From Liolophura sinensis (Eukaryota > Mollusca > Polyplacophora > Chitonida > Chitonidae), in NCBI RefSeq assembly GCF_032854445.1, contig NC_088295.1, positions 65,267,249-65,331,248 of the forward strand: a stretch of DNA of 64,000 nt, read 5' to 3'. Below, in pieces: positions 1 to 64,000 of this stretch (positions within the stretch are counted from its first letter, which is position 1; the number at the start of each line of letters is the position of its first letter). The notes below the pieces were generated by a model, which did not search any database, was not told the origin of the DNA, and was given only the letters and a program-made list of their open reading frames with translations. Position numbers and translations under genes: made by a program.

Positions 1-814
1 AAATCAGCCACACCTGAAACTGCTACACATGTGCATTACTTTTCCTGAATAGCTATATATAGTAAATTGAGTACAGCACAACAAAAAAACTGTGGTCTTA
101 ACTGATCAAACATTTTCGTATTGCCTCTGAGGTCCAATACCGAGGAAATGGTATTAAAATGAAAGTGCCAAAAAATGCTATTATAATGCAAAAATACTGG
201 ATTAATAATATTTTATTAATAGACTTATTAATAAGACTATGTATATTATGATGCAACTATTGCCTTCATTAGATTGGTAAATTTCTGCCAATATGAAAAT
301 AAACACTGCCAGCATGATCATGTTCCCATTTACACTGTTGAAACGGCTGTCAACTGCTCACTGATTTGAGCCATTATCCACAAAGCATCTCGGAGTACAC
401 GGCTGCACACCATAACCTCAGCCAATACAACTTTATGCATCAACTCTGCCAATATAGATCCTTGCAATGAAGGTCTGGGCAGGCTGCAGTGACTGTAGTC
501 CATTAATAACATGCACACACCATTACCAATATCACTACTTAGGCCTGTCTGATCACTACTTGTATGTCACACTTTCCTCGAAAACATAGTAAAACATATC
601 AAAACACAAAAAGAGCCTGACCAAGAAAACTTCAAAATTCTTGGGACATATTTAACCAGGGTACCGTACAAAATAACAGTACAGTAATGCATAGCGGTAA
701 TGTATCTTTTAGGCTACCTTTGATGTGTTTGCCTGTGCAGCAATATTCTGGAAACAGTGCTCGAAAAGGCGTTAGTTTGACTTTCTAGTTTTCTATTTAC
801 ACATGCATGTTACC

Positions 815-1017
815 CTCGTAAGAATATTTCGCTTATAAGACGGCAGCCAGTATTCTGGTGAGAGGAAACTGGGCAGAGGCCTGTCACAACCATCCTTCCC
901 CCGTATGACCTGAGAGGAAACCTGCAGGAGCTGGATTCACAGCGATCACATTGGTGAGAGGCTATTGGGTCACTGTGCCGCACTAGCGCACAAACCACAA
1001 GGCCACACAGGCCCCCA
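815..1017 (-). mobile_element. tRNA-derived SINE, family 1, 3'-truncated copy
   Basis: Read on the minus strand it starts with a tRNA-like head (gcctgtgtggccttgtgg, then a B-box-like segment near 935-950). It continues into the family body with the conserved tggtgagagg and cggcagccag segments also seen at 3061-3325 and 26159-26425. The AATAAAT tail is missing, so the copy is truncated and old. Confidence 0.7.
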
Positions 1018-2037
1018 TTTTCACCCTTAAAAGAAATTCTTGTGATCTTCATTATTGTATTGATTACTCATGTGCAACATGTCCAACATTAAACACACGT
1101 ACTGTGTTGAGGTTGAAAAAAAAAAAAAAAAAGTTTTGACGTCACTGGCAACCAAAGTGGTCCACAAAGGCCTGTTTATGTATTTCTTTGCAATGAGGAG
1201 CCATTCCTTTCAAATCATGAGAAGTGAGACCTGCATGTACACGTAGTAAGAAATGTTGACAAAAGCATTTAAACACACATTATCACTGACATAAACTTTA
1301 GTTCGTGTACTTGGGTTTTAACACCAGTTTCGACAATATTTCAATAAAACTGCCACTTTGTCTCGTTATGTCAGATCGGTCTCAGTTCTGACTGCTGCCT
1401 CACTGAATTAGTATGCTGAAGACAACGGTCAAGCTTTCCCAATCAGTACACAGTATAGATGTGCCAAGATTGCTTGTTTCCTGTCTATGACCTCACTCCA
1501 GATTGAGGCTATAGTGGACATAAATTCCTGGATTCTTAATAATTTGGCCAACAAGCCAATAATAACATGCAACATTTCCAAAACATTGTGTATTATGACA
1601 CGTTTCATATTTACAGCAGTAAACTTCAGTCTTTGTATAGCTACAATGATGTGTATACATGTGCAAGATTTTGTTAAGCAAGACTGGCATACTGGCATCA
1701 GTTATCACAAAGTTTATTTTCAATATTTCAGTCAGTCATGTACATTTTTAATCGAGAAATTAAAGTTAAGCAGTTGTGACATGGAGGCGTGGTATCCAGG
1801 TGTTATTTACAATATGTATGTACAAAGTGTTAAAAAAAAAATACATGTAATAACAAAATATGATAGTAACAAACACAAATTCACTATACATGAATCCACC
1901 TGATAGGATTTTGAGTCTTTCAATCAGACCCAGGTTAAAGGATACATGTAGGATGTCAAAAATCTGAGTGTGTGTGAATAACATGTTGTGGCAATAATAG
2001 TTACTACACTAATAATTACTACCCAATAATAATTATT

Positions 2038-2258
2038 ACCCTAATTCCTCAACCTTTTCACATATGAAAAAGCAACTTTGAGAGTAATTTATGCACATTT
2101 GTATTTTGATTTTGGAGACTAAACTAAATGTACATTCGGCCGATTGGTCATTTTCAGGGCTTCCCAAAAGTATAATTTAATTAATCTACTCAGAATAATG
2201 CCTTCAGCATATGCTTGAATAAACACCTTGCAAACACATGAAAAGGTTGAAGAATTAC
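2038..2258. mobile_element. MITE-like element with TAATTCYTCAACCTTTTC inverted ends
   Basis: The left end (taattcctcaaccttttc, about 2041) and the right end (gaaaaggttgaagaatta, about 2242) are inverted repeats about 215 bp apart. The copy at 49389-49605 shares both ends and the interior, including the segments agcaacttt and tgcttgaataaacacc. A third locus at 26460-26676 shares only the ends. No coding capacity, as expected for a non-autonomous DNA element. The superfamily is not identified. Confidence 0.7.
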
Positions 2259-3060
2259 AGTAATCACAAATGAAAAAAAAAAAAGCAACTGGTGTCCAGC
2301 GTCCGTAAAAATCGTGTAAAAGAGCGATACCAGAATGACATCACATTTGTCTAAAAGGATTTGTCACAAAATAAAAATGGCCAGCCATGGTTATGGCTAT
2401 TATGACTGGCATAATCAACTCATTGCTAACAACATACATGTGTCAATGTGGCGTGCAATATAGAAACTCAGTGATCATCACTTGTAGTTGTACACATGTA
2501 CCATAATAACATCATGAATCTAAGGGGTACATGTAATGTTTTATCTTTTTATCTGGCAAATGGGTATATGGGCACTATATATACTGTTTGTATACAAAGA
2601 AAGATAACCTGATACTAATGTTTCTGTCCTTGTGTCACACACATGGAGACATGTACATGTATACAGCCGTGGTAGTTGTCATCTCCTATGATAAAAAGCC
2701 CATACAAGGGTTTAGTGGACAGGTTCTAGGGGTTTTTCACTGTATACACAACAATGATTAACGCATGATGGGGACTTGTCTGATTGACTATCAAATACAT
2801 TACACAGAGCTATTTTATTGTAATCTGCATTGTCCTAATTTTGAATCATCTATGTTCTTTATGCAGGATGAAAGCAATTGTGACACATATTATCAGGATT
2901 TGGACGGAGGTATAGCCTAATTGTTTGGCAGGACAGCCACCATTTTTGATGAAAATCATGATTGTCAGTGAATGGGTTCTTTACAGACCCATATGTTAGT
3001 AATCCACAAGATAGTGTGTAATTGTATAGGTGCTTTTTAAACTGACCTATAGAAGGGAAT

Positions 3061-3325
3061 ATTTATTTATTTATTTGATTGGTGTTTTAAGCTGTACTCA
3101 AGAAGATTTCACTTATACGACTTCGGTCGGCAATATGGTGAGTGGAAACCGGGCACAGCCCGGGGGAAACCCAAGACCATCTGCAGGCTGCTGGCAGACC
3201 TTCCCACGCAGGCCAGAGAGGAAGTCAGCATGAGCTGGACTTGAACTCACAGCGACCGCATCGGTGAGACTCCTGGGTCATTACGCTGCGGCAGCGCGCT
3301 AAACCAACTGAGCCACGGAGGCCCC
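3061..3325 (-). mobile_element. tRNA-derived SINE, family 1, near full-length
   Basis: Best minus-strand copy in the window. Reading the complement, the head begins gggcctccgtggctcagttg (A box). A B-box-like gagttcaagtccagctc follows, then a GC-rich body, then a tail ending in AAATAAATAAAT. Length about 265 bp. Other copies in the window share the same order of segments, so this is a dispersed Pol III-type retroposon and not a tRNA gene. Confidence 0.85.
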
Positions 3326-3346
3326 TAGAAGGGAATAGTATGTTTA

Positions 3347-3875
3347 GCCAGTGAGGGTGGTTTTTGTGAAGCAGGTAATAGTACATGTGGTTTTGTGACG
3401 CAGGTTACAGTGAGGGTGGCTTTTGTGAAGCAGGGATAGTATGTGTGATTTTTGTGAAGCAGGCAACAGCACGTGTGGTTTTTGTGAAGCAGGCAATAGC
3501 AGGTGGTTTTTGTGAAGCAGGCAATAGCACGTGGTTTTCGCAAGCAGGCAATAGTATGTGTGTTTTTTGTGAAGCAGGCAATAGCACGAGTGGTTTTCGT
3601 GAAGCAGGCAACAGTACGTGTGGTTTTTGTTAAGCAGGCATTAGAACTTGTGGTTTTTGTCAAGTGGGCAATAGCATGAGTGGTTTTAATGAAGCAGGAA
3701 ATAGCATGTTTTTGTTGTGAATCAGGTAATAATATGTGTGGTTTTGTGAAGCATGCAAATGTGGTTGTGGTAAATAGTAAATGTGGTTTTTGTAATGCAG
3801 GCAATAGTATGTGTTTTTTTTTTTTTGTGAAACAGGGAATATGTGTCTTTCCAGAGCCTAGCAATAGTAGGACTG
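3347..3875. repeat. 30-bp minisatellite
   Basis: About 17 tandem units of roughly 30 bp with the core tttttgtgaagcaggcaata. They are most regular at 3420-3620 and decay to the right. Long frames on both strands here (Cys/Gly-rich on plus, Thr/Cys/Phe-rich on minus) follow from the period being close to a multiple of three and are not genes. The array begins about 20 bp right of a SINE and lies about 380 bp beyond the TTK stop codon. Confidence 0.85.
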
Positions 3876-4251
3876 CTTTGAGGAGCTAACATTAGTATGT
3901 ACACTTTCTGAAACAGACACCAGTGTGTTTGAAGCATGCAGTCCTTATAGGTAACAATTGCTATTTCATGTATATTTAAGTGAACCAGCATTACAACAGG
4001 GGTCAAACGGCATCACCTGAGAGCAATGCCTCACAGAATTTCAGGCACTTTCAAAGAGGCTCATGGTGATTACTATTTTACATATATACAAGCATCATGA
4101 ATTCAGCACTGCTTCATGTATTTTAATGACAGAAGTAAACATAGATTAAATGTACTTATTATCAAACACAGAACTAAAATAAGGTAAATTACAATGTCAC
4201 AAAAGCTAAGCAGTCCAAGGACAGCTTAGCAGCAGAGAGATTCACATAACA
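3876..4251 (-). other. TTK 3' untranslated/downstream region
   Basis: This stretch follows the TTK stop codon on the minus strand. A possible poly(A) signal, ATTAAA on the minus strand (4122-4127), lies about 125 bases past the stop. No other feature seen. The signal assignment is inference from position only. Confidence 0.4.
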
Positions 4252-5297
4252 CTATGATAAACCCGATCCATTTGGGGGCTTGCTGTCTTGCAGTTGTTCC
4301 AGTACATTCTGAAAACAAACAGAACAAAAACATATAAGTTCATATGGCAAAAAAGGGTCCCCGTCAAAAAAAAAAAAAAAAACTACATACCCGTACCATG
4401 TTTTTCTGGCAAGTTCCTGAATACATGTATACAGTTGAGCTCTCTTTACTGTTTAACACAGACCAGAAAAAAAGTTGATTGCACATGTTTTTTGGCATCT
4501 TAATCTTAATGTAACATGTACCATTTCATAACAATGTCTTCATCTCCCGTCTTGTCATACATTGATTTTGTCAAATACTCTATAATGTATGGGCAATATA
4601 TGGACTAAATTTAAAAATGTCGGTAAAATTTTGCTATGCTGACAGAGCTACGGTCTTTCTCTGAATAATAAGAACACATGGCCACACACTGACAAAATTC
4701 TCCATATTTTTCAATTCAGATGACTGCAATCTCAGGTACATGTGCATGTAATTTCATCAATATCATGATATGAATTTGCCATTTTATACTAAAGTGCCAC
4801 TTACTAATTCTACAACATGATTCAAATACATGTATGTATTTTCTAAATTGGTTTGTCTCTTTTCTGACAGTATTACCTTCAGACATCTATTTTTGGTATT
4901 TAGAAGAAACGAAGCAAATTTATTTGTAAACTAATTGATGCCAAAATGTTGAAGAACTGATGGTAGCTTTCACATAAAATTCAACATCATGGCAGACATT
5001 TCAAGCAGAGCAACTTCATATTGTAAATGAATCAGTGGGCTTTCCTTCGCAAGGGTGATTTCATTCATAACATAATTCATACAGCCACAATTCAAGGTTT
5101 GTTGGTACAGTAGATGAAGCTGGCAGTGTTGTTAAAACAGGAGGGAATTAATACACAGCAGGGCAGTGACCAGTGAATTGGTTGGTTGTTGGTGAGATTA
5201 AGACTTACCTCCAGCTTCCGCAGAGAGTTTGGTGAGTTTGCTACTGCCTGAAGTTTTGCAAGAATTGTCTGCATTGAGCCCGGGACTGGTGCAGGCG
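4252..5297 (-). CDS. TTK: TTK exons 18-19: C-terminal tail
   Basis: Exon 18 (5209-5297, 89 nt) encodes a segment ending [12 protein letters not shown], matching the LNSPNS segment after the kinase domain in vertebrate TTK. Exon 19 (4252-4308, 57 nt) encodes [18 protein letters not shown] and then TAG. The vertebrate tail is longer and basic; here the protein stops about 18 residues after the conserved helix. Confidence in exon 19 rests on its acceptor (tttgttttcag), phase 0 and the helical continuation. Confidence 0.88.
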
Positions 5298-8200
5298 CTG
5301 TGGGCAGATATAACAGGAAAATCCAAGTAAATTCAAATGTATTGTTTAAAGATGCTACAACAGAGATTTTTGACAAAATTTGTATTCGTTAATCATAGCA
5401 AATTTCCTGTATTTACCATGAATAGCTCAAATTACTGACATGTCAATATCAGACTTCTGCTATTTATGGTATAAAAATATTTTTTTTATATAAATTTTAA
5501 GAACTTTAGTACAGATTTTGAATGACAACATGTGCATTTGTTTGGGTTATTCTAATATAATAGCAAAAATCGATCAATTGCACAGATCAATTTTCGCCAA
5601 AATATCCTGTGTAAGAATTCCAATTTTCTACAACAAAAGTATACCCATGTACTGTGAACTCCCAAGAATGAGCTTCATGACAAGATACAACCACAGTATT
5701 ACAGACACATGATTTACACTGTAAGTTCAAAGGTAAGAATGAAGGAATCATTATGGCTTATGGAATCATGGCAGCAACTGAGCCATACTGTGGTAAATGT
5801 ACAGATGAAGATAAGATGCTTTTCATCATACTATTATCATGAAATCCTAAAATTATAATATATGCTGATACGTCAAGCTGTACCTAAACCTGATACTCTG
5901 CTCCAATTCTCTCTCACACACACACTTGTACATGACAAGTATATTGTACGCTAACTCACCTTTACTCTTTCTGAGATAGGGATGAGCAAGAAGTTCATCT
6001 ATACTAGGTCTTAGTTTGACATCTCGCACCAGGCAGCGCTGAAGGTGAGAGGAAAGGAATGAATTGATGAATACATAACATCAATATGAGGATGACGCCA
6101 ATAAGAGGATTACACCAAAACGAGAATTAAGCCTATACAAGAATTACACCAATATGACGATGAGACCAATACGAGGATAACGCCAATATGGTAATTACAC
6201 CAATTCGAGGATTAAGCCAATACAAGGATTACAGCAACACGAACATTAAGCCAATATGAGGATGTCACCAATACTAGGTTTAGGCCAATACGAGGATTAC
6301 ATCAATACGAGGATTAAGCCAATACCAGGATTACAACAATAGTGGGCTTACTCATACTACACTATATAAATGTAGAATACTACACATATTTTATTTATCT
6401 GAATGCTGTTTAACACCATACTTATGAGATATGAGTGGAGGAAACTGGAATGCCCTAGATAAACCATTGGCAAAATAGTGACAAATTTTCCATGTCTAAT
6501 GTAGAGATATTCACACTGATCATGATAATAACAAAAGATAAGTGGTTTTCAATGAAGTTTGTTTACACAGCCACACAAGCTTCATTGTCTGCTTCAATAT
6601 TGTCATCAAGGCCCCATGAATAGGCTCAGACCACCTACCTTCATGACATCTAACAGGTCCTTGTCAGTAATGTCCTTGAACTCTATGCTATAGCTGGGAC
6701 TGATGATAGCTTGACACTTCATCATGGGGCTTTGTGATGAGTTGGAATGGGGTGCGGCCATACACCATGTTATACAGAATACATCCTAATGACCACACAT
6801 CACTCTTCACTCCAATCTACAACACAAGTATGAATCAATCACACACATATCCAAAAACCTTCTCCTTGTGACGGTGGAACTTCCCCCTGATCAATATTAT
6901 TTATGAAATTATTCAATTATGTCATGGCACATGGAAGGCAGAAAAGTCACCTATTTGTAAAATGAGAAACATTTAATGAAAAGTAAAACAGCATATTTTT
7001 TTTATTCATAATGTGATAGTATTTTGGAAAAGCTGGAACACGTGGTCAAAGAACACCGGTCTAGTGCCCCATTTGGACTGACTTAACAACTTAGAGAGGT
7101 GATAGTCACAGCTAATAAATATAATACACACAACACTTACACGCAGAAATTATTGTCATATGAAGAGCTAGAATTACTCACCTTATAGCGTGGTTGAACT
7201 CTTCCACTTCCATCCATGGTCATCCCTCCACAAGAGTCTGCAATGGCCTCCGGGCTCATGTAATTGAGAGTCCCTACCTGAGCGTCCCGCACCACACTTG
7301 TACGATCCTGCTGAATGGCATTGGCTATACCAAAGTCTATCAGCTTTAGTTGCCCTTTGACTAGCAAGAAATTAGCTGGCTTCAAGTCTGAGTGAATAAT
7401 TCCTACAGGAAAAAAAAAATGATAATAATAAAATTAACAGAAAGAACAAATCAACAGTTTTCACGTGCTGTTGTTTGAGTTTAGGTTGAAACTACTGCAA
7501 ACACATTATTGAATCAAACACATGTAACTATCATAACACTGATCAGCGCTACAGGGCCTGGCACAAAGACTATTTCAAATATAAAATGATTCCATACTTA
7601 ATTTTAATAATTCCATGGTGCTAAGCCATAATCATTCATTCAGTTTAATTTGAAGTTACAAATGGTTATTATATTAGATAAAGCAACAAATTCAATGTTT
7701 TCCACACATTGTAAATTATACCCCATGCTATAAACACTGGATACTCACTGAGTCACATTACATACCGGTATTCATCTATCCATCGGAGAGTTTATCAAGG
7801 AACTTTTGTTCAAAGATTACCAATTTTTAGAAAAATGTCAAGTACAAGATAAATATAAGATACGAGACAAATGCTTTTTTTCTTCTGCAAACCTTCTTTG
7901 TGTAAAACTTTGACAGCCTTTAGCATTGCCTCCCAGTAGTAGTTCATCAGACTTGGTGTAATGTCTTTGCTTTTGCTGGCATTTCTAAACAGTGAGGCCA
8001 AGTCTGTGTCTCCCAACTCCATCACTATCAGCAGGCAGCATTGTGCCTTGTTATGTTCACTGGAAACATATATAAAAACTTCATTTATAGGCATTGGCAA
8101 AAATTTAACATACATGTTCCTGAACCAACTTAATACACTTTTGTTACTGGGTGATTTTCATGGTTCCATTGTTCACATGCACTAGTCAGTGATGTGTTCT

Positions 8201-11200
8201 TTATTCTCTTCCCATATGACAAAAGCCTACAGATGTGTTGCTTTGTCTCTTCCCATCCCGAAAACCTGATATGTAAAATTATCTCTTCTGGGTACCCTTT
8301 AATCAAATGAGTTGTATTTTGTGAAACAAACAAGATTTGGGAACCTTAAGATATGGAGAGAATAAAATAAGAAATTATCATTAAAACATGTGTGCTGTGA
8401 ACAATGCCTATTTTGGTTAAGGTGTATCCATCATGAATTGCCGAAAATATTCATAGATATCAAATTTTAGATCAGCCTGTCAAGTATTCACTTAAATATC
8501 GTGAAGAAAAGAAAATGTGAACGGTCATATCGAGGGATGCCTGAAAGAAGCGGAACAAAAAGCAAGCCCATGCAAGTATTCAAGACAAGGGGTTCCCATA
8601 CCTAATCTAAGATAAAATCATCTCATTTGAACAAATATATATGTACATGTATCATGCGAAAACGAGAACTGGCACACACAAACAGAAAACAGAATAAGTA
8701 ATATGACCCATCAATAAAAATTACTTGAGAGTGCACCTATCAGATCATACAGGTTTTTAATGCACGAAGTAACTACACAGCTATACGAGGTCTGCTGAAC
8801 TCTTGTGCAACTCATTTTCCTGCACCCATATTCTGTAAAGACTCAACTATAACTACTGATAACGTACCAAGGTGAATCTTCTTGAAATCAAGATATAAAT
8901 ACGTGTATTTGGCATGAAAAAAAAAAACAACAAAACACGAGACTTACTAATCATACATCTTGATGACTTTATCGCTGTACTGTAACCTCTTGAGCAAAGT
9001 AATTTCATTCTTATACCCCTGAATGATGGTTTCATCTGCATCAGAGAGATCCACATATTTGATCCCCACACTTTGCTGGTTGTCAAAGTCAAAACAGTGA
9101 TACACCTGCAAACAAAACCAATGATTTTAAGCTCTTACATGTGTCAAGCTAATGGGAGACTTGAGGTCCAAATCACAGGAGAACACATCATTATTCTGCC
9201 ATGACATTGGAGTGTATGATCACACTCCATGTACCATATAGGTGTTTTATGAGTACACATGCAACGAGTGTGCCAATTAAACAAAGAAAAAGAAAGAAGT
9301 TCATAGCTTTGGATCATTTTGTTACAGGGAAGGGAGTTTTACAAGAGCATGTGTAGCAGAACATCATCATATTTTTACCTCTATCGTCTTCATTAATTGT
9401 TTGTTTGTTAATATTCAAAATGATTTCAATCAGGAGCAGACTGCGAACAGTCCTTGCACAAAGTCTGTCTCAACATCACCATGATCACTGTATATATGTA
9501 GTGTTGCCTCATTGTAACACTGTGCTTCTGACAACAGACATGAAACCTCCAGTCATCCCAAACTGTCTTTAAAAGTACTTGGTCTGCATATTCTGAGCAC
9601 AAAAGAAGTACTCAGACCATCAACTTTTTCACAAATCAGGATTGACACTGGGTCTATTATTTTGAGGTACTTTCTTATCACTCGGCTATCGCCATGTGAA
9701 CCTATCTCTATATAAATTTATCTATTTAATTATTGTTTAATAATGTCATACTCAAGAAGTCGTCATGACAACAGTCACTTATGTGAGTGGAAAAAAACCC
9801 CAAGTGCCAAGGATAAACTACTGACCTTTGGCAAGTTACTATCATACTTTTCACATGTGGCAAACAGATATGAACTTAATCTTGGCGGAAGACAGATGTG
9901 GTGGCGGCATTATTATTTTTGGTCCTGGTTTGTATAAACATACGATTTCCAATGCCTGATAAAACGAGACTGGCTTGTGTCAGACTCGAACTCAAGACAT
10001 TAGGGTCTGACTCTCCATAAATACAGCTGCTTTATCTATAAATAAACTACCAAAGTCAAGACGATTTACTTCCAGATCAATGGGGAGCTCACAAAACTCC
10101 TTCTAGCCTGTATCAAGATGGTCCAAACCTGTGAACTCATTTGTTCTATACCTTATTATGTCACAATCATTGGTGTAATAAGCATGCTCATAAAACAAAT
10201 ATGAAGCACACACGCACAGCAAAGTCAAATAAGAAAACACTGCATTCTACAGTCATTTGGACCTTCTGCATAGCTTGTCTTCGAGTCTCTCATTAAGCAT
10301 TCCAATGAACATAATTGTTTTTTTGTTCTTCAATTAACTGAATTTATACTTCCCACATTCACAAATATAACATATGCATTCTACCAGCTTCCAGCTTTAA
10401 TATGAAATCTCTAGACACTGACATAATCTTACACATAAAAATTACACTATGTTAATATGAAAATAAGCTTGATAACCACAAACATACCATAAAATAGTTA
10501 AATTCACCAAGCAAAGAAGATAGCTAAATTTTAATATCTATCAGTTCCAAGAGTTGCTGATGTCATACCTTGCTAGATCCTCCCTTGCCCACCACTTTCA
10601 GGATTGAGTAGCTCTTGCCATTGACACAAAGTTCTTGAATTGACTTCTGAAATATGATCATGAATGTTCTCGACATAATAAAGCATCACAGGACACCTTC
10701 ACACTTCACATATAAATTAAATGGATTAAAACCGGAAATGGAAGGATTTACATTAGGGGGTTTATTTACACATAAAGGAATAAACTACACCTGTTGAACA
10801 TGTACACAAAACTTAGTTATAATACTGACCAAATTTTTCAGCCTATCTATTTTTAAGTACTTTATTTATCTTTAAGCAGCTACAAAAGAAGATAATGGAA
10901 TAAGTAATTGTGACAACATGTGACTAGAATTTGTTTTGTCATAAACAGCTGTAATGACACTAACCATGTTGGGGGTGTACTGTGCCATCATTGGTGTGAC
11001 CTGCTGTGACATGACTGGAACACCATGGTGGGACGGAGTTGAGAAAACTGGTTGGCTGGAAGAAATAATACAGTAAGATTGAAAGACTGCTAAAACAATC
11101 ACAGTTAATGTCCACTTGTTGATTGGTGTTTTATGCTGTACTCAAGAATATTTAATTATATGATGGCAGTCAGCATGGGAGATAACCCACAACCATCCTC

Positions 11201-14200
11201 AACACACACAAAAGAACTGATATACACATAGTATCATAGTTGTCAACTTGGTAGCTGGGGATGCAGATTTCAGTTCAGACAACTGTGATGAAACATTCCA
11301 TTTTACACTGATACTTTCAGATTGATGAGTTTGCTTAATTAAAACTTGTTTGTATACAATAAAAACATTTGGAACTAAACTTTCTTCCAATAATTTCTAA
11401 AGAAAAAAAACATACCTAGGCATAGGTTTACTCAGAGGTTGAAATGAGAGTTGAGGACAATGAGGCTGCTGGGCTGACTGTGGTTGTACTGGTCTGCTGG
11501 CAGACAGCAAGCAGGGTACAGGCTTAGCCACAGATATGCTGGGGGTTAGCATCTCGGGGGTAGCAGGTACGGGGTGGGGTTTTACTGGAACGGACATGCC
11601 CGGTTTCTCCATACGTGTTACACAATGTTTCACCTCTGGCACCTGAAAGCATTTCTCCTCAAGGCCTCGGTGCAGTTTATCATTAATGTCTGTTGCTGGT
11701 TTTGTTCCTTGGACAGGACCAGCTTTGTTTGGTCTCTCTTCTTGAGTAGCTGCTGGAAGGTGGTGGGTTTTGGTGTGACTGGTCATGCTGACAGAGCTGA
11801 CATAGCCAGACGTGTGGCCGGGGTGGGACTGGTTCATACTCTCTGCAATACACATAATGACACACATTATACACATAGTACATGCTTCTGGGATGTTATT
11901 TATTTATTTATCTGATTGTAGTTTTACACTGTACTCTAGAACACTTCACTTATACAATGACAGCCAGCATTATGGTTGGAGGAAACCCACAAACGTGTAC
12001 CGGTTGCTGGCAGATCTTCCTATCGACAACCAGAGGAAGCGAGCATTAGCTGGACTTGGAACTCACAGTAGCCGCATTGGCAAGGCTCCTCGGTCACTGT
12101 GCTGCACTCGAACGCCTACCAATAGGCCACAGAGGCCCCTTGATGCAAGGTGGGATATCAGGAATGGTCAGCTGAGAAGTAATGTTCATATCCCATCCAA
12201 CAACATACACCATATGTTTAAATTATACTAAAAAAAGAAAAACAAAACAAAAAAATCATGGTGTGCCTGATCAGTTGGTATTTTAAATCACTGAATTTGT
12301 ACATCGACAGTAGAAGACATTGTCCAGTTGTTTACATCACAAACATGCAGATATCAGACAGCACCAAAAAGGAGATAACTGCAGTTGAATACATGCATGT
12401 GATCGTTGTATATTAGCTCAAGGCTGCTGGCTAATACCTTGTGAAGGAGGAGCATTACCTTGTCAGGTTCCCAAGCCTGACATTGCTTTGCTTGATACTG
12501 CCACTACTCTGTGTTTCAAATGTGTATTGTTTTCCTCAAACCTGATCAGTGTTCTGGTTTTCTGAATACCTGATCAGTGTTCTGGTTTTCTGAATACCTG
12601 ATTCCAGTGTTCTGTATTTCTCTGTACCTGACTCCAGTGTTCTGTATTTCTCCATACCTGATACCAGCATTCTGCATTTCTCCATACCCGATTCCAGTGT
12701 TCTGCATTTCTCCACACCTGATTCCAGTGTTCTGTATTTCTCCACACCTGATTCCAGTGTTCTGTATTTCTCCACACCTAATTCCTGTGTTCTGTATTTC
12801 TCCATGCCTGATTCCAATGTTTTGTATTTCTTCATACCTGATTCCAATGTTCTGTATTTCTCCATAACTGATTCCTGTGTTCTGTATTTCTCCATACCTG
12901 ATTCCGGTGTTCTGTATTTTTCCATACCTGATTCCAGTGTTCTGTATTTCTTTCATACCTGATTCCAGTGTTCTACATTTTTCCATACCTGAATCCACTG
13001 TCCATACCCTATTCCTGTGTTCTGTATTTCTCAATACCTGATTTCAGTGTTCTGTATTTCATCATCCCTCATTCTAGTGATCTGTATTTCTCCATATCTG
13101 ATGAAAAGTTTTTTATGTCCCCATAACTGATTCTTGTGTTCTGTATTTCTCCGTAACTGATCCTTGTGTTCTGTATTTCTCTATACCTGATTCCAGTGTT
13201 CTGTATTTCTCAATATCTGATGCCAATGTTTTGTACTTCTCCGTAACTGAGTCCCGTGTTTTGTATTTCTCCATACCTGATTCCAGTGTTCTGTATTTTT
13301 TCCACAACCTGATTCCACTGTTCTGTACTTCTCCATACCTGATTTGAGTGTTCTCTATTTCTCTATACCCGATTCCACTTTTCTGTATTTCCCCATACGT
13401 GATTCCGGTATTCTGTATTTCTCCATACCTGATTTCAGTGTTCTGTATTTCATCATCCCTCATTCTAGTGTTCTGTATTTCTCCATATCTGATGAAAAGT
13501 TTTTTATGTCCCCATAACTGATCCTTGTGTTCTGTATTTCTCTATACCTGATTCCAGTGTTCTGTATTTCTCAATATCTGATGCCAATGTTTTGTACTTC
13601 TCCGTAACTGAGTCCCGTGTTTTGTATTTCTCCATACCTGATTCCAGTGTTCTGTATTTTTTCCACAACCTGATTCCACTGTTCTGTACTTCTCCATACC
13701 TGATTTGAGTGTTCTCTATTTCTCTATACCCGATTCCACTTTTCTGTATTTCCCCATATGTGATTCCGGTATTCTGTATTTCTCCATACCTGATTTCAGT
13801 GTTCTGTATTTCATCATCCCTCATTCTAGTGATCTGTATTTCTCCATATCTGATGAAAAGTTTTTTACGTCCCCATAACTGATTCTTGTGTTCTGTATTT
13901 CTCCGTAACTGATCCTTGTGTTCTGTATTTCTCTATACCTGATTCCAGTGTTCTGTATTACTCCATACCTGATTCCGGTGTTCTGTATTTTTCCATACCT
14001 GATTCCAGTGTTCTGTATTTCTCCATACCTTATTCCTGTGTTCTGTATTTCTCAATACCTGATTCCACTGTTCTGTATTTTTCCATACCTGATTCCAGTG
14101 TTCTGTATTTCTTTCATACCTGATTCCAGTGTTCTACATTTTTCCATACCTGAATCCACTGTCCATACCTTATTCCTGTGTTCTCTATTTCTCTATACCC

Positions 14201-17200
14201 GATTCCACTTTTCTGTATTTCCCCATACGTGATTCCGGTATTCTGTATTTCTCCATACCTGATTCCAGTGTTCTGCATTTCTCCACACCTGATTCCAGTG
14301 TTCTGTATTTCTCCACACCTGATTCCTGTGTTCTGTATTTCATCATCCCTGATTCCAGTGTTCTGTATTTCTCCATATCTGATGAAAAGTTTTTTACTTC
14401 CCCATACGTGATTCCGGTATTCTGTATTTCTCCATACCCGATTCCAATGTTCTGTATTTCTCCATACCTGATTCCAGTGTTCTGTATTTCTCCATACCTG
14501 ATTCCAGTGTTCTGTATTTCTCAATATCTGATGCCAATGTTTTGTACTTCTCCGTAACTGAGTCCTGTGTTTTGTATTTCTCCATACCTGATTCCAGTGT
14601 TTTGTATTTCTCTATACCCGATTCCACTTTTCTGTATTTCCCCATACCTGATTTCCCCTATATACAATGTAGTCTCGCTATAAGACGCCTCGATATAGCA
14701 TGCAATTGGATGTAACGCAACCCAAATCTTGTCTCCCAAAAATCTGTGGTGTACTTTCATGTGAGAACAGCTAAGACTGTAAATAAATAAAGATTTTCAC
14801 CAAGAAATATACATAAATAATGCAACATCATTTGCTTCATTTCCTACTGTTGGTGTGTGACCCTGTGTTATTTGATATTTTAGGCTTAAGCTTTTGCATA
14901 TTACGTGAGTATATACTATAAGCAAAAAGAAAAGAATTTTCGTATTAATAATGAAGACGTTGTAACTGGTTACATTTCCTCGCAAGTGAGTTTGATTCCA
15001 CACACACGTTTGATGTTGTATTTGCAGCATTACTTCCGCGTGTGTGTGTGGCCGTGCAGAAAACATTTCGCTCCTTGTGACAGGCATACCTCACAAAGGG
15101 ATTAATATTTGTACACTTTCAGTAAATGCTAATAACTTTAATCAGACTATTGAATGGCTATAATGCTAGGTGTAAAACTGCAGGGAGTGAGATTTGGCTT
15201 ATCAGCATAATGACAAATGACAGTTGACATGGACTCACTCACATGTTTGAGAATGGATGCTCTTCCTTTCATTTGATACCTTTACTTAGCATCATAAACA
15301 TTAAAATGGTGAACAGTATTACTGTTTTTTTCTTTAGTTCAGCAGGTATTACGCAGTCACATGATCGGCTTGACAGGGGTCTGCAGTCCGCCATTTTGAA
15401 TCTGAGACGTCTAAGTTCCGTAAGTTACTTCTGACACGAGCAGACATGGACGATTTGGATACCAAATGTAGCTGTGTTTATTTAAAAATAAAGTGGATGA
15501 AACTATGTAACTTGAATTCATCTTGCGTAAATCGTTAACATGCACCTAGTTCCGCAGATCAGCTCAAGGTAATTACGCAATAGGAGGCCAGCTTTTTAGG
15601 ATATGACTCATAGGACAGTGCTGAAATCTTTGTTCCTTAGAATACTAGCTGTATCCATAGGTGAAAAAAAATCTTATGCGTTTATAGTAAACCAACAATA
15701 AGAAAGCATTTGACAAAACACAATTTGCATCGATAAAACTTTGCTTAATGTCAGAATCATAACCTACAGGTAAGATAGACTGGAGCCCTCTATACTGGAT
15801 CTCAAGGTCATTTCATTATAGCTCCAGGTAGCCTATAACGCGTTCAGGAACCTGTCCCCAAAGCGGCTACACTGCATGTATCTGACAAGTATCATAATGA
15901 CGCAGTATTTTGTGATTTGGCTTACCTGATGCCAGTGTCCTGTTCTCATCATGTTGACTTTTGTCCAGAGGTTTGATGTCATTGAAGGACATTTCATCTT
16001 CTGAGTCTTCGTCTTCAGGAGTGACAACTGGAATGTCTAGCTTTTTCACACGGCGAGCAACAAACTTTGAGGACTTTCCTCGACTGGAAAATGAAATCAG
16101 AGTTAATTTATCATCGGCCCTGCTCATTCATAAATGTATGTGCACATTTTTTCAGACAAAGACTAAATTTAATCAAGTGGTTTACATGCAAAATTTCCCC
16201 AATATTTACATACTGAACAAAAAAACTCATGAGCAATTAAGTACACATTATCTTTAAATTATACATTTCCTTATTTATTTCATTGGTGTTTTACACCCCT
16301 ACTCAAGAATATTTCATCTATCAGGCAGCAGCCAGCATTATCCTGGTAGGAAACCGGGTAACATGTAAGTCAGGGGGAAACCCATGACTATCCACAGCTT
16401 GCTGCCAGAGCTTCCCACATTATCTTTAAGAAAGCAAAACAGATCACTCACTAATCAATGGCACAATGATGGAAGTTATGATGCAGACATATCACAAAAT
16501 CAGTACAAAGACGACTTTTGAGTACATTTCTTTTCACGAAAGCCTTATCAAATAAATCAATGATTAAAGTGCCAAATTCATTTTGGGAAAATGTGTGTAA
16601 AGAGTAGAAATCTTTAATTTTCATTCCAATGTTAAATAAAAATCAAAGTACCAGGACAAAGCCTTTTTCTCAGATTTGACGTCTGGAGTGCTATGGTAAG
16701 ACCGAAAAGGAGGCCTTGAGCAGCTTGCTGGTGGGGGAGGTGGTGGATGGTAAGCATGGCTCTCAGTCTCCATATCTATAGGGGCAGTGTTGTTATCTGC
16801 TGTCCCAGCCACATCTCCTGTATCAACTCCCAAATCTTTATTCCTGAAACAAGGTCTGCAACAAAAAGTGTACACATTTATTATTTACTTATTTGATTGC
16901 TGTTTTCCACCTTACTCACCCATTCACTTTCACTTATACGACAACTGCCGGCATTATGGTGAGAGGAAACCGGGCCGAGCCTGGGGGAAACCCATGGCCA
17001 TCCACAGGTTCCTGTCAGATCTTCCCATGGAGAGGAACTCACAGCAACCACATTGGTGAGAGGTTTCTGGATCATTGTGCCACCCTGGCGTGCTAACCCC
17101 CTTGGCCGTAGAGGCCCTGTCAAGTGTATACATACTGTCGTAAAATGGTATCCTTTCAAAGCTAATCATCACGATGTCAAATTAAAGACAGAACAACATA

Positions 17201-20200
17201 TACACTGTAACATCTTAGATGTTGCACTTTGATCATTTTTTGCCATAGCAACAGTTCCTGGTCCTGCTTAATACTAGCACCACTTTTGGCAATTAGCAAG
17301 GCTACCAAAGAGCTTGCCTGTAGGAGACACATAAATGCCAAACTTCAGCTCAATACACAATGTACTGAAAACATGAATTTGGTCCTTTATGGCAATTAAT
17401 ATGCACAGATCATCAGCAATGAATCATCCCCCGTGTGTCACTGTGCTTCATACGCATGTAAAACTTCATGCTGTACTTTCTGACATACTACCCTTAACAT
17501 TTTCTTAACATTGCTTTCTCTATTATTGTACGCCGTCACCCAGGGTGCGACAAAAGCTATGCCTGTACTTTGTACAGGCAAGCCATAAGGTATGCCCTCT
17601 CCCCATTTAATATTAAACATACTATCTAACCTTTCCTATTTCACTAGCACATTTACACAATATGCATGCAGTTAATTTATCGACTGGAATTTCTTGAGGC
17701 TCAAAGAATAATAAATGCATATTATGCATAAACCTCTAACAGAAGTTGATATTGAACTAACAGCTACAAGTACATGTAACACATAATCCAGAACATCCTG
17801 GCTGTTGATCATACTTGTGATCAGTGTGGCTGTCCTCTCTTGGCATGGCCAGGTGAGCCATTGTGTTCATCTGACTGTGCTTAGAGCTGTCGCCTCCAGT
17901 AACAGGGCAAGAGGAAAAGCCTTTGGGAAAACTGGAAGACAATTCAAGTGTTCATCAGTATCAACAATGAGTACATCTGTACATTGTCATTACACTTAAA
18001 AAACTCTGGCCCAATGGCTAAGTTGGTAAAACTTGGGCTTCCGGGGTGGCTGATCCAGGGTCAATCCTGGGTCGGGTCACACCTAATATCTTAAAAGAGG
18101 AAGTTGTAGCCTTCTTGCTTGGCGTTCAGCATAAAGGGGATAGTGCAATGACTGGTTGACCTGTATCAGTATAACTGCTCGGGTGGTGCGGCTTACTTGC
18201 CTTCGCTATTAAGTCATCTCAGTGAAGCAGCACTAGATGAAAGAGTGGTGGAAATCCGTCCAGCACATACATGTACATGCACTCTAAGGACTCCTTCATT
18301 GTCACATGAATGAAAAATTGTAAAGTACGACGCCAAACCTCCCTTGAGAAAAAAAGGAACCAAACAAATATGACATAATTAGATTTGGTCAATCATTCCA
18401 ACAGCTGCAATGTACTTTTTCAGATGTGTGTTTTTATATTACCACTTACATGTACATGTATATGTGGAGGGACCAGTTTTGCAAAGATGTCGCACACGTA
18501 CGATAATCGCACATATTGGACAAAGGTACGGTAATAGTGACGTACAAACTATCGTACGACAAAATCGTCATACGCCGCTTTGTGAAACTTGGCCCAATGT
18601 TGTAAATAAAATCATTTTGAACTTAAGGGATGAATTTCTGAAAAATTACACATGTTAACAGAATGTCACAATGAAAAAATAAAACAATGAGTGTTTTTCA
18701 TAGCATATTAAGTTGCTGATTTTACAATATTCAATATTTATGCCCTTTTACACCAGCTGTTGGGGTTTAGGGTTAGTCAGAACCTGGAAATTTAAGACCT
18801 ATAAATAACACAACAGCAATGACACAGGTTCAGGGGTGGAGGGGACTGACAAGAGTATATGCAAAGTTATATATCCTCTACAGCGGACTAAGTGTTTGTC
18901 TGTCCTTGTCAGTATTTGTGAGCCAAATCATATCTGTTGTACAGCACGCAGTCAGTGGTTGTCCACTGATCAATATCAGGTGGAGTCAAATGTCACAAAG
19001 CAGCCTACACAGAGACAATTATACTTATTTGTTGTACAGTGAAATGAGCACTTGTCTGCAACAATCAGTTTGTTTGAGTCAAATGTGACTAAAAAGTATA
19101 CTACATGTATGTGACAATAATACATAGATTTCAAGTTTACGGCATGCACAACTTGCTGCACACGGCATACAGTAAAATCATCTGTCGTCAACCAATATCA
19201 GTTCAATGCTACACAGAAGACTACACTGATGCAAACATACTTGTTGTACAGTACTGTCAGTGGTTGTCCACCAATATCAGGAGTTCAATGTTACACAGAA
19301 GACTACACTGATACAAACATACTTATTGTATAGTGCCGTCAGTGGTTGTCCACCAATCTCAGAATGAGTCTAATGTCACACAGAAGCCCGCAATGAGACA
19401 GTCATACTTACTTGTTGCACAGTGGAGCAAGTGGTTGTCTGCTATTATCAGTATGACTCAAATCCCCAGTATTGTCCAGACTTTTAGTATTGCCACTTTG
19501 GTTTTTTTCAGCTGCAAATAAAAGAATTTCACTTTTGGGTCTAACACAGACACCACTAAAACATACATAATCAGTTTTTCTATGACAATTTGGAAAATAC
19601 TCTTCTATTCAAGTATAGCATATCTCACCTCCATTTTCTCATACTAACAAAGCTGGTGCTTGATATATGATCACATTTTCACATGTTTTGGAAAAGCTGA
19701 TTCATTTCACTGTTGCTTAACTCCAGAAGGTTTTTTCCTTTATACAATGGCAATCAGTTTTAGAGATGGAGGAAAATGGAGTGCGCGGGTTAAACCACCA
19801 ACTTTTGGCATGATACTAGTGAGCTTTCCAACATAGTATCTCCAGATAAGCATGCCATACTGGTGGTAGCCAAGTGGTCTTCACCAAATGTTAGAATGCA
19901 AAAATGGTCCTTCTCCAAACTTCTCCAATTGCATATTGTCACCATGACTCCACAAACAGTAAAAGCAGTGTAATGTACAAATTCCCTGTTCAAGGCGTGG
20001 TTAAGACTCGCACCTTGTGTACTCCAGCAAATGAAAGGCAAGAACCTTAACCACTCGTCCATGACATGCTCCTTCTGTTAAAATTATCAGACGCACACGT
20101 ATTTCACTTTTCAGAAAATGTTTATCATTACAGCACCAGAAAATTTACATGATACAGCAAATAATTATGAGCTTATGACTATTCACATACAAGTGTATAA

Positions 20201-23200
20201 ATTATAGCTCCAAGCATACATTTGCCCGTGAAACAGGAGAGCACAATACGTAAAAACATTCCAAAGCAGACATTCTGGTGTAACCATATGAACATGGAAC
20301 TTACTTTCACTCTTAAGGCATGCCTCCATTTCTTCCTCAGTAAGCAATTGTGACCTCCCTTCTTCGAAACTGATGAAGGCTTTCTGAAGAAGACTGGACG
20401 GCTGGACATCAAACATTTTGGCTTTCTCTAAAATCTTTTTACACTTGCCCGGAGCACCTGATACAAGATATCAGAAGAATGTCAAGACTTTTTGTTGTAG
20501 CTGTAGTACATGTATGAGTCCTCATACATACAAGCAGGTTTGATTAAGAAAGCTACATGTAGTAGGAACACAGCCAGCTGAACATTAATACATCAAGCAT
20601 ATGTAAATTTCACTATTCTCTAGAGCACCATAATATATTTCACTATCAGCAAAAACAACATTCAATCTACTATTATAATATATTAGGATAATTCACAACA
20701 CTTTACATTCACACATACATGTATTCTTACAGGGTTCGTACAGGTATATGAAAATGAAATTCAAGGAGTTTTCCAGGAGTTTATTTGTCATTTTCAAGGC
20801 TAGTTTAAACATACCATGGCGCAAATTATAGACTATATTCTAAGTCTGAATTATAGATTCTTTAATTTGCAAGCATGTATATTGAATAGTACGCTTGCTT
20901 TCACAAGAAATATCTGAGTAATGGCCAAGTAATCGCCATACAACTGTGTTGTTGTTGTTTCGCCGAGATGAGGCCGTTTGAAATGAAAGTAATTGGATTA
21001 TTTTCATTAGAAAAATTACAAAAATCTGCTAAAAACCCCAGAAAACTCTCATGGTAGATTATGTATAACGTTTGTATTTTTTCTTAAGTAAATAAATTTG
21101 TCGCCAAAAACATTCGCATTTTTTCAAATTTTATCACCATTTCAAAAAATTGTTCTCAATCTGCGACAATGACGAGTGTCAGCGAAAGCCCTGATGATGC
21201 GAAAATTATCTGCGGGCTCCCGATATAGACTCGGCAGTAAGCAGACAATATTTAAGTTCAGGACAAACTCAGAGTTCCAGGAGTATTTGTCTGTTATAAG
21301 GACTTTCAAGTAATTGAAAATGAAATTGTATTTTTCAAGCACTTTCAAGGGGTTTCAAGGACTGTGCACTCCCTGTCTTAATATAGAGAGTTGATGAGAA
21401 TGTGGCCATGAAGTCATCACCATGCTTTATTTATTTTTTTCAGCAGTGATAACCAAAAACAAACATATGGATTCAATGGGGGACAGACAGGCTGGCCAGA
21501 AAGGTTCAAATCGCAGCAGAACGAATAGTTTTCCTATGACACTACAGTGCTTGTGTACTACATTGGTGTTTTATGAGCACACATGCACTAATAACTGAGA
21601 CTGATAATGGAAAGAACAAAGTAGTCCATAGCTTTAGACTGCTTTGTTACATGAAGGAAAGAGTTTCACAAGTACCCCAATGAGCTCTGCCCATCCCTGG
21701 CCAATGCATGAATATTAAGAGATCAGAACAGACTTTACATGTACTTTAGCACATGCATTTCAACATTAACAAGGTCTTTATCACCAGCCAAAGGACGTTA
21801 TGTTTTTACCATTGTTTTTTTTGTGTCTGTCAGCAACTTCAATACAGAAAGAAGTATAAGCAACACTCCATTATAGTTCGGTGACAATCTGGATCCAGGG
21901 CATTTTTTAATGATTTTTCATCTCTTTAAATGTGCCTACAAATTTACCTAAAACATTATACACAGATTTTGATGAGACTTTGTATATAACTTGGCCATGG
22001 CATAGAGCACCAACCATTTCTGATCTGGATCAACAAGTAGGAATTTTTGGAAAGATTGTTCACCATTGACAGACGTTCGTCTCTCTGCCTGACAGAAACT
22101 TTGCAAAATATCTTACAAAATGGTTTCATAGGCAGAGGGGTTTGGAGTGCCTGTGGTAAACAATTGGCTTTTGGCAAGTTACCAACAAACCTTCCCATCG
22201 CGGGACATACAGTATGATACTGGTGGAAGACAAGTATGTCTAGTCAACCAATGTTAGAGAGCGCGAACAGCTAAATGAGAATTGTCAATCGCCTACTGTC
22301 ACCAATGCCACACAACTAGTGACAGTAGGGGAATCCATAAAATTCCTGTCCAAGGTTGGGAGTGAACCTTTGCCTTGTGTACATGTCCTAGTGATTGAAA
22401 GACAAGGGCCAGTTTCATGAAGTTTACTTCGTGTTAAAGTGCCTTTAGCTAAGCGCACTTTATATCTCTACAGCATACGTTGTCATGGTAGTTAAGGGCT
22501 TACTTAGATACATGTAAGTCACCTTCATGAAACCGGCCCCAGGTATTTTAATCAATCGACCCAGACCCACTCCCTCCATGTTAGAAGAACAAAATGGATA
22601 GCGCACAAAGTTAAAGTAAAAGAAAGCTTAACTATGAAGTGATGTTCATCATAAAGACAACTGAAAACTATACTTAAAATTACTTTTGCTTATTTTTTCA
22701 CATTTTTGTAAAACTGTTGAAAGGCATTCAAATATCTGAATGCTATGGTGGGCTTTACGAGCTATATTGAAGGTATCTAGGAACTCTGACATCATATCAC
22801 CTTTTTTGGCTGATGATTAACACGAAGGAAAAAATTTTGGGGAACACTATTTCAGTTCTCTGTTGCTCATGGGAAAAAAAGACGTCTTCCAACATTCAGT
22901 GTCGTGATTAGAGCTGGAAAAATTCCTTTGACATCAGAGTTCCTAAATTCTGATAGTATGGTCCATAAAGCCTGCCTTAAAACTCAAAAGTTTGAGCAGC
23001 TTTAACTCTTTTCACAAAAAATTTAAAAAGACAAATCAAAGTATATTTATGCATAGTTTTAAGTGGTCTATTTAGTGATGCCTACTTCAATTTTCAGAGG
23101 TCTTTTCCTATAAAGCAGATAAATATCAAACATGTAGAACTGTGGACAGTTGTGAAGAAAACCAAAGAGAATGAAAACAGTGATGCCTCCAATCGCTGCA

Positions 23201-25085
23201 GGAATCATGAATCAGGAGATGAGGATCTTAAACTGACCTTGTCTGAGCTCAAACTGTGCAGCTGCGATGTAAACGACAGCCAGTCTCTTTATGTTCACAC
23301 GTGCATAGTTAAACAGGGCACGGGCATCATCAGGGCTATATTGACTAGAAAGTAAAACGAGGAAACAATTAAAATGCTCAAAACGTTAAACACACTGGTA
23401 CAGCTTGAAACACGAGTCTTTTATTCCCATTTTGGTGTTAAGAGCTATTACAGTAACAGGAAAACGGTCCAAAGTTGCACTGGTTCACAGAGCTCCATAG
23501 GGAAGAAAAAGGAATAATGTGTTGTTCATAGGTATCAAATAGCTGTATAAATTATATCAGAAAAGATAACTGTGGTGTGGGTTTTGTTAAAAAAAGACCC
23601 GATGTCTCACATAACACGTACAGTACAAAAAAAAACAATTTTTTTGTGTGCATATTTTTCACTAAAAAAAATCCAAAAATTTAAAATTATAAATCCACAA
23701 TTTTATTACATCCAACCTTGATGTTTTTCAGATTTTTCTGTTTTTGAAAATTTTCAATCTCATACATGCATCTTAACTTGGAAAAATGCCAGAATAGTCC
23801 ACACTTCTTATGAATTTTTTACTTTTATTTAAAATGAAAACTTTAATTGGTGTGGCCTTGCCATGAATGAAGTTAACTGCACAAGGGACAAGAACGGCAT
23901 ACTGAGGATTACTGGTACATGATTGTTACATTTCACATTTGTACGATAATCTGCAAGCAATATGATTACCTATAAATAACAAAATGATTAAAAATTACCT
24001 TTTCAAATTTGCATACTCGATCAGTAGGATGGCATATGAGACATTTCTCTTATTTTCAGCTAAAGACATTGCCTAAAAATTAAAAATATATATGGTTACA
24101 TGTATGTGAACAAACATGTGCAACATGCAAATCACATTTATGAGACGACATATGATATATTCTCTATTCAGGCATGTCAGTGCTGAATACACTTCACATT
24201 GCATTACAAATCTTTATATGAAAATTCACGTTCAATATGTTTCCTCTAAATATGAAACCAATGATAAGATCAGCTAAACTTTCTAAATTTCCACAGCTTC
24301 CAGGGGAAGTAAATGTTTTCTGTTACAGCCCAGCACTGCAGACATGATAGAAGGTACAAATATGGTGCTGACATGGCTAATTATAACACTAAATATTCTA
24401 ATAGCCATATTAGCATATTTGAAAATAATTTGTTTACCTGATAAAATTATTTGATTTGTTACTTATATAACTCTCGGAAGAGAGTCCACCTTCATAGAAA
24501 CAGGGTCTCACCTTAATAGCTAAGTCATAAGTACCACACAGAAAGTTGTGACGACTGACAGGATCTGGGAATTCCACACTATGCTTGATAAACCGTGTGT
24601 AATTCAGCCAATCCTCTGCCTTGTTACCGTTCTCCTGTATCTGCATAGCTTTGGCTGTGTGATCTGGGCATACAATAATGACATTTAGAAATCAGCTGAA
24701 AACATTTAAGTCATCTGTAGTGCCTCCAATTTGGGCTCTTGCCTCAAAGTTTTTTTGACAGAAATCACCAATGAAGTGACCACAGCTGCTGCCGGCTACT
24801 TAATTTCCACACTGATGTACAGGTGGGGCCTTAGTTTTCTTAACAACAAAAAAAAAAAAAACATTTTGTACTGCTTACATTTCTTTATGGCTTATAAATT
24901 CATACATGCAATAAGCAATTGATAGTCTGTATGGTAAATGTGGCTTATAAACACAAAATGCATCAGGATAGTTACTCACCCAGTGATTCCCCACTAACAG
25001 TTCCTCGTTTTGCTGGGCCTGCATCTTTCTCTCTTGCCTGAAATGACCCAAGCTTCTGCCACAGTGCTGCCATATTACTGGCCAT
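4252..25085 (-). CDS. TTK: Dual-specificity protein kinase TTK (Mps1), 19 coding exons
   Basis: Mps1 is the kinetochore kinase that drives the spindle-assembly checkpoint. Exons by my splice calls, 5' to 3' (complement): 24980-25085, 24512-24663, 23999-24072, 23238-23344, 20305-20457, 19412-19511, 17815-17931, 16652-16855, 15926-16083, 11416-11842, 10965-11055, 10569-10646, 8948-9105, 7893-8059, 7182-7402, 6639-6816, 5960-6038, 5209-5297, 4252-4308. All have AG acceptors and GT donors, and phases chain throughout except for one extra base in exon 16 (6726-6729). The product is about 904 aa; human TTK is 857. Order: N-terminal TPR module, low-complexity linker, kinase domain, and a C-tail with the family's NSPNS segment. 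The kinase has [25 protein letters not shown] and SPEAI motifs. The start is the first ATG after a 5' acceptor ([10 protein letters not shown]). Confidence 0.95.
5960..10646 (-). CDS. TTK: TTK exons 12-17: protein kinase domain
   Basis: Residues about 564-856. Glycine loop GKGGSSK (583-589) in exon 12; ATP-binding Lys605 (GIKYVDL) in exon 13; hinge MELGDTDL in exon 14. Catalytic Asp703 in HSDLKPAN and Asp720 of DFG in exon 15, followed by an activation segment with RTSVV and [12 protein letters not shown]. Exon 16 has [15 protein letters not shown] and exon 17 has [13 protein letters not shown]. All residues needed for phosphotransfer are present, so an active kinase is expected. The APE-equivalent motif reads SPE where human has PPE. 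Exon 16 contains one extra base (see 6726-6729). Confidence 0.95.
6088..6345. repeat. 18-bp minisatellite in TTK intron 16
   Basis: About 14 diverged units with consensus close to caccaatacgaggattaa. It lies about 50 bp upstream, in transcript direction, of the exon 17 acceptor. Unlike the other intronic arrays I see no similarity between the unit and the neighbouring splice junctions. Confidence 0.85.
6390..6490 (-). mobile_element. Fragment of SINE family 3
   Basis: Shares the segments tgtttaacacc, ggaggaaactggaatgc and taaaccattggcaaa with the longer copies at 9715-10025, 19690-20085 and 22125-22567. Only the tail-proximal part remains. Confidence 0.5.
6726..6729 (-). other. TTK: Single-base frame disruption in TTK exon 16
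   Basis: Exon 16 is 178 nt, but the flanking exons require 177. Upstream of this GGGG run (CCCC on the coding strand) the frame encodes [11 protein letters not shown]; downstream only the +1-shifted frame encodes [16 protein letters not shown], which matches TTK. Removing one base of the run restores family sequence and phase with exon 17. The likeliest causes are a homopolymer sequencing/assembly error or a polymorphic null allele. Confidence 0.85.
9237..9350. repeat. Dispersed repeat shared between two TTK introns
   Basis: Shares ggtgttttatgag, acacatgca, catagcttt and tttgttacag/tttgttacat, in the same order, with 21561-21690. No coding capacity. A SINE or MITE of unknown family is likely. 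It lies in intron 12. Confidence 0.5.
9715..10025 (-). mobile_element. tRNA-derived SINE, family 3, diverged
   Basis: On the minus strand, the right end (tcgagtctgacacaagcc region) is B-box-like. The body shares catactcaagaag, ataaactactgacctttgg and caagttacta with the copies at 19690 and 22125. It lies in TTK intron 12. Confidence 0.55.
10965..19511 (-). CDS. TTK: TTK exons 6-11: variable linker
   Basis: Residues about 198-563, rich in Ser, Thr, Pro and Asn, with a run of six prolines in exon 8 and an acidic stretch ([10 protein letters not shown]) in exon 9. This linker is poorly conserved in the family, so the exons were placed by phase. Exons 6 (100 nt), 7 (117), 8 (204), 9 (158), 10 (427) and 11 (91) all link without a frame break. 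Donors of exons 6 and 7 are AA|GTAAGT and AA|GTATGA. Donors of exons 6 and 9 resemble the units of tandem arrays in the introns that follow them. Confidence 0.88.
11121..11195 (-). mobile_element. SINE family 1, 3'-end fragment
   Basis: Matches only the tail-proximal part of the family (gattggtgttttatgctgta and ggcagtcagcatggg). 5'-truncated copy in TTK intron 10. Confidence 0.65.
11899..12140 (-). mobile_element. tRNA-derived SINE, family 1
   Basis: Full segment order on the minus strand, from ggggcctctgtggcctattg to an AAATAAATAAATAA tail. It sits about 55 bp beyond the exon 10 acceptor, in TTK intron 9. Diverged but nearly complete. Confidence 0.8.
12545..14655 (-). repeat. 30-bp minisatellite in TTK intron 9, resembling the exon 9 splice donor
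   Basis: About 70 units with plus-strand consensus gattccagtgttctgtat + ttctccatacct, period exactly 30 bp. On the transcribed (minus) strand each unit reads ACACTGGAATCAG|GTATGG. TTK exon 9 ends ACACTGGCATCAG|GTAAGC (15926). Over 24 aligned positions 20 match, in the same reading frame (RTLES|G in the array, RTLAS|G in the exon). Higher-order duplication is visible: a block with catcatccctcattctag and gatgaaaag recurs near 13100, 13491 and 13852. The period is ten codons, so long spurious frames (EKYRTLESG repeats) appear on both strands. Confidence 0.9.
16271..16420 (-). mobile_element. SINE family 1, truncated
   Basis: Tail-proximal half of the family in TTK intron 8 (cattggtgttttacaccc, ctactcaagaatatttc, ggcagcagccagcatta). 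The tRNA-like head is missing. Confidence 0.7.
16880..17117 (-). mobile_element. tRNA-derived SINE, family 1
   Basis: In TTK intron 7, immediately upstream of exon 8 in the transcript. The head on the minus strand is gggcctctacggccaag; the body has gggccgagcctgggggaaa; the tail is AAATAAGTAAAT. There is a short internal deletion near the B-box position. Confidence 0.75.
18003..18352 (+). mobile_element. tRNA-derived SINE, family 2
   Basis: The head is tRNA-like: tggcccaatggctaagttgg resembles an A box and gggtcaatcctgggtc a B box. The body (aaagaggaagttgtagcc, gatagtgcaatgactgg, tcagtataactgctcggg) recurs at 54800-55102. The tail segment (gaaaaattgtaaagtacgac) also occurs alone at 31441-31500 and 39688-39750. 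It sits in TTK intron 6, antisense to the gene. Confidence 0.75.
18466..18598. mobile_element. MITE-like foldback, GGGMCMRGTTTYRCAAAG ends
   Basis: The left end gggaccagttttgcaaag and the reverse complement of the right end, gggccaagtttcacaaag, are imperfect inverted repeats about 130 bp apart. The interior has further inverted segments (gtacgataatcgcac; actatcgtacgac). Its ends match those of the element at 22408-22542, so both belong to one family. Confidence 0.65.
18880..19411 (-). repeat. 82-90 bp tandem array built on the TTK exon 6 3' end and donor
   Basis: About six diverged units lie directly downstream (in the transcript) of exon 6. Anchors of the unit (gtcagtggttgtcc or equivalent) fall at 18951, 19256, 19338 and, within the exon, about 19427, with spacings of 82 and 89 for adjacent ones. 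On the coding strand the exon ends CTGTGCAACAA|GTAAGTATG. Units read CTGTACAACAA|GTATGTTTG or close variants, keeping the exon-intron junction and the GT. Divergence is higher than in the 93-bp arrays of the neighbouring gene, so this array looks older. Confidence 0.75.
19690..20085 (-). mobile_element. tRNA-derived SINE, family 3
   Basis: On the minus strand the head is catggacgagtggttaagg (A-box-like, of the tRNA-Leu/Ser style), followed by ggtgcgagtcttaaccac (B-box-like). A long body shared with 22125-22567 follows. Located in TTK intron 5 downstream of exon 5. Confidence 0.65.
20305..25085 (-). CDS. TTK: TTK exons 1-5: N-terminal TPR module
   Basis: Covers about residues 1-197. Exon 2 carries [10 protein letters not shown], which matches the start of the TTK TPR module. 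Exon 3 carries [11 protein letters not shown]. Exon 4 carries SPDDARALF and [12 protein letters not shown]. Exon 5 carries [20 protein letters not shown] and LLTEEEMEA, matching the family's last TPR helices and the following acidic helix. In characterised orthologues this module supports kinetochore localisation. Exons are 106, 152, 74, 107 and 153 nt. Intron 4 (20458-23237) is the largest here and contains SINE and MITE insertions. Confidence 0.92.
21561..21690. repeat. Dispersed repeat, second copy (TTK intron 4)
   Basis: Partner of 9237-9350: shares ggtgttttatgag, acacatgca, catagcttt and tttgttacat in order. The remainder of intron 4 (20458-23237) holds only these repeats and unassigned AT-rich DNA. 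Confidence 0.5.
22125..22567 (-). mobile_element. SINE family 3 copy interrupted by a MITE
   Basis: The body segments (gtaaacaattggcttttgg, caagttaccaacaaa, gatactggtgg) match the 19690-20085 copy. The tRNA-like head (gggtcgattgattaaaat on the minus strand) is separated from the body by the element at 22408-22542. Nested insertion, so the MITE is younger. Confidence 0.6.
22408..22542. mobile_element. MITE-like foldback nested in a SINE
   Basis: The left end gggccagtttcatgaag and the right end cttcatgaaaccggccc are inverted repeats (16 of 17 positions agree). They are about 135 bp apart with no coding capacity. Same family as 18466-18598. Confidence 0.75.
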
Positions 25086-25499
25086 TCTGCAGGAACAAGG
25101 CTTTTAAACATCTAATCTTTCATGTGGGTCTGCAATCAAATGACAAAATCAACTGGAACAAAAACTAAACAGCACAACATTAAAACTGAAATCGGAATGA
25201 ATTCAAGTTTAAAATGTTTGTTTTTATGACATAAAACTTAGCACAGTATTGATTACAATGAAATATAAGACATTTGCATCTGAAGTTTCCAAACTCATAG
25301 CCCAGAAAGACTCCAACTCTGGCCTTAAATTGCTTGGCCCAGTGTAGTTACACCAGCTAAGCTTTGGGTTAATGTAGGCTTACAACATACCCAAACAATT
25401 GAAGCCATCTGAATCCGAATACATTCAAATACTTCACAATCATTTCAAATCGGTAAATCTAGAACTCAAATCAGATGCACTCGAACCAGTCAGTGTCAC

Positions 25500-25830
25500 G
25501 CTTCACCATACTTACATGATGTTGTTGTTGTCGCTCTCCGGTGAACACAAATTTTACGGGATAGAGGGAAGCGTTTAGCCACCAGGTAAGATCAAAGTTA
25601 TCGGTAAAACTATATTATCTGTTTACACACAAGGACAGCACCGAAAGTACAGATTTTTGTGCACGCAAAACTAAGCAATTTAAGCCACATTAACCCAACT
25701 TACTGTAAAACTTGACGACGTTGTTTGAAAGATCCGGCGCTTGATTTTCATTGGATGACAATGATGTCAACTGCACTTCCGGGAACAACACAAGGGTCAA
25801 CACGTTCATCAAGGTAAGGTGGTTTGCATC
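25500..25830. promoter_or_regulatory. Candidate bidirectional promoter between TTK and the TAZ-pseudokinase gene
   Basis: A minus-strand 5'UTR exon of TTK is suggested by a strong donor at 25514-25515 (CATCAT|GTAAGTATGG on the minus strand), pairing with the acceptor just before the TTK start codon (ttcctgcag|AATGG). On the plus strand a strong donor (catcaag|gtaagg, about 25811) could end the first noncoding exon of the downstream gene. Between them lie an ETS-type core (acttccgg, about 25775), an inverted CCAAT box (attgg, 25750-25754) and TTTGAA (25734-25739), a CHR-like hexamer found in cell-cycle promoters. Transcription start sites cannot be read from sequence; this is inference. Confidence 0.45.
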
Positions 25831-26158
25831 ACCATTCTGGTTAAAACAGGCGTTTTTTCGGCGCTGTTACTTTTTGCAAAACGTTTAAACACGTGTATTA
25901 TTGGGCATAATACATGATTCTTGAAACCAATGATAGAAAAGTGTGACAGTGTTCGAGGACATTGGAGAAAATGACGCAAATGTCGTTTTCTGGTTGTCCA
26001 ATGGCAATTTCAGGTGGTGTAACATGTGTCAAGTGACTTTTTATGTGCAAGCTACAGCATAGTGAATGTAGGCTTGATGGTGGTATTATACAGTTTAAAT
26101 ACATACACATGCGTAGCATTACATTTTTGCACATGTCTGGCCTTCTGTAACAAATAAC

Positions 26159-26425
26159 AGGCCTCCGTGGCTCAGTTGGTTAGTGCGCTAGTGCTGCATA
26201 ATGGCCCAGAGGCCTCTCACCAATGCAGTCGCTGTGAGGTCAAGTCCAGCTCATGCTGGCTTCCTCTCCGGCCGTAAGTGGGAATGTTTGTCAGCAACCT
26301 TCGGATGCTCGTGGGTCTCCCCCGGTCTCTGGCCCGTTTCCTCCCACCATAATGCTGGCCGCTGTCGCATAGGTGCAATATTCTTGAGTACGGCATATAA
26401 CATAAATCAAGTAAATAAATAAATC
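26159..26425 (+). mobile_element. tRNA-derived SINE, family 1, full-length plus-strand copy
   Basis: Starts ggcctccgtggctcagttgg. The B-box-like part is gtgaggtcaagtccagctc, the body ccaccataatgctggccgc and the tail aagtaaataaataaat. Reference copy for the family in this window. Confidence 0.85.
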
Positions 26426-26459
26426 TCTAACAAATAAAGCTACTACATGAAACATACCT

Positions 26460-26676
26460 TTTAATTCTTCAACCTTTTCAACTGCGTCTGCAACCAAGTA
26501 CAGTGAAGCATTGTAAGTGAACTATGGAGTGCAAGGAAACAGTTTGCACAGTTTTATGAAGCTTGCATCTGTAATGACATCATTAAATCATTTATTGCAT
26601 TATTCATAATAACTGTGCATAACTTGTTTTAGAAAACATTCTTTAGTGGTTGAAAAGGTTGAAGATTTACCATATG
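26460..26676. mobile_element. MITE-like element, shared ends but different interior
   Basis: The inverted ends ttaattcttcaacctttt (26461) and aaaaggttgaagatttac (about 26655) match the 2038 and 49389 copies. The interior does not, which suggests a related subfamily or internal replacement. Confidence 0.55.
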
Positions 26677-26982
26677 GTTCTTTGGAATTACATGGAAATA
26701 AGTATCACACCTTGATAGTTGATACACTAGCCTGCAATAGCTCTCCTACTGATAAACTGCTGATGCACCGAGTCATGCAAAGCAGCCGCATCAAAAATCA
26801 GAATGAGGCATTGGCAGTATGGCAGACTACAGTTAGAGATACCTCACATGAAGCATAAATATTAGCAGCTCAGCATATGTAAACAGTGATGGATGAACTA
26901 TTCCTTGATAGACAGTGCAAGACATGGTTTTATTGAAATGAGGCTTTGTTAGTGAATGGTAGACCCTGACTTAATATTAGCT

Positions 26983-27131
26983 AGGGGCCTCCTTGGCGGA
27001 CGCATGCGACGTGGTGATTAGCATGCCATCGGGGCACAATGACCAGGAGCCTCTCACCAATCCAGTCACTGTGAGTTCATGTCCAGCTCATGCTGGCTTC
27101 CTCTCTGGTCATGAGTTTCCCCCAGGCTCAG
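26983..27131 (+). mobile_element. SINE family 1, 3'-truncated
   Basis: Head and B-box region (ggggcctccttggcgg, gtgagttcatgtccagctc, atgctggcttcctctctgg) are followed by an abrupt end after cccccaggctca. Confidence 0.7.
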
Positions 27132-28479
27132 TCTGCCTGTTTTAATAATTTTAAATAAATATAGGAATGTAGTGTTCACGAAAATCATACTTCGAAAGAA
27201 ACTGCTTTTGCGGCGAAATTGGCACGTGCACATTCAGTGCAGTATTTCCCCTATCTTATTTTTATAAACAGTACATCATTAGCTGTGGGGAAATGTGGTT
27301 TTATGGAACCCAGACATGACCAATTTTTGATATTTTTGAGAAAGGCCCTCGTATTTCAAACAGGTAATTTTCTCAGTTTTCGATCATCATTTTAAAAACA
27401 TTGAACTCCGTGGCTGTAACCCATCAGCCTCAGGTAATGGTAATTGAAAAACATAATCTTACTAACCCGCCGGAAAGTAGCGAAAAATTACGAAATTTTC
27501 CCGATAGCTGAATAAATATCGCTGTCCTGTACAAACTATCTTCTGATGCAATAGTCGTATAGATGTGATGAAAATGATCACTTAGACCCCAAAATAATGA
27601 CCTTGCAATATCTTTGTTGTGCGCAGAATTTTGAGTTGATGCTTCTTACTCAAAGTTAGTGCGCGTGATATTTTTCCTGAAAGTTCGCCCTAAGCCTGGC
27701 AGGCGTGTGCACTGTGAGGCACAGTATCATATATTGAACATCAAAGGCTGCGTAGCCACGTGAGATTTCATTCAGAGTAGAAAAGGACAGTGGGTATGTC
27801 TGACCAGCTTGCTAAGATGACTGGGCGAGTTGTTCACCTTCCATATATACCTTCATGGTATAACAGACAAACAACGCATTGATATACAGATTTAGATGGG
27901 ACTGTAAAAGCCACACCGAATGTCTTGGCTCTAACGATTCCTTGATAGTCGGAGAGAGAATTTCTTGTCAGCTGAAATATGTAAGAATGCGGAGTTGAAA
28001 GGTACCAGTTACGTAGCCAAGAAATCTTCTGATCTGAAAAAAGGCAGTCTTCTATGTAAATATAAGCCATTTTTAGAGAGGATTTTCAAGCAAGATAGTA
28101 CTCTTCTCTAGTAATACATTTCTCTCCTAGGAAGTTGCTGGCTAGCAAAAAAGACCATGTTGAATGCCAAGATGTATTTGTTTTAATGGTGTCTGCATAT
28201 AAACAGCAACCTAATTCCCCTTATCCCCCACTACACCACCACTACAACCACCACCCAGCACCCACCCCAGGCCCCACCCCCAAGCTACCCCAAAAATGGT
28301 GTGGCCCATTCTCATAACTGATACATGAGCAAGAAAGCTTGTTCATTACTTTATGGGCATTGTTGAATGAAAACATATGTACAATGTTGTATGAAAAAGT
28401 AGGATGAAACAGAAAAGCGTATTATTCTTGTCAGTTTATTGTTCCACTTTTCACTAATTTAGTTTTATTTCATTTTCAG

Positions 28480-28600
28480 ATCTATCATGGGCTAAGATGA
28501 CTGGTAAAAGCCTGGCAGACATCTGTCAGGTAATGTTGTCATCAAAGCCATACATGCCATAGCCTCTATTGTCAGTCTGGTGCGATTTATAACACAAAAG
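28480..28600 (+). promoter_or_regulatory. 5' leader with a short upstream ORF
   Basis: A good acceptor (tttcattttcag, ending 28479) opens transcribed sequence ahead of the main ATG at 28601. An upstream ORF starts at 28497 (ATGACTGGT...) and ends at TAG 28560-28562, 21 codons, not overlapping the main frame. A possible donor at 28530 (cag|gtaatg) and acceptor at 28575 would give a 46-nt intron, too short to be convincing. Confidence 0.45.
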
Positions 28601-30749
28601 ATGGCATCAGGTAGTGATGAACAGTTGTCAGACCCTGGGGTGCGGGAGAGGACAACTGGACACAGTGATGAGCAGAGCCGTTCCATGGGACAAAGCCCTG
28701 TAGGAAACCAGAATCTTGACTCCACAGGAAATCATTTGGCAAAATGTGATCGAATGGTCTCCAGTGTAGCCAAGGTAGCCAAAGAAACCATCCAGCTTTG
28801 GGATGATTGTCGCCAAAAGATGATTGGACCCGCCAATAATGACATTGTACCAGAGGCAGTTTGTAAAATTAACAAACCAGAAGCTGAATATCCATGCAAA
28901 GCCAATAAGATGCATTCCCTGAAATCTGTTAAGCCCCACGATGAAGTGTATCCCTCAATTGATCCAGATGGTCTAAAAGTTCAGAGCAGTGAAAGTTTTC
29001 ATGCCACACAATATGCATTTGACAAGTTCTATAGCTTGTTATATTCTAAGCATATTCAACTCAACCCACATGCTCCCCAACACCCAAGTATTTTTGCACA
29101 GCTACAACCAGCGAGAACTTATGAAGGCCTTAAGATTCAGGATGGTCAGCTTGAAACGTGTCGGATGCAGTCAGCTGAAGAAAACTCAGAGCTAGGCATT
29201 AGGAAGACTGCAGTTATGGGCCCAGATGATTCCAATACATGTACATCCACAGGTGGGACCAGAGATAGTGTGCACAGTTGGAACAGTGGCTCCGCTTCAG
29301 ACAGACGTTCTAAATATCAATCCTCCACGGAAATGAGGCAGGAAGAGGGCTACAGTGATAGTGATGTTTTTGATGAAGGACAGCCTGATATTCCATACAG
29401 GAGGCAAGTAAGCGATACAGGCAGTCTCCCAGATGTTATTCTCTCGACCAGCTCTACAGCGGAAATGTCTGAAATGTCTCCGGATCTGCTCCAGCCAGAT
29501 CCTGCATGTCATCAATCCCTGGCGCGAAGCCTGTCTGATAACAGCTGCAACGTTGCTGTTGCTGATATGCCTTTGCCCTCTGCTGGAGCGTCTACATGTA
29601 CCTCGAAAGAGAAGAAGTTGGAAATGGAAGGCAGGGTACATGATCCCAAAGGTAAACTGAAACGACAGGTCAGTTTCAGTACGGAAATATCCATTTGTGA
29701 AAATGGCAGCAACAGAATGACCTCCACATCTGCTGAGGATAAGAGGAATAGATACTCGCACAAAACATCTGGGTATGGAACTGGAGAAAGCAGCAAAAAC
29801 TCCACAGAGAATGGCAGCACAGAGGACAATACATATACAGAAGTGTTCTCACTAGAAGATGACCAGAATGGCTCTGAGACAACTGGTACCTCGTGTTCTC
29901 AAATGGGTTCAGAAACAAATCTGCCAGAATTGAGTATCCTAGAAATAACCTCTGGTACTAATACAGGTACATGTCCATTTACAGCCAACTGTGTTCAAAC
30001 CAGCGTTCATGTATGTGCAGAAGAAGCTACAGGTAGTCCCTCCAAAGATCAGGGTGAATGTATCCATAACCTCCAAGGTGAAGCAGCCTTGGCCAATCAG
30101 AATCAACCTAATTTGAGCATTCTGATGAGAAAGGTCCCAGACAATTCTAACACTCTGAACAGTTTCAAGGATTCTCAGAAACATCCACCTGCTACAGACA
30201 CATCTCTGTCCTGTTCTCAGCAGGCAGGATGTCTGCCTAACTTGAGCATCTTGAGTCGCAATGGTAGCAGCTTGATGGTGTCAACATCTGAGCGCAATGA
30301 TAGCAGCTTGATGGTGTCACCATCTGAGTTACCCTCAGAAGAGAAGTTATCTGGTGAGAGGGAGGAGACAGTGCCTCCAGAGGTGCAGGATTGTCTGACA
30401 TCTACAGCTAGTGGAGAGACCAACCGAACAGCAGAGTCAGATAGCTATGCTCTAGAGACGCTAAAAAATTTCCAGAAATTAACTGCTGTGCAGAAACTTC
30501 ATAACTCACAGTTTTCACTAGATAAGACGAGGCGTTACAGTGACAGGCACGTCAACAAGCCGCTGACGGACAAAGCATTTGTGCAGAAGGCACGAGATGA
30601 TCTTATAGCCAATTACTTTGAGGATTTGCTACTTCTCCTGACTCCAGACTCCAGGGAGTTTGAGCAAACCATACAGTGGATTCAGCATCTTTTAGCTCCA
30701 GAGAGCTCCCCGAGCCCTGTGACACCCTTAACCCCGCAGATCCGCAAGG
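28601..30749 (+). CDS. Exon 1: long Ser-rich N-terminal region with linear motifs
   Basis: Encodes residues 1-716. Mostly low complexity, with no catalytic domain seen. Three copies of a PxLSIL motif occur: PELSIL (about 442), PNLSIL (about 503) and PNLSIL (about 546). A 36-bp tandem duplication encodes RNGSSLMVSTSE followed by RNDSSLMVSPSE. Basophilic kinase-type sites recur: RRQVSDTGS, KRQVSFS, ARSLSDN and TRRYSDRH. Near the end an ordered helical stretch (ANYFEDLLLLLTPDSREF) precedes a Pro-rich hinge (SSPSPVTPLTP). The donor AAGG|gtatgtg leaves phase 1, matching exon 2. Confidence 0.88.
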
Positions 30750-33700
30750 GTATGTGTGCTACCGCTATTTTCACTAACATCTAACATTTGTTTGTTTTTT
30801 TAGTGAAAAATACTTGAAAATGATATGTAACAGTATTCAAAGAAATGAAAAAACATATTCTTGTGGCTAAAGTGGTGCCATTTTTGGCTGCTGTGGCAAA
30901 ATGAATTGGAATCATAAGTTCTTGAGAACAAACTTCTCTAGTGGCCACCAGTTCAGTAGTTGGATACAATTCCCAGTTAAGGAGAGACATGAGAAGTAAT
31001 TTTCGCCTGGTTCTTGCTAGTACTTAAAAACTTTTTGAGTACTTTTTGGTGTGAATGGATACTTTCAGTAATAACCCATTTCAGATCTCCCAAAAATATG
31101 CTGTGGTTGAGTAGTTGGTACAGAACAGGAGGCTAAAATAATTATTGACACACTTTCATATGTTGTTTGCTTCCTACAGTAGTGGAAAGAGTAGTTCTCA
31201 CTTTACACTAATATCCAATTTATGTGTCCGTCTTGTGTTCGTCCAACATCTAAGTTGTCCGTCTTATGTTCGTCCAACATATATTTTGTTTTTTTCAAGT
31301 GTTTATTTTATGGACAAGATCAGTTTTCAGGCATTTTTTTTTGTATGAAATCATTCTACTAGCAACTGTTTACATTGTCTTAACCAGCTGCATTTGAGGG
31401 CAATATTATTTGGATAGGACATTGTCTGTCTTGTGTTCGTTCGTCGTCATATGACTGAAAAATTGTTGAGTACAACGTTAAACCCCAAGCACTCACTCAC
31501 TCTTGTGTTCGTCCAACATAAAGTAGGTATTTCTGTAAAATATACTAATTCAGAAATTTTTGCAGACTTCTTTACTTTAGAATTTGTTTGCACTCTCAGA
31601 CAAATGCATTTTTAATAAACTTTTCCATGAAAAGCTATTATTGTGTATGAAATTCACTTGTGTGTCTTTCAATGTTCGTCCAACATACTAAAACCATCTA
31701 CTATTCTCAGAATGTTATAGGTCAACAGAGCTGCTTAGTTATCTAATAGATATGCTTTTCAGAAAATATAATGATTATTTTATGTGAAAAACAATTCATA
31801 ATGTGAATCAAGGTATTTTGAAAATTTTTTCAATTGTCACATGTCATGGTACACCTTTGCATATAAGCACCCTTACATGTATATTTCTGGCTGCTCGTAT
31901 ACATTGCAACTCACATTCCTGTTAAACTGCGTGATTTTGCATTACCTCTGGCCAACTTCAGGCAGACAAGTTCACCTGTTCTCAGTGCATTTACATGCAT
32001 GTGTACAGTGTACATATATACATGCATGTGCACACGTATACCTGTTCACTTGTATGGGCTTATACATCAAGTTAATCTCCTGGCTAAATAATTGATCTCA
32101 GTAAAATAATTGATCACAGTAAACCACCAGTAATTTCATGGAATTTTTCGTACAGTACTCTCCTCGCTGTACAGACTGTAGTCCACGTGGATTAGTTGTT
32201 GAAAAATATGTTAGGTTATGATTAATGCACGGTATTAAAATCACTTATAATTTCCAGTGACTTTTCATTCAGTTAGAACAGCGGGTTAACTGGTTTGTGA
32301 AAAGTGTTTACTGCGAGCATATCTGGGCCTCCCCATCTACTGGTACCCTATATCTTGTTTGAATGTGTTTTAGCCAGAGGAGCTGCATCGCCAGATCAGA
32401 AGAGAAAAAATTTTTATTTTCAAGAGCAACAGGTATGTACAGAGATAACAAAGAAGCCATAAATGCACAATGTTACTGAAATTGAACCTAGACTGATAAC
32501 AGATGAACATTTAATGGGCTTGCTCCGAATTACCTCCCTTGTTACATGATAGTGACAATGACCTAACGTGAGATTAGGTTTTTGATTTATTTATTTGATT
32601 GGTGTTTTACGCGGTACTCAAGAATATTTCATGTATACAACAGCGACCAGCATTATGGTGGGAAGAAACTGGGTAGAGTCCGGTGGAAAATTAGTTTTTG
32701 AGGCGTAAAACTTCAAGAAGTGTGACCTCGCCTATTACAGCATGCAGTTTGTAGGTTATGTCACAGTAGTGATAAATATTTTGTAGTCAAAAGAATGTAA
32801 GAAACAATATCAGTCTTTGAGAGTTGCAGAAATGTTGAGAGATCATAAATGTAGTCGATGTTTTCAGGTGAAGAGTTTACCAAAGTTGTCTGTTGTATTT
32901 ACTTAGGATTTTGAAATTACCTCCGAATGGATTAAAAAAAAAGGGTTTATCCTAGGCTTGCTAAATAAGTGTATAAAATTAAAATCTGCCTTAAAACTAG
33001 GTCATCAGCTAGCTTATTCCGTTTTAACTGAGAACCTTGCAATTAGCCATTTTCTGAGGTCCCTAACCACAGCTTACTTCTAATAACACAACTTTTACAC
33101 AGGAGAGTGGCCTCAAGGGAGGTAATTTGGTGCTGCTTGATCATGCCATTTATATACCTTGCTAGATCTAAGCCCTTTCAGGTAGCAGTAATGTTGACTG
33201 ATTTCATTTATAAACTTCATATATAATCTGTTGAACTTAGGCAATGTCATTTGACTCATGGCAGTATAAGATGCCTGGTACAATATGAACAGTGGATTAA
33301 ATCGAGTCTGATTTGCTCACAGTCATTTAATAATGTACATATGAGGGCATTGTTTTTCAGTCTGTTGATCTACAGCAGAGAGAGAAGAAACTTCAAGAGA
33401 TGTTAGTGAGGTCCTCAAGGTGTGATTACTACCTGTGCTCTGATCACAACTGTAGACAGGTAAGCTCTTATACATCACATTGTGGGGTTGATGTAGAGGT
33501 ACGTTTAGAGAGGTGTGACTACTACCTGTGCTCTGATCATGACTCTGGACAGGTAAGCTCTTATACATCACATTGTGGGGTTGATGTAGAGGTATATGTA
33601 GAGATGTGTGACAACTACCTGTGCTCTGATCACGATTCTAGACAGATAAGCTCTTATACATCATATTGTGGGGTTGATGTAGAGGTACATGTAGAGAGGT

Positions 33701-36700
33701 GTGACTACTACCTGTGCCCTGATCATGACTGTAGACAGGTATGCTCTGATACATCACAGTGTGGGGTTGATGTAGAGGTACGTGTAGAGAGGTGTGACTA
33801 CTACCTGCGCCCTGATCATAAGTCTGGACAGGTAAGCTCTTATGACTCACATTGTGGTGTTGATGTGGAGGTACATGTAGAGAGGTCTGATCACGACTGT
33901 ATACTGGTATGCTCTGATACATCACAGTGTGGGGTTGATGTGGAGGTACGTGTAGAGAGGTGTGACTACTACCTGCGCCCTGATCATAAGTCTGGACAGG
34001 TAAGCTCTTATAACTCACATTGTGTTGTTGATGTGGATGGAGGTACATGTAGAGAGGTCTGATCACGACTGTATACAGGTATGCTCTGATACATCACATT
34101 GTGGGGTTGATGTAGAGGTACGTGTGGAGAGGTGTGACTACTACCTGCGCTCTGATCATGACTGTAGACAGGTAAGGTCTTATAACTCACATTGTGTGGT
34201 TCATGTATAGGTACGTGTAGGGAGGTGTGTCTACTACCTGTGTTCCAATCATGACCGTATACAGGTAAGCTCTTATAACTCACATTGTGGGGTTGATGTA
34301 GAGGTACGTGTAGAGAGGTGTGACTACTACCTGTGCTGTGATCATAACTGTAGACAGGTAAGCTCTTATAACTCACATTGTGGGGTTCATGTAGAGGTAC
34401 GTGTAGGGAGGTGTGTCTACTACCTGTGTTCCAATCATGACTGTATACAGGTATGCTCTGATACATCACATTGTGGGGTTGATGTAGAGGTACATGTAGA
34501 GAGGTGTGACTACTACCTGTGCTGTGATCACAACTGTAGACAGGTAAGCTCTTATAACTCACATTGTGGGGTTGATGTAGAGGTACGTGTAGAGAGGTGT
34601 GACTACTACCTGTGCTGTGATCACAACTGTAGACAGGTAAGCTCTTATAACTCACATTGTGTGGTTCATGTATAGGTACGTGTAGGGAGGTGTGTCTACT
34701 ACCTGTGTTCCAATCATGACCGTATACAGGTAAGCTCTTATAACTCACATTGTGGGGTTGATGTAGAGGTACGTGTAGAGAGGTGTGACTACTACCTGTG
34801 CTGTGATCATAACTGTAGACAGGTAAGCTCTTATAACTCACATTGTGGGGTTCATGTATAGGTACGTGTAGGGAGGTGTGTCTACTACCTGTGTTCCAAT
34901 CATGACTGTATACAGGTATGCTCTGATACATCACATTGTGGGGTTGATGTAGAGGTACGTGTAGAGAGGTGTGACTACTACCTGTGCTCTGATCATAACT
35001 GTAGACAGGTAAGCTCTTATAACTCACATTGTGGGGTTCATGTAGAGGTACGTGTAGGGAGGTGTGTCTACTACCTGTGTTCCAATCATGACTGTATACA
35101 GGTATGCTCTGATACATCACATTGTGGGGTTGATGTAGAGGTACATGTAGAGAGGTGTGACTACTACCTGTGCTCTGATCATGACTGTAGACAGGTAAGC
35201 TCTTATACATCACATTGTGGGGTTGATGTAGAGGTACGTGTGGAGAGGTGTGACTACTGCCTGTGCTCTGATCATGACTGTAGACAGGTAAGCTCTTATA
35301 ACTCACATTGTGGGGTTCATGTAGAGGTACGTGTAGGGAGGTGTGTCTACTACCTGTGTTCCAATCATGACTGTATACAGGTATGCTCTGATAACTCACA
35401 TTGTGGGGTTGATGTAGAGGTACGTGTAGAGAGGTGTGACTACTACCTGTGCTCTGATCATAACTCTGGACAGGTAAGCTCTTATAACTCACATTGTGGG
35501 GTTGATGTAGAGGTACGTGTAGAGAGGTGTGACAACTACCTGTGCTTTGATCATGACTCTAGACAGGTAAGCTCTTATACATTACATTGTGGGGTTGATG
35601 TAGAGGTACATGTAGAGAGGTGTGACTACTACCTGCGCTCTGATCATGACTGTAGACAGGTAAGGTCTTACACATCACATTGTGGGGTTGATGTAGAGGT
35701 ACGTTTAGAGAGGTGTGACTACTACCTGTGCTCTGATCACATCTCTAGACAGGTAAGCTCTTAAACATCATATTGTGGGGTTGATGTAGAGGTGCATGTG
35801 GAGAGGTGTGACTACTACCTGTGCTCTGATCATGACTGTAGACAGGTATGCTCTGATACATCACATTGTGGGGTTGTTGTAGAGGTACGTGTGGAGAGGT
35901 GTGACTACTACCTGTGCTCCGATCACAACTGGATAAACATAAGCTCTTATACATCATATTGTGGGGTTGATGTAGAGGTATATGTAGAGAGGTGTGACTA
36001 CTACCTGTGCTTTGATCATGACTCTAGACAGGTAAGCTCTTATACATCACATTGTAGTATTGATGTAGAGGTGCGTGTGGAGAGGTGTGACTACTACCTG
36101 TGCTCTGATCATGACTGTAGACAGGTATGCTTTGATACATCACATTGTGGTGTTGATGTAGAGGTACGTGTGGAGAGGTGTGACTACTACTTGTGCTTTG
36201 ATCATGACTCTAGACAGGTAAGCTCTTATACATCATATTGTGGGGTTGATGTAGAGATACGTGTGAAAAGGTGTGACTACTACCTGTGCTCTGATCACGA
36301 CTGTTGACAGGTAAGGTAAGTTCTTACACATTACATTATGATGTTGAAGTAGAGATACATGTAGAGAGATGTGAGGCGGAGTCAGGTTATAAATGAGTTG
36401 TGATTAGATAGAAGGGACCAGATTTAGAAGTTTAACACTTTAAACTAATGAATACATACATGAATAATTGTGCATCTTTCTTTTGGTACAGTTTTTGTTT
36501 TTTTTTAAGAAAAAGTTAATATAAAGTTAATTAGCCTTGATATTCTTTTATTTTTTTATTACATCATATCTTGTGTCTGTAAAGTAAAATTACAAGCATA
36601 TGATTGTGTACATTTGTGATTTATTGAATTTGGTTGGTCTGTTTTGGTTTGGCAGGGAAAGCGGCTCTTGCAAGACTTAGAGAAAGCACTACTGACACAA

Positions 36701-39700
36701 CTGTCTGACAAGACATATACAGACTACTTCAGTGAACTACTCTGTTTGTTTGACCACAGTCAGCACTGTGATGAGATCAAGTGCCCTGTACCATGGTGTA
36801 ACTTTCTTAGCTGGAAGTAAGAAAACATATACATTTATGTATGTGCACATGTGCTCCTTGTGGGTGCAGTATACTGAAGCATTGTTCTCAGCAGAGCCCC
36901 TTACAAGTATAAGGCTGTAGGCTCAAATCCAGCTCAATTGTGCCAGTTTCACTGCAGTTGTCAGTAAGGTGCATGTTTGTCAGTTGGGTGGAATAATTAC
37001 CCTGGGACACTTTGCTTTTCCTAACCTACATGTATAAACCTGACTGTAATTATGTATGAGTGCAGACCCCTAGCTAATATTTATGAAAGGCATGGGGGAT
37101 TAGTGTCCTAGCCATAATAGCTGGGTATTGCCGCTTCCCCCCAGCTTCCGAGAACTTGCCACTGCTGGAGATGGCTATGTTGCAATTCAAGACCAGTTTA
37201 GATCTAGTTTAAGTCATAGTTTAAATATGTCAGTATTAATATCATGTCACCCATGGAGCTCCTCCACTTAATAAAGTGCTGGAGGAGAACTTTCTATAAT
37301 GATTTTCTTATCCTACAAGATGTACTCGTAAGTCCGTAAGTTGTCATTGGTCTTGCTTTGACAGTTTCATTTATCTGGTTCGTGAAAAAAAGAGGTAGCA
37401 TAGACTTGTTGTGTGTTTCACTGTATCGTTTTGCGGGAAAGGACAGTAGATCGAATAAAGTGTTTTTGTAGAGGCAGGGCGCACTACATTGTGGCAGACC
37501 TCTCAATAGGCATGGTGCTGCACCACACGATAAACTAGGGGTCTGGTGTCGAGATTGAAATATTTTATGGTATCGTATGGTGTAAAACAGCAGTTAAATG
37601 ACAAATAAAAATGATCATATCTGAACCTTCTGAAGTTCAACAGTATAGCTGTATAGATATGCAAACAAGTACATCTAAGTATGATTCTCAAGTCAGCTTT
37701 AACTATTTTAGACAAGTAGGCCTCTATCGTATCAGTTGAAATTGTAGGCTTATATTGCCCAATTTTTTCAAAGCTGCATGAAAGTTCAATTTATCAGTAT
37801 CATCCCAGATTGAATTCTGACACAGACATAATTATTTGATATGAAACAAAAGTTGTGAGAAATGAATTTTCAAACCCATAGTTTTCTTCAAGAATTAAGG
37901 ATTGTTGGGCCATAATGAACTACACATGTACGAGATCTCAGTAAGCAAAGATTAAACAATTGTAATAATGCACTCTACTATGTGTTTAATATTATTCCTT
38001 TTCATAGTGGTAAAATTGGATCAGCTTGAAACATTGTTGATTAAACTTGCTAATTAATTTCTTTATTCTTGTAGGTACAGCAGTGAGAGATACACAGAGA
38101 TAGATTTGAAGGAGGTCACGAAAAAGCTTACAGAATTTGTTCTTCACCCAACTCTTAAATTCACAAGCATGTCAACAAATGAAGAGACATTTTTTGCAGT
38201 GAGTTTTTTGTATGAGTTTCGGAAGCATACTTGTAGCAGGTTTCTAGCATTCCACATAACAGGATACCCTTTATCTGCTTAGAGTGTAGTTTCTACAATT
38301 GCTGATATGCTCACCAGCTTAATGGAGCACTCTCTGTGCATTCCACCGGCACACCTCAATCACTCCACAGACACATAAAAGACCAGTCATAAAAATATTA
38401 GTGCCTGTATAGAACTTTTAAGCTGGCTGATACTCTTATCTGTTTCAATATATTGTATACAAAATACAAGTATTCAGTATCATAAAGCACATCCTTCTGG
38501 TGAAACTTAATTTCTCCCATTCCCTGTTAGAGTTGCCCTCTCATTTACTTGCCCGTGCTGTTGTTGAAGCTTGATTTCTCCCATATGACAGACCCTCATT
38601 CTCTGTTACAGTTGATCTCCCATTTCTCTACACGTTCTTTTGTTGAAGCTTGATTTCTCCCATATAACAGGCTTTCATTCTCCGTTAGAGCTGACCTCCA
38701 ATTTCTCAGGTAACCGTTGATGCAGCTTGATTTCCCCTATATGGCAGTCTCTCATTCCACCTGTTTTCTGCCTGCATCGTTGTTGAAACTTGATTTCTCA
38801 TTCTCTGTTACAGTTGTCCTCCCAATTCTCTGCCTGCCCTGTTGTTGAGGGGAGGGACTGGATAGCCCTGTTGAGGATAGGAAAGTTTGGTGGCTCCGTA
38901 CTGGCCAGGGAGACTCAAACACAGAAAGACTGGGTGGTAAAGAGGGTGGGTATTTCTAGGTTCTGTCCTTCCTTCAGGTTTTTAGAGAATTTTAGTTCGG
39001 ACTGGAAAATGCTTCAGGCTGCTGTGCGCACATTACTATGGTGTCTTACTAGGATATAATGGTCGCCCAGTGGAGAATGTTTTGTCTGCGATAGAATGTT
39101 TAAAAAGTTGGTTGAGATGAGAGGAGAAGGGATATGGGAATCACACATGCAGGTATTCCCCATGATCTAAATATTTGCAGATTTATGCCCCTTGAAGTGT
39201 TCTTTTTTTTTTTTTCACATCTTTCCTGTGACCAATACTTGTGGTTTCTTAATTTTCATGACAATCAGTGACCACCTACAGATACTTGATGTCATGATTC
39301 CTTTTTATGTCTATAAATGTTCACCAGCCAGGTGTTATAGATCCGTTGCTCTACTCAGTCAATATTGAGGTATCATACCTGGGCTGGAGAAGATGATAAA
39401 TGTACAAGGTAAAGTAAGCCAATCAAAATATTTGTGACAAGTATGGTGTAATAAACCTGTTGGTGTAGATCTGCAGCCAATCAGATGGAGGCAGTCTGGG
39501 TTGGAATCTGCTACCTCATTGTTCAAGGTGTTTCTGCCTCACTTGGTGCTCAGCACTGGAAACATGGCGGGTCAGTATAATGTGACTGGGTGGAGTGTCA
39601 TGTCTGGTGTCTTCAGCATCAGTGGCGGCCGCACTTTGGTGGCATGGACCCGCCCTGCCACAAGAAGACAAAGTATATGTACGCTCGCGTAATGACACAT

Positions 39701-42700
39701 AAAATTGTTAAGTACGATGTTAAACCCCAGGCATTCATTCATTCATTCAGTGGTCAAGAGCTACAGTTCTTGAGCCAGTAATCGCCCAGATTTCATTTGA
39801 GATACATTTCAAGGATGTTTTTTTGAGCACAGGCTTGACTGTTGTTGACTCAGTTTGGTTGTTGTTGTAGGTACAGCTGACCCATCCAGAGGCAGATAAC
39901 AGATTACAGGTGTATAGAAGACTTAATAACCATGCTGCTGACCACATTGTTACTTACCTGTGGATGAAACAAACTGGAAAAGTGCTCTTTGTCTGCACGG
40001 AATATGAACCAGGTAAAAAAAAATGAAGACTCAAAAAATAGTGGACATAGATGTATTTGATAATCTGAATATGATCACCTCAATACGCCAGTATGTATCA
40101 TACATACGTGTACTTTATGTCTGAGGTTTTTAGCTTACCCCAACCTTTTGTATGTCCCCTTTATCCATTAACGTAAAACCACCTGAAAACCTGTGTGGGG
40201 TTGATGAGTTGATGGGGGAATTTTTGTTTATTGGTTAATAAAAAAGATGGGAATTTTATGGAAAATATAGTTCACAGTGAAAAGCTTGAAGTTGAACCGC
40301 AAAGAACTTATCACTTTTAGATGAAGGCTGTCAGGTTCAAGTCTTATGTACACCTAAGAGCCTGGAGTATACCATTGCTCTTCACCCGGTACCTGACAAA
40401 CTTCATGACTTAAAGCTATGGCCAGTCTTTGAACCTGTGTCATTACTGTGAGGCAGGCTGTGGCCAATCATCTGCTTTACCTTATTCATATTTAAAAAAA
40501 TAAACCAGGACTGATTACTGTGTCATTATGTTCCCTTATTTTACACAAATTTGCTTAAGTTAACCCATGCAAATAGTACAGCCCTTTCAATGAAAGGCGA
40601 ATCCCACAATCGCCGAAATAGTTTTAGGCAACCGATTGATTGCTCGGTCAAATCGTATATAGAACTATCCTTTATTGTCGTCAAAATGTCTCCCGCATGT
40701 CTTGGCCGTTCACTTGGTGATTGTTGTCATTTTGAAAACGGAAGTTGTGTGTTCTAGACTCTGCGTTGTCATGCGCTGTCAGCGAATTGATTCTGACGTA
40801 ATGTCAGTACCACAATCACAAAGTGAATTTGTTCAGTAAATTTCAATTCTTCAAACACTTTACATGTCGTGGTTGTAGCCAACTTCACCCCTAAGATGAG
40901 CTATAGCTCTCCCAATAAGATATTAGGGAAGGAGTGTGTAGGTGAGCTATAACTCAGGGAATTTAGGAGAGCTTTTGGCCTCTTGTCCAAACTCTGCTCA
41001 TTGGAAGGACCGTATTAAAATTCAGATCTGTTTAGAATGATTAATTAGTTTAATATAAGAGAAAATAATCTGTCCATTGATACAAATACACAAATTGAAA
41101 TCAGACTCCAGATTTCTTGCGTTTAATGCTTTCAGGCTAAATTTCACTCCTGTCAAATTGGACTGTTGAAGATGAAATTGTGTTTACTACTTAATTTGCG
41201 TTGATAATGTTGATATTTACAGTTAACTTTAAACTTGTTTGGTGTTAGTTAATGCCTGAATTCACATGTTGGTTATTTGGTTGGTTATCAGGTGGAAGTC
41301 TTTTTGACCACATATTAACAACTGGACCATTTGAGGCCAGACAGGCATTGCATTTCTTCAGTCAGGTGTTATCAGCGGCATCTTTTCTCCACAACTTGAA
41401 GATTTTATTTCTTTACTGGAACGGTATGTTTTTAATGGTGGTCCTAGTGACTTGTCAGAATGGAAAAAGTGTCACCCTTCTGACTACAATAATGGGGTTT
41501 GAGAAGTACATTTGTACCTGTTTTCATACTCTTTGGGATGTGAATCAGTACTGATGTACTCACATCTTTAAGGCGGGAATAAGCAGAACATGCATTACGA
41601 TGATGTTAGTGTTATTGTCATTATCCTCTTGTCGTGAGAAGGTCCAGCAGCAACCTGCAGGTGGTCGTGGGTTTCCACCGGGCTCTGAAAGGTTTCTTCC
41701 CACCATGATATTGGCTGCAGTCGTATAAGAGAAATGTTCTTGAGTACGGCGTAACACACCAATCAAATAAATAATTTACGGTCTGTCTTTGTGTGCATAT
41801 GACTAAGTTTTTTCTTCTGTAGCATGCTGTTAGTTACTTTAACAAGGAATTTAAAGGATTACTGCTAAGAATCTTCAATATATAATACCTTCCAAGTGTT
41901 TGAGAAATGGGGAAATTTACATGTAAATAAGAAATGGGGTTGTTTACCCATAAAGGACATATACCTGCTGTGATGTTAAGAGAATTTTATTTCAAACTAC
42001 CAGCGGAATTCATCAGGTTGTATTAACATCACTAAAAATGTAAGGAGGGAGATATTTCAACTGCAGATTTAGAACTTGTTAATTATGTTAACCACCTAAA
42101 CCAGTCCAATCACGGTATCAAAGGTTCTGATCTACTGGCCCATTGATTCAGTTGATCTAACAGGCAAGATCATAAATTCAGCATGTTATGTGCATATTGG
42201 TTACCTTAAAGAGCTGTATAGATACGTATAAAACTATTGATTTGAGCATCTAATTTCATGAGGCGAATTTCATATTAGTTATAAGCACTGAGACTGATAC
42301 TATTTGACTCCTCAAATTTTAAGATTTGCAATAATATAAAATGGCTGTCCACATGTGCACCACAATTTGCGACAAACAATCAGAAAGCAGATTGGTATTG
42401 TTCACCATTACCTTTTCTTCATAATTTTTATTTTTAAATAATTTTTTGTCTTATATGAAATGAATTGGTTGAAGAATTTTTCAGTCATTTTTGGTTTAAT
42501 CTTTGCTAGAAATGTTTGATTAAATTTATGTATTCATTTGTTTGTTTTAATTGATTTTCAGCCAAGAATGTTGTGTTGACAAATCGGTATGTGGCCAAAC
42601 TGTGTAATTTCTCCACAGCTGTACATTACAATGACAGCTATGATTTAGAAGAGCTGTCAAACCTTGTTCCTGCTACGCTTCTTCCTCCTGAGGTAAAAAA

Positions 42701-45700
42701 CATAGCGCTGGTGTAGCTGCAGTGAAGACTGTTACTTTGTTGTCTTATTTCTGTAGGCCCATCATAATACATGGGCCATGAAGCCAAGGCAAAGATATTG
42801 CGTGATATTTGATCAGGAAGGATCCGTCCTCAGTAATAGTGTGTGAGGACTTCTACATGTAGTTACCCCTTTTCACACCTCCTAGATGTATTCTATTCAC
42901 TTCAGTTTGCCCCCAAAAAAGTGCATCAAGTTTTTACCGAGAGAACAATATTTTAGAACCTGTTGATGAAAAATCATATATCTTCATATAGAATAATATC
43001 GTAAGCTCCGAGACCAGTTCATTCAAATTTAGTCTCCATCCTGTATGTGGAATGATACCATGAACTAGACTACTATTGACTCATATGGGTCAGTCCTAAC
43101 AGTTTATACAAACATTTCTCAAATTACAAAAGAAAAATTGACCTAAAAGATACTTGAAAAGGAACTCTGAAACAAAGATGTTTCCATGAAAATGATGAAA
43201 ATTATACCCTGGAATTTTTTGTTAAAAAAAGGTCATTTTGGGGGTATGTTTTTTATACCTGTTAATTACCCCTCTATATTAAGCATATTTTGGTCGGAAT
43301 TCAATTTGATATGTACACAGATACTGCATGGCTTCTTCAGGCCAGCTTAGTGCCCCTACATCTGCCCCATTCGGTCTGTTCCCCATCCCCCATTCGCCCT
43401 GTTCCCCACACCCCTGCCCCCATTGGGCCAGACCCATTCGGTTCATTCCCTCCAGAGTTCTTTTAAAACAGGTATCATCGTTGACCTCATCGCTGCATGT
43501 ACTTACTTTCCGGCCTGACCGCTGGAGCCTTATGAAAACTGCACTTTTAAGTCTATTTTACCCCCGAAAGTGAAAGTTGAAAAATTTGTTTGTACTGTTA
43601 TATGTTATTACACATGATAATCTGCATATTAAGAAATAAAACCAAAGTGTTTCATGTATCCTTTAGTAATAATAATTATTGTGGTAAAACTTGAGTTTTT
43701 ATAGTTACACAAACATCAGACCAGGTACAGTGGGTGAGGTGCTGAAGTTCTGGTTTCTGTTGGTTGCATCACTGATAATCCTGCTGTGAAATAGTGTAGC
43801 AGAAAGAAGAAATACATTTGTTGCCTTAGTTTTGGTTGAGTAAAATATCATGTATATTTGTGTACTTTATGTTGCCCTTTCAGTTGCTGAATGGCCAGGT
43901 AGATGTATCACTCTGCCCAAAGCAAGACTCATGGGGACTAGGTTGTCTACTGAAGGAATTGGTGACAGGTTTATCCTCCAGACAGGAGCTCATCCATGAG
44001 GACAGAACAGAGACAGAAAGCCAGGTAAGTTGCTCCGACACGCGGGTATCACTGTGTACAGGTTTGTTCTCCAGACAGGAGCTCATCCATGAGGACAGAA
44101 CAGAGACAGAAAGCCAGGTAAGTTACACTGACACTCAGGTATCACTGTGTACAGGTTTGTTCTCCAGACAGGAGCTCATCCATGAGGACAGGACAGAGAT
44201 GGGATGCCAGGTAAGTTACACTGACACTCAGGTATCACTGTGTACAGGTTTGTTCTCCAGACAGGAGCTCATCCATGAGGACAGGACAGAGATGGGATGC
44301 CAGGTAAGTTACACTGACACTCAGGTATCACTGTGTACAGGTTTGTTCTCCAGACAGGAGCTCATCCATGAGGACAGGACAGAGATGGGATGCCAGGTAA
44401 GTTACACTGACACTCAGGTATCACTGTGTACAGGTTTGTTCTCCAGACAGGAGCTCATTCATGAGGACAGCACAGAGACGGGATGCCAGGTAAGTTACAC
44501 TGACACTCAGGTATCACTGTGTACAGGTTTGTTCTCCAGACAGGAGCTCATCCATGAGGACAGGACAGAGACAGGATGCCAGGTAAGTTACACTGACACT
44601 CAGGTATCACTGTGTACAGGTTTGTTCTCCAGACAGGAGCTCATCCATGAGGACAGGACAGAGATGGGATGCCAGGTAAGTTACACTGACACTCAGGTAT
44701 CACTGTGTACAGGTTTGTTCTCCAGACAGGAGCTCATCCATGTGTACAGGTTTGTTCTCCAGACAGGAGCTCATCCATGAGGACAGAACAGAGACGGGAT
44801 GCCAGGTAAGTTACACTGACACTTAGGTATCACTGTGTACAGGTTTGTTCTCCAGACAGGAGCTCATCCATGAGGACAGGACAGAGATGGGATGCCAGGT
44901 AAGTTACACTGACACTCAGGTATCACTGTGTACAGGTTTGTTCTCCTGGCAGGAGCTCATCCATGAGGACAGGACAGAGACAGAAAGCCAGGTAAGTTAC
45001 ACTGACACTCAGGTATCACTGTGTACAGGTTTGTTCTCCAGACAAGAGCTCATCCATGAGGACAGAACAGAGACAGAAAGCCAGGTAAGTTACACTGACA
45101 CTCAGGTATCACTGTGTACAGGTTTGTTCTCCAGACAGGAGCTCATCCATGAGGACAGAACAGAGACAGAAAGCCAGGTAAGTTACACTGACACTCAGGT
45201 ATCACAGTGTACAGGTTTGTCCTCAAATTCATCAGTGAGTACACAACAGACAGAACATCAGGTAAGTTACACCGAGACTTAGATATCACTGTGTACAGGT
45301 TTGTCCTCCAGACAGGAGTTACACTGACTCAGGTATCTCTCTGTACAGGTGTGTCCGCTAGACAAAAGTTACACAGACCCAGGTATAACTGTGTACAGGT
45401 ATGTCCTCCAGACAGGAGTTACACTGAGACTCAGACCCACTGTGGACAGGTATGTCCTCCAGACAGGAGTTACACTGACTCAGGTGTCTCTTTGTACAGG
45501 TTTGTCCTCTAGACAAAAGTTACACAGACCCAGGTACAACTGTGTACAGGTATGTCCTCCAGACAGGAGTTACACTGAGACTCAGACCTCACTGTGTACA
45601 GGTATGTTCTCCAGACAGGAGTTACACTGAGACTCAGATATCACCGTGTACAGGTGTGTCCACCAGTCATCATAGCACTATTGCATGATCTATGAGTTTA

Positions 45701-46257
45701 ACACATGAATTAGTAGAAATATAATACAAACCTTTCTCTCCTCAGAGTTCATGTTTTCATTGTTACAGATAAAAGACTCTCCACTCCCAATTGTTCCTGC
45801 CTTGATAGACTCCACTGTCCAGGAGATTTTACAAGGATGTTGGAAGGTAGGTTTATTCTGATTTTGAAACATTTTACATTCAACCAAATCTTGAAAAACA
45901 TGTTATTTAGGCCTCCATTTTTTCACATTGATGATTTCATATTCTTTATTTGAACGAAGAAAATGAACATATCATATCTTGTTTGATAGAATAGAAAAGA
46001 ACGTAGTAGTGTTGCTGGGTGGCTGAACACGTTGTCGATAGAATAACGCTTTTAACATACTTGATATATTCTGAGGAAAGTACCAGTAATATTAGTTCAT
46101 GTTATATATGTGTGGACTTACATCATTTTACGGATAGCACTTTTTACATGAATTTGTTAACAGTTATTCTGCGTTATATATATTTCCACAGGTCATTCCA
46201 GAGGAGAGAATGTCTGCGTCACAACTGAGCGAGCTTTTAACACATGCTCTTGCGTGA
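28601..46257 (+). CDS. TAZ zinc-finger plus pseudokinase protein, 12 coding exons
   Basis: Exons: 28601-30749, 32374-32432, 33361-33459, 36656-36816, 38075-38198, 38814-38945, 39871-40012, 41292-41423, 42562-42692, 43884-44024, 45769-45846, 46192-46257. All have AG acceptors and GT donors, phases chain without a break, and 3,414 nt give 1,137 aa. Order: about 700 residues of Ser/Thr/Asn-rich sequence; a helical segment; a TAZ-type zinc finger (about 745-823); and a kinase-fold domain (about 880-1135) lacking HRD and DFG aspartates. I know of no named metazoan protein with this order. The kinase fold most resembles MAP3K14 (NIK) around LCDFG and in the last helix, but this is weak. Cellular role unknown; scaffold or signalling adaptor is a guess. 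The start is the first ATG in frame after a stop-containing leader. An in-frame GTG lies 21 nt upstream. Confidence 0.88.
31230..31690. repeat. Short dispersed motif cluster, ttcgtccaacat
   Basis: The motif tgttcgtccaacat recurs at about 31235, 31267, 31505 and 31673 within intron 1, with unequal spacing. The copy at 31429-31440 is explained by the SINE target-site duplication. No function seen. Confidence 0.55.
31441..31500 (+). mobile_element. SINE family 2, 5'-truncated tail with target-site duplication
   Basis: About 60 bp of the family tail (catatgactgaaaaattg, acaacgttaaaccccaagc, actcactcac), flanked by a perfect 12-bp direct repeat tcttgtgttcgt at 31429-31440 and 31501-31512. Located in intron 1. 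Confidence 0.75.
32374..36816 (+). CDS. Exons 2-4: TAZ-type zinc finger
   Basis: Exon 2 (32374-32432) encodes a basic linker. Exon 3 (33361-33459) encodes the helix QQREKKLQEMLV and then CDYYLCSDHNC. Exon 4 (36656-36816) encodes two helices and FDHSQHCDEIKCPVPWC. The last segment has the H-x3-C-x4-C-x4-C zinc pattern, and it aligns closely with the end of the CBP/p300 TAZ2 domain (YHAKHCQENKCPVPFC). Candidate ligands: C757, C762, H765, C767, C799, H803, C807, C812, C817. The domain is shorter than a classical three-zinc TAZ and may bind two ions. TAZ domains bind acidic activation-domain helices; whether this one does is unknown. The 3' end of exon 3 is the seed of the 93-bp array at 33421-36312. 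Confidence 0.85.
32583..32691 (-). mobile_element. SINE family 1, 3'-end fragment
   Basis: Tail-proximal part only (tttatttatttgattggtg, cgcggtactcaagaatat), in intron 2. Confidence 0.7.
33421..36312 (+). repeat. 93-bp minisatellite built on the exon 3 3' end and its splice donor
   Basis: About 31-32 units. The first unit is the real end of exon 3 (from tgtgattactacctgtgc to gtagacag|gtaagc). Later units repeat both the exon end (tgtgactactacctgtgc, ctgatcatgactgtagacag) and the intron start (gtaagctcttatacatcac). The period is 93 bp between successive starts 33421, 33514 and 33607; two units near 33885 and 34060 are shortened. Donors alternate between gtaagc and gtatgc types. The exon 3 frame stays open into the array until about 34062. 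Alternating unit types from 34225 onwards show higher-order expansion. A 494-codon open frame on the opposite strand is a by-product of the 31-codon period. Confidence 0.95.
38075..46257 (+). CDS. Exons 5-12: kinase-fold domain without catalytic aspartates
   Basis: Exon 6 has a glycine-rich loop GKFGGSVLA and a VVK lysine (about 907). Exon 7 has the hinge-like LFVCTEYE; exon 8 has GGSLFDHI. At the exon 8/9 junction the catalytic loop reads ILFLYWNAKNVVL where active relatives have the HRD-x-K-x-x-N pattern: His is Phe995, Asp is Tyr997, and the Lys is Asn999. DFG is NFS (1015-1017). Structural landmarks remain: LLPPE in place of APE, DSWGLGC for helix F, and a final helix RMSASQLSELLTHA. A pseudokinase is therefore predicted. 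Exon 5 bridges from the TAZ domain. Stop codon TGA at 46255-46257. The exon 10 tail seeds the array at 43960-45281. Confidence 0.85.
38515..38830 (+). repeat. About 79-bp tandem array built around the exon 6 3' splice site
   Basis: Units start at 38518, 38597, 38676 and 38753, with a partial unit at 38799 that is the real junction. Each earlier unit carries a cattctctgttacag-like acceptor followed by ttgatctcccatttctct or similar. This mirrors the real acceptor and exon start (gttacag|TTGTCCTCCCAATTC). Later parts of the unit are gttgttgaagcttgatttctc. Spacings are 79, 79 and 77 bp. Confidence 0.8.
39688..39750 (+). mobile_element. SINE family 2 tail fragment
   Basis: Matches only the family tail (aaaattgttaagtacgatg, ttaaaccccaggcattc) with a (ttca)n end, in intron 6. 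Confidence 0.6.
41632..41775 (+). mobile_element. SINE family 1, 5'-truncated
   Basis: Body and tail only (cagcaacctgcaggtgg, tcccaccatgatattggc, cgtaacacaccaatcaaat), in intron 8. Confidence 0.75.
43960..45281 (+). repeat. 93-bp minisatellite built on the exon 10 3' end and its splice donor
   Basis: The real exon 10 ends gacagaaagccag|gtaagt at 44024. Copies of the preceding 52 or so exonic bases plus about 41 intronic bases follow, with donors at 44117, 44210, 44303, 44396, 44489, 44582, 44675, 44805, 44898, 44991, 45084, 45177 and 45261. All have the sequence CAG|GTAAGT. Spacing is exactly 93 except for a 37-bp partial duplication near 44735 and a shorter last unit. Units also include a tgtgtacag|gtttgt acceptor-like site. 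The exon 10 frame stays open to about 44780, giving eight in-frame donors. Confidence 0.95.
45282..45665 (+). repeat. Degenerate continuation of the exon 10 array
   Basis: Shorter units of about 45-55 bp with tgtacaggtatgtcctccag, acaggagttacactgag and variants. They keep parts of the 93-bp unit but lose its exon core. It ends about 100 bp before exon 11. Confidence 0.75.
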
Positions 46258-46354
46258 CTTTGGCGCTTATGGCTGAAATACTGCCAGTATGGCATTGAAC
46301 CTCCAGAACAAAGCTGTTTCAACCTTTTACTCCATTCTTCTCTACTGTTGTTAA

Positions 46355-46765
46355 CCATAGTACAGCATCTTATCAAGAGGACGTAGACCAAAGGTCAACC
46401 AGCATGTCAAGACCTGGAATCAACCATCGTGTGGGGACTAAAGGTCAACCCAGCAGGTGTGTCATGGCACAGCATCTTATCAAGAGAGCATAGAACAAAG
46501 GTCAGCATATGGGGACTATAGGTCAACCAGCAGGTGTGTCTTGGTATAGCATCTTATGAGCAGAAGTCAACCACATGTCAGGACCATGTGAGGAACAGAG
46601 GCCAACCGGTGTGTGGAGACAAGAGGTCAACCAGTGTGTGGAGATAAGAGGTCAACCAGTGTGTGGAGACAAGAGGTCAACCAGTGTGTGGAGATAAGAG
46701 GTCAGCCAGTGTGTGGAGACAAGAGGTCAACCAGTGTGTGGAAATAAGAGGTCAAGCACTGGAAG
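46355..46765 (+). repeat. Repeats in the 3' untranslated region, including a 25-bp array
   Basis: The first part (46355-46560) has two or three diverged longer units with agcatcttatcaagag and aggtcaaccagcaggtgtg. The second part (about 46600-46760) is a regular 25-bp array of caaccagtgtgtggaga + caagaggt with about six units (46621 to 46646 gives the period). It begins about 100 bp after the stop codon of the TAZ-pseudokinase gene. Confidence 0.85.
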
Positions 46766-47086
46766 TGGATAATTTTGGTAGGTCAGTCAGATGATGTGAA
46801 CCAAGTGTCAACCAGGTTAATGTGACCAGAGGAGCCACTATGAGGGTTCCTGAAGTGGATAGAGCATGGGGATCAGAGATAAACCAGAGGGTGTGGTCTT
46901 CAGATGATATGAACCAGTCATATAGATAATTTATCTAAGGTATCGCTGGCTGGTGGAGTGATGGCAATAAGTTCTGTCTGAAATATGTGTCAAGGTTTTA
47001 TGAACATTTACATTTTTAGCTTGGCTCGTAATGATGATGCTATAAAAAATTTGTATGTGTTACTTTAGAGATTGAGTCCCTGATTT

Positions 47087-47092
47087 AATAAA
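47087..47092 (+). terminator. Candidate poly(A) signal
   Basis: AATAAA about 830 bp after the TAZ-pseudokinase stop codon, in sequence without further exons. Position is plausible for a 3'UTR of that length; there is no further support. Confidence 0.4.
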
Positions 47093-48685
47093 TGAAGACA
47101 CATGTAAAAAAAATTCCAGCTGTAATTTTTGAACATCTTTGAAGGTATAATTGTGTGGGCATTACTATTTTTCACACTGACAAATCTATACATTCTGAAA
47201 TACCCCTTTGTTCAGCCAACACAAAAAGTAGTCTTGTTTGTTTAGTCTCATGAATTGTGTGAAGGATTATTGGAAATTCAGAAAAACGTGGACAGGATTT
47301 ATTTTGACGAGGTGTAATATACATTGATGAAAATCACTAATCTTTATTGGAAAGTACACATGTAATGGTTGTAAAACAGCTGATGCAGATTTATAATGCT
47401 ATTTTCTGAAGTATGAATAATAATTCAGCATGGTAGTGATGAGGTACGTTGATAGTGGTTTGGTTTGCTCTGGAAAGAACTGATATATGTATTCTGTCCA
47501 TCTTTACAATGATATATTACTGCATAAGATATTTTTAAATCTAAAGCTACTGTGGTACATGTGTATTTGGGCCGTTTCGTATCTATTTTGTTGGAGCGAA
47601 TGATGTAAATGTTGCAATTGTACTTTAGGAAGCAATGAAATACTTATTTTTGTCCATCCAGAACGCATAACATACCCTAATGGCCTAAAAATTTGACCAT
47701 AAAAAAGCATTCGTGGAGGCAAATAGATGTCATGAGATATTACTTCTTGTGCTAAAATTTACATTTTCCCAGTAGAATATCAGCCAACCTTCCAAACACC
47801 TCTCAAAGCACCTATCTAAAATCAGTAGAACTCCTAGAATATGGAAAAATGAGCAACTTAGTCATGGACGAAATTTTAGGTCATTTAGGGTATGTGTAAT
47901 TTGTTCTTTGTGTTTTAACCAGGTCCAAGCTGTAGACGGGTTTGCTACTTGAATGCGCATGTGTGTGTTAAATAGAATGATCCCCTTTATTCATAAATTG
48001 TAAATTGCTTTGTGAAAATAGATGTGTGAAGCTGTCATAGTACCCTTGTAGTGATCTTTAAAGGATTTTTTTTTTGTAAATGGCTCAGAAATGTGCTGGC
48101 ATTTCTACCTACTGCTGCAATTTGCATTTGTTTTCTAACTTGAGTAAAACATTTCCCTTGCAAACAGTGCATTTTAATGTTATGAAGTATGTGATTAAGA
48201 ACACCCACTTTTGTTTGGGTCCACTGGTTGATCATTGGGGTCCACATAATTGCGGTGCATTTCAATATTCTTCTTTCTCTTTATGCCCGGCTATTTGTGC
48301 AAAAATATAGACAAAGAATTGCCTGCATTTTTGTCCATTTGTAATCATCTGGAAAAGTCTGGGAAGCATCCATATATATACACATAATCACACTGACATT
48401 CACACATTGCACCCACAAACAATCAATAACTGAAGGACAGAATTTAATATTTTCGAAAGTTTTATTGTAAGCTTAGAAAAAAGTGTTTTTATAACATTAC
48501 TCGAAGTGGATCATGTGTAGGGAAAAGTAAAGCATGGTATCAGACCTGACCAGATATTGGCTAAAATACAAAAGAAATACTTGTACGTAAAGGACTGGTA
48601 GTGCAGTGGTTAACCTTTCTCCCAACCAGTCTCCCAACCAATCTTCGCTGTAAAGTCTACCGGCCAACTACCTTCTATTTTTGTG

Positions 48686-48790
48686 GAAGCCCTGTTGATC
48701 GAGTGGTCTAGACGGTGGACGTATTGCTGGCGATTTGGTGCCTGGCTCTGAGGTCCCTGGTTCGAAACCTGCAGTGGTCTCAGCCATTTT
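48686..48790 (+). mobile_element. tRNA-like sequence, probably a SINE head
   Basis: gatcgagtggtctagacgg resembles an A box and ccctggttcgaaacctgc a B box, about 45 bp apart. The putative acceptor ends do not pair, so a functional tRNA is unlikely. A relic of a tRNA-derived retroposon is the better reading. Confidence 0.5.
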
Positions 48791-49388
48791 TTCAGCACTA
48801 GAATCTGTGCTATATTCAGGAAGTGTAATCCATATTAACAATCATACTGTTAAGGCAACATTAGCTAAAAACAACAGTAAAAAGTGTATATCCTATCTCA
48901 GTCAATAATGCCAAGGTCGTATGGGTATGCATGCTTTTCAGTATCGGTATTGTGAAAAGGGAAATAACATGGAGGACGATATTGAAGATTGTTTCTTACG
49001 ACTATAGACCTTGATCATTGCCCTTCTGTTCATGAGAGGCAAAGATTTGAACCCATTCCTTCTATTCACTGTCATAACTATGCATATTTGTATATTTGTA
49101 TGAAAAAAGTATTGAAAAATATGCATTTAGACAGATTTACAGGCTCTAATTGTATAGAAAAGCATAGGGTATATTCATTCACTGTTTTTATTATTGTTTG
49201 CAATTAGTTTTGCAAGTTTTTGCTCGTTGTGGCTGTGAGTGTGACAAATATAGTTATAGGATAGACTAATTTTGTCTCCTTGTACATAGAATTATTATAG
49301 TGTAGACATGAGCTGTGCTATCTGGCTTCTTATGAGATTGATCAGAAATTCCAGGACATAAAACTATAATATATGTCGTAAACGTTGC

Positions 49389-49605
49389 CCTAATTGCTTA
49401 ACCTTTCCGCATATGAAAGAGCAACTTTTAGCGCAGTATATCAATATTCTTTATTTGATTTCGGAGACAAAATTACATTGGTTGGATTGGCCAATTTTCA
49501 GACTTCACAAAACGTAAAATTTTATCTGTCTACACAGAATAATGCCCTCAGAATATGCTTGAATAAACACCTTGCAAAGATGCGAAAAGGTTAAAGAATT
49601 ACAGC
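49389..49605. mobile_element. MITE-like element, copy related to 2038-2258
   Basis: Ends ctaattgcttaacctttc and gcgaaaaggttaaagaatta are inverted. The interior matches the 2038 copy (agagcaactttt, ttcggagacaaa, gaataatgccctcag, tgcttgaataaacacc). Confidence 0.7.
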
Positions 49606-50539
49606 ACTAGGTGTTCACTGCATGTATGGGACATCATTCAAGTAAGGTGTGTATGGCATACTTCAGACTCGATTGTCAATATTGGCGTTTGGTGTTATGC
49701 GTTCCAAAAGTCGGCATTGTCCAAATCTTCACCAATACACATACAATATAGGAGAAATAATGAACGGGAATATGGGGAAAAATAAACATACAAAGTTATA
49801 AACTCCACAGGAGCGGTATGAGCTGGCGATACTGGAAAGTTTAACAAAAATTGCTTATTCTCTCTTTTTTTTTTATCGGCAAAAGTGGAATATTACTGTA
49901 ACAGAGAAATTAGCGTAAAATTGAATGATTTATCCATGAAAAGAAGAAAAAAAAGCAGGGCCAAATGTCTTTCTGGAATAAAATGGATGTGTACACGTGT
50001 ACCCCTGCATTAGCCACAGTGCTCGTGCTCATCTACTCATCTTACATTCGCTTAGCGCATTTAAAGGGAATTTTTAGAGCACATTTTAAATTACCCATAA
50101 TTAAGTAGTATAGGATAAATGTTAATCATGCGCCCATGCCGGGTTCATGGCTTTCAGCAATGTTTGCGAGTATCGTGCCATATATAGTGTTTGTATAATG
50201 ACTTGTATGACCGCGGAGTATACAGACTCGCTACCATATACCACTGTATCAGTGGATTTCTTTTTTTGGTATGTACTTATTTTTGTAAATAAAATTCGTA
50301 TGACCTCATGATAGAGATTAAAATTCTGCTTTGTTGTTATTTAACATACAGTCCTGTGGACTTTTTTGTGTTAATACATTTGGTGCAAATTTGTGGGACA
50401 AAATCGAATAATGTATATTGTTCAAAGTTTTCGTTCTAAATATTGGTTAAATTTCGCCTCAAAAGTGTATTTTTAGAGACAATAAATATTACAAATAAAG
50501 CGAGAATGCTGGCGATGAAACTTATGGAAGTATTAAATG

Positions 50540-50830
50540 CCGGCAGGCTATTGCTGACCAAGCCTTATGATACACGATTTGAATACTGATTCGCCCAGAA
50601 TATTCCTTGCGCCTTCCCAACATCGTTAAAAACTGTTGACTGTTTCTTTTTACTTGATTCCGTAAAGATTCTGTACTATATATGCTTTCTTAGTTGTAAG
50701 GGAATTTGTGTTAAACGTCGTTTTGGCAATTGGCCTTGCGATTATTGACCGGAACGTTCATTTTGATTGAGGTCTTGTATGCGAATGTCTGTTTCGACGC
50801 ACGGATTTATGTGTACGCGAAGAGGAATAC
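50540..50830. repeat. Dispersed repeat, copy 1 of 3
   Basis: Shares gtgttaaacgtcgttttgg, ttgcgattattgacc and cgaatgtctgtttcgacgc with the corresponding part of 62090-62550. Family unknown. The short open frame inside (starting 50730) also overlaps the repeat and is not supported as a gene. Confidence 0.5.
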
Positions 50831-51413
50831 CGTCAGACCAATTAAGTCATTACGTGTTTTCGATTCAAGCTCGCTCAGCGGTGGCGCAAAGTCAAGAAGT
50901 TTGATGGATACAGCCTACCCGCCGGAGTTTGCCGGAAACGTGACTTCCTTCATACACATGTGAAATATCTTCCAAGAACCTTGTACAGCAAATAAATCAA
51001 ATGAATGAAATGGTTGTATCAGACACTGTTCCTTTTCCCTTGCATTGAGAAAAATGTCATCCCTTTTGCAATCAAAAAAAAAAAAAAAAAACACATACAC
51101 ACACCCAAAAACACAAAGAAATTACTTTTGGTTATTCCGTGAACAGGCAACTGAATTAAAATCTGCAGATTTTCATGTGCAAAAAGCAAAAAGCATATGT
51201 CTGCCTCTCTGTCGGTTGGTCGAACAGTAAACTTTCCGACTTCGTATCTATTGACACGGGCCATTCGCTTAATGAGGGATGTGGATGCAAAACGACATTG
51301 ATTTTTGGAGGATGTCTAACGTTTTGCGAATTTGCGCTTATTCTTTTTGTACAATCAGTATTCAGATGATCTAAACCGGGTAATAATGATGGTTTGCACA
51401 TCTAAGTCTCCTG

Positions 51414-52160
51414 TTGTTTATTCATTTTCCGGGCAGATCGTTCTCTGGTAGACATTACGCTAAAGCAGGCGGGTCAGCTGAGGAAGTCCTATACACGGGT
51501 AAAGAAAATTCCTCAAGAACGATCTGTTCTGGAGACTGGCGTTACCTAAGTTCGATATTTTCCTTACTTATTAGTTTACGGCATAACAAATTACATCTGA
51601 TGCTTTCAGTTTTATACCCCATCAGTCCGCGTATTTGTCGAGGAGCCGTTTGATTACCATACATGCGTTTTTTACTTTATGAGACGACATCATAAGACAA
51701 ATGTTACGCGGAGACAAGTTTCTTCAAAGTAGTTCTAATCAAATTAATAACGCTGTTGAAAAAAATTCAAAAACATATTGACGGCCAATGTATAAGATGA
51801 CTTCTCAAGAACGATTTAAAACAAGCTTTGGTCAGATTTGATTGCATGTTTAATGCCGTTCTCAATAATTTTAAATAAATCCCTTTCTTGGATTTTCTCA
51901 TGCCCAGAATCGTTTAACACCGTCACTAACTCAAACTGATTCACTTTTTCGATAGTCTTTGCTTTTGTCTAATGAACCACGAATCCTCAAACAATTGATG
52001 TTATTCTGTCATTAACCTTTACTTTTGTCTAATAGAGGAACAATGTCTTTGGTTAGTTTAGGATGTTAGAAGTTATCGGTTGTCAGTCAGAAGATTGTCA
52101 ACATACTCACCACACGTATCATGACACAAATTATGAGTAGTAATAGTCTGCTCTTGTTAA
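51414..52160 (+). repeat. Segmental duplication unit B1
   Basis: Begins with ttttccgggcagatcgttct and carries an open stretch encoding SFSGRHYAKAGGSAEE. Perfect 10-bp inverted repeats AGATCGTTCT (51435-51444) and AGAACGATCT (51516-51525) flank it. Downstream parts (gcatgtttaatgccgttc, cataatttt-type segment, gaatcgtttaac) align with B2 and B3. The most diverged unit. Confidence 0.75.
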
Positions 52161-52164
52161 TATA

Positions 52165-52308
52165 TTCCTTTTTTTGGCTATGAATTTTTCGGGCAGATCT
52201 TTCTCTGGCAGACATCCCGCGAAAGTAGGCAGGTCATCTGAGGAAGACCTGTACCCGGACAAAAATTCCTCAGGAACGATGTGTCCTGGAACCTGGCGTT
52301 ACCCAGGT

Positions 52309-52339
<31 letters not shown>

Positions 52340-53280
52340 ATAACTGTTACCCCTGATGCTTTTAGGTTTATGCACCATCAATCCGCATATGGGTTGGGGG
52401 GCCTTTTGATTAGCATACATTCGCTTTTAGCCTTATGAGCCAGAATACATCAGGAAAATGTCACGTGGAGACAAGACGTTTCTTCAAGAAGTTCTGTGCA
52501 AATTAATAATGCTGTTGTACAAAACTTTGAAAAGAATATGTGTGAATGATGGCAAATATACTAACTGATAATAAAAGAATTACGATCTCTTAACACAGGC
52601 TTTGATCAAATTTGATTGCATGTTGTTTAACGTCGTTTCTTAATAATTTTCGTAATGACCCAGGAGTCTCTCACCAATGCGGTCGCCGTGAGTTCAAGTC
52701 CAGCTCATGCTGGCTTCCTCTCCGGCAGTACGTGGGAGGGTCTGCAGCAACCTGCGGATGGCCGTGGGTTTCCCCCGGGCTGTGCCCGGTTTCCACCCAC
52801 CATAATGCTGACCGCCGTCGTATAAGGGAAATTTTCTTGAGTATGGCGTAAAACACCAATCAAATAAATAAATAAATAAACGATAATTTTCAATAAATCC
52901 CCTTCCTTGGGCTTTTCTCATGTCTAGAATCGTTTAACGGTGCCATCGACTCAAACTAACTCACTTTTTGGTAGTCTTTGCCTTTTTCTCTAACGACCCA
53001 ATAATCCTACAACAACTGTTAATTAGTGGTATTCCATCATTAGTCTTTAATTTTGCCTAATACAGGAAAATTAGCTCTGTTTATTTTAGGATTCAGGAAC
53101 CTATATTGGTTGCTTTGTACGACAGTTGACAAACCTTGAAAGGCTTGTACAACTTTTGGTGTGTGGACATGTAAGCGATACCGAAACAGATGTATAAAAA
53201 CACATCCTTCTCAACTGAAGTCAGCAGTTTGTCAACATCCGCATCATGTCACAATCATGTATAGTAATATAGTCCGTTAT
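52165..53280 (+). repeat. Segmental duplication unit B2, carrying a SINE
   Basis: From 52186 to about 52650 almost identical to B3 (53317-53765), including the open stretch SFSGRHPAKVGRSSEEDLYP. Interrupted by a family 1 SINE at 52656-52880. After it the unit resumes with aataaatccccttccttggg. Confidence 0.8.
52656..52880 (+). mobile_element. SINE family 1 with clear empty-site evidence
   Basis: 5'-truncated copy starting gtaatgacccaggagtc and ending in (aaat)n. It is flanked by the 9-bp direct repeat ATAATTTTC. Unit B3 has the uninterrupted sequence ttaataattttcaataaatc at the matching place (about 53759), showing the state before insertion. Confidence 0.9.
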
Positions 53281-53282
53281 TG

Positions 53283-53432
53283 TTAATGATTTTTCCTTTG
53301 TTTATTAATTTTCCGGGCAGATCGTTCTCTGGCAGACATCCCGCGAAAGTAGGCAGGTCATCTGAGGAAGACCTGTACCCGGACAAAAATTCCTCAGGAA
53401 CGATGTGTCCTGGAACCTGGCGTTACCCAGGT

Positions 53433-53463
<31 letters not shown>

Positions 53464-53857
53464 ATAACTGTTACCCCTGATGCTTTTAGGTTTATGCACC
53501 ATCAATCCGCATATGGGTTGGGGGGCGTTCGATTAGCATACATTCGCTTTTAGCCTTATGAGCCAGAATACATCAGGAAAATGTCACGTGGAGACAAGAC
53601 GTTTCTTCAAGTTCTGTGCAAATTAATAATGCTGTTGTACAAAACTTTGAAAATAATATGTGTGAATGATGGCAAATATACCAACTGATAATAAAAGAAT
53701 TACGATTTCTTAACACAAGCTTTGATCAAATTTGATTGCATGTTGTTTAATGTCGTTCTTAATAATTTTCAATAAATCCCCTTCCTTGGGCTTTTCTCAT
53801 TTTGAGAATCGTTTAACGGTGCCACAGACTCAAACTAACTCACTTTTTGGTAGTTTA
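53283..53857 (+). repeat. Segmental duplication unit B3
   Basis: Near-identical to B2 without the SINE, and shorter at its right end, where it runs directly into a fourth partial unit (cactttttggtag then tttatgaattttccgggca). Confidence 0.8.
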
Positions 53858-53965
53858 TGAATTTTCCGGGCAAATTTTAGACATCCCGCGAAAGTAGGCG
53901 GGCTATCTGAGGAAGACCTGTACCCGGGCAAAAATTCCTCAGGAACGATGTGTCCTGGTACTTAG
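53858..53965 (+). repeat. Segmental duplication unit B4, truncated
   Basis: Contains only gaattttccgggcaaatttt, agacatcccgcgaaagtagg and aattcctcaggaacgatg; the match ends after tgtgtcctgg. Confidence 0.75.
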
Positions 53966-54261
53966 GAATGTTTCACATATATGGCGGCAGCCGGCAATAA
54001 GAAAAACTTCCTTTATTAGCCTGTTCGGTGAATTGCCATCATTTCTAAGTGAAAGCTATAAGGCTTTTGTGCCGCTTGGTGACTATTTATAAATGGGTCA
54101 AAGAAGCACCTTGTGTTAGCTCTGACGTCTTGCTCTTGACTCGCTTTACGTGTCCTCACTTTTGTCGTCCAAGTCTGCTTCGTATTGGCAGGAGTACATG
54201 CTTATTCTTGAATGAAGAACGGGGATTCTGTCGCCGAGGGAGTTAGCACGGCAGCACGGCG

Positions 54262-54428
54262 AAATGACTCCCACTAATGCGGTCGCTGTGAGCTCTGCAT
54301 CAACCTGCGGATGGTCGTGGGGTTCTCCTGGCCTCTTTCCTGTTTTCTCCCACCCTTATACTGGCCGCCGTCGAATAAGTGAAATATTCTTGAGTACGGC
54401 GTAAAACATCAATCAAATCAATAAATCA
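54262..54428 (+). mobile_element. SINE family 1, internally deleted
   Basis: gcggtcgctgtgagctc is followed directly by the distal body (caacctgcggatggtcgtgg) and tail. The segment normally between them is missing. Confidence 0.7.
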
Positions 54429-54799
54429 AAAAAACAGAATGAAAAACTGGGTCACCGTTTTGTCACCAAAAGCAAATCTTTCAATTACGCCTTCTTTCAT
54501 ACTAACTGTTCATCAAATATAAGCCGCGTTGATGAAAAGAGATACAGGGGGATACATTTCAAAACTGTTTCCTTTGAAATCATGAATGTGTATTTTTTTT
54601 TATCAAAGTTGGACAATACTGCTGCATCATGTATCGCTGAAAGTTTCCGAAAGCGTTCATTGAAAAAGGTAAAGCTGCATGAGCTGCATCCGTTTCAGTC
54701 AAGTTTCACTTCACATGAGAGTATACGTTTACGTTTGTAATATAAAGGTTAACATTTATCTTTCTAAACTTTTACGGGTTATGATTAAACCTTTACAGA

Positions 54800-55102
54800 A
54801 CCAAGGTCAATCCCGGGTCGGGTCACACCGAAGACTTTAAAAGAGGAAGTGGTAACTTCCTCTCTTTACGTTCAGTTTAACGGGATAGTGCAACGACTGG
54901 CTGAATCGTATCAGTATAATGGCTGAGGCGGAGCGACTTACTTGCCTTGATAAATCGTCCTAGAGAAGCAACACTAGATAAAAAAGCGGTGAAAATCCGT
55001 CCTGCAACAAGGAGGCACATTACACGTACATGTACTCTCAGGGCTCCTTCATCGTCATATGACTAAAATTGTTAAGGACGACGTGGAACTCCAAGCACTC
55101 AC
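54800..55102 (+). mobile_element. tRNA-derived SINE, family 2
   Basis: Matches 18003-18352 from the B box (ggtcaatcccgggtcgggtc) to the tail (gactaaaattgttaagg, actcactcactcatt). The tRNA A-box region is missing or replaced. Confidence 0.75.
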
Positions 55103-55115
55103 TCACTCATTCCCA

Positions 55116-55116
<1 letters not shown>

Positions 55117-55163
<47 letters not shown>

Positions 55164-55168
55164 TATTA
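55117..55168. repeat. (ATT)n microsatellite
   Basis: About 17 consecutive att units with one interruption (actatt), directly following the family 2 SINE tail. Confidence 0.95.
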
Positions 55169-55539
55169 CAACAAAAGATTGCTATTTCAAGTAAAACTAC
55201 CTTAGTTCATCTTATAAATGTGGAATGTTTACTGTAAAAGATAAAGGGTTATTATAAAAGAGTACAGCACGCAGAGCTCTCCAAAGCAGCGGCGACATGT
55301 TGATAGTTGGCAAATGGTCACACATAACCGGTGAAGTACGACCTTTTGTGTCATCAGCAAATAAAGGAAAATTTCATATATCAGATCAGTAGGTGATACC
55401 AATGTATGTAAATTAGGAAAAGCACTCGACCAAGTATGGAGCTCTGTGGAACGCCACACTGGATTGTAAAAGACACCGAAAAGGAGGTTTTGAAAAAGGA
55501 AACGATCTGAATTCACTTCCATAAGTACCTCCTGGATCA

Positions 55540-55860
55540 ATCATATATACGGTAAGCCTCTGGAGACATAATGCTTCGATGTCTTCCTCTGGTACTAGAT
55601 ATCGACGCCCGTGAAAAGAGACGTTAACGAATGAATCTTCAAGGTGCCGAATGGGAAATGACTCGACGTTTTGGAGCAGTTTTAACTGGTAAAACCCGTG
55701 CATGGAGCTGTAGGAATTCTCCATCACGGTTCTTTGGAATGTGTCGTGTAGCCACCCTGCTATTCTCCTGCAGGACACACAGATTTATTGCTCTGTCCCA
55801 GGGCAATACGACCGCTCTAACGTAGAGGGCTGTTTCCGTGATGCAATGAGACACACAACG
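55540..55860 (-). pseudogene. LicD/fukutin-type nucleotidyltransferase-fold fragment, decayed copy A
   Basis: One frame gives VVLPWDRAINLCVLQE; a shifted frame gives WLHDTFQRTVMENSYSSMHG and then NVSFHGRRYLVPEED. Together these follow the LicD-family order (IPWDxDxD core, then the FRK-like segment, then the substrate-side strand and YLVP). Compared with copy B it lacks about 13 nt near 55765 (frame shift) and an internal block equal to about 33 codons. The family's DxD is absent (DRAIN). No intact gene. Confidence 0.6.
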
Positions 55861-56252
55861 CTCATAAAGCCATTAAAGAGACAATGGATACCGATCGGCA
55901 TACATAGATGAAAATAAAATACTACAATATTTAGTACCCTAGCAGAGTATAATAACCTAAATAACCTAACTCTGGTACCGTACAGAAGGAAAGCTATAGA
56001 TTTATCCATTGTCGACATCAGCATTTTTTGATCATTTTATGTCATCGATTATCTTATTTTATAGGTATAATAGCCTCAGCACAAATGTGATTACCCTTAT
56101 TAATAATAATGTAAATATTAAGGAACTACAGTATGGTCTGTGTGTTTTACGAAATTACTTGTTGACAATTCTGCCAAATAGAATTCTTTGGCAAAACGAA
56201 AATCCTGATATATGAATATGAATTGTGGGGATTGCAGAACTCAACGGAGATT

Positions 56253-56388
56253 GAACCTGCGGATAGCTGTGGGTTTCCCCCGACTCTGGCCGGTTTCCTC
56301 TCACCATGATGCTGGCCGCCGTCGTATAAGTGAACTTTTCTTGAGTACGGCGTAAAAACACGAATTAAATAAATCAAATCAAATCAAA
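56253..56388 (+). mobile_element. SINE family 1, 5'-truncated
   Basis: Distal body and tail only (aacctgcggatagctgtgg, gatgctggccgccgtcgt, ttaaataaatcaaat). Confidence 0.75.
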
Positions 56389-56765
56389 GGAGATTGAATG
56401 TGTTCATACTCAGTATGCGAAATACGTATTACCAAAGAGCACTTCTAACATGATTTCGTCTTCAGAGTTCGGACTTAATTAAGTTATATAACTGAAGTGC
56501 TCAAATAAAGGAATTGCTCAATGTAAATGGGTATGGGATATTGCAGATCTCTGAAACCTGTTAAAACTTCATCTTAAAATACTAATTTGCCAATTTTAGA
56601 GCGAACTGTTAAGAGCTGGCGTGTAAATATTCATAATTCAAGTCCTCGTTAAGGATTTTGAAAACGGAGCCGGATTATCAAGAGTTTTGTTGAAAAGTCA
56701 TGTGGGAAATTGTAAAAGTGGCTTTTGTTGTGTGCTTTATACTATAACCATGCAGATGAGATTGA

Positions 56766-56888
56766 ATTATTTATTTATTTGATTGGTGTTTTACGCCGTA
56801 CTCAGGAATGTTTCACTTAGACAACGGCTGCCCTCATTATGGTGGGAGGAAACCGGACAGAGCCCGGTGGAAACCATCGACCATGCGC
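56766..56888 (-). mobile_element. SINE family 1, 5'-truncated
   Basis: Tail and distal body on the minus strand (tttatttgattggtgtttt, acgccgtactcaggaatg, ctcattatggtgggagg). Confidence 0.75.
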
Positions 56889-56889
56889 A

Positions 56890-58300
56890 AGTCGAGATGG
56901 GAAGGTATTCAGATATTCTCGCTTTGTACCAGGCAAATTTATAGGACGTAAAGTTGTTGCCGGATTTAAACATACTACCTTATTACTCAAGATCTCGATG
57001 AAAGGGAATTGTGTATATTCTATCACGATTTATGAGCATATTATATAGTCCATTGGCCAGACCAGATATTGGTACCACCTGGGTGGCCAAACCTAATTGG
57101 TACAAACACGTTTGTAGGCTCAGTAGAAGTAAATTAAGACATGATAGCCTTTCGACAATGGTGGCTTTATCACATATTTTGAGAAAGTGAAAAAGCATCA
57201 TTTTCGGTGTTGCGTAAAGTACGAAAAGCAAAAAAAACGCCATATGTCTCACATTCTCAGTCAATAAAAAACCAAAAGCCATGTCAAAAAAGCTGCTTTG
57301 TATTGTTAATGACGTTAAGTAAATTTAACAGTTCACTGGTGTATTTAATATGAGCTGTTAGCGGAATATCCCTTTGAACCTTTACATGTAAAATCTGTGG
57401 GCTTTTCTGATGGTGTGATGCAATTTGGCCACATACCCAAAGCTATGTATTTTCTTTCCATTACAACTATAATTGTTTAGGTAAATTAGCCCAAGTAAGT
57501 AATAAAATATTTATATATATATATTAATTTATTAGATTATAAATATTTATTATAAAAAAATTGGCAATCACAAAAACGAAAATTTTCACAAAGGGTATAG
57601 GTGACTCCTTTGAATTCAAAGACAAACAAAACACTGAGGCAAAGTATATAAAAAACCATTAAACACTCTCCCTGGATAGTAAAACCGAGTAAAAAGCGTT
57701 TGAAATACTACATTCTGACATGGCCATGATTGTCGTTTTGGCCATAAATATAATGAAACAAGTGATGTCCACATCAAGTTTCTGCGACTTGACAAGAATG
57801 TATACAAACACACAGCTGTGAATACACTCTCCTAATGGACCTTGACATTTTTCAAGTCAAACATATGGATGTAACTACAGCATTTTACTGGGCGGGGAGA
57901 AATGTAACAAAAAAATCTAACTATTTTTGTACCCCATGTTGTATTTCATCGGGCAAGTACGCCCTTTTTTCTCTTGGCTGACTCTTGGGTGTCGCTGAGA
58001 GACATATTAATATGTTCAAGCCCCTTAAACAGCGGTGATATGCAACATATGCCCCAGCTCTAGTTGTAGCCAACAGATTATTAGATAAACAAATTACAAA
58101 TTTAATATGCGTTTTCTTCTTGTGAAAGACTTGATTCTTTCCAAAGGTGCCGTTGATGAGCCATCCACCCAAAACATTGCTTTATATGTCCCAAACCACC
58201 TGCCCCATCGTAATAAAATTTTTGCTACTCGTGCAGATGTGAACATACGTTGAGCAGTAACTTGATTAAAGAATCTTTGCCCTACTGAGCTCCGGCCTTA
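56890..58300. other. No gene recognised
   Basis: AT-rich sequence with a tatatata run near 57511-57524. Open frames are short and show no recognisable domain. Confidence 0.5.
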
Positions 58301-58309
58301 TACAGTGTA

Positions 58310-58720
58310 AGTAGACAGAGGCAGAGTTAGCAGAATCTCAGTCACTGCGCTTTATAATTGTGTCTAATTCCGCTTAATCTAGGAGACGGGCTCTGTATTC
58401 ATCCCGTTGAATAAGATCACCGCGTTGGATTTACGAACAGTCGTAATCCAAGCACAACTGAGGTACATATTTTGATTAACAAAACCTAAGATTTAAGATT
58501 AACTCTTAAACTACCATAGAACATGATTTGGGTACTCATTTAATTCGTTTCGTCCAGAAACGTTAATTAAAGCTGTGGACTATATGCTTCTCTTTGTAAC
58601 AGTCCGTCTTTATTTCTTACTTCATGACAGCCTGAGACAGAAACTGTAATTCCTCATTGTGTCATTACAGGCATGGTGAAGGTAAGGGGTCACGTCCCTC
58701 TGACAGAGTCAAAAGTCCAG
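58310..58720. repeat. Dispersed repeat, copy 2 of 3
   Basis: Shares with 62090-62400 the ordered segments tgtctaattccgcttaatct / tgtatctaataccgcttaac, gaacagtcgtaatccaagc / gaacagttgtaattaaagc and cttctctttgtaacagt-type sequence. Diverged; class unknown. Confidence 0.5.
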
Positions 58721-59546
58721 AAGGTGAGCTGCTGTTTGCTGTGTCCTGTGAAACAGTTGATTCTGTCTGCCATTTGGAATATACCTGGTGTGATATTTTA
58801 ATGTTTTTAAGGCGTGGGCTTGAAACAAAAATGGAATAGAACGATAATGGTCGTGTCCTGGTTTATTGGATATTTTGTTACTTATTAATATTTATTAGCT
58901 ATGAAGTGAGGTGGTTTGGTTATTTCTAACTGGCAGCTACATGCCAAGTGGGACTTAATAAGATAAAGATGGACTGCAAGTGCTCTAGATTGTGGTTGCT
59001 TCCTCGCATCTGTCTTCCAAGTCGAGAAAGGCATTGAAGGACGTCCTGGCTTCATCAGCAAAACTTGTTACTCCATAATGTTTGATACGAACTGCTTGCA
59101 TTAGTTAAGGAGGTAATGCAAGAGGTAAGAACTTGTTTTCTGAGTTTACTGGGGGATTGACAGAGCGATTTTATTGCATTACATTTAGCAAAGTTTGAGT
59201 CAACACGTTGACCAACTGAACACAGTGAGTGCATTAAAAGTGAGGCAACCCCTATAAAGCTATATGTTTGCTAGGGTTAACACAGAGCCACTTTGGGTGG
59301 TACCCAATATGTGAAATTTGCCAACGGACTAATAGGACAGAAAAATGTCTAGGCCATCTTTGATGACAAGATCCACCAATCCGTTAAATGACAATTCCAT
59401 ACTCGGAATGACATTCCGTCAAATTTTATTTCAGCCTAACTGCAGTCACAACAACTTCTCGAACAGGATACAGTTACAGTTGTTTGATGATTCGTTTAAT
59501 TACAATAAGAGCCAGTAGGTCTTCTGATCTACCGCATTTGTTTATG

Positions 59547-60216
59547 TTATAGGTTTTGTAGTTTTGTTAATTCCCATAACTCTGACGGTGACAATGATTT
59601 AATGAAACTCACACTTTCCTTTGGTACTAGAAACCGACGTCCGTAAAAGGAGACGTTAGCGAATGGACTCTCTAACAATCGATTGGGAAATGACTCGACG
59701 TCTTTGTGAAACAAGAGAAGCAGTCTTGTGTCAAAACCAGCCTTTACTCTTTCTCCGTCACCTTTTCTGAATACCTTAAGAGTTCCGTCGGCTTCGCGCA
59801 GTTTTAACCTGTAAAATGCGTGCACGTGGCTATAGGAACTCTCCACCCGGCCCTGCGGAATGTGTCGTGTAGGAACGCCTCGTCCACCTTGCTATATCCT
59901 CCTCCAGAACGCACAGATTTACTGCTCTGTCCCACGGCAATATAGCCCCAGTATACACGGCACCCCACAGTGTGGAGTAACACAAATAGTGCGGAACGTT
60001 CAGTTGGTTGAGGGAGTCACAGGCGCGCAATAATAACTGAACAAGATCCGCCATAATGTCTTCCGGAGTTCTGAGTGGCTCGGACACCGGGTTGAAGGAT
60101 AGACAGCCGTTTCTGTGCAGAGTGTATACGGCGTACAAGGCTGAGATAAATAGTGATATCCACACGTAATTAAGAAAACTGGTAGATCGCCGGTTTTCGG
60201 ACATCGATTTGAACAT
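59547..60216 (-). pseudogene. LicD/fukutin-type nucleotidyltransferase-fold protein, frameshifted copy B
   Basis: Start MFKSMSENRRSTSF is followed by a hydrophobic segment (VWISLFISALYAVYTL, about residues 19-34) typical of a type II Golgi anchor. Then comes HYLCYSTLWGAVYTGAILPW, DRAVNLCVLEED. LicD-family proteins such as FKRP have LGAxRxGxIIPWDxDxD here; the two distal Asp are replaced (DRAVN). The frame then breaks near 59885 and again near 59850. The third frame continues VESSYSHVHAFYRLKL ... NVSFYGRRFLVP and stops at 59547-59549. Two shifts could be sequencing errors, but the loss of metal-binding Asp and the decayed paralogue at 55.6 kb favour a pseudogene or a non-catalytic family. Confidence 0.6.
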
Positions 60217-60309
60217 GTTGTTGTCGTAATTATTCCCGGAAACGCCAAAACACCACGCATCCTATTCCCGTGTAAAGATGGCCTATTAACTGACGAAAGG
60301 TAGGACAAC

Positions 60310-61271
60310 TTGCAGCATGGAATTCATGTCCACGCTTTACAGCGAGATTTTCTTGTTATCAGGTAGAGTCGTGTTCAAGTGTCATTTCTATCACTTTGAA
60401 TAAAATTCACATTGAGAAGCGAGATTTCACATCAAATGAGCCGTGTCTCCAACATGCGCCTTTTGACAATGTTGACGATTCTCGTTCGCTGCTGGAACAC
60501 TGAATGTAGTTTGATCAAGTTACAATTTAGTCTTCCAATGAAAGCTCCAGGCACATATATTTAGTCACATGTTAGTTGCTGCTATCATGTCACTTATATG
60601 CCTCACGTCTGCGATGTAAACTGATTATCTGATTGGTCAGATCAGATCCTTAGCTTTAGTACTTGATTGGTTGAAAAATTGGCTTTAATATTGCTATGTT
60701 AGGTGTAAAGATAATACCACGAGTGGAATATCACAATTCTATCGCCACGATTGTGAGTGCACGTTTAACTGTGTCATGTCACAAGCCCTCAGTACGTCCT
60801 GGTAAAGTAACCGCGACAACCTGTATACAGGCTAAGCTATGTGTTCTTATGCCCACTAAAGGTTACTTTTTTTTCCATTCCTCTTTGTGGGGCAATAGCA
60901 TAGCGAGTAGCGTTTATAGGCTATATCACTTCTGACACGTTGGCTCTATTCTTTGCTCCAGTGCACAAGCTGTTCCCATTTACACTCTTAGCCTCTCCCA
61001 AGACACACACCTAAATAGATTTAAACTGAACTCAAATTACCCTCTTTGGGTAACAGTTCACGCCTGATGGTGAGGTATGGCGTCGGGAGTGCTTTTCTAA
61101 CAACAAACTGATTTCATTACACGTTACACGTTACAGTTAGCTATTTAGTAGGATTGTCGTATGACACCAATAGCATGCATGCTCTACGCACAGTATTATA
61201 TGCACTGCCACTGAACTTGCTAAAACAGCTCGTTCAAGACGTATCCAATAACGTACACAATTTTAATGTTC
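60310..61271. other. No gene recognised, sequence before the gap
   Basis: Mixed-composition sequence with no recognisable domain. Any continuation of the reverse-transcriptase fragment to the left of the gap cannot be identified here. Confidence 0.5.
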
Positions 61272-61471
61272 NNNNNNNNNNNNNNNNNNNNNNNNNNNNN
61301 NNNNNNNNNNNNNNNNNNNNNNNNNNNNNNNNNNNNNNNNNNNNNNNNNNNNNNNNNNNNNNNNNNNNNNNNNNNNNNNNNNNNNNNNNNNNNNNNNNNN
61401 NNNNNNNNNNNNNNNNNNNNNNNNNNNNNNNNNNNNNNNNNNNNNNNNNNNNNNNNNNNNNNNNNNNNNNN
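61272..61471. other. Assembly gap, 200 N
   Basis: Exactly 200 unknown bases, a conventional placeholder length, so true size is unknown. It truncates the retroelement frame that follows. Confidence 0.99.
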
Positions 61472-61473
61472 AT

Positions 61474-61902
61474 ATTGCTGAAGCGGTGAAGGAAATCTAT
61501 CCGCCTTCATTGGATTTAAAGGAGACAACACATAGTCCTGATGGTACATCTTATTTGGATCTATATCTGTACAAAGACGGACAAGGTCTCCTTTCACGCC
61601 GCCTTTACGACAAAAGGGATAATTTCAATTTTGATATTGTAAATTATGCTTATTTAGATAGCAATATACCAAAGGGTCCTGCATATGGCGTATACATATC
61701 TCGCCTTGTAGCATTTGTCAGATCTTGCGTTAATTGTGATGACTTTAATCTGCGTCACAAGTTGCTAGTTCAAAAACTAGTTTGTCAAGGATACTCCATC
61801 AAACGCCTTCATTCTAAGTTTCTCAAATTTTACAATGAGTATAACACTCTCGTTGCAGGTATGGACAGATGCGTTCAGAATCTCTGGCGATGTGCATTGT
61901 GA
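61474..61902 (+). mobile_element. C-terminal part of a retroelement reverse-transcriptase ORF
   Basis: A frame open from the gap (IAEAVKEIYPPSLDL) to a stop at 61902. It contains DLYLYKDGQGLLSRRLYDKR, FNFDIVNYAYLDSNIPKGPA and YGVYISRLVAFVRSC. The order 'KRDxFxFDIVNxxxLxSNIPxxPAYGVYISQL' recurs, as I know it, at the C-terminal end of reverse-transcriptase ORFs annotated as mobile-element RNA-directed DNA polymerase in invertebrate genomes. The catalytic palm would lie in the gap. The clade is not determined. Confidence 0.7.
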
Positions 61903-61909
61903 TCAACCA

Positions 61910-62040
61910 CATAGATGGCGCTGTTATCCCTATGTATATATCTATCACGTACATGGTATTTAACAACATAGATGGCGCTGGTTGCCCAGTGTAACCGTCT
62001 ATCTTTTATGTCATGTGTAACATCATAGATGGCGCCTCTT
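61910..62040 (+). repeat. 57-bp triple repeat with invariant CATAGATGGCGC core
   Basis: CATAGATGGCGC occurs at 61910, 61967 and 62024, spaced exactly 57 and 57 bp. The 45 bp between cores are strongly diverged while the core is identical. It begins 8 bp after the reverse-transcriptase stop codon, so it may be the retroelement's 3' untranslated region. Confidence 0.85.
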
Positions 62041-62089
62041 GTGGCATGAGATCTTTACATATTAACGGGAAAGACGTAATCGTCCGTTA

Positions 62090-62550
62090 CTTTTGAATCA
62101 TAATCTGATCGGTTAGGGTCTGTAACGCTCGTCATTTTCAAACTGTATCTAATACCGCTTAACCTGGGGATAGGGGCCGTAAAGGTAGCCATGCTAATTA
62201 CATCAGCATGATGCCTTTATGAACAGTTGTAATTAAAGCGCGACTGAGATGCTTGTTTAGCTGTTATTTGACATGGAACTCATTCACGGACTACGAATTT
62301 GAACTTTGATATGGAATTCATGCCTGGAATATTCATTGTCTGCCCGGCATCATTGAAAACTGATGACCGCTTCTCTCTTGTGTGTTACCGGCTTTATTTC
62401 TTATTTGTATAATTTCTTGCATAGGCTACCTTTGTCTTCGGAAGTTAGTGTTAAACGTTGTTGTGGAAATTGATCTTGCGATTATCGACTTGGAACGCCC
62501 TTTACGGACTACGAATGGTATAGGAATGTCGGACTTGACGCTTATATTTA
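62090..62550. repeat. Dispersed repeat, copy 3 of 3
   Basis: The left half matches 58310-58720; the right half (tgttaaacgttgttgtgg, ttgcgattatcgac, gaatgtcggacttgacgc) matches 50690-50830. It therefore links the other two copies into one family of at least 450 bp. Confidence 0.5.
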
Positions 62551-62898
62551 TATACACTTGTAAAGTTACATACAGGTTAACTTTTAAAGATTTTTTAAAA
62601 ACACATCATCTTGGCTATAGGCCTACAATTATCACACTCCACTGCCAGCTGGTACACAAGTACACACGAAGCCGTAATATTACGGCCCTCTAGGGCCCGC
62701 TTCCATTTCTACTTATGCAAAAATTCTAAAACTTAAAATTTAGTAATATAACAACCCAAATAAAACAAACATTTCATCAAAACTTTATTTTTTTAATTAT
62801 ATGCAAATTTATGCAGTGTAACATATATGATACGATGGTACCAGGGTGACGTGTATCGTATTTGATATGTTGGGCCTTGTAAAAATATGTCACTGTTT

Positions 62899-64000
62899 AT
62901 CTTGTGTGGAAGTCTGCAAAACAATTTCTGTCTTTATTGAGACAAAGGTGTACATTGCATTTGGTACACTTGATGAAGGTTAGATTGTGACAGATAGGGA
63001 GCTTGCATCGTGCTCTGGCACTCCATTCGGGCATATGTCCCACGCCATCCAACCGGACCAGTTGAACAGGGGCATGCTCTCTTGCTGCTTGTCTAACCTG
63101 TGGAGGGGAGGCTGCTTGTAACAAAGTTGTACATGAATTAAGCACTTTGAAATTGTGAGAGATTCATGTGTTTTTCTCTCAGAAGGACACAATGGCGCCT
63201 GTACATAAGCCATGCTGTAACTACCGACACACAGATAGAGTGGTAAAAAATGTACGTGTACCACCTGCGAGATTTCAGAGGGTACTTGTTAAGGGCAGTT
63301 AGGCAGTCGGTCAAATCCACTCCACCCATTTTCTGATTGTATTCCTGCACAACAGCTGGGCAGGGCACCTCAATTTTCTTCTTTTGCTTTTTGTCATAGC
63401 GGGTGACTTTTGACATGGGTTCAGTGCCAGTGCAGGTTGAAATGAGATCAACTTTTCTATTGTCAAGCCAACGGACGACTATTGTATTGGAGTTGACTTC
63501 TACCACTGCGTCATGAGATCCCCTACCTTCTTTCTTTAAGGCTTTTTCTGTTTTCATGGAACAGCCATTCAATCTGTTCTCTCTTACTGTGCCGGTGAAC
63601 CAAATTGCTCTATCTTTCAATGAATTGGCGATATCCAGGCTTGAGAAAAAGTTATCAGCAAACACTTTGAAATTTTTTCCATCTGCCAACTTCTTTGTCA
63701 TTGTCATAACCACATCACCTGAAAGGCCGAGCGAAGCACCAGAACTTTTTTTTTGGGTCTTGCCAGAGGAACCCTGATAGACATCCCAGTCGTGCAAAAT
63801 TCCGTCACTGCCGGCTCTCGCCCATAATTTAAAGCCCCATGTGTGAGGTTTATTTCTAATGTACTGCTTCATGGGGGACCTTCCTTTAAAGGCTACCATT
63901 ATTTCATCGACACTCTGACACTGTATTTGGGATATTTTTTCCAGTTGTGCTCTGTGCATTTCAATCCACGGTCGAATTTTCCACAGTCTGTCCAGCTCTT
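62899..64000 (-). CDS. piggyBac-family (DDE_Tnp_1_7) transposase, 5'-partial, one frameshift
   Basis: The frame enters from beyond the window (ELDRLWKIRPWIEMHRAQLE). Catalytic-domain landmarks: SVDEIMVAFKGR (Asp codon about 63906-63908), KVFADNFFSS (about 63654-63656) and KMGGVDLTD (about 63315-63317), the three Asp positions of the family. The frame ends at TAA near 63138, but the next frame (from about 63145) continues NSCTTLLQAASPPQVRQAA and a Cys-rich tail (RCKLPICHN, CTKCNVHLC) to a stop near 62897, as in full-length piggyBac-like proteins. A one-base change in the TTT run near 63150 would join them. It is thus a recently inactivated element or carries a sequencing error. The TTAA target and terminal repeats were not identified with confidence. 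Confidence 0.85.

Follow-up and report, generated by a model that had tools for sequence, protein, structure and literature searches.

Tandem arrays anchored on splice sites are a real and general feature of the genome of the chiton Liolophura, a marine mollusc, and they prefer 5′ splice sites. The window, i.e. the whole 64,000-nucleotide stretch of DNA analysed here, lies on scaffold 1 of the 609-Mb, 632-scaffold genome and contains two genes that are relevant, namely TTK and a TAZ/pseudokinase gene. Five of its arrays carry copies of a splice junction of the gene in which they reside, and arrays crossing 5′ splice sites recur well above random placement in exons sampled elsewhere in the genome.

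Genes and tandem arrays in the window

TTK (Mps1 kinase) is encoded on the minus strand, and its exons match human TTK. The TAZ/pseudokinase gene (28508-46260, plus strand) begins with a large exon and also encodes a weakly recognised TAZ-type zinc finger and a kinase-like domain in which the HRD and DFG motifs are missing; for this gene, the name "TAZ-pseudokinase" given in the initial annotation is a fair one. Its architecture is unusual. When the pseudokinase exons are joined across the exon-10 junction, they match Pfam Pkinase with E = 4.5e-27. The zf-TAZ match is weak (E = 0.0028, below the cut-off) and requires exons 3 and 4 to be joined. Both joins speak for the junction positions assigned at exons 10 and 3, respectively, and together with the human TTK match they uphold the exon calls made initially, wherever these could be tested.

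Arrays were called by Tandem Repeats Finder (TRF), which finds eight substantial ones in the window. They are listed here with the exons, donor and transposable element to which they relate:

3357-3758: TRF array, matches none of its gene's junctions
6078-6341: TRF array, matches none of its gene's junctions
12540-14653 (minus): 30-bp x ~71 array; the unit (..ACACTGGAATCAG followed across the junction by GTATGG..) copies the 5′ splice site of TTK at 15925
14662-15867 (minus): dispersed transposable element, ~1.2 kb, between TTK donor 15925 and its array
15925 (minus): TTK donor, first base of the intron; source of the 30-bp array
18880-19448 (minus): 82-bp array at a 5′ splice site of TTK (intron begins at 19411); TRF extent 19200-19415, with degenerate copies running on to ~18880
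33361-33459 (plus): TAZ zinc-finger/pseudokinase exon 3, of which the final 42 bases make up the array's first repeat unit
33418-36374 (plus): 93-bp x ~32 array at the TAZ/pseudokinase exon 3 5′ splice site (intron begins at 33460); the founder unit has 42 exonic and 51 intronic bases
38518-38835 (plus): ~79-bp array with copies of the exon 6 3′ splice site (first exon base 38814); the TRF call ends at 38757 (38518-38757), and the real exon start is the last unit, carrying a deletion
43884-44024 (plus): pseudokinase exon 10 (DVSLCPKQDSWGLGCLLKELVTG...), of which the final 60 bases make up the array's first unit
43965-45318 (plus): 93-bp x ~14 array at the exon 10 5′ splice site (first intron base 44025), with a degenerate tail to 45666
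46583-46772: TRF array, matches none of its gene's junctions

Both 93-bp arrays (33418-36374 and 43965-44780) have one reading frame that stays open for hundreds of codons. In the exon-3 array, the antisense strand is also open over the same stretches.

Arrays copy the junctions of their own genes

Each junction, represented by 30 exonic and 12 intronic bases, was aligned locally to the arrays and compared with a background of ~130 donors or ~80 acceptors of other genes. The score against the gene's own array is 79 for the exon 3 donor (background maximum 32), 74 for the exon 10 donor (26), 55 for the exon-6 acceptor (26), 34 for TTK donor 19411 (23) and 35 for TTK donor 15925 (27). Thus, the initial count stands: five of the eight arrays copy a junction of their own gene, four of them a 5′ splice site and one a 3′ splice site, and each of these junctions beats all those of the background. 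By TRF coordinates, only the two 93-bp arrays cross their junction by at least 8 bp. The other three could be linked to theirs through alignment, as the units at their edges have diverged, bear a deletion or have been separated from the junction by a transposon. Displaced arrays elsewhere in the genome also find their own donor as the best match (rank 0 of 91). It had further been pointed out that the real exon end forms the first unit, but this adds no evidence of its own: any donor-spanning array would have this geometry, since the rest of the exon necessarily flanks one side of an array that includes the junction.

The 30-bp TTK array sits 1.27 kb from the donor that it copies. Almost all of this gap is filled by the element at 14662-15867, which has dozens of genomic copies with 69-87% identity and whose ends were set at query positions 34 and ~198; the array starts within ~10 bp of the transposon end. 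The array is therefore displaced from its exon because a ~1.2-kb transposable element inserted between the two.

Arrays are enriched at 5′ splice sites elsewhere in the genome

In order to go beyond the window, we used two sets of exons. Sample 1 comprises 98 exon matches in myosin, TCP-1 chaperonin and ALDH genes (200 kb), found via family searches, while sample 2 is a separate set of 48 kinesin exons. Splice sites were placed at profile edges with a generic weight matrix, the by-eye check was confined to crossing calls, and the null distribution was obtained by rotating the arrays at random inside each region. Two false crossings were removed on inspection, and no true ones that had been missed were put in, which makes the counts conservative. 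One of the two, at an apparent ALDH donor, was discarded since the array spans the stop codon of the last exon. The other, at an apparent kinesin donor, was discarded since the array (L107, 65-bp) begins ~60 bp inside the intron.

Both discarded arrays have features of their own. In the ALDH last exon (G000:C11:29420943 region, loci L074/L080), the first unit of a 79-bp array is the real C-terminus plus the stop codon, with the copies lying downstream; the array is anchored in the same way, here where coding gives way to non-coding sequence and without a splice site. The 65-bp kinesin unit holds a donor-like TCGCAG/GTCAAG and no copy of the real donor.

Over both samples, arrays cross 9 of 133 donors where rotation predicts 1.95, a 4.6-fold excess (p = 0.0001). 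For acceptors, there are 3 crossings in 126 against 1.75 expected, one of the three being marginal, which is no significant excess (p = 0.25). The suspicion raised by the window, that such arrays are too frequent for random placement, therefore extends beyond it for 5′ splice sites and is not supported for 3′ splice sites; the difference between donor and acceptor crossing is itself not significant (Fisher p = 0.14). The donor excess is clear in sample 1 alone (7 vs. 1.42 expected, p = 0.00025) and has the same direction, weakly, in kinesins alone (2 vs. 0.52 expected, p = 0.09). For the kinesins, the forecast set beforehand was a crossing rate of ~9% for donors and ~2% for acceptors, and the observed values are 4.8% and 2.4%. 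The nine donor crossings come from seven genes in four families.

The arrays are anchored at the exon edge, as all crossing arrays begin at most one period upstream of the donor. The density of array left ends is ~1.0/kb in the crossing zone (9 crossings in ~8.6 kb, at ~65 bp per donor), and within the intron it is 0.60/kb at 0-100 bp, 0.23/kb at 100-200 bp and 0.09/kb at 200-1500 bp. Left ends are denser at 0-200 bp than at 200-1500 bp (p = 0.0013).

This gradient bears on an explanation in which duplications are seeded anywhere, those in exons are purged, and those spanning a junction survive since the exon-proximal site still works, so that the window would be a lucky sample. Intronic arrays are abundant in the chiton (13% of sampled non-exon bases), crossing of acceptors is not above random, and exonic copies drift neutrally (see below), all of which such random seeding would produce. 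Tolerance, however, can at most preserve the intronic density of arrays and cannot surpass it. As its predicted maximum is the mid-intron density, tolerance alone fails to account for the gradient at donors, where crossings exceed the null and left ends are concentrated in the first 200 bp. We consider random seeding improbable. The initial proposal that selection tolerates the arrays likewise falls short as the sole cause of a donor density above that of mid-intron; it can explain the lack of acceptor enrichment. The weakness of enrichment at acceptors may reflect selection, in that AGs duplicated ahead of an exon would be likelier to be used.

A motif or the exon edge as possible sources of the excess

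We are left with two candidates for the source of the donor excess, namely a motif-driven hotspot or something tied to the exon edge or to splicing. In the former case, AGGTAAG-like sequence would be prone to slippage or microhomology-mediated duplication irrespective of splicing. Strong donor-like motifs outside true donors are found in founder units in 5-6% of cases against a baseline of 1.6% (p ~0.002-0.005), and because these non-donor motifs also exceed the baseline, it may be the sequence motif, and not splicing, that is responsible. The share is 10-13% for true donors with matching scores, compared with the 5-6% for non-donor motifs, and antisense donor motifs give a mixed picture (6.6% at score 8, 3.7% at score 9). 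A hotspot independent of splicing is harder to reconcile with the strand of the strong donor motifs, which lie mostly on the sense strand of the units (7 vs. 1 of 44, p = 0.004; the sense cases are largely crossing arrays), and with the many donor-proximal arrays that contain no donor, the numbers being small. The motif by itself is a possible but rather doubtful cause.

Extra copies resemble neutral intron

Across twelve junction arrays, mean divergence from the real junction is 0.081 for the exonic, 0.109 for the donor and 0.095 for the intronic part of the copies, with no significant difference among the three. In the exon-3 array, divergence follows no codon-position pattern, and array periods show no preference for multiples of 3 (three of the nine sampled arrays). 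Because of these three observations, the copies are taken to behave as neutral intron. GT is kept in nearly all extra copies, and the exon-3 array keeps a strong donor in 30 of its 32. The extra copies thus look like untranslated, neutral intron that carries intact donors.

The same observations led us to reject a coding function of the copies, and they weigh against the notion that distal donors are spliced, adding repeated peptide units to the protein, and that the arrays are kept by selection. The initial suggestion that any donor copy still splices likewise finds no proof in the array periods or in the exonic copies, which lack signs of coding constraint. Such functional repeats would be in keeping with periods of 93, 93 and 30 bp, all multiples of 3, with arrays that have long open frames, and with the retention of GT. 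The long frame in the exon-3 array, however, has its counterpart on the antisense strand, and the exonic parts of the copies are as diverged as the intronic ones. We regard functional repeats as very unlikely.

Relation to known systems

Minisatellites that duplicate exon-intron boundaries have been described in amphioxus as "mirages", in Adh3, the globins BflGb6 and BflGb9, PGBD5 and TnC (PMC3087553; PMC3902484); later papers also cite Canestro et al. 2002 for them (PMC3087553; PMC3902484). They have been proposed as a route to new introns (PMC3087553; PMC3902484), and RT-PCR suggests normal splicing in comparable amphioxus cases (PMC3087553). The chiton arrays share with them a minisatellite-type tandem duplication across a 5′ or 3′ exon-intron boundary, a unit length between tens of bp and ~160 bp, and AG/GT signals that recur in many of the copies. 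The real boundary of the same gene is copied in five window arrays and at nine donors elsewhere; both kinds of boundary are affected, the 3′ kind at the exon-6 acceptor and at three sampled acceptors (one marginal); and many units retain the AG/GT signals. On all the sequence-level features tested, the chiton arrays would therefore be classed as mirages. They differ in being found in a member of the Mollusca and in no fewer than nine genes, the two of the window among them, and in showing a measured donor excess. Moreover, amphioxus mirages have normal splicing by RT-PCR and documented length polymorphism, whereas the chiton arrays are known from the sequence of a single assembly. A non-exhaustive literature search found no mirage reports in molluscs, for which they are apparently new and are here quantified.

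Intron gain of the Rogers/AGGT type (Hellsten et al. 2011, as presented in PMC4974935) also involves a local tandem duplication that multiplies AG/GT junctions, but in that account the starting point is a piece of exon and the outcome a new intron. The chiton founder instead straddles an existing boundary: the units include intronic sequence, the junctions are those of existing introns, and no newly gained intron was seen. Tandem arrays are likewise abundant in the introns of other molluscs, an example being the 27-bp array in intron 3 of an abalone TSSK1-like gene (PMC6905558). Unlike the chiton arrays, that array is not described there as including a splice junction.

That arrays recur at splice sites of several genes might also call to mind introner-like or transposable elements inserting at such sites. 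However, each array repeats the exon end of its own gene, and a search of the 609-Mb genome with the 93-bp exon-10 unit gave no match outside its own locus. A mobile-element origin of the exon-10 array is thereby ruled out, and for this unit, the one searched, the dispersal of the same sequence in many introns that marks introner-like elements was not found. We give this origin practically no credence as a general explanation.

A proposed model for junction-straddling arrays

We propose that the arrays are mirage-type minisatellites, which is probably the best explanation: duplications straddle a junction, births are biased towards donors, and purifying selection acts later. A local tandem duplication would begin with a founder unit that straddles the exon-intron boundary, mostly at a 5′ splice site, and would then expand into the intron. 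The exon-proximal junction would stay the one in use, its donor presumably being the one that is spliced, while the extra exon-plus-donor copies would sit within the intron and drift neutrally, mostly retaining a usable GT. Births would be concentrated at and shortly downstream of 5′ splice sites, and purifying selection would then clear most arrays extending further into exons or disturbing 3′ splice sites. The donor excess itself would reflect a mutational bias, e.g. duplication between short repeats near the donor, and not positive selection. A broader version, in which a mutational process across the chiton genome starts tandem duplications preferentially at 5′ splice sites, through DNA damage linked to splicing or transcription or through the donor motif, is a tentative proposal to which we assign somewhat less than an even chance.

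Minisatellites at exon boundaries have previously been treated as an amphioxus curiosity, with a suggested role as raw material from which introns could arise. With arrays at ~7% of sampled 5′ splice sites in a mollusc and a density of left ends that falls off away from them, this idea becomes testable genome-wide, across chiton species and alleles. The arrays also provide natural examples of a spliceosome confronted with dozens of nearly identical donors one after another. If it is true, a donor-seeded duplication process would give the chiton a standing supply of duplicated donors, and thus a testable source of new introns.
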